Source of the DNA: Candidatus Omnitrophota bacterium
Lineage (GTDB): Bacteria > Omnitrophota > Gorgyraeia > Tantalellales > Tantalellaceae
Length of the DNA: 34,280 nt
Direction: 5' to 3'
NCBI GenBank assembly: GCA_007135805.1
Contig: SLID01000109.1
Coordinates: 1 to 34,280 of the forward strand
The translations under genes and the position numbers were made by a program. Under the pieces are notes generated by a model. The model did not search any database, had not been told where the DNA came from, and saw only the letters and a list, made by a program, of their open reading frames with translations. Positions 1 to 34,280 of the stretch are shown here, in pieces (position 1 is the first letter of the stretch; the number at the start of each line of letters is the position of its first letter).

Positions 1-183
1 ACGGCAAAAGCTACTAACTTTCTTAAAAAACTAATATATAGAGTTCTTCTTAAAGATTTCATAGTGAGAACAATTATAACATATTACTAGCTATTTCTTT
101 AACTAATAAAACCTGCTTTTTTTTTGTTAACATTCAGCAAAGATAAACACATACACCCGCAGGAGACGCTAAAAAATAAAAAC
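1..183. other. AT-rich non-coding stretch
   Basis: This AT-rich stretch holds no convincing ORF, RNA gene or promoter pair that I can support. Its right edge supplies the T-run (minus-strand sense) of the terminator at 168-214. Confidence 0.4.
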
Positions 184-214
184 GGTGACATACGCCATCT
201 GGGCGCGTGTCACC
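168..214 (-). terminator. Intrinsic terminator of the Spy-like gene, built from a dispersed hairpin repeat
   Basis: The arms are GGTGACATACGC (184-195) and GCGCGTGTCACC (203-214). They pair over 12 positions with one G-U pair and one mismatch around a 7-nt loop. Read on the minus strand, the hairpin is followed by GTTTTTATTTTTTAG, so it fits a rho-independent terminator about 65 nt downstream of the gene ending at 280. The same hairpin sequence recurs at 28605, 33991 and 34220 without a T-run, so this copy appears to be a dispersed repeat acting as a terminator. Confidence 0.65.
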
Positions 215-279
215 ATTTTGCTTACTTTCCTTTTCATCCAGGCCCGGGTTAACCCTGGCCTTTAATCGCGCATCCCTCC

Positions 280-753
280 TTATTCGTTTCTTCCGCTCCT
301 TCTGCCGGAACGGCTATCTCCTTTGTCTCTCCAGCTTTCAGTTATTTCCGTCATCCTTCTAAATTGTTGTTCTGTCATAACTTCCTTCATCGCGAGAAAA
401 CTTTCCACTCTTTCATCCACCAGGTCCGACTGAAGGACTTTTATCCGGGAAGCCGCCCTGTCTATCGCCGCGCGGTCTATTTCCGGCCTGGCAAGCTCTT
501 CCCTAAGCGTCCTACGGGCCTGCCTCAAATTTTCCACAATATTGTTCTTCCTGTTCCTGGAATCAGCCCTTATTCCGTTTATCTCGGCCCTTTGTTCGGC
601 CGAGAGCCCAAGTTCACCGGCGAATCTATCGATCCTTTCTTCCCGTCGTTCCGCCCGGCTTTTAGTGCCGGCCCGCGCCGTAAGATCGACGGACGCGAAA
701 ACAAATAACGCCGCTAAGCAACACACCGTCATCTTTCCAAGTATTTTGCGCAT
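280..753 (-). CDS. Spy/CpxP-like periplasmic stress protein
   Basis: 157 residues. The N-terminal signal peptide is hydrophobic from about 9 to 25 and ends near ARA-G. The mature part is almost entirely helical and very rich in Arg and Glu. It carries an LTxxQ-like motif (LSAEQ, about 50-54) and a second one (MTEQQ, about 126-130), which are hallmarks of the Spy/CpxP/metal-resistance (LTXXQ) family. In that family small helical dimers act as periplasmic chaperones or metal sensors. The ATG start follows GGGAGGGAGTA. It lies 82 nt downstream of an anti-sigma gene on the same strand, so it probably belongs to the sigma/anti-sigma operon as an output or sensor of envelope stress. The family call is fairly secure. 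The exact role (chaperone or metal sensor) is inferred. Confidence 0.75.
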   Translation of the reverse strand: MRKILGKMTVCCLAALFVFASVDLTARAGTKSRAERREERIDRFAGELGLSAEQRAEINGIRADSRNRKNNIVENLRQARRTLREELARPEIDRAAIDRAASRIKVLQSDLVDERVESFLAMKEVMTEQQFRRMTEITESWRDKGDSRSGRRSGRNE

Positions 754-835
754 TACTCCCTCCCGGATATTTATATTTTTTACTCATTCGCGCAACAGGC
801 TACAGCAAATGCCCGCTACCGAAGGAAAAGTTAAT

Positions 836-1315
836 TCACATAAGAAATTCTTCACCCGGCATCATCGCTTCTCTTTCCGGATACCAGTCCCTGTCACCCA
901 AAGAAAAAAAGAACTCCATTTCCTCATAAAGAAAATCTGATACTTGGCGATCCTGAACATCTCTGTAAAGTCCGGCAAAAAGCGCCGCGAAAAGAAGCGT
1001 AGCGGCAGTAGCAGCCGCGAAGACAGGTTTTCTCAAAATAAAAAATTCACGGATACGGTCGCCGAAAAGGTCGAGGGCTGTAAAGGTATCTTGCCTTTCT
1101 ATCTCGCTTTTTATCTTCTCCCATACCCTGTCAGGCGGAGTACGTTTCTCTATAGATGCTAACGGCGTGAGAACAGCGTCTTCAAGCACCTTTTTATACT
1201 CCCCGCACTCAGGGCACGCTTCGATATGGGCAGCTATAGCCCTAGTTTTGTCCGGCGCCATCTCTCCTTCCGCGACTCCCGAAAGCAAAAGCTTTTTAAC
1301 GTACCGGCACCTCAT
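836..1315 (-). CDS. Membrane anti-sigma factor with zinc-finger N-terminus
   Basis: About 159 residues. The cytoplasmic N-terminus contains the anti-sigma zinc-finger motif H-x3-C-x2-C (HIEACPEC, near residues 30-37). One transmembrane helix follows at about 97-116, leaving a short acidic periplasmic tail of some 40 residues. This is the usual design of RsrA/RseA/ChrR-like anti-sigma factors (zf-HC2), which sequester an ECF sigma factor at the membrane. I chose ATG at 1313-1315 because AGGAGG lies 6 nt upstream; the ATG at 1319-1321 is too close to it. The start overlaps the end of the sigma gene by about 20 nt, so the two are translationally coupled, as expected for a cognate pair. The tail is short, so the released signal is probably sensed by another protein, perhaps the neighbouring Spy-like one (inference). 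Confidence 0.85.
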   Translation of the reverse strand: MRCRYVKKLLLSGVAEGEMAPDKTRAIAAHIEACPECGEYKKVLEDAVLTPLASIEKRTPPDRVWEKIKSEIERQDTFTALDLFGDRIREFFILRKPVFAAATAATLLFAALFAGLYRDVQDRQVSDFLYEEMEFFFSLGDRDWYPEREAMMPGEEFLM

Positions 1316-1874
1316 TTTCATCCTCCTTTTTCCCGTAAGCAGCCATAAGTTTCGCGCGCGCCCGGTTAAGCCGTGAACGTACGGTATTCAAGTTCGTTCC
1401 CATGGCCTCGGCTACCTCCTCGTATTTAAGGCCTTCGATATCTCTCAGTATTACACAGGCCCTCTGCTCTTCCGGCAAAATAGCCAGCATTGACATCACA
1501 AGAGACTCGCTATCTTTCTTCTCAAGGTCCCGCAAGGCGCTTCCGGAAGTTTTTGGATCAGCCACTTCCACGCCGTCATCAAAAGATATTTTCCTGCCTT
1601 TTTCCCTGGCCTTCTTCCTGTAAACATTTATGGCCGTGTTGACGGTCACCCTGTACAGCCAGGTCGAAAATTTGGACCTGTAAGAGAATGTTCCGAGTTT
1701 CCTGTACACCTTGACAAACACTTCCTGTGTAACCTCCTCGGCGTCTTCCGGATTCCCGTTAACGCGATAGGCCACGGAATAAACATATCCCGAAGACAGC
1801 TTATACAACTCCTCGAAAGCTTCCATGTCGCCCGCGGCCGCTTTTTTCAGTGTCTCTTCGGGTACTGCCAGCAT
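1296..1874 (-). CDS. ECF-family RNA polymerase sigma factor (RpoE-like)
   Basis: About 192 residues, the usual ECF length. Sigma region 2 is clear: DAEEVTQEVFVKVYRKL for core binding, then FSTWLYRVTVNTAINVYRK for -10 recognition. Region 4 has the ILPEEQRACVILRDIEGL segment and the helix-turn-helix EEVAEAMGTNLNTVRSRL that reads the -35. Region 3 is absent, as expected. I prefer ATG at 1872-1874, preceded by AAAGGTGG; an in-frame TTG at 1896-1898 would add eight residues but has no good ribosome-binding site. It is the first gene of the sigma / anti-sigma / Spy-like unit, and a GGAACTT-type promoter lies immediately upstream, suggesting self-regulation. The specific ECF subgroup cannot be decided by eye. 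Confidence 0.92.
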   Translation of the reverse strand: MLAVPEETLKKAAAGDMEAFEELYKLSSGYVYSVAYRVNGNPEDAEEVTQEVFVKVYRKLGTFSYRSKFSTWLYRVTVNTAINVYRKKAREKGRKISFDDGVEVADPKTSGSALRDLEKKDSESLVMSMLAILPEEQRACVILRDIEGLKYEEVAEAMGTNLNTVRSRLNRARAKLMAAYGKKEDENEVPVR

Positions 1875-1891
1875 GACTTTCCACCACCTTT

Positions 1892-1917
1892 GACGCAATC
1901 GCCCGCTTTAAAGTTCC
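1892..1917 (-). promoter_or_regulatory. Putative self-regulated ECF sigma promoter
   Basis: On the minus strand GGAACTT (1911-1917) is followed after 15 nt by CGTC (1892-1895). GGAAC at -35 with a GTC-containing -10 is the common signature of ECF sigma promoters, and it sits directly upstream of the ECF sigma gene. The predicted transcript would begin very near the ribosome-binding site, giving a leader of only about 10 nt. That is short and lowers confidence. Confidence 0.5.
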
Positions 1918-1982
1918 TCTTGTTCTCCCGCCCGGGAGGCGGCTTAAACTTGTCCCTCGCCATCATTAACGGCAAACAGCTC

Positions 1983-2993
1983 TTATCTCTCATCCAGGTT
2001 GGTAAGGCCTCTTTCGCGCGCGTATCCTATAGCTTCCTCATATTCCCGCCGCGTTATCCTGCGGGAAATTTCCGGATAATCGAACGCCTTGTGCATGGGT
2101 CTATATTGTCTCATGATGTTGACATAAGTATCACTGGGCAGATTGTCAGCTATCCACCCGATTACTTCTTTTGTGCGAGCTACGTCATTCGGCATTACAA
2201 GATGCCGTATCATTAGGCCGCGGTAGATAAGGCCGTCCTCCGCGGGTTTGGCTACTCCAACCTGCCGATGCATCTCAAGAATGGCCTCCTGGGTGGCTCC
2301 CGGATATTCCCCGGCGTCCGCGAGATGTCTTCGGGCCATTTCAGGATCCATATATTTAAAATCCGCGAGATAAACGTCAACGACCCCGTCAAGCATCTCA
2401 AGAATCTCAATATTCTCCCACCCGCATGTATTGTATACCAGAGGCAGACGCAGACCTCTACCGGCGGCGATATCAAGCGCGAGCAGTATATGCGGAGAAT
2501 AGTGGGTAGGTGTCACGACATTTATGTTGTGACATCCGATCTCTTGAAGCTGCAGCATCATATCCGCCAGGTCCTCGATGCTCCTTTTCCGGCCCGCCCC
2601 GCCGTGGCTGATCTGCCAGTTTATACAGAAAACACATCTTAATCCGCAATTGCTGAAAAATATAGTGCCTGATCCGCGCCTTCCCACCAGGGGCCTTTCT
2701 TCGCCGAAATGCGGATGATGCGACGATATGACAAGTTCGGCAGAGGCCCGGCAAAAACCCTTTTCCCCGGCAACGCGGTCAACCTCGCACATTCTCGGGC
2801 ACAAAGTACAGCTCTTCATCATTTCCCACAGTTTTTTTCCGCGTTCGGCAAGCTCACCCGTTCTGTGAAGTTTGAGGTACGCTGGCTCAAAAACACCTTC
2901 ATCCTCCTCGGCGAATACCATATTACCTCCTCCATAAGCTGGGAAAAACACTAAAAAGGAAACGCATAAGAGTAAAGATACATTCCGATTCAT
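1983..2993 (-). CDS. PflA-like (PflX/COG1313-type) radical SAM protein with a signal-peptide-like N-terminus
   Basis: 336 residues from the first ATG. The radical SAM cluster motif is C-x3-C-x2-C (CGLRCVFC, C116/C120/C123), where 'FCINW' resembles pyruvate-formate-lyase-activating enzymes. An extra Cys group precedes it (C62, C65, C69, C81), typical of the COG1313 family, whose substrates are mostly unknown. Residues 1-28 look like a Sec signal peptide: N-terminal Arg, hydrophobic 5-19, then VFA-EED. Export would be unusual for a SAM- and Fe-S-dependent enzyme. Two starts are plausible: ATG 2991-2993 behind GGAGGAATGTT and ATG 2919-2921 behind GGAGGAGGTAAT. The second would give a 312-residue cytosolic form. 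It lies 53 nt downstream of a DsbD/CcdA-like gene, which supports a link to thiol redox. Radical SAM assignment is firm; function and location are open. Confidence 0.85.
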   Translation of the reverse strand: MNRNVSLLLCVSFLVFFPAYGGGNMVFAEEDEGVFEPAYLKLHRTGELAERGKKLWEMMKSCTLCPRMCEVDRVAGEKGFCRASAELVISSHHPHFGEERPLVGRRGSGTIFFSNCGLRCVFCINWQISHGGAGRKRSIEDLADMMLQLQEIGCHNINVVTPTHYSPHILLALDIAAGRGLRLPLVYNTCGWENIEILEMLDGVVDVYLADFKYMDPEMARRHLADAGEYPGATQEAILEMHRQVGVAKPAEDGLIYRGLMIRHLVMPNDVARTKEVIGWIADNLPSDTYVNIMRQYRPMHKAFDYPEISRRITRREYEEAIGYARERGLTNLDER

Positions 2994-3046
2994 AACATTC
3001 CTCCTCTCCCGACACGCGCCGTGCTCGGGCGGTGAATTTTGCTTAT

Positions 3047-3718
3047 TTAAAGGATCCCCATCAACCTCAAACCGAAATACGCGAGTATGAACGCGCTTAC
3101 GACACGCGCAAAGGCGAACAATTTCGGAGCTCTTTCCATTTTACCCGCCGCGAAACCGGCCATTGTCCCAAGGGGTATGAGGGGGGTAATGACAGTTCCA
3201 AGACCGAAAAGAAAACCGGCGGAAAGCCCCCAGACCGGATCATTGGCGGTAGCGGCGATATAAGTAAGTACCGCTAAAAGCGGCGGGCATGGAGAGAAAC
3301 CCACCAGGATACCGAAAAGCGCCATGTTCAATCGGGAACCCCCACCCTCCCTGCGCTTCATCTCGGCGCATACAGGACTGGCCGGAATTTTTTTTCTTAC
3401 CACGCTTAAAAAGTAAAAAGCCCCGATACCGAAAATAATAATGCCGAGTATGGGACGCAGATATACCCCGTACCTGCCTACCGTATCAAAGACAAACCTG
3501 TACAACACGACTGAAGCGAATCCCAGGAAAGAATAGGCCGCGACTCTCGAGACGGAAAAAATAAGCGTAAGTTTAAGGCCCGCCTTCCACCCGGAAACAC
3601 CGTCCCCGAGTCCCGGCATGGCTCCAATATATGGCAGTATCACCGGCATACACGTAAAAAGACAGGGACCGTTGCCAAGAGTTATTCCCGCTATGAATAT
3701 TTTCAGCAATCCTTCCAT
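3047..3718 (-). CDS. DsbD/CcdA-like transmembrane thiol-disulfide exchange protein
   Basis: 223 residues with about six hydrophobic helices and no separate signal peptide or soluble domain. Two Cys-Pro signatures typical of the DsbD beta-domain / CcdA fold are present: GPCLFTCMP (C19, C23) in the first helix and GFSPCPP (C144) in the fourth. In this family the first- and fourth-helix cysteines shuttle electrons from cytoplasmic thioredoxin to periplasmic partners. It also resembles the DsbD_2 / sulfite-exporter-like group annotated in many genomes. The ATG has GGGAG 7 nt upstream, and a promoter is visible at 3765-3792. The next gene on the strand is the putatively exported radical SAM protein, so this protein may supply reducing power to the periplasm for it (inference). 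Confidence 0.75.
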   Translation of the reverse strand: MEGLLKIFIAGITLGNGPCLFTCMPVILPYIGAMPGLGDGVSGWKAGLKLTLIFSVSRVAAYSFLGFASVVLYRFVFDTVGRYGVYLRPILGIIIFGIGAFYFLSVVRKKIPASPVCAEMKRREGGGSRLNMALFGILVGFSPCPPLLAVLTYIAATANDPVWGLSAGFLFGLGTVITPLIPLGTMAGFAAGKMERAPKLFAFARVVSAFILAYFGLRLMGIL

Positions 3719-3764
3719 AGGCTTTCTCCCGAGGGCGCGTCAAAAGAAAATACACTCCAGTTTT

Positions 3765-3792
3765 ATTTTACCAGAGTTTTCCCGCGATTCAA
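3765..3792 (-). promoter_or_regulatory. Sigma-70-type promoter for the DsbD-like / radical SAM pair
   Basis: On the minus strand TTGAAT (3787-3792) and TAAAAT (3765-3770) are separated by 16 nt. The -10 matches 5 of 6 consensus bases and the -35 matches 4 of 6. The start codon is about 47 nt further downstream. The rest of the gap between 3793 and 4010 shows no gene or clear terminator. Confidence 0.45.
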
Positions 3793-4010
3793 ATAATATC
3801 CAAAGAAGGGAGCGGTCCTGAGAGGGTGAAACGAATTGGCCTCTTCACCAGAAAGCGGGACCCCACAGCGCCGAGTGAAGCCCCGGCATCAGACCATACA
3901 ATTTAACATCTTTCAAGAGGAAAATATTGCCCTTTCGAGGGAATAGAGCGAAAACTAAGGCGGGATCCGGGTAAAGGCGCGTTACCAGGACATCTCTGAC
4001 TTTGTGATCT

Positions 4011-4829
4011 TCAGCTTCGGGCCACCGCGCCGACAAGGATCTTCGTCCCGGAAAGCAAAAAGAAAAGCGCTCCGTACGCTCCCGTGATCGCGGGACCCGA
4101 AGGAAGGTCCCAGACATACGACACGACAAGGCCTGTCACAACACCCACAACCGCTATAATCGCGGACATGAAAAATATTTTCCATACCGACCTCATCAGA
4201 AAAACGGCAGTCATCGCGGGTATCACAAGAGACGAAAAAACAAAGATCACTCCCGCGGCCATCATTGACAAGCTGATAGTGACACCTATAGTAAGATATA
4301 GTATGAAATCGAACAGGTTGGCCTTTATGCCCGCCGCGTGAGCCGTTTCCCTGTCGAAAGAAACAAATATGAACTGTTTAAAAAAAACAAGGTGAAGCGC
4401 GAATACCGCCGCGGCGGCGGCCCCTATAGTTATAAGGTCGGACATTCCCATATAAAGCAGATTACCCGAGATAAGGTTAAGCCCTCTCGCCTCGGCAAGC
4501 GGGTTTTTGGCTACAAGTATCACGGCCAGAGCGGCGAAAAAAGCGTACGCGAAACCCAGCAATGATTCCCCGGAAATATCCTTTTCTGAAAAAGGTATCC
4601 AGAAGATAACTATGGCGGCAAGCGTCATGACCAGGGACGCCGCGACGGGGCTTATGCCCGCAAAAAGCCCTATCGCCACGCCCAGGGCGGCCGCCTGGGA
4701 AAGGGCTATTCCCATAAAAACGATGCGCTTAAGTATCATAAAAACACCGAGATAAGAGCATGTTACCCCTGTTATGACCGCCCCCACTAGAACTATCCTC
4801 ATAAAGGGTTCTTTGAAAATCTCCAGCAT
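4011..4829 (-). CDS. znuB: Zinc/manganese ABC transporter permease (ZnuB/MntB family)
   Basis: 272 residues, about eight hydrophobic helices, the usual size for ABC-3 family permeases. Family-typical features are the N-terminal FMRIVLVGAVITGVTCSYLG helix, MKLRIVF-like 'LKRIVFMGIALSQAAALG', and the GVIFVFSSLVIPAMTA segment near the ATPase-coupling region. It starts with ATG behind AGGAGTTCTGAT, 10 nt after the ATPase gene ends, and is the last gene of the four-gene metal-uptake operon. The protein forms the inner-membrane channel receiving metal from the solute-binding protein encoded two genes upstream. Zinc is most likely because of the His-rich partner; manganese cannot be excluded from sequence. 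The symbol reflects family membership, not a proven substrate. Confidence 0.88.
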   Translation of the reverse strand: MLEIFKEPFMRIVLVGAVITGVTCSYLGVFMILKRIVFMGIALSQAAALGVAIGLFAGISPVAASLVMTLAAIVIFWIPFSEKDISGESLLGFAYAFFAALAVILVAKNPLAEARGLNLISGNLLYMGMSDLITIGAAAAAVFALHLVFFKQFIFVSFDRETAHAAGIKANLFDFILYLTIGVTISLSMMAAGVIFVFSSLVIPAMTAVFLMRSVWKIFFMSAIIAVVGVVTGLVVSYVWDLPSGPAITGAYGALFFLLSGTKILVGAVARS

Positions 4830-4839
4830 ATCAGAACTC

Positions 4840-5574
4840 CTAAAGTATCATTTTGTGGCCTTCTATCTCCCTGAAAACTATCTTTGTCCCAAATATCTCA
4901 GAAAGAAGTTCCCCGCTCAGATCTTCCAGCTTGAACACCCTGTTGGAGAATCTTTCGTGCAGAAAAATAAATTTTTCGGCCAGGTTGACAAATTCGTTAA
5001 ACTCATGGCTCACAAGAGCGATAGTAAGCCCGGCTTCCTTATGCAGTTTTTTTATGAGGCCCAGTATGTCTCTCTCGGCCCTGACATCAAGGTCGGTGGT
5101 AGGTTCGTCAAGGACAAGGAAATCAGGTTCAAGAGCCAGGGCCCGGGCGATCAGAACGCGCTGTTTCTGGCCCCCGGAAAGGTCGTAAAAGCGTTCCCGG
5201 GAAAGACCCGATATTCCGGTGATCTCAAGGGCTTTTCGGCACTTTTCCCGGTCCTCTTCTGATGCCCTTTTGAGGGGACCTATAAGACCCGTCCTTGCCA
5301 TCATGACTATTTCGCCCACGGTAAAAGGAAAGAACGTGGGTACGAACTGCCTCTGCATGCAATAACCGAACCTGAGGGATCCTTCCATCTCGACCTCTCC
5401 GCTGCTGGGTTTTAGAAGCCCCATAATACCGCGCAGCAGTGTGGTCTTGCCCGAACCGTTGGGGCCGACTATGGTCAAAAAATCTCCCTTATCTATGCGG
5501 AGGTCCAGGTCTTTGAACACCGTCTTTCTGCCGTATCCCAGTTCAGCTTTTTTAAACTCTACCATTCTTTTCAT
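4840..5574 (-). CDS. znuC: Zinc/manganese ABC transporter ATP-binding protein (ZnuC family)
   Basis: 244 residues with a complete ABC ATPase set: Walker A GPNGSGKTT (37-45), Q-loop near MQRQF (73-77), signature LSGGQ (132-136), Walker B FLVLDEP (152-158) and the switch His in VSHEF. This subunit hydrolyses ATP to drive metal import through the adjacent permease. The start ATGA overlaps the stop of the solute-binding protein gene (5571-5574), so the two are translationally coupled. Nothing unusual is visible and all catalytic residues are present. Confidence 0.92.
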   Translation of the reverse strand: MKRMVEFKKAELGYGRKTVFKDLDLRIDKGDFLTIVGPNGSGKTTLLRGIMGLLKPSSGEVEMEGSLRFGYCMQRQFVPTFFPFTVGEIVMMARTGLIGPLKRASEEDREKCRKALEITGISGLSRERFYDLSGGQKQRVLIARALALEPDFLVLDEPTTDLDVRAERDILGLIKKLHKEAGLTIALVSHEFNEFVNLAEKFIFLHERFSNRVFKLEDLSGELLSEIFGTKIVFREIEGHKMIL

Positions 5575-6476
5575 TTTTCCAGAGCTTCCCTTATTTTCCC
5601 CACAAGAACATCCATAAGCGAAAAATAGTCATCCGCGCCTTCCATCCCGCCCACCGAACTCGGCACGACCACAACTTGGGCTCCGGTAGCGTCAGCTACG
5701 AATCGCGCCGGGCGCTCATTGTGAAAGACCTCTATAATTATGGCCTTGATCCCCCGCCTTCTCACGATCTCTATGACCTCGCGGAGATGTCCCGGAGACG
5801 GCGGTATTCCGGGCTTCGGCTCGAGCTCACACGCCACTTCCAAACCGAACCTGTCGGCGAAATAAGGCCAGCTCCCGTGATACACCGCTATCGGCGCTCC
5901 CCTGAAAGGAGCGAGCTCTTCCTGCCATTCTTTTAATTTTTCATCTATCCTTAAGTTAAAATTCTCAAGGTTTTCATAAAAATACGAAGAGTTCTCCGGC
6001 ATAATGGCGGACAGACGGTCGGCTATATTACGGGCGATTATCTTTCCGTTCGCCGGATCAAGCCAGTAATGAGGGTTGCCGTAGATGTGCAGATGACCCA
6101 TCGAAGCGTCTATTCTTCCCACGGGTATTTCTTTTTTGTCTATGCCGGACGAAACATCAAGGTACCCGGGCCGGCCGAACCGGATGTTGGGGTTCCTCGC
6201 TGAATTTATGAGGGACTGTATCCATATATCATGGTCCATACCTATCATTATTACCAGGTCCGCGTCCCTGAGAGTTACCACCATTGAAGGGCGCGGTTCA
6301 ACATAGTGGTGGTCCTGGGTGCCTCTGGCGAGACTGGTCACCCTTATCTTCTCACCCCCTATCTCCTCCGCGATGGACGCCAGATCCGTGGTCGTTGTTA
6401 CCACTTTTAAAGGCCGCGCTTCCGCCGCCAGGGACAGGACGCAAAAAAAACATATCATTATCAGTATTTTTTTCAT
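5571..6476 (-). CDS. znuA: Periplasmic zinc/manganese-binding protein of an ABC importer (ZnuA/AztC-like)
   Basis: 301 residues with a signal peptide (1-20, ending AEA). It belongs to the cluster A-I metal-binding protein family. Visible ligand candidates are His57 in DHHYVEP, His136 in GNPHYWLDP, His200 in VYHGSWPYF, and an acidic residue near the C-terminus (GADDYF). The GNPHYWLDP form is closest to AztC-type zinc binders. It lacks the long His-rich loop of enterobacterial ZnuA; in this operon the His-rich segment is in the outer-membrane protein upstream instead. The start ATG follows GGAGGAGTAAG. It delivers metal captured in the periplasm to the permease/ATPase encoded downstream. Confidence 0.9.
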   Translation of the reverse strand: MKKILIMICFFCVLSLAAEARPLKVVTTTTDLASIAEEIGGEKIRVTSLARGTQDHHYVEPRPSMVVTLRDADLVIMIGMDHDIWIQSLINSARNPNIRFGRPGYLDVSSGIDKKEIPVGRIDASMGHLHIYGNPHYWLDPANGKIIARNIADRLSAIMPENSSYFYENLENFNLRIDEKLKEWQEELAPFRGAPIAVYHGSWPYFADRFGLEVACELEPKPGIPPSPGHLREVIEIVRRRGIKAIIIEVFHNERPARFVADATGAQVVVVPSSVGGMEGADDYFSLMDVLVGKIREALEK

Positions 6477-6500
6477 CTTACTCCTCCGTTAGGACGGAAC

Positions 6501-7757
6501 CTATTCCAGGGCGTGAGCGTGAGGCCCGAGGCCGAATACCGCCTGGAGATAGACCGTGTGTTCAATATCTTTTGGGTCGAACTTGTACTGCAGCCTGAGC
6601 TTGGTCGTCTCGGTAAGACTGCGCGTTATGATACCTGAGATCGAATATTTGGTGTCCCGTTCAGAAAAAGGTGTTTCCAGCCAGTCGAAACGCAGACCCG
6701 CGTCCCAGTTCCTGTTAAAACGGTAATTGAGGTGTTTGTAAAAACCCCACCTGTCCAGCGTTTCACCGGGTATCTGCCGGTGAAGGAACAGAAGTTCGCT
6801 CTGGTAAAGCAATCTTCTCTCCCTGTCTCCAAGCAGCCGGTAAGTAAGATCAAGCCCCCCTACCCACACCTTGTCCTCGTGTTCCTCATGGTCGGGGCCG
6901 TATCCGGTAACTCCGCTCGCCCCTATTTCCAGTTCCTGATCTTCCGCTATCGGGAAAGAAGACCATAGACGCGCGGAATATGTCCTGTCCGCGAGGCCGA
7001 GAACGTCATCATCATGGTGATGGTGGTGATGGTGATGATCGTGGTCATCCACGTACCATACGCCGAAGTCGGCCTGGGAAAAGAAAGGCAAAGGCAGAAG
7101 ATAACTTACGTTCACACCCTGTCCGGCCAAACCGTGGTCTCCCAGGTAACTTTCAAGCACCGCGGGCCGGTCGACGTAGTTCCAGTGATGGGCGTGCACC
7201 GGATTCACCTTTCCGAACCCGACAAGTTTCCGGCCTGCCAGCACGCTGAGCCCCGGGATGGGCGTCGACATGAACTCTATGTACCCCTCCTCGATGCCCG
7301 CCTCGTATTCACCGTCGCTTTCCCGGTGAAGAGAGATTATGAAATTCGCCCAGATATCCGGATACAGGTAACCCTGTATGGCAAGTTCCACTTCTTCGAG
7401 GAATACCTTGTTACGGTCAGGGTCGGACCTGTCCGTCCCGTAATTAGCGATAACATTACCCACAGCGCTTATGTCGGGAAGCTCGAAAGCGGGCCTTCCC
7501 ATTCCGGGAAGCGGCGTAGGCCCTCCCGGGACCGGAGGAGCGGTTACCCTCCCCGCCTCGAGCTCTTCTATCTTGCCCCGCATGTTTTCGATCTTGGCGT
7601 CGTAAAATTCTCTCATCTGCGTTATCTCAGCCCTCATAGCGTCAAGCTCCCGGCGCATCGCCGATACTTCGGCCGCCTCCGCGGCGCTCGCTTCAAGCGG
7701 AACGAAAATTCTCGCTGAGAACGCGAGAACGCAGATAACCGCGCTTATTTTTTTCAT
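6501..7757 (-). CDS. Outer-membrane porin-like protein with a His-rich metal-binding segment
   Basis: 418 residues. The signal peptide ends near ASA-AEA. A short coiled coil follows (about 30-70, with repeated MRxE patterns), then a Pro/Gly linker and a C-terminal region of alternating polar/aromatic strands with turns, consistent with a beta-barrel. The last residues are not the classical terminal Phe. An Asp/His run with eight consecutive His (about 7003-7050) lies in a loop flanked by strands. I place the start at ATG 7755-7757 because GGGAGGTAAAG precedes it and a normal signal peptide follows; an upstream start would prepend 27 charged residues. It is the first gene of the metal ABC operon, so it probably lets Zn2+ through the outer membrane and concentrates it (inference). 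I do not recognise a named family. Confidence 0.75.
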   Translation of the reverse strand: MKKISAVICVLAFSARIFVPLEASAAEAAEVSAMRRELDAMRAEITQMREFYDAKIENMRGKIEELEAGRVTAPPVPGGPTPLPGMGRPAFELPDISAVGNVIANYGTDRSDPDRNKVFLEEVELAIQGYLYPDIWANFIISLHRESDGEYEAGIEEGYIEFMSTPIPGLSVLAGRKLVGFGKVNPVHAHHWNYVDRPAVLESYLGDHGLAGQGVNVSYLLPLPFFSQADFGVWYVDDHDHHHHHHHHDDDVLGLADRTYSARLWSSFPIAEDQELEIGASGVTGYGPDHEEHEDKVWVGGLDLTYRLLGDRERRLLYQSELLFLHRQIPGETLDRWGFYKHLNYRFNRNWDAGLRFDWLETPFSERDTKYSISGIITRSLTETTKLRLQYKFDPKDIEHTVYLQAVFGLGPHAHALE

Positions 7758-7843
7758 CTCTTTACCTCCCCTTCTCGCCGACAGATCTTTTTTTTCTTCG
7801 AGCTGTTCATCTCCGCGCGGGAGATGATTGAAGCTCATTACCC

Positions 7844-7869
7844 TTTTTGTTAGACAAAGCTAACAAAAA
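7844..7869. promoter_or_regulatory. Perfect palindromic operator of the metal-uptake operon
   Basis: TTTTTGTTAG (7844-7853) and CTAACAAAAA (7860-7869) form a perfect 10-bp inverted repeat with a 6-nt centre. It overlaps the -10 region of the promoter at 7857-7885. Position and symmetry fit a repressor site. A metal-dependent DtxR/MntR/TroR- or Fur/Zur-type regulator is the obvious candidate, but no regulator gene lies in the window. Confidence 0.6.
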
Positions 7870-7885
7870 AATACGCCGGTGTCAA
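7857..7885 (-). promoter_or_regulatory. Promoter of the metal-uptake operon
   Basis: On the minus strand a consensus -35 TTGACA (7880-7885) is followed after 17 nt by a weak -10, TAGCTT (7857-7862). The weak -10 coincides with the palindrome, so a bound regulator would block it. Confidence 0.55.
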
Positions 7886-7917
7886 GTTTTTTTTTGCAAG
7901 GCGCCTGTCGGGACAGC

Positions 7918-7944
7918 GAAGAGCCTTCTCTGGAAAGGCTCTTC
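7918..7944. terminator. Hairpin between the giant gene and the metal operon
   Basis: GAAGAGCCTT (7918-7927) and AAGGCTCTTC (7935-7944) form a perfect 10-bp stem with a 7-nt loop, about 100 nt past the stop of the giant gene. Neither strand has a T-run right after the stem. It may still end transcription from the giant gene, but it is not a textbook intrinsic terminator. Confidence 0.35.
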
Positions 7945-8042
7945 ATTCAAAAAACGCTTTTTAGAAGTGAAGCTCCGCAGCCGACACCATGGCTTCTATC
8001 GACGCGAAAAGCCGAGGGACTTCTGATGAATGGTTAAATACA

Positions 8043-8576
8043 CTAGACCGATCTTTGCACCGCGTAAAAAGCCACCAGCTCTTCGTAGGTGAAAAACGGC
8101 GTCGCGGCCGGAAGAAGTATGGGAATACCGTTCTCGTTGAAAAGGCCGATATTGGGATAGTTATCCGGATTGGCGGTGAATATGGTATTGTACCTCAGGT
8201 TAAAGGCCAGGGTAAGGATATCCAGCAAGCGAATATAACTGTGTTCAGTAAGTTCTCTCCCCTCCACCCCGACGAGGAACGCTTTTTCATTTTTACGATA
8301 ATCCAAAAAATCTCTTGAAGTTACGCTTGAACGGTCAGCGATCACGATGGTTTCCGGCTTTTTGTATTCGGCGCCCGACCGTCGGGCTGCTCTCATTCTG
8401 TTATCATTGTCCCGTTCGATAGCCGCTATAAGATCGGCATCGGGAGCGGCTACGAACGAAATACCCAGACTCTCGCAGAAACTTCTTATATCGCTCATCA
8501 GAGGGTTAAGAGCCAGATGCTGATCCCTGCCGGAGGAATAGCCTTTTATCCAGTCAGTACCGAGGGCGATCCTCAC
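8043..8576 (-). other. Shared C-terminal domain (copy 1), unknown function
   Basis: Codes for residues 2524-2700 of the giant protein. It aligns by eye with residues 1546-1716 of the other long protein. Conserved points include GT-[DS]-W-[IL]-KGY, then ALNPL[ML], later YIR-x2-[DE]ILT-x-A near the middle, and a closing YE-[EK]-L-x4-Y-x-VQR. The alternating hydrophobic strands and helices suggest an alpha/beta (Rossmann-like) fold. I cannot assign a family. Confidence 0.7.
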
Positions 8577-11500
8577 CGCGCCGGAACTCCTGGCTTTGTC
8601 CCGGGCTATTTTCAGAGTGTCTGAAAATGTGATAGCTTTTTTCTTCTCCTCGGCAGGCGTGACCCCTGCCGTCATTTGACCCGGCTTTCTATCCCGCACC
8701 GCAGGTGAATCGAACTCATCGTTATCCACGACAACATCGGACATCTCCAGAGGACCCGGTACGGAACCGGCATACTCGCGATGTTTTTTTATGAAGATGT
8801 CTTCCACATAACGGCGAACCTGATCCTCGGTCCTGCCCATTTTTTCTGGATCGCGCTCCATCTGCCGGGCCAAAGAGGTTTGCTCGGTAACATCGAAATA
8901 CACGAACTGGTCCATCATGGGCCTCAGCTTCACTTCCGCGTCGTCCCTTTGAAGGAAAAGTCCTTCCACGATAACTACCGTTCCGTCATCAACATAAATA
9001 TCCTCTTTCCCCTCTCGCTCACCGGTTTCAGACACATAGGGACTGTCTATGGTATAAGTCAGATCTCCGGGACGGTGCAGTTCGTTGAGCCAGAGAGAAA
9101 GACGCTCGTGATCGAACCACCTGTAGTAATCGGAATATTCCCCTTCAAGTCCTTTTTCCCTTTCCTCTTTCTCCACCATGCACCAGTCCCCATGCAATAT
9201 CTCTACTTTACGCCCCAGCCTGTACTTCAGATACGGGGCAAGTTCTCTCTCAACAAAATAACTTTTCCCGGAAGCGTCGAATCCTTCTACACCCACAAAA
9301 AGGCGGCGGCTGCCGGTTCCCTGGGAACCTTTCCACTCTTGTTTTCTTGCCACACTTTCCGCCACCTCCTTTATCATGGCGCGGCGGGAACGTGAAAGAC
9401 CCGCGAAATATTTTTCAAACTCACTTTCCTCACTTCGCCTCTCTTCTGAAGACCGGCGAAAAACCTGATCCTTTACACTAACAGCAGAAACGCTTGTTTT
9501 CCTGAGAACGGTCACACTTGCGGGCGCGTTAAAAAGAACATATCCCGGTAAAGAGCCCTCGACGCTTAACACCGTGTCCCTGTGCCACCGGAGCGCGTCG
9601 CGAAAACGCTCTCCCACCGAAACTTCCTCATAGTTCCCCAGCATACGAAAATATTCCGCGAGACCGGTATCCTCCCCCAGAAGTATCACGGTATCCCCTT
9701 TTCTTAACAATCTGTCATCCAGCCCTGAAATATAATCAAGGGACGATGAATGCGCGAAAAGACCCGACTTATCGTCATATCCCGTTACATAGGACGACCC
9801 TTTCAAGATGAAAGACCTCCGGGGAAACCGGCCGTCTTCTTGCCGAAAAGGCATTTCAAAGGTGCCGTAAGGGGTTACATCCTGCAGCGATGTTTCCAGG
9901 TTATTTCTTACGGCTCGAGCCTCCACACCCACCTTTCCGCTCAACGTGTTAATGAATTCGCGCTGAAGCTCAGCGTGAAACCGCTCGTTGTCCGACCCTC
10001 CTGTCATGCCATGTCTGTAACCCTCTATTTGAAAGAGCGGGACATATTTAGCTGGGAAAAAATCCACCCCGGAGGCGGGATACACGGCGGCGTCCCCAAA
10101 AACGCCCCGCAGAAAAAGAACTCTCAGCATAAGATCATAAAGCTCTACCGCCCTGAGCGTCTCCCTGTATTCATTGTAGCTGATCCCTTTAAAGCCCGGC
10201 TTCCGGGCTGTAAATAAAGCGAACCCTATCCTTTCACGAAGATAACTAAAGGTCCCCAAGGGCGCCCTGGATGATGGCAGCGCCAACTCCTCGATACGTG
10301 ACGAAACCATGTCTACCGCCAGGTCAACCACGCTTTCTTTATCATTTTCGGGAAGCTCTGCCAATACCTCGTTTACCTTCAGCATGTCATTGTCGAACGC
10401 CAATACTCGCGCCGTCACATCTTTGGAAGCGTAACAATGTTCGGATGCATGGCTGTCACATTCTTTTCTGACCGGAGCTAAGGTAAAACGGCGGACCATA
10501 AGATCGAGAACCGCCGTCATAAACCTTGTCATATCTTCCCCCATCCGTCCGGATCCCGGCTGTGGGATTTTCTCGGAAATGCCCTCAAGGTATGTCTTTG
10601 ACGGTTCTTTTACTTCTCCGGCTCTCTCACCCGATAAGGTGCGGAATATCATATCCGGGGCAAGCCCTGTCGTATCGATCACAAGGTCTATCCCGTCGTA
10701 TTCTATACGCTCCATTTCCGCGGTGCGGGGATCATAAGAAAGTTTACCCAACATCTTTTTGGCGCGCTCTTTTACCCTGGTCCGCCTCTTTTCGTCTTCG
10801 GTAAACATTTCCGCGATAATGTCCGGCCCGAATTTTCCGGCAAGATCCGGTACCGTATGATACCCCTCTATTATCACGAGTTTTGTCTCAGGAAAAACGT
10901 TCCGGTCGAGCGCCATCCGGTAATACGAATCATCCGAAAAGTCATCTTCAAAACGCGTTACCTGTCGTTCTTCTATACCAAAGAGCTCCCCGGTAAGGTT
11001 AGCTGATATACTGCTTTTACCCGTCCCCGGCTGGCCGCAAATAAAAACAAGCACCGGCCTGTCATACCCTTCTTCTTCGCGCCGCTGCAACTCCCGCACT
11101 ATCCTTTCCCTTAGCTCGGGCAGCCCTTCGGGCGCCGGCACGATAATATCCCGGCCGCGAAGGGACTGTTCGTCGGTGTCAAGGGCGGATACCTCGCGCG
11201 TTACAGACGTAAAGCGGGGCAAGATAAAACCTGCCATAAACTCGACAAAAAGACCGGCGGCAAAACCTGCCGCGGGAAACCCCGAGTATATACCGAGAAC
11301 GAAAAGGCCCGTAAGCGCGGCTCCCCTGGCGCGCAGAACTTGATCTCCCCCGCCCCTTTCAAGGTCTGCGTCCAGAAAGACCAACACATCCCCCTCTTTT
11401 ATCCGGGTAAATTCAAGAACTCTTTCCTTATCCGAAAGCTCTCCGATATTTATGCGGCTTCCGTTTATTATGACTTCAGTCGTCCTGACATTAGAGTAGT

Positions 11501-14500
11501 AATTGTTCATAATGTCGAGAACAGAACTCGTCTCCGGGACCTTTACATCCTTTCCGTTCACAGAGACTTCCACATTGTTACTTGGAGTCGGAACAAACGC
11601 TTCAGGCAAAAGTTCCAATGGTTCGTCCTTGAGAAGCTCGTACCATTCCAATATCTCTTCCGCCTCTTTCTTCATGTAGACCTTTATGAGGCCGAGAGCC
11701 GTTACAATGAAATTTTCGGCCTCTTCGGGCCCCAAGGTGTCAAGGATCCCCCTTACTATGGCTTCGGGAGAAAAATTAAAAGCAAGGAACGCGTCTACCA
11801 GAAGACCCGGCGATATCTCATGCCCGTATTCTACATTGTCTATGTCTATTATGGAAACCGCATACCCCCTGGATGTCTTACGTATCACTACGTTATCCAT
11901 TTTAGGGTCATGAAAATACAGTTGTTTATCAAAAGTCTTCCAGTACCGGATATAAGCTCCCACCGACATCCTTTCCCGCGTTATCTCATCCGGCATTTCA
12001 ATAGCGGAATGAACGTATCCCTCAGAGAATATTATCCTTTGCTTACCGTCGTTGTGGGTATGACCATACAATCCACCCGCCGGGAGATGCAGACTGTAAT
12101 CGGTTTCCCTGGCTTTTATGTCTATATCCATGAGCGTTTCAGCGTACTCCATGGTATAATCGTATCCGCTGTCAGACTTTTTGACGTCTTCTTTCACCAG
12201 TTTCAGCAGAAAATTGAAAGGATAATTTCTGTCATAAAGCTCCATAGCTACCGAATAAACCTTTTTAAAACCGCCTTCTCCTATACAACGTATATGTACT
12301 CCCTTCACATCGTCCCGTGACAGATCATCCCGCATGAATATGTTGGCAAAGGCGTCATTTATGACCCTGTGGTCTTTTATTAGAGCTTCAAGTACCTCCA
12401 TATCCCGTTCACTGATATCATCCCGGTCATACCTTACCTCAAGAGCGGCCTGACGGCGCTCCTGAACCGCTTCCTCGATCTCCTCGATGGCCTTGAGCAT
12501 TTTCCTCAGATTGCGACGCAGCAACCTGCGCAGCGGCCCCTGCCGGGCGGAAGCGTCACGAAGGATGTCGCTTATTGAACGAAGTTCAGAGGTGACTTTA
12601 TTTTCCCGCCCAACGCTTTCGAGATAAGCCTCTATAAGCTCCCGTATGGCCGTCATATTAGGTTCCCACCTGACATTTACGACCACTATCCCCAGGATAC
12701 GCATAATGTCGCGTAAACAAACATCAAGCCGTCCCGCGTTGTAACTCCTTTCAGCCCGCATAAGTATGTCCGCGACATCGCTCCTCTCTCCCCGCAAAAC
12801 CGAAAGGCGCAGTTTCCTTCCCGGTGAGCCGTGACCATCCGCTCCGGTATCGGGCGCAAGCAGCCGATGGGCCGCAGCTGTCCCCGGCGCGAAACCGGGA
12901 GCGACTATCCCTAGCCGGCTTATCTCATCCCACCATTCGCCCGACAACGCAGAGAGATAACCGTAAATATACATAAGACCCTCCCATATCCCGGTATCCG
13001 CAGGCCCGGGGATAGGGTTTTCGGTATCCCCCAACGCGGCAGGACCCTTTATCCTGTCCCCGCGGCACATATCGTCCGGATAAGCCGGGACCGCAGCGTA
13101 GTAATCTCGGGCCGGATATACCCCGCGAAAAAGAAAATCTTGGGAGAGGAACGGTTTACTAGTATCTTTGCGGATGAACTGCGGAAGCTGTGTATCCACC
13201 ACCCACCACATGCCGTTAATATAAACTTCCAGAACCACATGCGCGGAAGCGGGAGTCCTGCCCCTCATTACTTCCCGGGAAAGATCATGAGGTATTTTTA
13301 TCATTCGCTCCCGTGCCTTAATGCCCGTTTTTGCCGCGAGCCGGTTCCTGATGAAATCTGTCGCGTCCGCGCACTGCCCCCTTTTTCGGGGATCATATAT
13401 CATGGCAGCCTCCCGCGCGTACCGGACAAGCACCTCAGGGGTCACGCGTAACAGGGAAGCTTCATCGGAGTCTTTGCTCTCATCCAGAGACCTGTCGCGG
13501 ACAATTCGATAGTTATTTTTCCAGCGGGTAGTGGGAATCCATGTAAAACCGCCGTCTACCGAGTACATGAAGGTGAACTCTCCCTCGAAACCTTCGGGCA
13601 AACGTACACCGAAACGGTATTTCCCGGGACGTATTTCTTCTACACGCTTCATATCCACTACCATCCATATAGGTTCGCCGCTGTCATCAGTACCATATTT
13701 TGTGTCGTGAAAATGGACCCGGCCTTTTATCTGCTGAGGGTTCCAGCTGACTTCTTCCGCCGCGTGATCGGCGTCGGCAAAAACCGTAAAACCGATCTGG
13801 GTAGAATCATCCAACGCTAAAATAGACACATTGCTCTCGGGAAAAATATCAACAGCTCCATGCCGGATCACAGGGATGAACCTTCTTTCCCTAAGGGGGA
13901 ACTCGGCCTCAAACACCGCGCCGGTCAAAGGCAGCTGTTTGTTGCTTGCCTCTATAGACCCCTTCATGCGATCCATGATCTCGTACAGAAAAGCAAGTCC
14001 GAGACCGGTACCCTCGCTTCGCTGTTCCGTCCGCCCCGCTGAGGTAATGTTGTATTTAAAAAGTTCCTGCCGGGAACTTTTTTCTTTAGCGAGAAGCCGA
14101 AGATCTATACCCTTTCCATTGTCGGAAACTCTCAGCCTGAATTTACCTTCGGATTCCACGTAACCATACTCCACCCGGATCTCTGTGACGCCTCTTTCCT
14201 TGAGCGCGTTCCGTACAAGTTCCGATACCAGATGTCGTACATACATCTCATCGAACGAGACTTTTTGCAGTTTCTCATCCGCCGGAGAGACCTCGACGCG
14301 AATATCCCTGGGGCCTATATGTTCTTTTCCGACCTTGTCTACCGTCTCGTGTATAACCTTGTTGATATCCCCGGTCACGGTCTCTGAAATACCTCTCAGG
14401 AAACGACTTGAGAACACGAGGAGTTCGTCAATACGTTTGAAACTTTCTTCCACTATGGCAACGGCCTGTTTTGCCTTTTCTTCGCCGAACTCCCGCTCCA

Positions 14501-16145
14501 TCCTGGGACCAAGATCAGAAAGCATACTGTCCCGCCTTGTCCAGAAACGAAGCCGTACCTTCTCCAGATAGCGCCGCGTCTCGTACTTGTAATCGAAAAG
14601 CTCGCCTATCCTTTTCCTGCGTCTAGCGAGATACTTTATCATCCCATGCACCACGCCTACCAGGCTGTCATATTCATCCTGTATAGCGTTCAACAATTCC
14701 AGGCGCACACTGTCATCGGCACCCTCTGACAGCGAACGGTAAAGACTGATATTCAGCCGGCTTAACTGCTGACTGATACCCAATTCGGAAAGCGGCGGAT
14801 GGTTCAGCATTATGCGTATCGCGCAATCCGCTTCGACCTGCATTTTAAAAAGCATATCTTCCACGGTAGGCACGAGGTCGGTACTATGAAGTGTCCCCAG
14901 ATAAGCTGGGCGGATCTGACGAGGGTCCGGCGCCTCACCTTTGACCTCGGAGAGCCCGGTTTTTTCCGCGGGACCTCCGCCTTCAGAGATCTCGTACATG
15001 GAAAGATACAACCCTCCCCTGGCCTGGGATATGTTCCTCGGCTCTTGCCATAACGGTGTAAGATCACTGAAGACGTGAGAAGCGCCATATTTTTGCCGGG
15101 TCTGTTCACTCGTAAAAAGCACCGCTATACGGGCGTCCGGCGGAAGTTCCCGGGCCTTTTTCTGCAGGAGACGCCTGAAATCCTGGTCATTTTTCGAACC
15201 GGCGGGAAAAGGGTAAAAAACATACACAACATCTACTTCCGACCAGCTCGTATTGAACGCGTCGGTATAAGGCAAAAACTCGACCTTTGCCCCATCGACA
15301 AGGTCCGCATCTTCGGCCTTTTCAAATACCCTGAGGGCGGCTTCGCTTACTTCACCGTCTTTTTCGCATGCCGTAACACGCATATCCGCCAAATTGGACG
15401 CCCATAGTGAAACCCTAAGGTCTCCGGCCCCAAGATCGAGCAGGTGTTTTCCGGAAAGATCACCAAGCTCTTCTTCCAACGTGGAAAAAATATCTTCAAG
15501 AACAAAGTCCGGTGTCATCATATGCACCGCCCCGTCAAGCGCTCTGCCAAGCTCAAACGCGTTCTCATCAATAAAATTCTCCACACGTTCCCTTAGGGAT
15601 ATCTCCCGCGCGGCCACTATCTCGACCTTCACATATACTTTTGAACCGTCAGACAGGGACACTTCCCAGTCAGGCGAAGTGTCGATTCGGGGGTCGGTGT
15701 AATATCGGTAATTGAAAGCGTGTACATCGTTACGGTAAACCGGCACATTGTATACCCTGCCTTCCTGAACGTAACCGCTGTTTTCTATATCCGCGCCCGC
15801 GAGAAAAGGATCCTTGGCCTTGATCAGTTCCATGTTAGCGGGCGAAATATGTTTTATCATCCCGTCCTTGATCCGAGCTACATGGTTGTTGATACTTCCC
15901 GAGGATATATCCATGTTCATGTATTTGCCTATAAGCCCGCTTATGTATCTAAACGCGGCCGAATGGCGAAAGAGATCCGATGAAAAGTCACTCACACCTT
16001 CGACGGGACGGAATGGCGACGGGACGGACAAAGCGTCCGCTACATCGGCCAAAACCTTGTCGGATCCGGAAAATACAAGACTGCTCGCAAGCAGGATGGC
16101 CACAACCTTGCCCCCCATGCCGCGCTTTGTATTATAGATAAACAT
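8043..16145 (-). CDS. Giant 2700-residue modular protein with signal-like N-terminus, enzyme and kinase-like domains and a shared C-terminal domain
   Basis: Order of parts by eye: signal-like hydrophobic segment (12-33, VLA-DVA); N-terminal domain with SLSDGSKVYVKVEI (163-176); methyltransferase-like fold with LLDLGAGD (235-242); GHKL/histidine-kinase ATPase with N-box HLVSELVRNALK (638-649), DNGKG (675-679) and GTGLGLA (712-718); beta-rich segment (about 760-880); transglutaminase-like domain with Cys925, His969, Asp984; WWDEISRLGIVAPGF linker (1071-1085); protein-kinase-like domain with GEGGFKKVYSV (1289-1299), Lys1315, HDPKMDN (1412-1418) and DIDN (1434-1437); ThiS/ubiquitin-like fold (1524-1597); hydrophobic segment (1608-1643); P-loop GQPGTGKS (1704-1711); unknown region (1870-2215); second P-loop GFDASGKS (2288-2295) resembling uridine-kinase folds; C-terminal domain 2524-2700 shared with the 1716-residue protein at 28757-33907. 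The reading frame is intact throughout. No Shine-Dalgarno precedes the ATG. Overall function is unknown. Confidence 0.85.
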   Translation of the reverse strand: MFIYNTKRGMGGKVVAILLASSLVFSGSDKVLADVADALSVPSPFRPVEGVSDFSSDLFRHSAAFRYISGLIGKYMNMDISSGSINNHVARIKDGMIKHISPANMELIKAKDPFLAGADIENSGYVQEGRVYNVPVYRNDVHAFNYRYYTDPRIDTSPDWEVSLSDGSKVYVKVEIVAAREISLRERVENFIDENAFELGRALDGAVHMMTPDFVLEDIFSTLEEELGDLSGKHLLDLGAGDLRVSLWASNLADMRVTACEKDGEVSEAALRVFEKAEDADLVDGAKVEFLPYTDAFNTSWSEVDVVYVFYPFPAGSKNDQDFRRLLQKKARELPPDARIAVLFTSEQTRQKYGASHVFSDLTPLWQEPRNISQARGGLYLSMYEISEGGGPAEKTGLSEVKGEAPDPRQIRPAYLGTLHSTDLVPTVEDMLFKMQVEADCAIRIMLNHPPLSELGISQQLSRLNISLYRSLSEGADDSVRLELLNAIQDEYDSLVGVVHGMIKYLARRRKRIGELFDYKYETRRYLEKVRLRFWTRRDSMLSDLGPRMEREFGEEKAKQAVAIVEESFKRIDELLVFSSRFLRGISETVTGDINKVIHETVDKVGKEHIGPRDIRVEVSPADEKLQKVSFDEMYVRHLVSELVRNALKERGVTEIRVEYGYVESEGKFRLRVSDNGKGIDLRLLAKEKSSRQELFKYNITSAGRTEQRSEGTGLGLAFLYEIMDRMKGSIEASNKQLPLTGAVFEAEFPLRERRFIPVIRHGAVDIFPESNVSILALDDSTQIGFTVFADADHAAEEVSWNPQQIKGRVHFHDTKYGTDDSGEPIWMVVDMKRVEEIRPGKYRFGVRLPEGFEGEFTFMYSVDGGFTWIPTTRWKNNYRIVRDRSLDESKDSDEASLLRVTPEVLVRYAREAAMIYDPRKRGQCADATDFIRNRLAAKTGIKARERMIKIPHDLSREVMRGRTPASAHVVLEVYINGMWWVVDTQLPQFIRKDTSKPFLSQDFLFRGVYPARDYYAAVPAYPDDMCRGDRIKGPAALGDTENPIPGPADTGIWEGLMYIYGYLSALSGEWWDEISRLGIVAPGFAPGTAAAHRLLAPDTGADGHGSPGRKLRLSVLRGERSDVADILMRAERSYNAGRLDVCLRDIMRILGIVVVNVRWEPNMTAIRELIEAYLESVGRENKVTSELRSISDILRDASARQGPLRRLLRRNLRKMLKAIEEIEEAVQERRQAALEVRYDRDDISERDMEVLEALIKDHRVINDAFANIFMRDDLSRDDVKGVHIRCIGEGGFKKVYSVAMELYDRNYPFNFLLKLVKEDVKKSDSGYDYTMEYAETLMDIDIKARETDYSLHLPAGGLYGHTHNDGKQRIIFSEGYVHSAIEMPDEITRERMSVGAYIRYWKTFDKQLYFHDPKMDNVVIRKTSRGYAVSIIDIDNVEYGHEISPGLLVDAFLAFNFSPEAIVRGILDTLGPEEAENFIVTALGLIKVYMKKEAEEILEWYELLKDEPLELLPEAFVPTPSNNVEVSVNGKDVKVPETSSVLDIMNNYYSNVRTTEVIINGSRINIGELSDKERVLEFTRIKEGDVLVFLDADLERGGGDQVLRARGAALTGLFVLGIYSGFPAAGFAAGLFVEFMAGFILPRFTSVTREVSALDTDEQSLRGRDIIVPAPEGLPELRERIVRELQRREEEGYDRPVLVFICGQPGTGKSSISANLTGELFGIEERQVTRFEDDFSDDSYYRMALDRNVFPETKLVIIEGYHTVPDLAGKFGPDIIAEMFTEDEKRRTRVKERAKKMLGKLSYDPRTAEMERIEYDGIDLVIDTTGLAPDMIFRTLSGERAGEVKEPSKTYLEGISEKIPQPGSGRMGEDMTRFMTAVLDLMVRRFTLAPVRKECDSHASEHCYASKDVTARVLAFDNDMLKVNEVLAELPENDKESVVDLAVDMVSSRIEELALPSSRAPLGTFSYLRERIGFALFTARKPGFKGISYNEYRETLRAVELYDLMLRVLFLRGVFGDAAVYPASGVDFFPAKYVPLFQIEGYRHGMTGGSDNERFHAELQREFINTLSGKVGVEARAVRNNLETSLQDVTPYGTFEMPFRQEDGRFPRRSFILKGSSYVTGYDDKSGLFAHSSSLDYISGLDDRLLRKGDTVILLGEDTGLAEYFRMLGNYEEVSVGERFRDALRWHRDTVLSVEGSLPGYVLFNAPASVTVLRKTSVSAVSVKDQVFRRSSEERRSEESEFEKYFAGLSRSRRAMIKEVAESVARKQEWKGSQGTGSRRLFVGVEGFDASGKSYFVERELAPYLKYRLGRKVEILHGDWCMVEKEEREKGLEGEYSDYYRWFDHERLSLWLNELHRPGDLTYTIDSPYVSETGEREGKEDIYVDDGTVVIVEGLFLQRDDAEVKLRPMMDQFVYFDVTEQTSLARQMERDPEKMGRTEDQVRRYVEDIFIKKHREYAGSVPGPLEMSDVVVDNDEFDSPAVRDRKPGQMTAGVTPAEEKKKAITFSDTLKIARDKARSSGAVRIALGTDWIKGYSSGRDQHLALNPLMSDIRSFCESLGISFVAAPDADLIAAIERDNDNRMRAARRSGAEYKKPETIVIADRSSVTSRDFLDYRKNEKAFLVGVEGRELTEHSYIRLLDILTLAFNLRYNTIFTANPDNYPNIGLFNENGIPILLPAATPFFTYEELVAFYAVQRSV

Positions 16146-16152
16146 AGTCCAA

Positions 16153-16182
16153 ATAGTATCATAGTAGTTATCATTAAGTCAA
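16153..16182 (-). promoter_or_regulatory. Possible promoter of the giant gene
   Basis: On the minus strand TTGACT (16177-16182) and TACTAT (16153-16158) are 18 nt apart. The -10 ends only about 7 nt before the ATG, so the transcript would be leaderless or nearly so. That agrees with the absence of a Shine-Dalgarno sequence. Confidence 0.4.
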
Positions 16183-16369
16183 CAAAAATTTTGATATCGC
16201 CCCTTTCGCAGTATGGCCCTGAAATCAAATGTGAGCTCTGCCCTTTTCTTCCAGATGCCCCTTGTTCTATCTCCGCAGAGAAACGGTTTGAACTTCCATC
16301 GTAAAATCTTTAAAATAAATGGTTTAGAATGATAGATAAAAAATTGACACTCGAGTCAGGTAAAAACAG

Positions 16370-16398
16370 TTCACAAAAAAGGCTTTTGCCCTTACAAT
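16370..16398 (+). promoter_or_regulatory. Promoter of the trehalose / glucose-1-phosphate unit
   Basis: TTCACA (16370-16375) and TACAAT (16393-16398) are separated by 17 nt. Each matches 5 of 6 consensus bases. The leader to the GTG start at 16501 would be about 95 nt. Confidence 0.55.
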
Positions 16399-16424
16399 GA
16401 TTATTTGTAGGTAGATGGAGTTAT

Positions 16425-16451
16425 ATGCCAACTGAAAAAAACAGAGTGTGA
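16425..16451 (+). other. Possible eight-codon leader ORF
   Basis: ATG at 16425 follows GGAGTTAT and the frame reads MPTEKNRV before TGA at 16449-16451. It lies in the leader between the promoter and the GTG start at 16501. It may be fortuitous; no attenuator hairpin was recognised with it. Confidence 0.2.
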
Positions 16452-16500
16452 AGTGGTCGTCACGTATCATAATAAAACAGATTGAAAGGGGTGATCAGCT

Positions 16501-18123
16501 GTGAGTGATTACTTATTCGACGCCATAATTTTTGACATGGACGGAGTTGTCACAAAAACCGCTCTTGTACACGCCCGGGCATGGAAAAAAACTTTCGACG
16601 AATACATGCGTATTCGGGAAAAAAAGTATGGTGAAACTTTCAAAGAATTCACCCATGAAGGGGATTATCTTCCCTATGTCGATGGCAAGCCCCGATATGA
16701 AGGAGTCAAAAGTTTTCTGGAATCCCGGGGCATCTCTATCCCCTACGGAGAAAATACAGACAGTGGCGACAAAGAGACTGTCTGCGGCTTGGGGAATAGG
16801 AAAAATGATCTTTTCAAGGAAGTTCTGGAAGATGAAGGCGTAGAACGATATGACCCAATGGTCAAGTTCATAAAGGAGGTCAGGGAGAAAGGCGTAAAAG
16901 TGGGAATAGCTTCCTCCTCCAAAAATTCCGAACTTATACTGAAAAGAGCCGGACTTCTGGACCTTTTTGAGACCAGGGTGGACGGTGTAGTATCTGAAAA
17001 GTTAGGACTTAAAGGCAAACCCGAACCTGATATTTTTGTCACCGCCGCCAGGAACGTTGGTGCCGAACCCGCCAAAACGATCGTAGTGGAGGATGCCAAT
17101 TCCGGCGTCGCGGCAGGCCGTAACGGCGGTTTCGGTCTTGTTCTGGGCCTGGCCCGCGAAGACAATGTCGATGCCCTTCTGTCCAACGGCGCTGACATAG
17201 TCATGAAAGACCTTTCCCACATGGAAATAGACTGGCTTCAAAAATGGTTCCTGAGAAAACCTCATCATCTCATGCGGGAGTGGCAGACCATAGACAACCC
17301 ATCGGACATCCAGCTCTGGGAATTCAAAAAAGATATCCCCATATTCCTCAACCCGCTATACACCAGGACAGGCAAAGAAATATTCGCGAACAGTAAGGAA
17401 ACTATCTTCTTCCTGGATTACGACGGAACACTCACCCCCATCGTCCAACACCCCCGGGACGCGGTAGTGTCCGCCGAGATGAGAGACACGGTGAAAAAGC
17501 TGGCCGAAGAATGCCGCGTTTTCATAGTAAGTGGGCGGTTCAGAGAAGATGTCCAGGACCTTTTGGGCATAAAGGAACTGCTTTACGCGGGAAGCCACGG
17601 CTTTGACATAAAAGGCGAAGGCCTTTCCATGGTGCATCCCAAAGCTGAAGAGGTGATCCCTGACGTGGAAAAGGTTCTCCAACAGCTGGATTCCCGTCTC
17701 AAGGACATAGAAGGCATCTTTATCGAGAAGAAAAAGTTCAGTGTCGCGATCCATTATCGCATGGTTGACGAAGAAAAGTACCTCGACCGGATAGAACAGG
17801 AAGTCGAAAATGCCCTTACCGAAGCCGGATCACTTCGGCTGATGCGCGGAAAAAAGGTATTCGAACTTCTTCCCGACATAGAGTGGGACAAAGGCAAAGC
17901 GATCCGGTGGATACTGGAAGCCATCGATGTCGGCTGGAAAGACGCCAACATCATATACATAGGCGATGACGTGACAGATGAGTTCGCTTTCCGCATGATC
18001 CGGACAAGAGGCGCGGGAATCCTTGTTTCAGAAGAGAAAAGACCATCAGCGGCGAGTTTTTATCTCCGTGACCCGGGGGAGGTGAGAGAACTTTTTGAAA
18101 AGTTCATCAAAGAGACCGCCTGA
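16501..18123 (+). CDS. Beta-phosphoglucomutase-like / trehalose-6-phosphate phosphatase fusion (OtsB1-like)
   Basis: 540 residues with two HAD-superfamily halves. Residues 1-245 resemble beta-phosphoglucomutase: nucleophile motif DMDGVV (12-17), GIASSSKN (motif II), KGKPEPDIF and VVEDANSGV (motifs III/IV). Residues 297-540 are a trehalose-6-phosphate phosphatase: DYDGTLTP (306-313), FIVSGR, and GDDVTDE (about 488-494). The first half would interconvert beta-glucose-1-phosphate and glucose-6-phosphate; the second would dephosphorylate trehalose-6-phosphate. The start is GTG at 16501 behind AAAGGGGTGAT. The same two domains followed by GH65 form mycobacterial OtsB1 as one chain (from memory). 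Here the GH65 part is the next, overlapping gene. No T6P synthase gene is in the window. Confidence 0.88.
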   Translation: MSDYLFDAIIFDMDGVVTKTALVHARAWKKTFDEYMRIREKKYGETFKEFTHEGDYLPYVDGKPRYEGVKSFLESRGISIPYGENTDSGDKETVCGLGNRKNDLFKEVLEDEGVERYDPMVKFIKEVREKGVKVGIASSSKNSELILKRAGLLDLFETRVDGVVSEKLGLKGKPEPDIFVTAARNVGAEPAKTIVVEDANSGVAAGRNGGFGLVLGLAREDNVDALLSNGADIVMKDLSHMEIDWLQKWFLRKPHHLMREWQTIDNPSDIQLWEFKKDIPIFLNPLYTRTGKEIFANSKETIFFLDYDGTLTPIVQHPRDAVVSAEMRDTVKKLAEECRVFIVSGRFREDVQDLLGIKELLYAGSHGFDIKGEGLSMVHPKAEEVIPDVEKVLQQLDSRLKDIEGIFIEKKKFSVAIHYRMVDEEKYLDRIEQEVENALTEAGSLRLMRGKKVFELLPDIEWDKGKAIRWILEAIDVGWKDANIIYIGDDVTDEFAFRMIRTRGAGILVSEEKRPSAASFYLRDPGEVRELFEKFIKETA

Positions 18124-20548
18124 CACATCCGGAGAAAAACTCAGCGGCTGGAAAATCATCTATGACGGGTTCGACCCTTCCACTGAAAAACTTCGAGAGT
18201 CCTTGTGTACTCTTGGCAACGGCTATATGGGCATAAGAGGCGCCGCTACTGAGTCCTCGGCTTCTGAAGTCCATTATCCCGGCACTTACATCGCCGGCCT
18301 TTATAACACGCTGGGAACTAAGGTTGCCGGCAGGAACATATTGAATGAAGATCTTGTCAATTGCCCTAACTGTCTCCTCCTTTCATTCAGGGCCAATAAA
18401 AAAAAATGGAACGAATCCGAAGAGATCCAATACCTTAGCTACCGCCAGGAACTTGACCTTAAAAAAGGCATCCTGATAAAAACCAGGCGTATACGGGACG
18501 AAGCGGGGCTTATATCCGATATAAGTGAGAAAAGAATAGTCCACATGGAACATCCTCACCTTGTGGTATTGCTCTATGAAATAACCCCTGTCAACTATTC
18601 CGGCACACTACTGGTAAGATCCGGCATAGACGGCTCCGTGGAAAACCTGGGAGTAGAACGCTATAAGGCCCTCAGATCCAAACACCTGAAGACGCTTTCC
18701 TCGGGCATCACCCCCGGCGGCATCATGCACCTCACAGCCCGGACAAATTCCTCCGGCATAGATATAAGCACCGCCGCGCGGCTTAGAATTATCAAAAATG
18801 AAAAATACAAAAAACCGGACATTATAACGGTCAAACAAAAAGAAAAGATCGGCTGTGAATTTTCCATTAGAGCGCGAAAAGGGCTGACCGTGACACTTGA
18901 AAAGACCTGCGCTGTTTTCACGTCTCGTGACAATATCTCCGGTTCGGTCCAGGAAAACGCCCTCTCAAACGCCGGGAAAGCCCCTTCTTTCAAAAAACTT
19001 GAGAATTCCCAGGCGTCAGTGTGGAAAAACCTTTGGGAAAAATGTGATGTCCGGGTGTCCGGGGATATCTCGGCGCAAACCATACTGCGTTTCCATATAT
19101 TCCACCTGCTACAGTCGGCCAGCCCCAACAATACGCTTATTGACGCGGGGATCGCCGCCAGAGGCCTGCACGGAGAATCCTACCGGGGGCACGTTTTCTG
19201 GGACGAGTTATTCGTGCTTCCCTTTATCAGCACACATCTTGATAAGACCGGTGAGGCCCTTCTTCTGTACCGGTACCGGCGTCTCAATGAAGCCAGAAAA
19301 TACGCCAGATCCGCCGGATACCGGGGAGCTATGTTCCCCTGGCAAAGCGGGTCTTCCGGAAAGGAAGAGACCCAAAGCGTACACCTCAACCCGATGTCAG
19401 GCAAGTGGGGACCCGACCTTAGCAGAAACCAGCGCCATGTATCTTTCGCGATAGCCTACAACACCTGGAGACACTGGACCATAACGGGTGACAGATCGTT
19501 TTTAGACAGGTACGGCGCGGAACTTCTGCTTTCTATAGCCAAGTTCGGAGCAAGTCTGTGCGAATTCGACGAAAAAGACGGAAGATACCATACCGATGGG
19601 CTTATGGGCCCGGATGAATTCCATGAAAAAATGCCTTTCTCAAGCAAAGGCGGACTCAAAGACAACGCTTACAGCAATTTGCTTATCGTATGGACCCTCT
19701 TAAGGGCCATTGACACCCTTGATCTCCTTTCCAAAAGCCGTCACCGAGAACTCAAGAAAAAAATAGGCATAACGAACAGCGATATTGAAAAGTGGAAAGA
19801 CATTTCCCGGAAAATGAACATTATCATCAGCAATGACGGCATCATAAGCCAGTTCGACGGGTATTTCGACCTTGAGGAACTTGATTGGAAATATTACCGC
19901 GAGAAATACGGGGACATCCACCGGATGGACAGGGTATTGAAAGCCGAGGGCCGATCACCCGACGACTACAAAGTGGCTAAACAAGCGGATGTTCTGATGC
20001 TTTTCTACCTTTTCCCGTTCACCGAGGTAAAAACCCTGTTCGAAAGGCTGGGCTATCGATTGACAAAAAGAATGCTGAGGAAAAATTACCATTACTACGA
20101 AACCAGGACCAGCCACGGATCTACTCTCAGCAAGGTGGTCCACTGCCACGTATCCCATCTTCTCGGCATGACAAGAGTTTCCTCAAGATGGTACGACGAG
20201 GTACTGGCGGCTGATATACACGACATACAGGGGGGCACAACCCCCGAAGGTATCCATGCCGGCATAATGGGCGGATCTCTTGACATTGCGGTGAGAGCCT
20301 TCGCCGGCCTGCATATTGGGGAACAGGCCATAAAGATAAACCCATCCCTTCCCTCCTGCTGGAAAAGCTTGGCCTTCCGTCTTAAGACAAACGGAAATTG
20401 GATACAAGCGCGAGTCGCTCGTGACAAGATCTCGATAGGGGTGGAAAAACAAAAAAAAGCGGAACAGGTCCGTTTTGATATCAAAGGAAAACAAATGTTC
20501 ATCTGGCCGGGACAGAAAATAACCGTAAATCTACAAGAAACATCCTGA
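18095..20548 (+). CDS. Glycoside hydrolase family 65 enzyme (trehalose/kojibiose phosphorylase-like)
   Basis: 817 residues, full length for GH65. An N-terminal beta-sandwich (about 20-270) with ESLCTLGNGYMGIRG is followed by the (alpha/alpha)6 barrel. The catalytic acid is Glu508 in GLMGPDEFHE. The phosphorylase-type GGTTPEGIHAGIMGGSLDI segment is near 705-725. The usual phosphate-binding HDSSLS motif reads HGSTLS here, so hydrolase or another acceptor specificity remains possible. The start is TTG at 18095 behind GGAGGTGA with 9 nt spacing, overlapping the upstream gene by 29 nt in a different frame. With the preceding beta-PGM domain it would make a short route from trehalose to glucose-6-phosphate. 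The enzyme is cytosolic with no signal peptide. Confidence 0.88.
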   Translation: MKSSSKRPPDTSGEKLSGWKIIYDGFDPSTEKLRESLCTLGNGYMGIRGAATESSASEVHYPGTYIAGLYNTLGTKVAGRNILNEDLVNCPNCLLLSFRANKKKWNESEEIQYLSYRQELDLKKGILIKTRRIRDEAGLISDISEKRIVHMEHPHLVVLLYEITPVNYSGTLLVRSGIDGSVENLGVERYKALRSKHLKTLSSGITPGGIMHLTARTNSSGIDISTAARLRIIKNEKYKKPDIITVKQKEKIGCEFSIRARKGLTVTLEKTCAVFTSRDNISGSVQENALSNAGKAPSFKKLENSQASVWKNLWEKCDVRVSGDISAQTILRFHIFHLLQSASPNNTLIDAGIAARGLHGESYRGHVFWDELFVLPFISTHLDKTGEALLLYRYRRLNEARKYARSAGYRGAMFPWQSGSSGKEETQSVHLNPMSGKWGPDLSRNQRHVSFAIAYNTWRHWTITGDRSFLDRYGAELLLSIAKFGASLCEFDEKDGRYHTDGLMGPDEFHEKMPFSSKGGLKDNAYSNLLIVWTLLRAIDTLDLLSKSRHRELKKKIGITNSDIEKWKDISRKMNIIISNDGIISQFDGYFDLEELDWKYYREKYGDIHRMDRVLKAEGRSPDDYKVAKQADVLMLFYLFPFTEVKTLFERLGYRLTKRMLRKNYHYYETRTSHGSTLSKVVHCHVSHLLGMTRVSSRWYDEVLAADIHDIQGGTTPEGIHAGIMGGSLDIAVRAFAGLHIGEQAIKINPSLPSCWKSLAFRLKTNGNWIQARVARDKISIGVEKQKKAEQVRFDIKGKQMFIWPGQKITVNLQETS

Positions 20549-20565
20549 ACATTTCGGAGGTGTTC

Positions 20566-20961
20566 ATGAAAACTGGAAAAATACTCATAGTAGAGGGTGA
20601 CATCATGCTCTCGGAAATGCTTGAAACACAGCTTGGGAAAGACGGCTATATTGTCAGTTCCCGGCAAACCGGGGAAAAAGCCATCGAGGAACTAAAAAAA
20701 GGCCCCGTAGACCTACTGATAATATCAACGAACCTCCGGGGTGAAATGGATGGGTTCAGCCTTGTAAAGGCCATAAGAAAAGACCCCGGCCTTGCCTCGA
20801 CACCTATCGTCGTGGACTCCAGCAAACCCGGGATCAAAGAAGTGATGCGAAAAATGGGGGTGGTATGTTTCATTGAAAAACCTTTTGATATCGGGGACCT
20901 CAGAAAAAGTATATGCGGAGCGCTTAAAAAGAATGATCACACTAACATGGACGTCATGTAA
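20566..20961 (+). CDS. Degenerate response-regulator receiver protein (no phospho-acceptor Asp)
   Basis: 131 residues, a stand-alone receiver (REC) fold: ILIVEGD at strand 1, VDLLIISTNL at strand 3, and FIEKPFD with the conserved Lys (105) at strand 5. The Asp normally phosphorylated at the end of strand 3 is Ser54 here, and one of the paired acidic residues in strand 1 is Gly11. It should not be phosphorylated in the standard way and is better called a pseudo-receiver. I chose ATG 20566-20568, behind CGGAGG with 5 nt spacing, over a GTG six bases earlier. It follows the GH65 gene by 17 nt and precedes the CBS gene by 36 nt, so it is likely co-transcribed and may be a protein-interaction switch (inference). 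Confidence 0.8.
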   Translation: MKTGKILIVEGDIMLSEMLETQLGKDGYIVSSRQTGEKAIEELKKGPVDLLIISTNLRGEMDGFSLVKAIRKDPGLASTPIVVDSSKPGIKEVMRKMGVVCFIEKPFDIGDLRKSICGALKKNDHTNMDVM

Positions 20962-20997
20962 GTATCCCGGATGTCTTTAAAAAGAAGGAGGGTTTCC

Positions 20998-21471
20998 ATG
21001 AAGAACGGCCAGAACAACTTGCTTAAAAAAATTGACAAAAAACTGAAAAAAATAAAGGCGGCCGACATCATGACCCGGAAAGTGGTCACCATCAAACGAA
21101 AAGAAACCATTCATGCCGCGGCCGAACTGATGCTGAAGAACCGTATCAGCGGCCTGCCGGTAGTCTCTTCTTCCGGAAAGATCCTTGGCATAATAACCGA
21201 GACCGACCTGTTCATGGTAATGGACATGGTCAAGTCCGGCGACATACTCCTCGACAAAAAAGCTAAAACCGCCGTTCCAAACGTAAGCTTCGCGATGTCC
21301 TGCGAATTCCGTACGGTGTCAAAAAAAGCCTCTCTCGAGGAAATAATAGTTTTGATGAAGTATAAGAACCAGCAGACCGTTCCGGTAGTGGAAAAAGGCC
21401 GTATGGTAGGCATCATCGGGAAACACGACGTCTTCAAGAACTTTTATTCCACCGTGAGTTCCTGCCGGTAA
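20998..21471 (+). CDS. CBS-domain-pair protein
   Basis: 157 residues. After a Lys-rich N-terminal helix (1-22) there are two CBS domains (about 23-80 and 93-155) with typical IMTRKVVTI, GLPVVSSSGKILGIITETDL and TVPVVEKGRMVGIIGKHDV segments. CBS pairs bind adenine nucleotides or related ligands and usually regulate another protein. There is no attached catalytic domain, so it probably acts in trans. The ATG at 20998 has AAGGAGGG 5 nt upstream. It is the last gene before a strong terminator, in the same run as the GH65 and pseudo-receiver genes, which suggests an energy-status link to that unit (inference). Confidence 0.88.
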   Translation: MKNGQNNLLKKIDKKLKKIKAADIMTRKVVTIKRKETIHAAAELMLKNRISGLPVVSSSGKILGIITETDLFMVMDMVKSGDILLDKKAKTAVPNVSFAMSCEFRTVSKKASLEEIIVLMKYKNQQTVPVVEKGRMVGIIGKHDVFKNFYSTVSSCR

Positions 21472-21549
21472 ATGTTCGGCAGGATGTTTCAATGGTTTGA
21501 TCACGGCTGAACCCGAACTAACACAGCATGCCAAAGACTAATCCTGATC

Positions 21550-21599
21550 TAAATTAACCCCCGCGGTTTTCGCTTTTGCGTGCCGCGGGGGTTAATTTA
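21550..21599. terminator. Strong bidirectional terminator-like hairpin
   Basis: The arms at 21550-21566 and 21583-21599 pair perfectly over 17 bp (TAAATTAACCCCCGCGG on the left) with a 16-nt loop. The AT-rich outer pairs supply a T-rich end in both directions. It sits between the convergent CBS gene (ends 21471) and PfpI gene (ends 21619). Confidence 0.75.
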
Positions 21600-21618
21600 A
21601 GGAACTTACGCTCTTTTC

Positions 21619-22251
21619 TTATTCAGAAAGCGCCTGCTCTATAGCCGCCACGAACTCTGAAAGGTCATCCGGAACCCTGGAAGTTATGATATTTCCGTCA
21701 CGAATCATTGGAACATCATCGTATTCGGATCCGGCTTCGATGATCTCCTCCGCCATATTGGGAAAACATGTGGCTGCTCTGCCTTCCATCACTCCCGCCG
21801 CTATCAAAAGCTGCGGGCCATGGCATATCGCCGCGACTATTTTCTCCCCTTCGACCGCTCCACGGACAAAATTTACAACGTTCTGATGTTCTCTCAGGTT
21901 AGCCGGAGAACGTCCCCCGGGAATCACTATGGCGTCAAAATCGTCCACACTGACCTCATCAACAGATCTTTCCACAAACACCCACGTATCGCTGTTATAA
22001 GCTTTTACATAGCCGGACTCCACTCCGACCACTGTGATCTCCGCTCCCCTGTTGAGCAGGAACCCCATCGGAAAGAGTGTCTCACCATCGTGCAGCCCTT
22101 CCCCGGCCACAATAGCTACGCTCTTACCGGTTAGGTCCCGGGGCTCGAGATGTTCATCCGCCCGGGAAAAAGACGGGTTTAACACGAGTGCCGCCGCGAA
22201 AAAGGTCATCACCGCGACCGCGCTGAAACGTCCGATACGTTCTTTCCTCAT
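21619..22251 (-). CDS. Exported DJ-1/PfpI-family protein
   Basis: 210 residues. The signal peptide (1-31, ending SRA-DEH) is followed by a complete DJ-1/PfpI domain. The nucleophile elbow AAICHGPQLL places Cys143 next to His144. A conserved acidic residue is probably Glu57 in LHDGE, and IVIPGGRSP matches the family's glycine loop. Family members act as glyoxalases/deglycases, chaperones or peptidases; the reaction here is not decidable. I chose ATG at 22249-22251 because GGGAGGTATTGGT precedes it and a clean signal peptide follows; an upstream start would add 28 residues. Most DJ-1 relatives are cytosolic, so export is notable. The TPR gene ends 70 nt upstream on the same strand, so co-transcription is likely. 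Confidence 0.85.
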   Translation of the reverse strand: MRKERIGRFSAVAVMTFFAAALVLNPSFSRADEHLEPRDLTGKSVAIVAGEGLHDGETLFPMGFLLNRGAEITVVGVESGYVKAYNSDTWVFVERSVDEVSVDDFDAIVIPGGRSPANLREHQNVVNFVRGAVEGEKIVAAICHGPQLLIAAGVMEGRAATCFPNMAEEIIEAGSEYDDVPMIRDGNIITSRVPDDLSEFVAAIEQALSE

Positions 22252-22321
22252 ACCAATACCTCCCTTGTTTTTGGTTTTTAGAAACCGGCTTCGTCGAAAT
22301 ACCACACAAAGTCCTAAAACT

Positions 22322-22999
22322 TTACCTGCCTTCATCTATAAAACTCATATCTCCTACTAGACGCGAATCGGGATTTCGGCGTATATAATCCATAAAAAAC
22401 TCAGCTTTAGCTCCCAGGCGGCTTTCCTGTTCGGTCTCCAGTACCCGTTCAAGCTCGGAAAAAGCTTTAACACGGTTATTTTCGTAGTTGTAGTAATAGA
22501 CTGCCAGATTGTACCGTGCCCTGGCATTCACGGGCTCTATCTCCGTTATTTTACTGAAGGCGTTGAAGGAAGTTTCGTATTCCTTCATGGACCAGGCGCG
22601 TCTTCCCACCTTGTCCAGCGCTGAAATAAAATGATCTTTGTGTTCCGGGGCGATCTCATCCGAAGGCGGAATTTTTTCGAGAAAAAGACTGAAATTGTAA
22701 ACAGCTCTTTCGGGTTCTCTGTCAAGAAAATAAGCTTCCCCGAGAAAATAGTACGGCAGGGGCTGTTCAGGGTCTATGGTGACAGCACTGCGGAAATTTG
22801 AGACCGCGCGCCTCACCCTGCCCTGTTCCCAGTACAAAACGCCCAGTTTTACCGCGGAAACGCTATCGGCAGGATCTTTTTTCAAAGCGGCCTTGAGCTC
22901 TCTTTCAAGTTCTGTGGTGTTTCTCGCGGCGAAAATCACAAAACCCGCTATAAAAACTACTGCCGCAAACCCCATAAACACCTTGATGCCGGCACGCAT
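22322..22999 (-). CDS. Membrane-anchored TPR protein
   Basis: 225 residues. One N-terminal hydrophobic helix (about 6-25) acts as an anchor or uncleaved signal, followed by four TPR-like repeats: SAVKLGVLYWEQGRVRRAV, PYYFLGEAYFLDREPERAV, a WSMKEYETSFNAFSKI unit and RARYNLAVYYYNYENNRV. TPR repeats serve protein-protein contacts, so this is probably a periplasmic scaffold; partners are unknown. The start is ATG 22997-22999, behind GGAGGAGGTG; a start 17 codons earlier is less likely. It heads a two-gene unit with the exported PfpI protein. Confidence 0.8.
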   Translation of the reverse strand: MRAGIKVFMGFAAVVFIAGFVIFAARNTTELERELKAALKKDPADSVSAVKLGVLYWEQGRVRRAVSNFRSAVTIDPEQPLPYYFLGEAYFLDREPERAVYNFSLFLEKIPPSDEIAPEHKDHFISALDKVGRRAWSMKEYETSFNAFSKITEIEPVNARARYNLAVYYYNYENNRVKAFSELERVLETEQESRLGAKAEFFMDYIRRNPDSRLVGDMSFIDEGR

Positions 23000-23023
23000 T
23001 ATCAACCACCTCCTCCGAATTAT

Positions 23024-23052
23024 ATAATACACAAACAACGCGCCCAGCACAA
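23024..23052 (-). promoter_or_regulatory. Possible promoter of the TPR / PfpI unit
   Basis: On the minus strand TTGTGC (23047-23052) and TATTAT (23024-23029) are 17 nt apart. A perfect TATAAT overlaps slightly downstream (23019-23024) but lacks a matching -35. Confidence 0.35.
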
Positions 23053-23223
23053 CGAATTTAACCCGGATCTGCGGCGACTTGTTCCGCCGGATTATCTCCG
23101 CGTAAAAACCAAAGGTGGGAAGATAATGCCCCGCGGCCTGCGCGGCACAGCGGCAGCGGGAGCCCTCAAGCCGGAGGCGCCGGCCCGACCGCGATCGCCG
23201 GTATCTTTTTCGTATCGTAAAGG

Positions 23224-23251
23224 TTTACATTTTCAGACGGTTGTATATAAT
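23224..23251 (+). promoter_or_regulatory. Promoter of the antiporter gene
   Basis: TTTACA (23224-23229) and a consensus TATAAT (23246-23251) are separated by 16 nt. The predicted leader is about 140 nt and contains the inverted repeat at 23290-23332. Confidence 0.6.
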
Positions 23252-23289
23252 GTGAGTGGCGACTTTTTGGCGCAGCCTTAGCGAGAACC

Positions 23290-23332
23290 AGATCCGGGAC
23301 CTAAAAACCCCTCGTAACCCTTTCCCGGATCT
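23290..23332 (+). repeat. Inverted repeat in the antiporter leader
   Basis: AGATCCGGGA (23290-23299) and TCCCGGATCT (23323-23332) pair perfectly over 10 bp with a 23-nt loop. It lies in the 5' leader, 65 nt before the ATG. It could be a cis-regulatory RNA fold. I could not match it to a known riboswitch. Confidence 0.4.
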
Positions 23333-23397
23333 ACCATAACTCTGAAAAAGCTGTAAGTGCCTTGAGCGTCTTAAGAGAATTAAAAACAAAGGATACT

Positions 23398-25899
23398 ATG
23401 TCAGCAAGTTTTTTTCCCGTCCAAGATCCAGTCCTTATATTCGCTTTACTCATGCTCATAGCTTTGCTGGCCCCTCTTTTTGCCGCGCGTATCAAGGTGC
23501 CGGGTATTGTGGGCCTTATCGTGACCGGCATAATCATAGGGCCTCACGCTCTGGGCGTCCTGGACAGGGGGTATGCCGTTGAGCTCCTGGGAACGGTGGG
23601 TCTACTTTACATAATGTTCCTCGCCGGACTCGAACTCGACCGCATACAGTTCATCCGCCACCGTGAACACACCTTGATATTCGGGTCTTTAACATTCAGC
23701 GCCCCACTCATCCTCGGAACCCTGATGGCATATTACATTCTGGGCTTCAGCTGGGCGGCCGCCATTCTGCTGGCCAGCATGTTCTCTTCTCATACTCTTA
23801 TGACATACCCCATCGCCAGCCGTCTGGGTTTATCCCGGCAGAGAGCGGTAACAACGACCATAGGCGGCACCATCCTGACAGACACGGCCGCGCTCCTGGT
23901 GCTTGCTATAATCGCGGCTTTACACACGGGTGAACCCGGCATATTTTTCTGGCCTAGACTTTTCGGCTTCATGGCGATATACGTCGCGGCCGCGGTTCTC
24001 ATATTGCCCCGGCTAGGCAAATGGTTTTTCCGCAATATCGCCACCGACGGGGTCGTCGCCTACACCGGCGTTCTCGCGGGGGTATTTATCTGCTCTTATT
24101 TCGCCCATGTGGCCGGACTCGAACCCATTATCGGCGCTTTTCTGGCGGGTCTCATATTCAACAGTCTGATACCGGAAAAAAGCGCCCTTATGAACCGTAT
24201 ACAATTCGTGGGGCATTCCCTGTTTATTCCTTTTTTCCTCATTTCCGTGGGTATGCTGGTAAATCTCTCCATGATGCTGACCGACCGAAAAACGATCATC
24301 GTCGCCGGAGTAATGGTCTTCGCCGGACTAACCACAAAATGGCTGGCTGCCTTCATAACCCAAAAAATTCTCAGGTACACGTCAGAGGAAGGTAACCTTA
24401 TATACGGTCTCAGCGTAAACCAGGCCGCGGCTACTCTCGCCGCGGTTCTCGTTGGGTACAATATCGGTATCTTCGGAGAATCCGTACTCACCGGGACAAT
24501 AATTATGATACTCGTAACCACCCTGGTCGGGTCCTGGATAACCGACCGTTACGCCCGCAAAGTCGCCCTTAAGGAGGAAGAAGAACCGTACCAAATATCC
24601 GAGACCCCTCACAGGATACTCATTCCCCTGTCAAATCCGGATACCTTTGAGGAGATAATGAATCTTGCTATGCTTCTTCGCCGGAGCAACTCGCATGAAC
24701 CCCTGTATCCCATAAAAGTGGTCCAGTCGGGTGAAAGGACCGACGAACGTATAGCCGAAGCTGAAAAACTTCTGGGTAAAGGCGTTGTGCTCGCTCTCGA
24801 AGCGGATATACCGGTAAACCCCGTGGCACGTGTGGCAATAGACAACACAAGCGGGATAGTCCAGGCTACGGTTGACCTTCGCATATCAACTATAGTGACC
24901 GGATGGCGAGGGGATGTAGTTTCATATCCTTTCGTTTTCGGTAAAACACTGGACTCTCTTATTGACAATACCACACAAATGATCTTTGTAAGCCGCTGCC
25001 TCCTTCCGGTAAACACAATGAAACGCGTCGTAATGGCTGTACCTCCCCTTATAGACCACCAGCCGGGATTCGCTACCGCCGTCAATGCTATAAAAACGCT
25101 GACACATCAGCTGGACGCTTCCATCCTTACCGTTTCGGTGCCGCCCACGATGGACAACGTCAAACAGATCGTAAAAGATACCCCTCCCAAAATACAGGAA
25201 TCGGAAGTCGAGCTTGAAAGCTGGGATCAACTTATGCCCTGGCTGGACGACAATCTGAGCGAAGATGACCTCTTGATCGTAATAAGCGTCAGAAAAGGAC
25301 GTCTTGCCTGGCAGCCCAACCTTTCACGCATACCAAGACTTTTAAACCAGCATTTTTCCGAATTCAACCATGTCATGGTATATCCGCCCGAAACTCCGTG
25401 GGGCGAAATATCTGGCTCAGGAGGGACAAAAAAGTTTCAAACGTCTTTTTTACCCCCCGACCACATATCACTGGAACTGGATGGCACCGGATTCCCTGAA
25501 GCTATCGTACGGCTTTTAAACTCGGCTTTCCCCGGGAACAAAAAGACAGCGCAGAAGATAGCCGGGATATTGAACGACATAGCGCGATCCGAGCCCATGG
25601 AACTTTCCCCGGGGGTGATACTACTGCACGCTCATGTATCCGAAATACAGACATCTACCGCTTTTCTGGGAATAAACCGGTCCGGATGGGAACTGCCTCA
25701 CTCTTCCGGACCCATCCGGGTCTTACTTATTCTGCTAAGCTCGACAGACGCCCCTCCGGAGCTTCACCTCAAAGCCCTGGCGGATCTGGTACGTCCTCTG
25801 CACCATTTCGAGGCCGCCGAACAGCTTATGAAACTGACGTCTGTTGAAGAGGTGCTTGACGTTTTTTCCGGAGACGGGTCTGAAAACACAAAAATATGA
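23398..25899 (+). CDS. CPA2 cation/proton antiporter fused to USP-like and PTS EIIA-like domains
   Basis: 833 residues. Residues 1-390 hold about 12 transmembrane helices of the Kef/CPA2 type, with the conserved GGTILTDTAAL and GLEPIIGAFLAGL segments. Residues about 405-545 and 555-690 look like two universal-stress-protein-like folds (HRILIPLSNPDTFEE and KRVVMAVPPLIDHQ starts). The last 130 residues resemble a PTS EIIA type-2 (Ntr) domain with LLHAHV in place of the usual PHAR phosphorylation site, so the His is kept. The transporter exchanges Na+ or K+ for H+; the soluble domains probably control it. I chose ATG at 23398 behind AAAGGA; an upstream TTG would add 12 residues. Confidence 0.85.
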   Translation: MSASFFPVQDPVLIFALLMLIALLAPLFAARIKVPGIVGLIVTGIIIGPHALGVLDRGYAVELLGTVGLLYIMFLAGLELDRIQFIRHREHTLIFGSLTFSAPLILGTLMAYYILGFSWAAAILLASMFSSHTLMTYPIASRLGLSRQRAVTTTIGGTILTDTAALLVLAIIAALHTGEPGIFFWPRLFGFMAIYVAAAVLILPRLGKWFFRNIATDGVVAYTGVLAGVFICSYFAHVAGLEPIIGAFLAGLIFNSLIPEKSALMNRIQFVGHSLFIPFFLISVGMLVNLSMMLTDRKTIIVAGVMVFAGLTTKWLAAFITQKILRYTSEEGNLIYGLSVNQAAATLAAVLVGYNIGIFGESVLTGTIIMILVTTLVGSWITDRYARKVALKEEEEPYQISETPHRILIPLSNPDTFEEIMNLAMLLRRSNSHEPLYPIKVVQSGERTDERIAEAEKLLGKGVVLALEADIPVNPVARVAIDNTSGIVQATVDLRISTIVTGWRGDVVSYPFVFGKTLDSLIDNTTQMIFVSRCLLPVNTMKRVVMAVPPLIDHQPGFATAVNAIKTLTHQLDASILTVSVPPTMDNVKQIVKDTPPKIQESEVELESWDQLMPWLDDNLSEDDLLIVISVRKGRLAWQPNLSRIPRLLNQHFSEFNHVMVYPPETPWGEISGSGGTKKFQTSFLPPDHISLELDGTGFPEAIVRLLNSAFPGNKKTAQKIAGILNDIARSEPMELSPGVILLHAHVSEIQTSTAFLGINRSGWELPHSSGPIRVLLILLSSTDAPPELHLKALADLVRPLHHFEAAEQLMKLTSVEEVLDVFSGDGSENTKI

Positions 25900-26009
25900 A
25901 TGCCGGGTGTTGCCCGAAATACCCGTTAACCCGAAAAACACGTCCTGTTATTTATTTCCAGGCCTTAAGCTTACCGGATGCATCTAAGACCAAAATGGTG
26001 AACTCGCCT

Positions 26010-26861
26010 ATGACGAAAAATTACAAAAAGTGCCTCGAGGTCACCAGAGTTCACGCCAAGACATTTTATTTCTGTTCCCTATTCCTTGAGAAGGAAAAAC
26101 GCCTTGCCTCTTATTCGGTTTACGCTTTTTCTCGGATCGTGGATGATGAATTTGACCTGGGACCCGGCGCCACCCAGCTCTCCGCTGACAAATGGAAAAG
26201 TGTCATAAATTCTGTTTACGGTACGGGATATCTTGAAGATCCCGTTTTACTCACACTTCGTGAAACAGTTAAAAAATACCGCGTCCCCGATTCTTGTTTC
26301 CTCGAACTCATCGCCGGCATGGAAATGGATATCACGAAAAAGAACTATTCCGACTTTTCCGAGCTCTACGTCTATTGCTACAGAGTAGCCGGTGTAATGG
26401 GCATCATCATGGCGATGATATTCGGCCTCTCGGGCGAAGAAGCCGCTGTATTCGCCGAAAAAATGGGCGTTGCCATGCAGCTTACCAATATACTCAGGGA
26501 CATAAAGCAGGACCTCGAGATGGGACGCGTATATATTCCCGCCGACGAGATGTGTAAATATAATGTCGACACAAAAAAACTATTGTCAGGCACAGTCGAC
26601 GAAAACTTCATCAATCTCATGAAATACCAAATAAGGAGAGCGCGGTCTTACTATAGCGAGGCATCTTTAGGTCTGCCCTTGATACCCGACCCAAACGCGA
26701 GGTTCGTGGCCGAACTCATGGGAATCATGTACTCCGGCATACTTGATTCCATTGAAAAAAACAATTATGATGTTTTCTCGGGAAAACTTTTTGTGCCTAC
26801 ATTAGCGAAAGTCCGCCTGGCTATAGGCCTCCTGCTTAAAAGAAAAGGGCAACACTTATGA
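26010..26861 (+). CDS. Squalene/phytoene synthase family protein
   Basis: 283 residues from the chosen ATG at 26010, behind GGTGA with 8 nt spacing; starts at 25995 or 25896 are possible and would lengthen the N-terminus. Both aspartate-rich motifs of head-to-head prenyl synthases are present: RIVDDEFD and NILRDIKQDLEMGRVYIP. The SFYFCS-type region reads AKTFYFCSLFL. The enzyme condenses two prenyl diphosphates into squalene or phytoene, feeding hopanoids or carotenoids; which one cannot be told from motifs. The next gene, ispH, overlaps its stop by 4 nt (ATGA), so this is an isoprenoid operon. Confidence 0.9.
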   Translation: MTKNYKKCLEVTRVHAKTFYFCSLFLEKEKRLASYSVYAFSRIVDDEFDLGPGATQLSADKWKSVINSVYGTGYLEDPVLLTLRETVKKYRVPDSCFLELIAGMEMDITKKNYSDFSELYVYCYRVAGVMGIIMAMIFGLSGEEAAVFAEKMGVAMQLTNILRDIKQDLEMGRVYIPADEMCKYNVDTKKLLSGTVDENFINLMKYQIRRARSYYSEASLGLPLIPDPNARFVAELMGIMYSGILDSIEKNNYDVFSGKLFVPTLAKVRLAIGLLLKRKGQHL

Positions 26862-27700
26862 AAGTAGAACTTGCCGCGTCCGCGGGATTTTGCGTAGGAG
26901 TCCAAAGAGCCATAGACATGGCCCTTGAACACGCCGGTAAGAATGAGGAATTGTTCATGCTTGGAGACATCGTCCACAACGATTCGGTTGTGGAACTTTT
27001 CAAAAAAAAAGGCGTAAAGAAAATAAAAAAACTCGGGCGCGGCGCGGGCAGGAACCTTCTCATAAGGGCGCATGGCGCGCCCCTGTCAGTATATGCCGCT
27101 GCCAGAAAAGCCGGGTACAAGATAATTGACGCGACATGCCCCATGGTAAAAGAAATACACGAAGCAGCCCGGGCAGATGAGAAAAAAGGACGCATAGTCG
27201 TTCTGATCGGCGATGAAAAACACGAAGAGGTTTTGGGAATAAAAGGATCTCTCTCGAAGCCGCCAATACTGATAGACCCTTCAAAACCCCTTCCGGTCAG
27301 AAAACTGAAACAGCTGAAAAAGGTCTCCATAATAGTGCAGTCCACCCAGAACTCGGAAAAAGTGAGCGCTATAGTAAGTAAAATATCGGCTATAGTACCC
27401 GATGTGGCATTTCACGACACCATTTGCGTACCTACAAAGAACAGGCAAAAAGAAGCCAAAGTACTGCCGCTCAGGAACGACGCCATGGTAGTTGTTGGAT
27501 CCGGGAGCAGCGCCAATACCAAAAGACTGTACGAAATATCGGCAAATCTCAATAAGCGTACTTACATCATAAATTCGACCAGAGACATAGACCCGGGGAT
27601 TTTCCGCGGGGTGAGAAAAGTCGGTGTGCTGGCGGGAGCGTCTACCCCGGACTCTATAATAAAACAGGTAGTTTCTTTTCTGCGCTCCATCGACCCCTGA
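26858..27700 (+). CDS. ispH: 4-hydroxy-3-methylbut-2-enyl diphosphate reductase
   Basis: 280 residues, normal for short bacterial IspH/LytB. The three cluster-binding cysteines are visible in AGFCVGV (C12), DATCPMV (near 96) and TICVPT (near 191). The substrate-contact KHEEVLG segment corresponds to the HPEV region with its Glu, and the QSTQN and GSGSSANTKRL loops are intact. It catalyses the last step of the MEP pathway, making IPP and DMAPP. It overlaps the squalene/phytoene synthase gene by 4 nt, coupling precursor supply to prenyl condensation. No terminator was recognised in the 150 nt downstream. Confidence 0.95.
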   Translation: MKVELAASAGFCVGVQRAIDMALEHAGKNEELFMLGDIVHNDSVVELFKKKGVKKIKKLGRGAGRNLLIRAHGAPLSVYAAARKAGYKIIDATCPMVKEIHEAARADEKKGRIVVLIGDEKHEEVLGIKGSLSKPPILIDPSKPLPVRKLKQLKKVSIIVQSTQNSEKVSAIVSKISAIVPDVAFHDTICVPTKNRQKEAKVLPLRNDAMVVVGSGSSANTKRLYEISANLNKRTYIINSTRDIDPGIFRGVRKVGVLAGASTPDSIIKQVVSFLRSIDP

Positions 27701-27851
27701 GAGGGCTTTACACCGCGTCCCTAAATCAACGTTAGCTAGCGGTTAAAAGTTCTGCTACGCTGTTTCAGTTCACTTTATTCATAAAGCAGCGGCCTCACCG
27801 AGGAGCCGAACCCTGTTTAATCAAGATCCGGATGTAAAACACCGGAAGGCC

Positions 27852-28544
27852 TTATTCCGAAAGAAATCTTGTTTCCGCTGCACCCCACGCGACGTTCTTA
27901 AAGAAAGCCTCGATGTAAGAAGGCCTGTCAAGCCGGTAGTCTGTCATGTAGGCGTGCTCAAAAACATCCATGACCAGTATCGGATCGTATCCCGCCAGGT
28001 AACCCGTTTCATGTTCATTGATCCAGGCGTTGATAAGCGTATTTGTTTCTCTGTCACGGAACAGGATAACCCACCCTATACCCCGCATGGAACCGGTAGC
28101 GGCAAAATCCTGCCGCCACTGCTCAAAACTTCCAAAATTTTGCCGTATCGCGTTGTAAAGAGGCCCCTCGATCTCTATATTGCCGCTTCCGCCGAGATTC
28201 TCAAAATAATATTCGTGCAGTCTCATCCCGTTTATCTCCCATCCAAGGCGGCGTTTCAACTCCGCGTATTCCGGGGTTCCGGCCTCACCTTCAACACTCA
28301 TACGCCTGAGTTTTGACATAAGCTTGTTAGAATTTTTTACATACCCGCGGTACAGCGCGAAGTGGTCCTCGAGCAAAGCGTCACTGAAACCCCGCATCCC
28401 TATAAGACCACTGAAATCTTTCTCGTAAAAGACCTGGTCAACATCTTCTACTTCTGCCGAAGAGCCGGCGGCATAAACATTTAACGCGCATACGCAGAAA
28501 ATCATTATAAAAAAAGACATAACACTACCTGCAATTTTCGGCAT
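27852..28544 (-). CDS. Exported Fe/Mn superoxide dismutase
   Basis: 230 residues. The signal peptide (1-26, ending YAA-GSS) precedes a complete Fe/Mn SOD domain. Metal ligands are His61 (EDHFALYRGYV), His110 (RLHEYYFENL), Asp193 and His197 (MDVFEHAYMTDY). The family Trp between Asp and His is Phe here, as in 'DVFEHAY'. It dismutates superoxide, here outside the cytoplasm. Metal choice (Fe or Mn) is not safe by eye. The ATG follows GAGGAGGGTTTGAGGTT. Export is less common in this family and agrees with the other exported defence proteins in the window. Confidence 0.9.
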   Translation of the reverse strand: MPKIAGSVMSFFIMIFCVCALNVYAAGSSAEVEDVDQVFYEKDFSGLIGMRGFSDALLEDHFALYRGYVKNSNKLMSKLRRMSVEGEAGTPEYAELKRRLGWEINGMRLHEYYFENLGGSGNIEIEGPLYNAIRQNFGSFEQWRQDFAATGSMRGIGWVILFRDRETNTLINAWINEHETGYLAGYDPILVMDVFEHAYMTDYRLDRPSYIEAFFKNVAWGAAETRFLSE

Positions 28545-28604
28545 AACCTCAAACCCTCCTCTCCGGCTATTCTGCCGGTTTCAGCATCTAAATCCCGTTA
28601 GCAT

Positions 28605-28641
28605 GGCAACATGCACCAAAGGTGTAAAAGTGCGTATCACC
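28605..28641. repeat. Degenerate copy of the dispersed hairpin element
   Basis: Contains ATGCACCAAAGG followed, after an AT-rich insertion, by GTGCGTATCACCAGA. It resembles the copies at 33991 and 34220 but the stem is weaker. It lies in the gap between the SOD gene and the 3' end of the second long gene. Confidence 0.5.
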
Positions 28642-28756
28642 AGAAGTTTACACGCTGAGATCCGTTTAAGCAAGCCGGAAAGAAGATCGGTCTCGATCAA
28701 GCGAGAAGGCAAGATCACGCTACATACGCTAAAAGAGGATATTACCAAAAAATCGA

Positions 28757-29272
28757 TTAAGCGAAACGCTGCACATCGTATATATGTTTCAGCTTTTCAT
28801 ATTCCATGGGGCTGGCGTACGGCACAATGATATATACCGGATTATCTCTTGCGGGAGGTATTATTTTCATGTTCTCGTTATCAAGCTCAGGAGTGACCCC
28901 TATTGAAAGTTTCATGGCAATAGTCAATATCTCCATTATCCGGATATAGCAGCTAAAGGACATTTCACTGCTGTCGATCCCGATAACAGTATAATTGTTA
29001 TCCCGCGCCATTTTTTCGAAACAGCTGTCCAATCCTCTCTCTACATCCGCCCCGACCAGCATTATCGCCTTAGCATCGGGAGCCATCCCTCTCTCTATTT
29101 TCTCCCTGGCGATAAGCCCCGGAAGATCTTCGTCAGCAGCCAATATGAAAGGGATGTTCCTTCTGCCGCAATAATTGGCTATGGCTGTTAAAAGAGGGTT
29201 CAGTGCTTCATATTGAAGATGCGCCCCCTTTTCATATCCTTTTAACCAGCTCGTTCCGACTGCTATGATGTT
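28757..29272 (-). other. Shared C-terminal domain (copy 2), unknown function
   Basis: Codes for residues 1546-1716. Matches to copy 1 (8043-8576) include GTSWLKGY against GTDWIKGY, EALNPLL against LALNPLM, CYIRIMEILTIAMKL against SYIRLLDILTLAFNL, and the C-terminal YDVQRFA against YAVQRSV. Both copies sit at the very end of their protein. Confidence 0.7.
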
Positions 29273-32200
29273 GGAGCTTGCCAATTCACCGGCAGGACCT
29301 GTGATCACGGAAAATTTCGCCTGTATGTATCCCATCGTTGTCCTGAAATCTTGAGCGTGCGCAACTTCCCTGTCAGAACTTATGGCCTTTTCCTCGGCGG
29401 GAAAAGGTAGAGATTTCGTGTGCTCCCCGCCGGAGATCTGTGTACCTGCGCCGGGAATGCTCGGCTCCGTCTCTACCCTTTCTTTGTCGTGCTCAGCGTC
29501 GCCGCGACCTTTATCTAAAACCTTCGCCGCCTCTGTCGATGCCGGTAATTTCAAGACAAACTTTGTTCCCTTGCCCTCTTTTGAGATCACTTCAATACTT
29601 CCGCCATGATCGCGGACAGTGTGCCAGGACTCTGCCGAGCCCAATCCTGTCCCGTCCGGTTTGGTGGTGAAATTCAATTCGGCAAAACCGGGCCTGCCGT
29701 CACGCCCTGGCTCCAAAACCCGCGGGCTTATGCCGGGACCGTTGTCAGCTATGGTAACGACTGCGTCACTGCCTTCTCTTTCCAAAGAAATGACGATCCG
29801 GTTCTCCTCTGTCTCCCCGGACGCCTGTTCCGCGTTCTTAAGCATATTGGAAATGGAGTTAAGTAAGGATATCTTATCTATATCAACTACTATCGTCTCG
29901 TCTTGGCTTGTCTTCTTGAAAAAAGCAACATTTGAGTTAGAATGAAAAATCTTATCGTTAATTTCCTCGATCAGAACTGCAAGGTCATATTCCTGTTTTT
30001 CCGTTTCACCCCGCAAAAATCTCAACCTGTTTTCAAGTATCGCTGTTATCGCCGAGATATATCCGGCCGCTTCCTCCAGGATCTCGTCCACTTCAGCACT
30101 GTCTTCCGCTGTAAAAAGTTTCTTTTTATCCTGCCATTCAGACAATACAGGGGAAAGAAGTTGGGCCATCCCACGGCAATCCTCTAGTAGTGTCCTGAGT
30201 TCAGACTCCCATTTCATAGCCTGCCCCGTTGTCGGGTCTTTTTCGCGGCTTGTCTTACTAACATCCTTTATCAACGCGTCTATCCTGTCGGAAAACCTGA
30301 CGCTTTCGCGGAATATCGGCCCGGTATCGACCCTTGCTCCGGTGATAATATCAACCACTCCCATCCCACCGACTATCCCCTGAAGATATCCCGCCGGGTC
30401 AGTAAATGCCCCGTGGCTTAAACTCCTTACAGCTATGGCCGCCCTTTCACCAAATTCGCGATCATAGGGTTTCTCGGCAGTAACAACGCTCATCATGCTT
30501 TCCGCGCCCTGCCCTGCGGTCTCTCTTTCCCACAAATACCGTACCGATATCTTACCGAATCCGGCTTCTTCAAGATTTTTCTTCCACTCATCGTGCGACC
30601 ACACCCTTTGATCGGGAGATACGAGCGAGGTTCTCCCCGGCACCACTATCCCGTCTTTATTCAAAATATATGGATGCGCGTTGCTCACAAGAAAAAGTAC
30701 GTTCCCGCCCGGGGACAGAATCTCGAAACAATCCTTCAAGGCCCTCTTTCTGGACTTCTCGGACAAAAATTCCCAGAAAAGACCCGCGGTCACGGCACCG
30801 AAACCTTTCCCAACCCTTTTTATTCCGGTCACATCGCTTTCCAGAAATATCACTTCATGGCCTCTCTCACGGGAGAGTTTTCGGGCCATATCTATGGCTG
30901 CGGGATTTTTATCTATCCCGGTGATCTCTAAAGCTCCGGCACCTCGGGCCCAGCACGCCATCGGCCCAAGTTGTGTTCCAAGGTCCAGGACTCTTTTTTC
31001 TCTTACAATGTCCTCATATTCGCGGAGCTTGTCCTCATATTCCTTTATGGTAGAATCAAAAATGCCCTCCGCCACTATATTTTCCAGCATTTGCCGGGAT
31101 AAAGAAGGGCTTTTTCTTTTACCCTGATCATGGCCGGGATAACCGGGGATCCTCCCGTATATCCTCATATCCGGGCCCTTGTCCGGAGACATGAATATAT
31201 GTTCTCCCAAAGAAGACATCCCCGGTATACCAGGCAGGGAATATCCCCTGGGAATAATACCTAGACGCTGCTGGTCCTCCCACCATTTAAGCATAAGCCC
31301 CGAAACATCTCGGCAAAACGAAAAGACAGCGACAGCGCCTGAAAACAAAACTTTCATCACTCCTTTGCCGCGAAAAGCGCTCATATGGCCTTTCGCGGAG
31401 CCAGCTGGAGAGATCTTCCCTCTATCCGTCTGCATTTCCATTCCCGACAAGCGTCCGGGAGCATGGATCCCGGCAACTTCCCGAAACTCAATTAGATCAG
31501 AGTCAGATTGCCGGGAAGAAGATATCTTATCAGCAATAACTTCTATCTCCACAAGCCATTCATCACGACAGACACCGGCATGAAGATACACAGCAGGAGG
31601 CGCGTGAGGGAACGATGCCTCAACTATGGCCCTCACTTTAAGATAATCTTCGGGATTCTTTACATATATCCTGATCTGTGTAACATCTTTAAGCCCGGCT
31701 CCTCCCTGTTCAAGAACAAGAGATATATTCTCGATTGTGGTCAAGGTCTGTTTTTCAACATCACCTTTGTGAACTACATGAGGGCCTTTTACGGAAGCTG
31801 TACCGGAAATATATATCCTTGTATGGCCATCTCTGATAACGGCCATTCCCCTTGAAAAAAGCGGCGGTTTTGATGTTCTGTGGACACCTTTTTTAAGCAC
31901 ATTTTCCTTGTCATACTCGTGGGCATTCGTGGACTCGGGGTTTTCCAGGGGCTTGAATTGTACCGGAACCTCCTCTCCCCGGATGGCGAGACATTCCAGA
32001 AGCATCGATCCGTCTGACATCCCTATACCAGTGGATGCGGGATACCACCCTCTTCCCCTCATCCCCTGTTCGGTAAAGAAAACGTCCCTTCCGTCATTGA
32101 GCCTCTGATACCTTTCGCTGAAATAAAGATAATTACCCGTTATATCGTTCTGGTAAAGCCATATTCTTTTAACGTTTTCCGCGAAATCAAATCCGGCCCC

Positions 32201-33907
32201 TTCAAGCAAGATCCTGGCCTCACGGAAAGCTCTCTGGATCTGCTTATAGGGATCTCGATCCCACCACTTGGGCCTGATACCGGCTAAGTAACCCTCTTTG
32301 ACACCCCTCTTTTCAACAACGGTAAGATTTTTGTTTTTCCGGATTATCTTGGCCTCAGGATCGGTCTCCGCCACTGTCTCTACCGCTATCGCTCCCCCCA
32401 GCGGGGGCTGGTACACAAAACTGGTGGCCGGGATAGTCCCGTAATATGATTCCAATCTTTTCCTGATCTCGTTTTCCCGTTGGCGGCTTCCCACAAAAAC
32501 GACCTGTTTCACGACCTGATCTTTTTGCATACCGCTATCCCCCAGCAATCGATCCATCTCTGCGTCCGTAATATCGTAGGAGCTTAAAGTAAAGCTGCCC
32601 CTTACCGTCCCGTCATTGCTCCGGATAGATGTCGCCCCTTCCGGGGAAGTTCTCTCCGGAGAAGGACGCGTTTTATGATAAACAGATTCGCGGAAAGTTC
32701 CATCCGCCACCTTGCGTCTGAAAGTGTATGTAAAAGGGTTCTTGTAACCGTCGAGCTGGGCCCTGGCCATATCTTCATCATTGAACTCGATGACCCTGAC
32801 TTTGGATATTAGTAGACTTTCAAGGTATGTGGGATCATTTTTCTCGAAAAGATCCTTGTGCCGTTCGGCTGTCTTTTTTGTCACCAACACTACATCGACA
32901 TATTCCAGAGGTACTGTTTCGGCGATAAAAGGATAATTGAACCCAATGTCTTCCACTTTCTCTATTCCGGCCGCGCCTCGCCGGGCCATCTCATTAAAAA
33001 CGCGGCTATTTATACCTACTATCACCGCGTCATCTTCGTTGAAATGTCCATATATGTTAGCTTCGTCCAGGTTACCAAGATAACTTCTTGCGTTTGAGGC
33101 TTCACGCCCGGGGTCATACATATATCCCGAGTGCCTTAAGAAAGAAAATCCCCCCCTCCGGCCTTCCTTTCCGGGCTTTATACCCATGAATAACATTCCC
33201 TCTCCGGCACGTTTTTCATGTAACCGGATACCCTTGCCTGAGGCGGATGTTACCCTCTTTTTCCGGGCCTCAAGGGACATCTCCCGCCGGAACACCTTCT
33301 CCCCTACGGATGATATATAATGCGCGTGGGGGGAAAGCAAATTCTCGATGTCTACTATGATCTTTGTCCCATCCGGAAGTTTAAACTCATTAGCCGGGGC
33401 TTTGCTATCCGTGTCAACGCTTATGGTTACCCTGAACGCGGTCTCTCCATAAAGATCAAAAGATACAAGAAAAGAAGTGACTTCTCCTTTTTCCCTGATC
33501 TCTTCAATACTGCTTACGCCTAACTCTTCAAACAGTCCACTTTCATCACCGGCTGCGGTAAAAATATGTTTTTTAACGAGATCCCGGAGTATAGCTGACG
33601 GCCTTTCAAGATTATACTCCCTGGCAAATCCCAGCATCTCTCCTGCAAGATAGATGATATCCAGCAACACCCACCTTTTTCGAAGCTCATCTCTCATATC
33701 ATCTGTAACAATATCGAAAGTCCCGTCAGGCATTTGGATTATTCTGCAAGGAGGATTACTAGCGAGAGGAGGAGCAAGTGTCGCCCTTTCTTGAACCCTG
33801 TAAGTGTGTAAAGCTCTGCCGTAAGCAATATCGTTAGCCATAAAAAGGCAAACTACCGCGACCGATACAGCCTTGACAAGAAAACTGTGTAGGGTTCGTA
33901 CACGCAT
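28757..33907 (-). CDS. 1716-residue modular protein with chorismatase/RidA-like, methyltransferase, GHKL and shared C-terminal domains
   Basis: Order by eye: signal-like segment (8-31, AYG-RAL); N-terminal domain with RIIQMPDGTF (55-64) and FKLPDGTKIIVDIENL (175-190); unassigned region (200-400); chorismatase/FkbO-like region (about 465-790) with YFSERYQRL, GWYPASTGIGM (620-630) and a RidA-type end (RIYISGTASV at 697-706, VCRDEWLVEIEV at 779-790); WWEDQQRLGIIPRGY linker (875-889); class I methyltransferase with VLDLGTQLG (973-981); GHKL ATPase with N-box NSISNMLKNAEQ (1350-1361), DNGPGIS (1388-1394) and GTGLGSA (1419-1425); C-terminal domain 1546-1716 shared with the 2700-residue protein. A possible DHp-like helix includes SLSHG (1162-1166). 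No Shine-Dalgarno precedes the ATG. The frame is intact. The overall role is unknown. Confidence 0.85.
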   Translation of the reverse strand: MRVRTLHSFLVKAVSVAVVCLFMANDIAYGRALHTYRVQERATLAPPLASNPPCRIIQMPDGTFDIVTDDMRDELRKRWVLLDIIYLAGEMLGFAREYNLERPSAILRDLVKKHIFTAAGDESGLFEELGVSSIEEIREKGEVTSFLVSFDLYGETAFRVTISVDTDSKAPANEFKLPDGTKIIVDIENLLSPHAHYISSVGEKVFRREMSLEARKKRVTSASGKGIRLHEKRAGEGMLFMGIKPGKEGRRGGFSFLRHSGYMYDPGREASNARSYLGNLDEANIYGHFNEDDAVIVGINSRVFNEMARRGAAGIEKVEDIGFNYPFIAETVPLEYVDVVLVTKKTAERHKDLFEKNDPTYLESLLISKVRVIEFNDEDMARAQLDGYKNPFTYTFRRKVADGTFRESVYHKTRPSPERTSPEGATSIRSNDGTVRGSFTLSSYDITDAEMDRLLGDSGMQKDQVVKQVVFVGSRQRENEIRKRLESYYGTIPATSFVYQPPLGGAIAVETVAETDPEAKIIRKNKNLTVVEKRGVKEGYLAGIRPKWWDRDPYKQIQRAFREARILLEGAGFDFAENVKRIWLYQNDITGNYLYFSERYQRLNDGRDVFFTEQGMRGRGWYPASTGIGMSDGSMLLECLAIRGEEVPVQFKPLENPESTNAHEYDKENVLKKGVHRTSKPPLFSRGMAVIRDGHTRIYISGTASVKGPHVVHKGDVEKQTLTTIENISLVLEQGGAGLKDVTQIRIYVKNPEDYLKVRAIVEASFPHAPPAVYLHAGVCRDEWLVEIEVIADKISSSRQSDSDLIEFREVAGIHAPGRLSGMEMQTDRGKISPAGSAKGHMSAFRGKGVMKVLFSGAVAVFSFCRDVSGLMLKWWEDQQRLGIIPRGYSLPGIPGMSSLGEHIFMSPDKGPDMRIYGRIPGYPGHDQGKRKSPSLSRQMLENIVAEGIFDSTIKEYEDKLREYEDIVREKRVLDLGTQLGPMACWARGAGALEITGIDKNPAAIDMARKLSRERGHEVIFLESDVTGIKRVGKGFGAVTAGLFWEFLSEKSRKRALKDCFEILSPGGNVLFLVSNAHPYILNKDGIVVPGRTSLVSPDQRVWSHDEWKKNLEEAGFGKISVRYLWERETAGQGAESMMSVVTAEKPYDREFGERAAIAVRSLSHGAFTDPAGYLQGIVGGMGVVDIITGARVDTGPIFRESVRFSDRIDALIKDVSKTSREKDPTTGQAMKWESELRTLLEDCRGMAQLLSPVLSEWQDKKKLFTAEDSAEVDEILEEAAGYISAITAILENRLRFLRGETEKQEYDLAVLIEEINDKIFHSNSNVAFFKKTSQDETIVVDIDKISLLNSISNMLKNAEQASGETEENRIVISLEREGSDAVVTIADNGPGISPRVLEPGRDGRPGFAELNFTTKPDGTGLGSAESWHTVRDHGGSIEVISKEGKGTKFVLKLPASTEAAKVLDKGRGDAEHDKERVETEPSIPGAGTQISGGEHTKSLPFPAEEKAISSDREVAHAQDFRTTMGYIQAKFSVITGPAGELASSNIIAVGTSWLKGYEKGAHLQYEALNPLLTAIANYCGRRNIPFILAADEDLPGLIAREKIERGMAPDAKAIMLVGADVERGLDSCFEKMARDNNYTVIGIDSSEMSFSCYIRIMEILTIAMKLSIGVTPELDNENMKIIPPARDNPVYIIVPYASPMEYEKLKHIYDVQRFA

Positions 33908-33990
33908 AACTGTTATTTTAACATATTAAATAGTTAGAACAGACGCAATCTTTCTGGCTTTTTTTTTCATAACAGACATTCGATAAAACT

Positions 33991-34022
33991 GGCGATATGC
34001 ACCAAAGGCGCGTGTCACCAAA
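33991..34022. repeat. Dispersed hairpin element (right-end copy 1)
   Basis: The 26 bp at 33997-34022 (beginning ATGCACCAAAGG, ending GTCACCAAA) are identical to 34226-34251. The left arm here reads GGCGATATGC, so the stem is imperfect. Confidence 0.7.
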
Positions 34023-34056
34023 AAAGCAAAACACACACGCGGCAACTCCCAACGCC

Positions 34057-34191
34057 GTCTTTACGAGGAGCCCCGAAGGGGGCGACGAAGTAATCCAGTA
34101 AAATAAAAACATCCCAACAATGCTACCACCAAAGTGGCGCAATGTTTTTTATTGGGATCGCTTCACCCCTCTTTGCGGGGTTCGCGATGAC
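34057..34191. repeat. Large imperfect palindrome, MITE/REP-like
   Basis: The left end GTCTTTACGAGGAG and inner GACGAAGTAATCC correspond, in reverse complement, to GGATCGCTTCACC and TTCGCGATGAC on the right. The centre also pairs loosely (ATCCCAA with TTGGGAT). The GTCnTnnCGA...GAAGnnATCC pattern resembles a dispersed element seen in many unrelated bacterial genomes (from memory). No transposase is present. Confidence 0.55.
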
Positions 34192-34219
34192 CGGGTGCGG
34201 TGATCCTGGCGAAATACCT

Positions 34220-34251
34220 GGTGACATGCACCAAAGGCGCGTGTCACCAAA
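34220..34251. repeat. Dispersed hairpin element (right-end copy 2)
   Basis: GGTGACATGC (34220-34229) pairs with GCGTGTCACC (34239-34248) with one G-U pair and a 9-nt loop. It shares a 26-bp identical core with the copy at 33997-34022. Confidence 0.7.
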
Positions 34252-34280
34252 CCTCAAAGTCAAGGTAAATTCCATAGTCA

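What the first reader, a model, noticed from the sequence alone, without database searches (positions are those of the whole stretch)
8043..33907. Two giant proteins with constant ends and different middles
The 2700- and 1716-residue proteins share a signal-like start, an N-terminal motif (DGSKVYVKVEI versus DGTKIIVDIEN), a methyltransferase-like fold, a GHKL ATPase, a WW-x4-RLGI linker and the same last 175 residues. Between them lie unrelated modules: transglutaminase-like, kinase-like, ubiquitin-like and P-loop domains in one, chorismatase/RidA-like in the other. This is how a modular family with interchangeable effector parts would look. It may be lineage-specific signalling or an interaction system.
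Basis: partly seen in the sequence, partly recalled or inferred. Interest (0 to 1): 0.88.

Follow-up and report, generated by a model that had tools for sequence, protein, structure and literature searches.

The report
Giant bacterial proteins with swappable middles
This bacterium, from the uncultured phylum Omnitrophota, devotes about 5% of its genome to very large proteins that share an export-signal start and a previously undescribed end domain but carry completely different enzymes in between, which suggests a common delivery frame with interchangeable cargo.

Summary
P1 (2700 aa) and P2 (1716 aa) share a signal peptide, a LAPPS-like motif, an N-domain (leave-one-out E=1e-15), a GHKL ATPase, a methyltransferase fold and a C-terminal ~200-aa domain (32% identity, E~1e-19). 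That C-domain occurs 14 times in this genome, in ORFs of 728-5004 aa (~84 kb, ~5%), and in 32 of 334 Omnitrophota genomes. P2's closest paralogue (5004 aa) matches it at both ends (33% and 54% identity) and nowhere between. Of 1408 protein pairs sharing the C-domain, only 43 share any middle. Middles carry malic enzyme, glutamate racemase, radical SAM, MutS, kinases, glycosidases and more, with catalytic residues intact in those checked. N- and C-end classes are co-inherited (one change on the tree; 13.9 when shuffled). Neither end domain has a convincing Pfam or fold match. Middles are cysteine-depleted (p=3e-9), which agrees with export. I read it as a lineage-specific family of exported, bookended multi-enzyme proteins, probably acting outside the producing cell; export and target are inferred.

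The parts
8043..16145 (-). P1, 2700-aa bookended giant protein
   Evidence: open frame without stops
16047..16145 (-). P1 Sec-type signal peptide (aa 1-33, predicted cleavage after VLA)
   Evidence: sequence; N-tag profile match in own genome E=8.8e-7
16011..16031 (-). P1 post-signal motif LSVPSPF (aa 39-45), counterpart of TLAPPL/TLAxPS
   Evidence: alignment A5, Leu invariant in 39 sequences
15624..15971 (-). P1 conserved N-domain (class I)
   Evidence: leave-one-out profile E=1e-15
15111..15464 (-). P1 methyltransferase-like region (aa 228-345, motif I LLDLGAGD at aa 235)
   Evidence: hhalign to P2-type MTase, probability 91%, P=9e-7
13890..14252 (-). P1 GHKL ATPase (aa 632-752), N box, DNGxG and GTGLGL boxes present, no recognisable phosphoacceptor His box
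   Evidence: PF02518 E=1.1e-15; motif positions
13190..13380 (-). P1 transglutaminase-like region (Cys aa ~925, His ~969, Asp ~984)
   Evidence: triad pattern and weak match to the C67 transglutaminase; no Pfam hit
12837..12989 (-). P1 WW linker (aa 1053-1103)
   Evidence: BLASTP to P2 E=7e-5
10932..11078 (-). P1 P-loop domain (aa 1690-1738), Walker A GQPGTGKS
   Evidence: PF13238/PF06414 E=1e-3
8787..9317 (-). P1 uridine kinase/PRK-like domain (aa 2277-2453), Walker A GFDASGKS
   Evidence: PRK07667 E=1.6e-12; PDB 1rz3 E=2e-10
8046..8645 (-). P1 C-terminal bookend domain
   Evidence: profile E=1.5e-71, E=7.3e-46
28757..33907 (-). P2, 1716-aa bookended giant protein
33818..33907 (-). P2 signal peptide (aa 1-30, cleavage after AYG)
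   Evidence: N-tag profile E=2.7e-17
33764..33781 (-). P2 post-signal motif TLAPPL (aa 43-48)
   Evidence: alignment A5
33347..33685 (-). P2 N-domain (class I), AF2 pLDDT 81
31532..32239 (-). P2 chorismatase (FkbO/Hyg5-RidA-like) module (aa 557-792)
   Evidence: TIGR04444 E=6e-29; PDB 5ag3 E=3e-19; recurs in L081
31169..31348 (-). P2 WW linker (aa 854-913)
30704..30991 (-). P2 methyltransferase (aa 973-1068)
   Evidence: PF13649 E=1.7e-11; recurs in L103 and L095
29540..29878 (-). P2 GHKL ATPase (aa 1344-1456)
   Evidence: PF02518 E=1.1e-15; recurs in L066, L070, L078
28760..29368 (-). P2 C-terminal bookend domain; AF2 pLDDT 94, pTM 0.91

Best explanation
P1 and P2 belong to a large paralogous family of bookended proteins confined, as far as searched, to Omnitrophota. 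Each has a Sec-type signal peptide, a LAPPS-like motif about 15 residues behind it, usually an N-domain of one of two classes, then a swappable interior of one to several enzyme or repeat modules. Each closes with a ~200-residue alpha/beta C-domain whose chain almost always stops at an alanine. I propose that the matched N- and C-ends are the export, folding and localisation frame, and that the interior is cargo exchanged by recombination. The proteins leave the cytoplasm and act at or beyond the cell surface, most likely on partner or prey cells and their polymers and metabolites. Shown: family, constant ends, exchanged middles, co-inheritance of the two ends, retained catalytic residues in the modules checked. 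Inferred: export (signal peptide plus cysteine depletion). Conjecture: the site of action, and the role of the C-domain in secretion or attachment.
For: Fourteen C-domains in own genome in ORFs of 728-5004 aa; 32 of 334 Omnitrophota genomes; 0 of 291 decoys hit by the iterated profile against 85 tails. P2 and its nearest paralogue share N (33%, E=4e-27) and C (54%, E=3e-63) and nothing between; of 1408 pairs sharing tails, 135 share N and 43 any middle by BLASTP. N-class maps on the C-domain tree with one change, support 98, shuffled mean 13.9, 0 of 500. Signal peptide visible in ~53 of 57 tail-bearing ORFs with a readable start. The N-tag profile hits 66 of 95 ORFs >=1000 aa but 5 of 1839 ORFs <500 aa in the fetched loci. 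Middles: cysteine 0.59% against 1.06% in other soluble ORFs of the same loci, p=3e-9; 50 of 75 have no TM-like segment. 78 of 85 tails end in Ala against 33 of 200 other ORFs. Catalytic residues retained in malic enzyme, glutamate racemase, radical SAM CxxxCxxC, Walker A, metallophosphatase, transglutaminase and NDK His. The giant-borne glutamate racemase scores 197.9 bits against a curated cut-off of 146.65 while the same genome has a free-standing copy. Some cargo is of extracellular type (NAGPA, GH2, GH72-like, transglutaminase).
Against: Many cargo enzymes need cytoplasmic cofactors (NAD, ATP, SAM, B12, FeS), which is odd for a protein outside any cytoplasm. No secretin was found in this 90% complete genome, so a type II, Tad or T4P exit route is not supported here. 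Four tail-bearing ORFs lack a signal peptide; one (L101) starts with a ParA-like domain. No partner or target has been identified, and no conserved transporter gene sits beside the giants in the window. The loci for the module comparison were chosen by their C-domain, so the share of N-tagged proteins that also carry it is biased upward: 8 of 13 in an N-selected set mostly from related families but 1 of about 20 in other families and classes, several of those being truncated.
Confidence: 0.5

Rival explanations
1. Resident envelope proteins: the giants are exported but stay in the producer's periplasm or on its surface, and the modules are used for its own nutrition, envelope building or scaffolding rather than against partner cells.
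For: Signal peptide and cysteine depletion; several hydrolases and sugar enzymes among the cargo; Omnitrophota are near-complete biosynthetically and not all are thought host-dependent (PMC10066038).
Against: NAD-, ATP- and SAM-dependent and FeS enzymes with intact active sites have no obvious substrates in a periplasm.
Confidence: 0.27
2. Membrane-tethered cytoplasmic multi-enzyme proteins: the N-terminal hydrophobic segment is an anchor and the enzymes work inside the producer.
For: Most cargo is of cytoplasmic type; in G023 the only malic enzyme found is giant-borne.
Against: Basic residues precede the hydrophobic stretch and an A-x-A-like cleavage site (DIAYA, DIAWA) follows it, the polarity of an exported signal peptide; interiors are cysteine-depleted; G007 keeps a separate cytoplasmic glutamate racemase.
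Confidence: 0.15
3. Drifting fusions or pseudo-enzymes: the interiors are decaying captures used, if at all, as inert mass or adhesive surface, without catalysis.
For: About a third of the middles scanned have no recognisable Pfam domain; several matches are partial or weak.
Against: Catalytic residues retained across wide divergence; the racemase passes a curated equivalog cut-off; frames of up to 5004 aa in this genome and longer in relatives stay open.
Confidence: 0.08

Closest known systems
Giant ORFs (>20 kb) of Omnitrophota described by Seymour et al. 2023 (PMC10066038), including the 39,678-aa protein of Ca. Velamenicoccus archaeovorus
   Same: Same phylum; very long single ORFs; possible role in cell-cell interaction proposed there.
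   Different: Those are described as poorly conserved, with few annotated domains and often many TM helices. The passages read here mention no shared bookend domains or exchanged middles. The family here is mostly 0.7-7 kaa, mostly without internal TM segments, and rich in recognisable enzymes.
Bacterial polymorphic toxin systems (PMC3482391)
   Same: Constant trafficking part joined to a highly variable effector part, spread by recombination; several paralogues per genome.
   Different: There the variable part is a C-terminal toxin with a neighbouring immunity gene. Here both ends are constant, the middle varies, and the cargo is mainly metabolic or processing enzymes.
Type IX secretion (CTD) and PEP-CTERM sorted proteins
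   Same: Signal peptide plus a constant C-terminal sorting region on otherwise unrelated enzymes (from general knowledge).
   Different: The C-region here is a ~200-aa alpha/beta domain ending in Ala, with no consistent Pfam match, no terminal TM helix and no match to a solved structure.
FkbO/Hyg5 chorismatases, GHKL ATPases, class I methyltransferases
   Same: Individual modules inside P1 and P2 match these families.
   Different: Here they are embedded as modules of an apparently exported protein and recur in other giants in different order.

Membership tests
Bookended Omnitrophota family (defined here) | C-terminal ~200-aa domain at the very end of the protein | tested here: met
   P1 E=7e-46, P2 E=3e-51
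Bookended Omnitrophota family (defined here) | signal peptide plus LAPPS-like motif | tested here: met
   P1 E=9e-7, P2 E=3e-17; alignment
Bookended Omnitrophota family (defined here) | N-domain class I | tested here: met
   leave-one-out E=1e-15 for P1
Polymorphic toxin systems | variable toxin domain at the C-terminus | tested here: not met
   the C-terminus is the constant part
Polymorphic toxin systems | immunity gene directly downstream | tested here: inconclusive
   downstream genes in the window are a superoxide dismutase (P2) and a 445-aa protein without Pfam match (P1); other members not surveyed
T9SS CTD proteins | conserved immunoglobulin-like CTD at the C-terminus | tested here: not met
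   alpha/beta model pLDDT 94, no CTD family among Pfam matches of 65 members
T9SS CTD proteins | T9SS machinery in the genome | not tested
   no search for Por/Spr proteins was run
PEP-CTERM/exosortase | C-terminal motif, TM helix and basic tail | tested here: not met
   tails end in a soluble helix with terminal Ala
T2SS/T4P/Tad substrates | secretin in the genome | tested here: not met
   PF00263 absent in own genome, control genomes ring; genome 90% complete
Sensor histidine kinase | phosphoacceptor His box before the ATPase | tested here: inconclusive
   no H-box recognisable by eye in P1 or P2 upstream of the GHKL domain; not tested with a HisKA model at low threshold
FkbO/Hyg5 chorismatase | match above curated cut-off | tested here: not met
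   101 bits against a cut-off of 325; only the C-terminal two thirds align

The most novel reading that the evidence does not exclude
Omnitrophota have a phylum-specific delivery system in which a matched pair of new end domains carries complete, active housekeeping enzymes (central metabolism, amino-acid, nucleic-acid and cofactor chemistry) into partner or prey cells, reprogramming them with metabolic enzymes rather than toxins, and new cargo is taken up by exchanging the interior between the fixed ends.
Probability: 0.22. Interest if true: 0.95.

Novelty: new variant of a known kind. Interest (0 to 1): 0.8.

Why it matters
Giant ORFs of Omnitrophota have been called poorly conserved and of unknown role. 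The shared start and end domains give a handle to recognise, count and test one large class of them: 14 C-domains, about 5% of this genome. The two end domains have no convincing Pfam family and no solved fold match, and the two ends evolve as a pair while the cargo changes. If export is confirmed, it would be a modular secretion family with metabolic cargo, and it would make the question of how these ultra-small, possibly predatory bacteria interact with other cells testable.

Tried and rejected
Order conservation of shared modules: rejected, P1 and P2 differ. WW linker as a family feature: rejected, only in P1 and P2. Known fold for the C-domain: best PDB hit E=2e-3 with TM 0.32 (flavodoxin-like); viral library best TM <0.4. 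Known fold for the N-domain: none significant. Pfam families for the ends: only scattered one- or two-member matches. Whole-phylum spread of the full architecture: the signal-peptide part of the N-tag is on giants in 97 of 145 genomes, but outside the related families the LAPPS motif is mostly missing and the C-domain almost always absent; one exception is L173 in family f10. A genome-contig scan with an 8-row alignment failed for lack of conserved stretches; a 5-row alignment found four loci, all Ca. Omnitrophota. Window neighbours (trehalose phosphatase, GH65, CBS, DJ-1, Na/H exchanger, SQS_PSY, LytB, SOD) show no link to the giants.

Full report
Observation. P1 (8043-16145, minus) and P2 (28757-33907, minus) are intact frames of 2700 and 1716 aa. 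BLASTP aligns their C-terminal 174 residues (32%, E=1.3e-19), their GHKL ATPase regions (E=1e-9) and the WW linker (E=7e-5). The methyltransferase of P2 is a Pfam match; that of P1 is supported by profile comparison (P=9e-7, controls near 0). The order of shared modules differs: in P1 methyltransferase and ATPase lie near the N-terminus, in P2 near the C-terminus. The P1 transglutaminase is weak, and the P1 kinase-like and ubiquitin-like calls rest on motifs only.

A family in the genome and the phylum. The C-terminal segment finds other places in the same genome, 14 copies with a broader profile, in ORFs of 728 to 5004 aa that together span about 84 kb of a 1.63 Mb assembly. In 334 Omnitrophota genomes it occurs in 32, concentrated in a few families of one class. 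Contig titles of related loci are Candidatus Omnitrophota MAGs, and a pattern scan of 84,980 species returned only Omnitrophota, though that scan reaches close relatives only. An iterated tail profile detects 85 tails and none of 291 decoys.

Constant ends, different middles. Of 72 C-domain proteins compared all against all, the first ~200 residues match up to 15 others, the last ~250 up to 62, and the middle usually 0-4. P2 and its closest paralogue L010 match at residues 5-194 (33%, E=4e-27) and over the last 205 residues (54%, E=3e-63) and nowhere in the 1300 and 4600 residues between. Among 1408 pairs that share the tail, 43 share a middle segment. Modules recur in new company: the P2 chorismatase in L081, its methyltransferase in L103 and L095, its ATPase in L066, L070 and L078.

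The ends. A signal peptide with basic start, hydrophobic core and an A-x-A-like site (consensus ...LDIAYA) is followed about 15 residues later by LAPPS/TLAxPS (Leu invariant in 39 aligned sequences). Two N-domain classes exist (22 and 19 members), and on the C-domain tree they separate with one change (support 98; shuffled mean 13.9; 0 of 500), so the two ends travel together. The C-domain is predicted with high confidence (pLDDT 94, pTM 0.91) as an alpha/beta sandwich; no solved or viral structure matches convincingly, and Pfam gives only scattered one- or two-member matches. The N-domain model is moderate (pLDDT 81), also unmatched. Of 85 tails, 78 end exactly in Ala, 39 in Ala-Ala, against 33 of 200 other ORFs.

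The cargo. Of about 54 proteins scanned with Pfam, about 36 gave at least one domain: malic enzyme, glutamate racemase, nucleoside diphosphate kinase, MutS ATPase, radical SAM/SPASM with B12-binding and glycosyltransferases, DegT aminotransferase, arginine dihydrolase/LOR-SDH, mannitol dehydrogenase, 5-formyl-THF cyclo-ligase with two protein kinases, M20 peptidase, alpha/beta hydrolase, GH2, GH130, NAGPA, CofD, HEAT repeats, methyltransferases. Catalytic residues are kept in those inspected. In G007 the giant-borne glutamate racemase exceeds the NCBIfam cut-off and coexists with a free-standing one; in G023 the giant-borne malic enzyme is the only one found.

Location. Signal peptide polarity, few internal TM segments (50 of 75 middles with none) and a halved cysteine content (p=3e-9) point to export. 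The cytoplasmic character of much of the cargo points to action where cofactors exist, that is, either another cell's cytoplasm or, contrary to the export evidence, the producer's own. No secretin was found in this incomplete genome. A few tail-bearing ORFs have no signal peptide (L066, L090, L100, L101).

Limits. Most compared proteins were fetched through their C-domain; sets chosen by the N-tag instead gave 8 of 13 with the tail, mostly in related families, and about 1 of 20 elsewhere, several truncated. In distant classes the N-tag match is mainly the signal peptide. MAG contigs are short, so lengths are lower bounds in places. Function and target are inference.

Comparison with the literature. 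Seymour et al. 2023 report giant ORFs across Omnitrophota, call them poorly conserved and of poorly understood role, and propose adhesion or predation (PMC10066038). A 2025 paper repeats the view for related lineages (PMC12057145). No paper found in the held library describes shared end domains; preprints are not held, so prior notice there cannot be excluded.

Noticed in passing
L144, L156, L160; L053:12970-15120 and L057:786-2546; L147, L151: N-tagged proteins without the main C-domain end in at least two other recurrent tails (..RIIETIGSLTGIV..LYNAARAFAEAA and ..NYIQDIVTNAARLVKTILKALP..VLWAA), again with terminal Ala-Ala or Ala.
   Followed up: partly
L162, L165, L166, L178, L093 (N-terminal ~100 aa): Giants of other classes carry a different shared N-terminal motif, IPxxLGxIxE...VIHIQDAHxNxxAQ, behind the same kind of signal peptide.
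   Followed up: no
97 of 145 Omnitrophota genomes: A recognisable signal-peptide pattern (FKxIxxxLVxxFLxxDIAWA) sits on large ORFs across the phylum; of 150 listed hits 109 are in frames of 1000 aa or more.
   Followed up: partly
L082 (G236 contig 24): Four C-domain giants in tandem with homologous middles, two of which have segments in exchanged order.
   Followed up: partly
L101:1949-9871 (-): A 2641-aa frame with the C-domain near its end but a ParA-like ATPase at its start and no signal peptide.
   Followed up: no
window 6501-7838 (-): A 445-aa protein without Pfam match directly downstream of P1.
   Followed up: no
window 16501-20548 (+): HAD/phosphoglucomutase-like domain fused to trehalose-phosphatase, next to a GH65 phosphorylase; further on a Na/H exchanger fused to an EIIA domain (23362-25899).
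   Followed up: no

Follow-up and report, generated by a model that had tools for sequence, protein, structure and literature searches.

Giant open reading frames of Omnitrophota are poorly understood, and those of one class are described, in the passages of PMC10066038 that concern them, as mostly poorly conserved with few annotated domains. Omnitrophota giant proteins are widely noted and are suspected of a role in predation or symbiosis, but low similarity and scarce domains left them unexplained (PMC10066038). A passage of the Lipocone paper (PMC12419801) also notes gigantic proteins of Omnitrophota that combine parts of kinases, methylases and peptidases. In the type IX secretion system (T9SS) of Bacteroidota, a C-terminal domain (CTD) carries the export signal of the cargo, and removal of two C-terminal residues from the CTD of RgpB led to retention of the protein in the periplasm and blocked its export (PMC11285876). 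No paper describing the domain reported below was found in our literature search; bioRxiv, including West-Roberts et al. 2023 (cited in PMC12057145), was outside its scope.

The window, by which we mean the whole stretch of DNA analyzed, is one complete contig of 34,280 bases from a genome of 1.63 Mb that is about 90% complete and divided over 137 contigs. It contains two giant reading frames, both on the minus strand, encoding P0001 (2700 residues) and P0002 (1716 residues). Both proteins end in one undescribed folded domain, here called the C-domain. In a group of uncultured Omnitrophota, the same domain forms the end of dozens of giant proteins that look secreted and are unrelated in other respects. 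The features of the two genes are as follows.

8043–16145, minus strand: giant gene 1, 2700 residues, with signal-like segment, N-domain, HATPase_c, P-loop, uridine-kinase-like part and C-domain
15576–16145, minus strand: N-terminal module of giant protein 1, with hydrophobic signal-like segment, LSVPS motif and N-domain (profile match E 6.1e-44)
13890–14252, minus strand: passenger HATPase_c, a histidine-kinase-type ATPase (protein 1, residues 632–752; PF02518, E 1.1e-15)
8787–9311, minus strand: uridine-kinase-like passenger (protein 1, residues 2279–2453; NF005807, E 1.6e-12, below the equivalog cut-off)
8046–8654, minus strand: C-domain of giant protein 1 (P0001 residues 2498–2700, ending ...YAVQRSV; by homology, AlphaFold2 pLDDT 88.9)
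28757–33907, minus strand: giant gene 2, 1716 residues, with signal-like segment, N-domain, chorismatase/RidA-like part, methyltransferase, HATPase_c and C-domain
33338–33907, minus strand: N-terminal module of giant protein 2, with hydrophobic signal-like segment, LAPPL motif and N-domain (profile match E 1.1e-68)
31535–32179, minus strand: passenger resembling chorismatase FkbO/Hyg5 and RidA (protein 2, residues 577–791; TIGR04444, E 6.1e-29, below cut-off; PF01042, E 8.4e-19)
30704–30991, minus strand: passenger SAM methyltransferase (protein 2, residues 973–1068; PF13649, E 1.7e-11)
29540–29878, minus strand: passenger HATPase_c (protein 2, residues 1344–1456; PF02518, E 1.1e-15)
28760–29371, minus strand: C-domain of giant protein 2 (P0002 residues 1513–1716, ending ...YDVQRFA; by homology, AlphaFold2 pLDDT 86.7)

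Residues 2526–2698 of P0001 and 1548–1714 of P0002 share 32% identity (BLASTP E 1.3e-19), and the pair scores 205 with BLOSUM62, whereas none of 1000 shuffles scored above 71. The full-length alignment of the two protein ends in the preliminary description is borne out by these values, but the folded unit begins about 30 residues earlier than was proposed there. This unit comprises approximately 200 residues, opens with a helix (residues 1514–1533 in P0002 and 2499–2518 in P0001) and is followed directly by the stop codon in both proteins. Elsewhere, the two proteins have in common an element of about 55 residues, in which a hydrophobic stretch precedes WW[DE]xxxRLGI[IV] (E 7e-5; window 12837–12989 and 31169–31348, both minus strand), which was rejected as a general part of the protein class on the basis of its absence from the other giant proteins fetched. 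By eye, giant protein 1 also shows, within window 11650–13270 (minus strand), a transglutaminase-like C-H-D stretch at about residues 960–1040 and a kinase-like HDxxxxN stretch at about residues 1330–1500, neither of which was reported by Pfam. Between the two giant genes (16501–20548, plus strand), a fusion resembling β-phosphoglucomutase and trehalose-phosphatase is followed by a GH65-type phosphorylase, as judged by eye, forming a disaccharide metabolism pair.

In the window's genome, a single-sequence search identified nine copies of the C-domain and profile searches 13–14. Of 384 Omnitrophota genomes scanned, 41 carry it, and all but one of these 41 fall in the window's own class, spanning families f1, f30, f8, f16, f37 and f50 in the numbering of the search tool; the single genome from outside the class carries 6% contamination and a partial match. 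All of the seven nearest loci from a public genome collection carry the label Candidatus Omnitrophota, one of them being Ca. Aadella gelida. A scan of 84,980 species genomes with the strongest motif of the subfamily, which detects close subfamily members only, returned nothing but Omnitrophota, and no relatives were found in phage, plasmid and viral-contig collections. Genes for C-domain proteins can occur in tandem, with four consecutive copies in one genome (L086, G005:C24) and a pair in another (L091, G076:C12) flanked by further giant secreted-like proteins. Two frames of the window's genome, L114 (G000:C40, ending -AVAA) and L159 (G000:C70:3550–3954, ending -VFSA), carry very divergent C-terminal domains, which suggests a superfamily broader than our profile captures. 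Two contigs of that genome (L112, G000:C91 and L079, G000:C98) overlap inside one giant gene with identical contig-end sequence, indicating that the gene was split by assembly, and C29 and C70 may represent another such case.

The position of the domain is strict. All 64 copies in a curated set of non-identical, 3′-complete sequences lie at the extreme C-terminus, with zero to five residues past the profile end. The final residue of 97 3′-complete reading frames is alanine in 85, valine in seven and threonine in two, compared with a control in which alanine is last in 8 of 80 neighboring reading frames; as paralogs are not independent, the counts are given as a pattern, with no P value attached. 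Three odd tails of 27–55 residues occur among the 97, and two of these appear to be a copy with masked sequence (L156) and the out-of-class fragment (L155). The distance from the conserved Y1710 (P0002 numbering) to the protein end is exactly 6, 10 or 11 residues, each length class mostly ending in alanine, and the lengths of the final helix lie one turn apart. Since the last residue stays the same although its place along the helix shifts by one turn, we infer from the sequences that the free C-terminus itself is under selection.

Conservation within the domain is limited to a few positions, namely P1696 and Y1710 (60/64 each), W1554 (58/62), T1552 (55/64), Y1654 (48/64) and D1645 (46/64), in addition to the terminal alanine. 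Most of the points earlier called invariant hold only in the window pair or its subfamily: the KGY of GT-x-W-x-KGY is PG in most of the 64 copies, and neither ALNPL nor the final arginine is family-wide. The C-domain contains no conserved cysteine, histidine or serine hinting at a protease. The protein ends lack the motif, hydrophobic helix and basic tail of PEP-CTERM or LPXTG proteins and close instead with a helix ending in -FA, -YA or -AA, without a C-terminal membrane-type segment. No T9SS tail family was present among the Pfam and NCBIfam matches listed for these proteins. Small nonpolar C-termini of the -LQAA or -LIAA type resemble Tsp/Prc and ssrA-type signals, and the -AA, -SA or -FA end could accordingly be a processing or degradation tag read by a PDZ-type protease (Prc/CtpA, S41) or a ClpX-like unfoldase. 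One S41 peptidase is encoded in the window's genome, a finding of little weight given that 10 of 14 control genomes also have S41 peptidases. A degron does not need a conserved fold of about 200 residues, and this explanation, which also leaves the coupling to the N-domain described below unaccounted for, is quite improbable.

AlphaFold2 was run with nine homologs for both window C-domains and gave confident models, with pLDDT of 86.7 and 88.9 and pTM of 0.84 and 0.87, respectively for P0002 and P0001. Both show the same order of elements, a helix, alternating strands and helices, and a long final helix. A Foldseek search of the models against the PDB and viral models returned no match at E ≤ 0.001, a PDB profile search nothing below E 0.37, and no Pfam or NCBIfam model scored above its curated cut-off. 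A Pfam scan of the 64 copies gave scattered matches only (best E 0.003), with no family in more than four members. The domain was originally listed as unassigned, and it stays so after these searches, neither predicted structure having given a confident hit to a named family. The best of the weak Foldseek matches are Rossmann-like (flavodoxin, LacI-type regulators and sugar-binding periplasmic proteins) and are not significant.

The model places T1552, W1554, D1645 and P1696 where strands 1, 4 and 5 end, along the C-terminal edge of the sheet. This edge is the usual ligand site in Rossmann-like folds, and the placement of conserved residues there leaves room for a ligand role. The C-domain could therefore be a Rossmann-like sensor in which a small molecule bound at the sheet edge controls the enzymes in front, a proposal in line with the sugar-binding proteins, regulators and flavodoxin among the weak matches. 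We consider it unlikely, as it leaves the terminal alanine, the exclusive C-terminal position and the matched N-domain unexplained, the passengers share no activity that such a sensor could control and the fold matches fall short of significance. The (βα)5-like order of elements, together with HATPase_c in both window proteins, would also suit a divergent response-regulator receiver domain fused to histidine-kinase-like parts. However, the end of strand 3 has no phospho-acceptor aspartate (a mixture of serine, glycine and aspartate, the last in 11 of 64), strand 5 no conserved lysine, most of the relatives scanned no kinase, and Response_reg is not among the families listed for the 64 copies. 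Membership in the receiver family was rejected on the absence of these catalytic columns, and we give this origin hardly any weight.

At the opposite end, a hydrophobic, signal-peptide-like segment is present in at least 67 of 77 complete reading frames by a hydropathy rule, and some of the frames without one may be regions cut short. This segment is often followed by an L-A-x-P-S-like motif, and many segments look AxA-like by eye. The N-domain that comes after it is common to many C-domain proteins and was found in 22 of the 384 Omnitrophota genomes, all 22 being among the 41 with a C-domain. In the window's genome, the only complete N-domain frame lacking a recognized C-domain is L114, whose N-domain match is weak and whose divergent C-terminal stretch closes with -VAA; four more N-domain frames with no recognized C-domain run off their contigs. 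Among 67 complete proteins, similarity in the N-terminal stretch (residues 28–210) correlates with similarity in the C-domain over all pairs (r 0.66), over the 2146 pairs without BLAST similarity between passengers (r 0.61; reached in 0 of 2000 permutations) and among pairs from the same genome (r 0.68). Whole-gene duplication with fast divergence of the passenger could account for part of this co-variation.

Co-variation and genome co-occurrence of this kind are also expected of physical partners, and the C-domain might be a structural cap that closes, stabilizes or oligomerizes very long proteins by contact with the N-domain of the same or another chain, or that marks full-length translation. 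Conserved residues of the C-domain are found on helices α4 and α5, through which CheY-like folds usually interact. A cap does not need a free terminal alanine, however, and proteins of about 740–1000 residues keep the domain as strictly as those of 6000, which makes a purely structural role an improbable one.

The central regions of these proteins vary widely. Pfam matches identified histidine-kinase ATPase, methyltransferase, chorismatase/RidA and uridine kinase passengers in P0001 and P0002, and radical SAM, glycosyltransferase, malic enzyme, MutS domain V, Asp/Glu racemase, PTS EIIA, M20 peptidase, DegT aminotransferase, HEAT-repeat and GNAT passengers in their relatives. In five genera of two families, a C-domain gene is found immediately upstream of purB, and the encoded proteins have 740, 878, 1004 (incomplete), 3866 and 4540 residues. 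Most or all of the passenger differs among these proteins: the two shortest, from G047 and G016, have only the C-domain in common with the others, and the 3866- and 4540-residue proteins also have passenger parts in common. This locus is direct evidence of passenger exchange. No linked partner gene of the C-domain genes was found, the recurrent neighbors being purB and other giant genes. One recurrent neighbor is a giant-protein start with IHIQDAHxNYEAQ (L094:5013–6500; also L026, L029, L046, L061, L091 and L098), and L096 begins with a start of the same type and ends in a C-domain.

The exclusive C-terminal position of all 64 copies and the terminal-alanine rule strongly support a common role, as had been proposed from the strict end position, and of the sorting, docking or sensing suggested at that time, sorting is favored here by inference. 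Our leading explanation, which we put forward tentatively and at slightly under even chances, is that the C-domain serves modular secreted giant proteins as a folded signal (cargo) domain at the C-terminus, read by a trans-acting receptor. Such proteins would start with a Sec-type signal and a small N-domain matched to the C-domain, and would continue with an exchangeable multi-enzyme passenger and the α/β C-domain, whose free C-terminus, usually -Ala-COOH on the final helix, would be presented to the receptor. Once across the inner membrane, the protein would be routed, exported, anchored or processed through this receptor, as in the case of a T9SS CTD. Secretion itself and the receptor are the weakest steps of this explanation: secretion is suggested by the hydrophobic N-terminus only, and recognition of the C-terminus by a receptor is presumed from its conservation. 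Against a signal domain, many passengers resemble ATP- or SAM-dependent cytosolic enzymes, which would be odd for export, and the conserved T1552, W1554, D1645 and P1696 are residues that a pure tag need not keep. The window's genome, at about 90% completeness, gave no match to secretin (PF00263; matched in 6 of 14 control genomes); it gave none to SprA (PF14349) either, a result that carries no information because none of the 14 control genomes matched. In a wider and rather doubtful form of the proposal, an undescribed Omnitrophota targeting system would use the matched end domains to move giant enzyme assemblies of any kind to the cell surface or into a partner cell, and the passenger enzymes would have been swapped between fixed N- and C-ends during evolution.

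A shared, detectable C-domain offers a handle that marks this protein class across species, and it predicts export and recognition of the protein end. It also allows small reporter fusions to replace 300-kDa proteins as test objects. If the signal-domain explanation is true, the C-domain would join the small number of folded C-terminal signals known so far, bringing a new fold, and would be a starting point in the search for the machinery by which an uncultured phylum secretes proteins.

The published giant proteins of Omnitrophota resemble those described here in phylum and in a mosaic of histidine kinase parts, methylases, papain-like peptidases and polysaccharide enzymes, whereas the passages on them in PMC10066038 and PMC12419801 make no mention of a common C-terminal domain, of a rule for the terminal residue or of a coupling of the two ends. 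With Rossmann-like and flavodoxin-like folds, including type 1 periplasmic binding proteins, LacI-type regulators, flavodoxin and type II dehydroquinase, the C-domain shares the β-α alternation and conserved residues at the C-terminal ends of strands, but Foldseek E-values are 5.6e-3 or worse, query-normalized TM scores are mostly 0.2–0.35 and no sequence motif is held in common. Membership in the T9SS CTD family was rejected on the basis of the alternating α/β fold of the AlphaFold2 models. Nevertheless, the T9SS CTD, as in RgpB, is likewise a folded domain at the extreme C-terminus of unrelated signal-carrying proteins, with many cargoes per genome and C-terminal residues that matter. It is an Ig-like, seven-stranded β-sandwich of 70–100 residues that tolerates C-terminal extension, whereas the Omnitrophota C-domain is an α/β domain of about 200 residues that ends in a helix and conserves the end residue itself.
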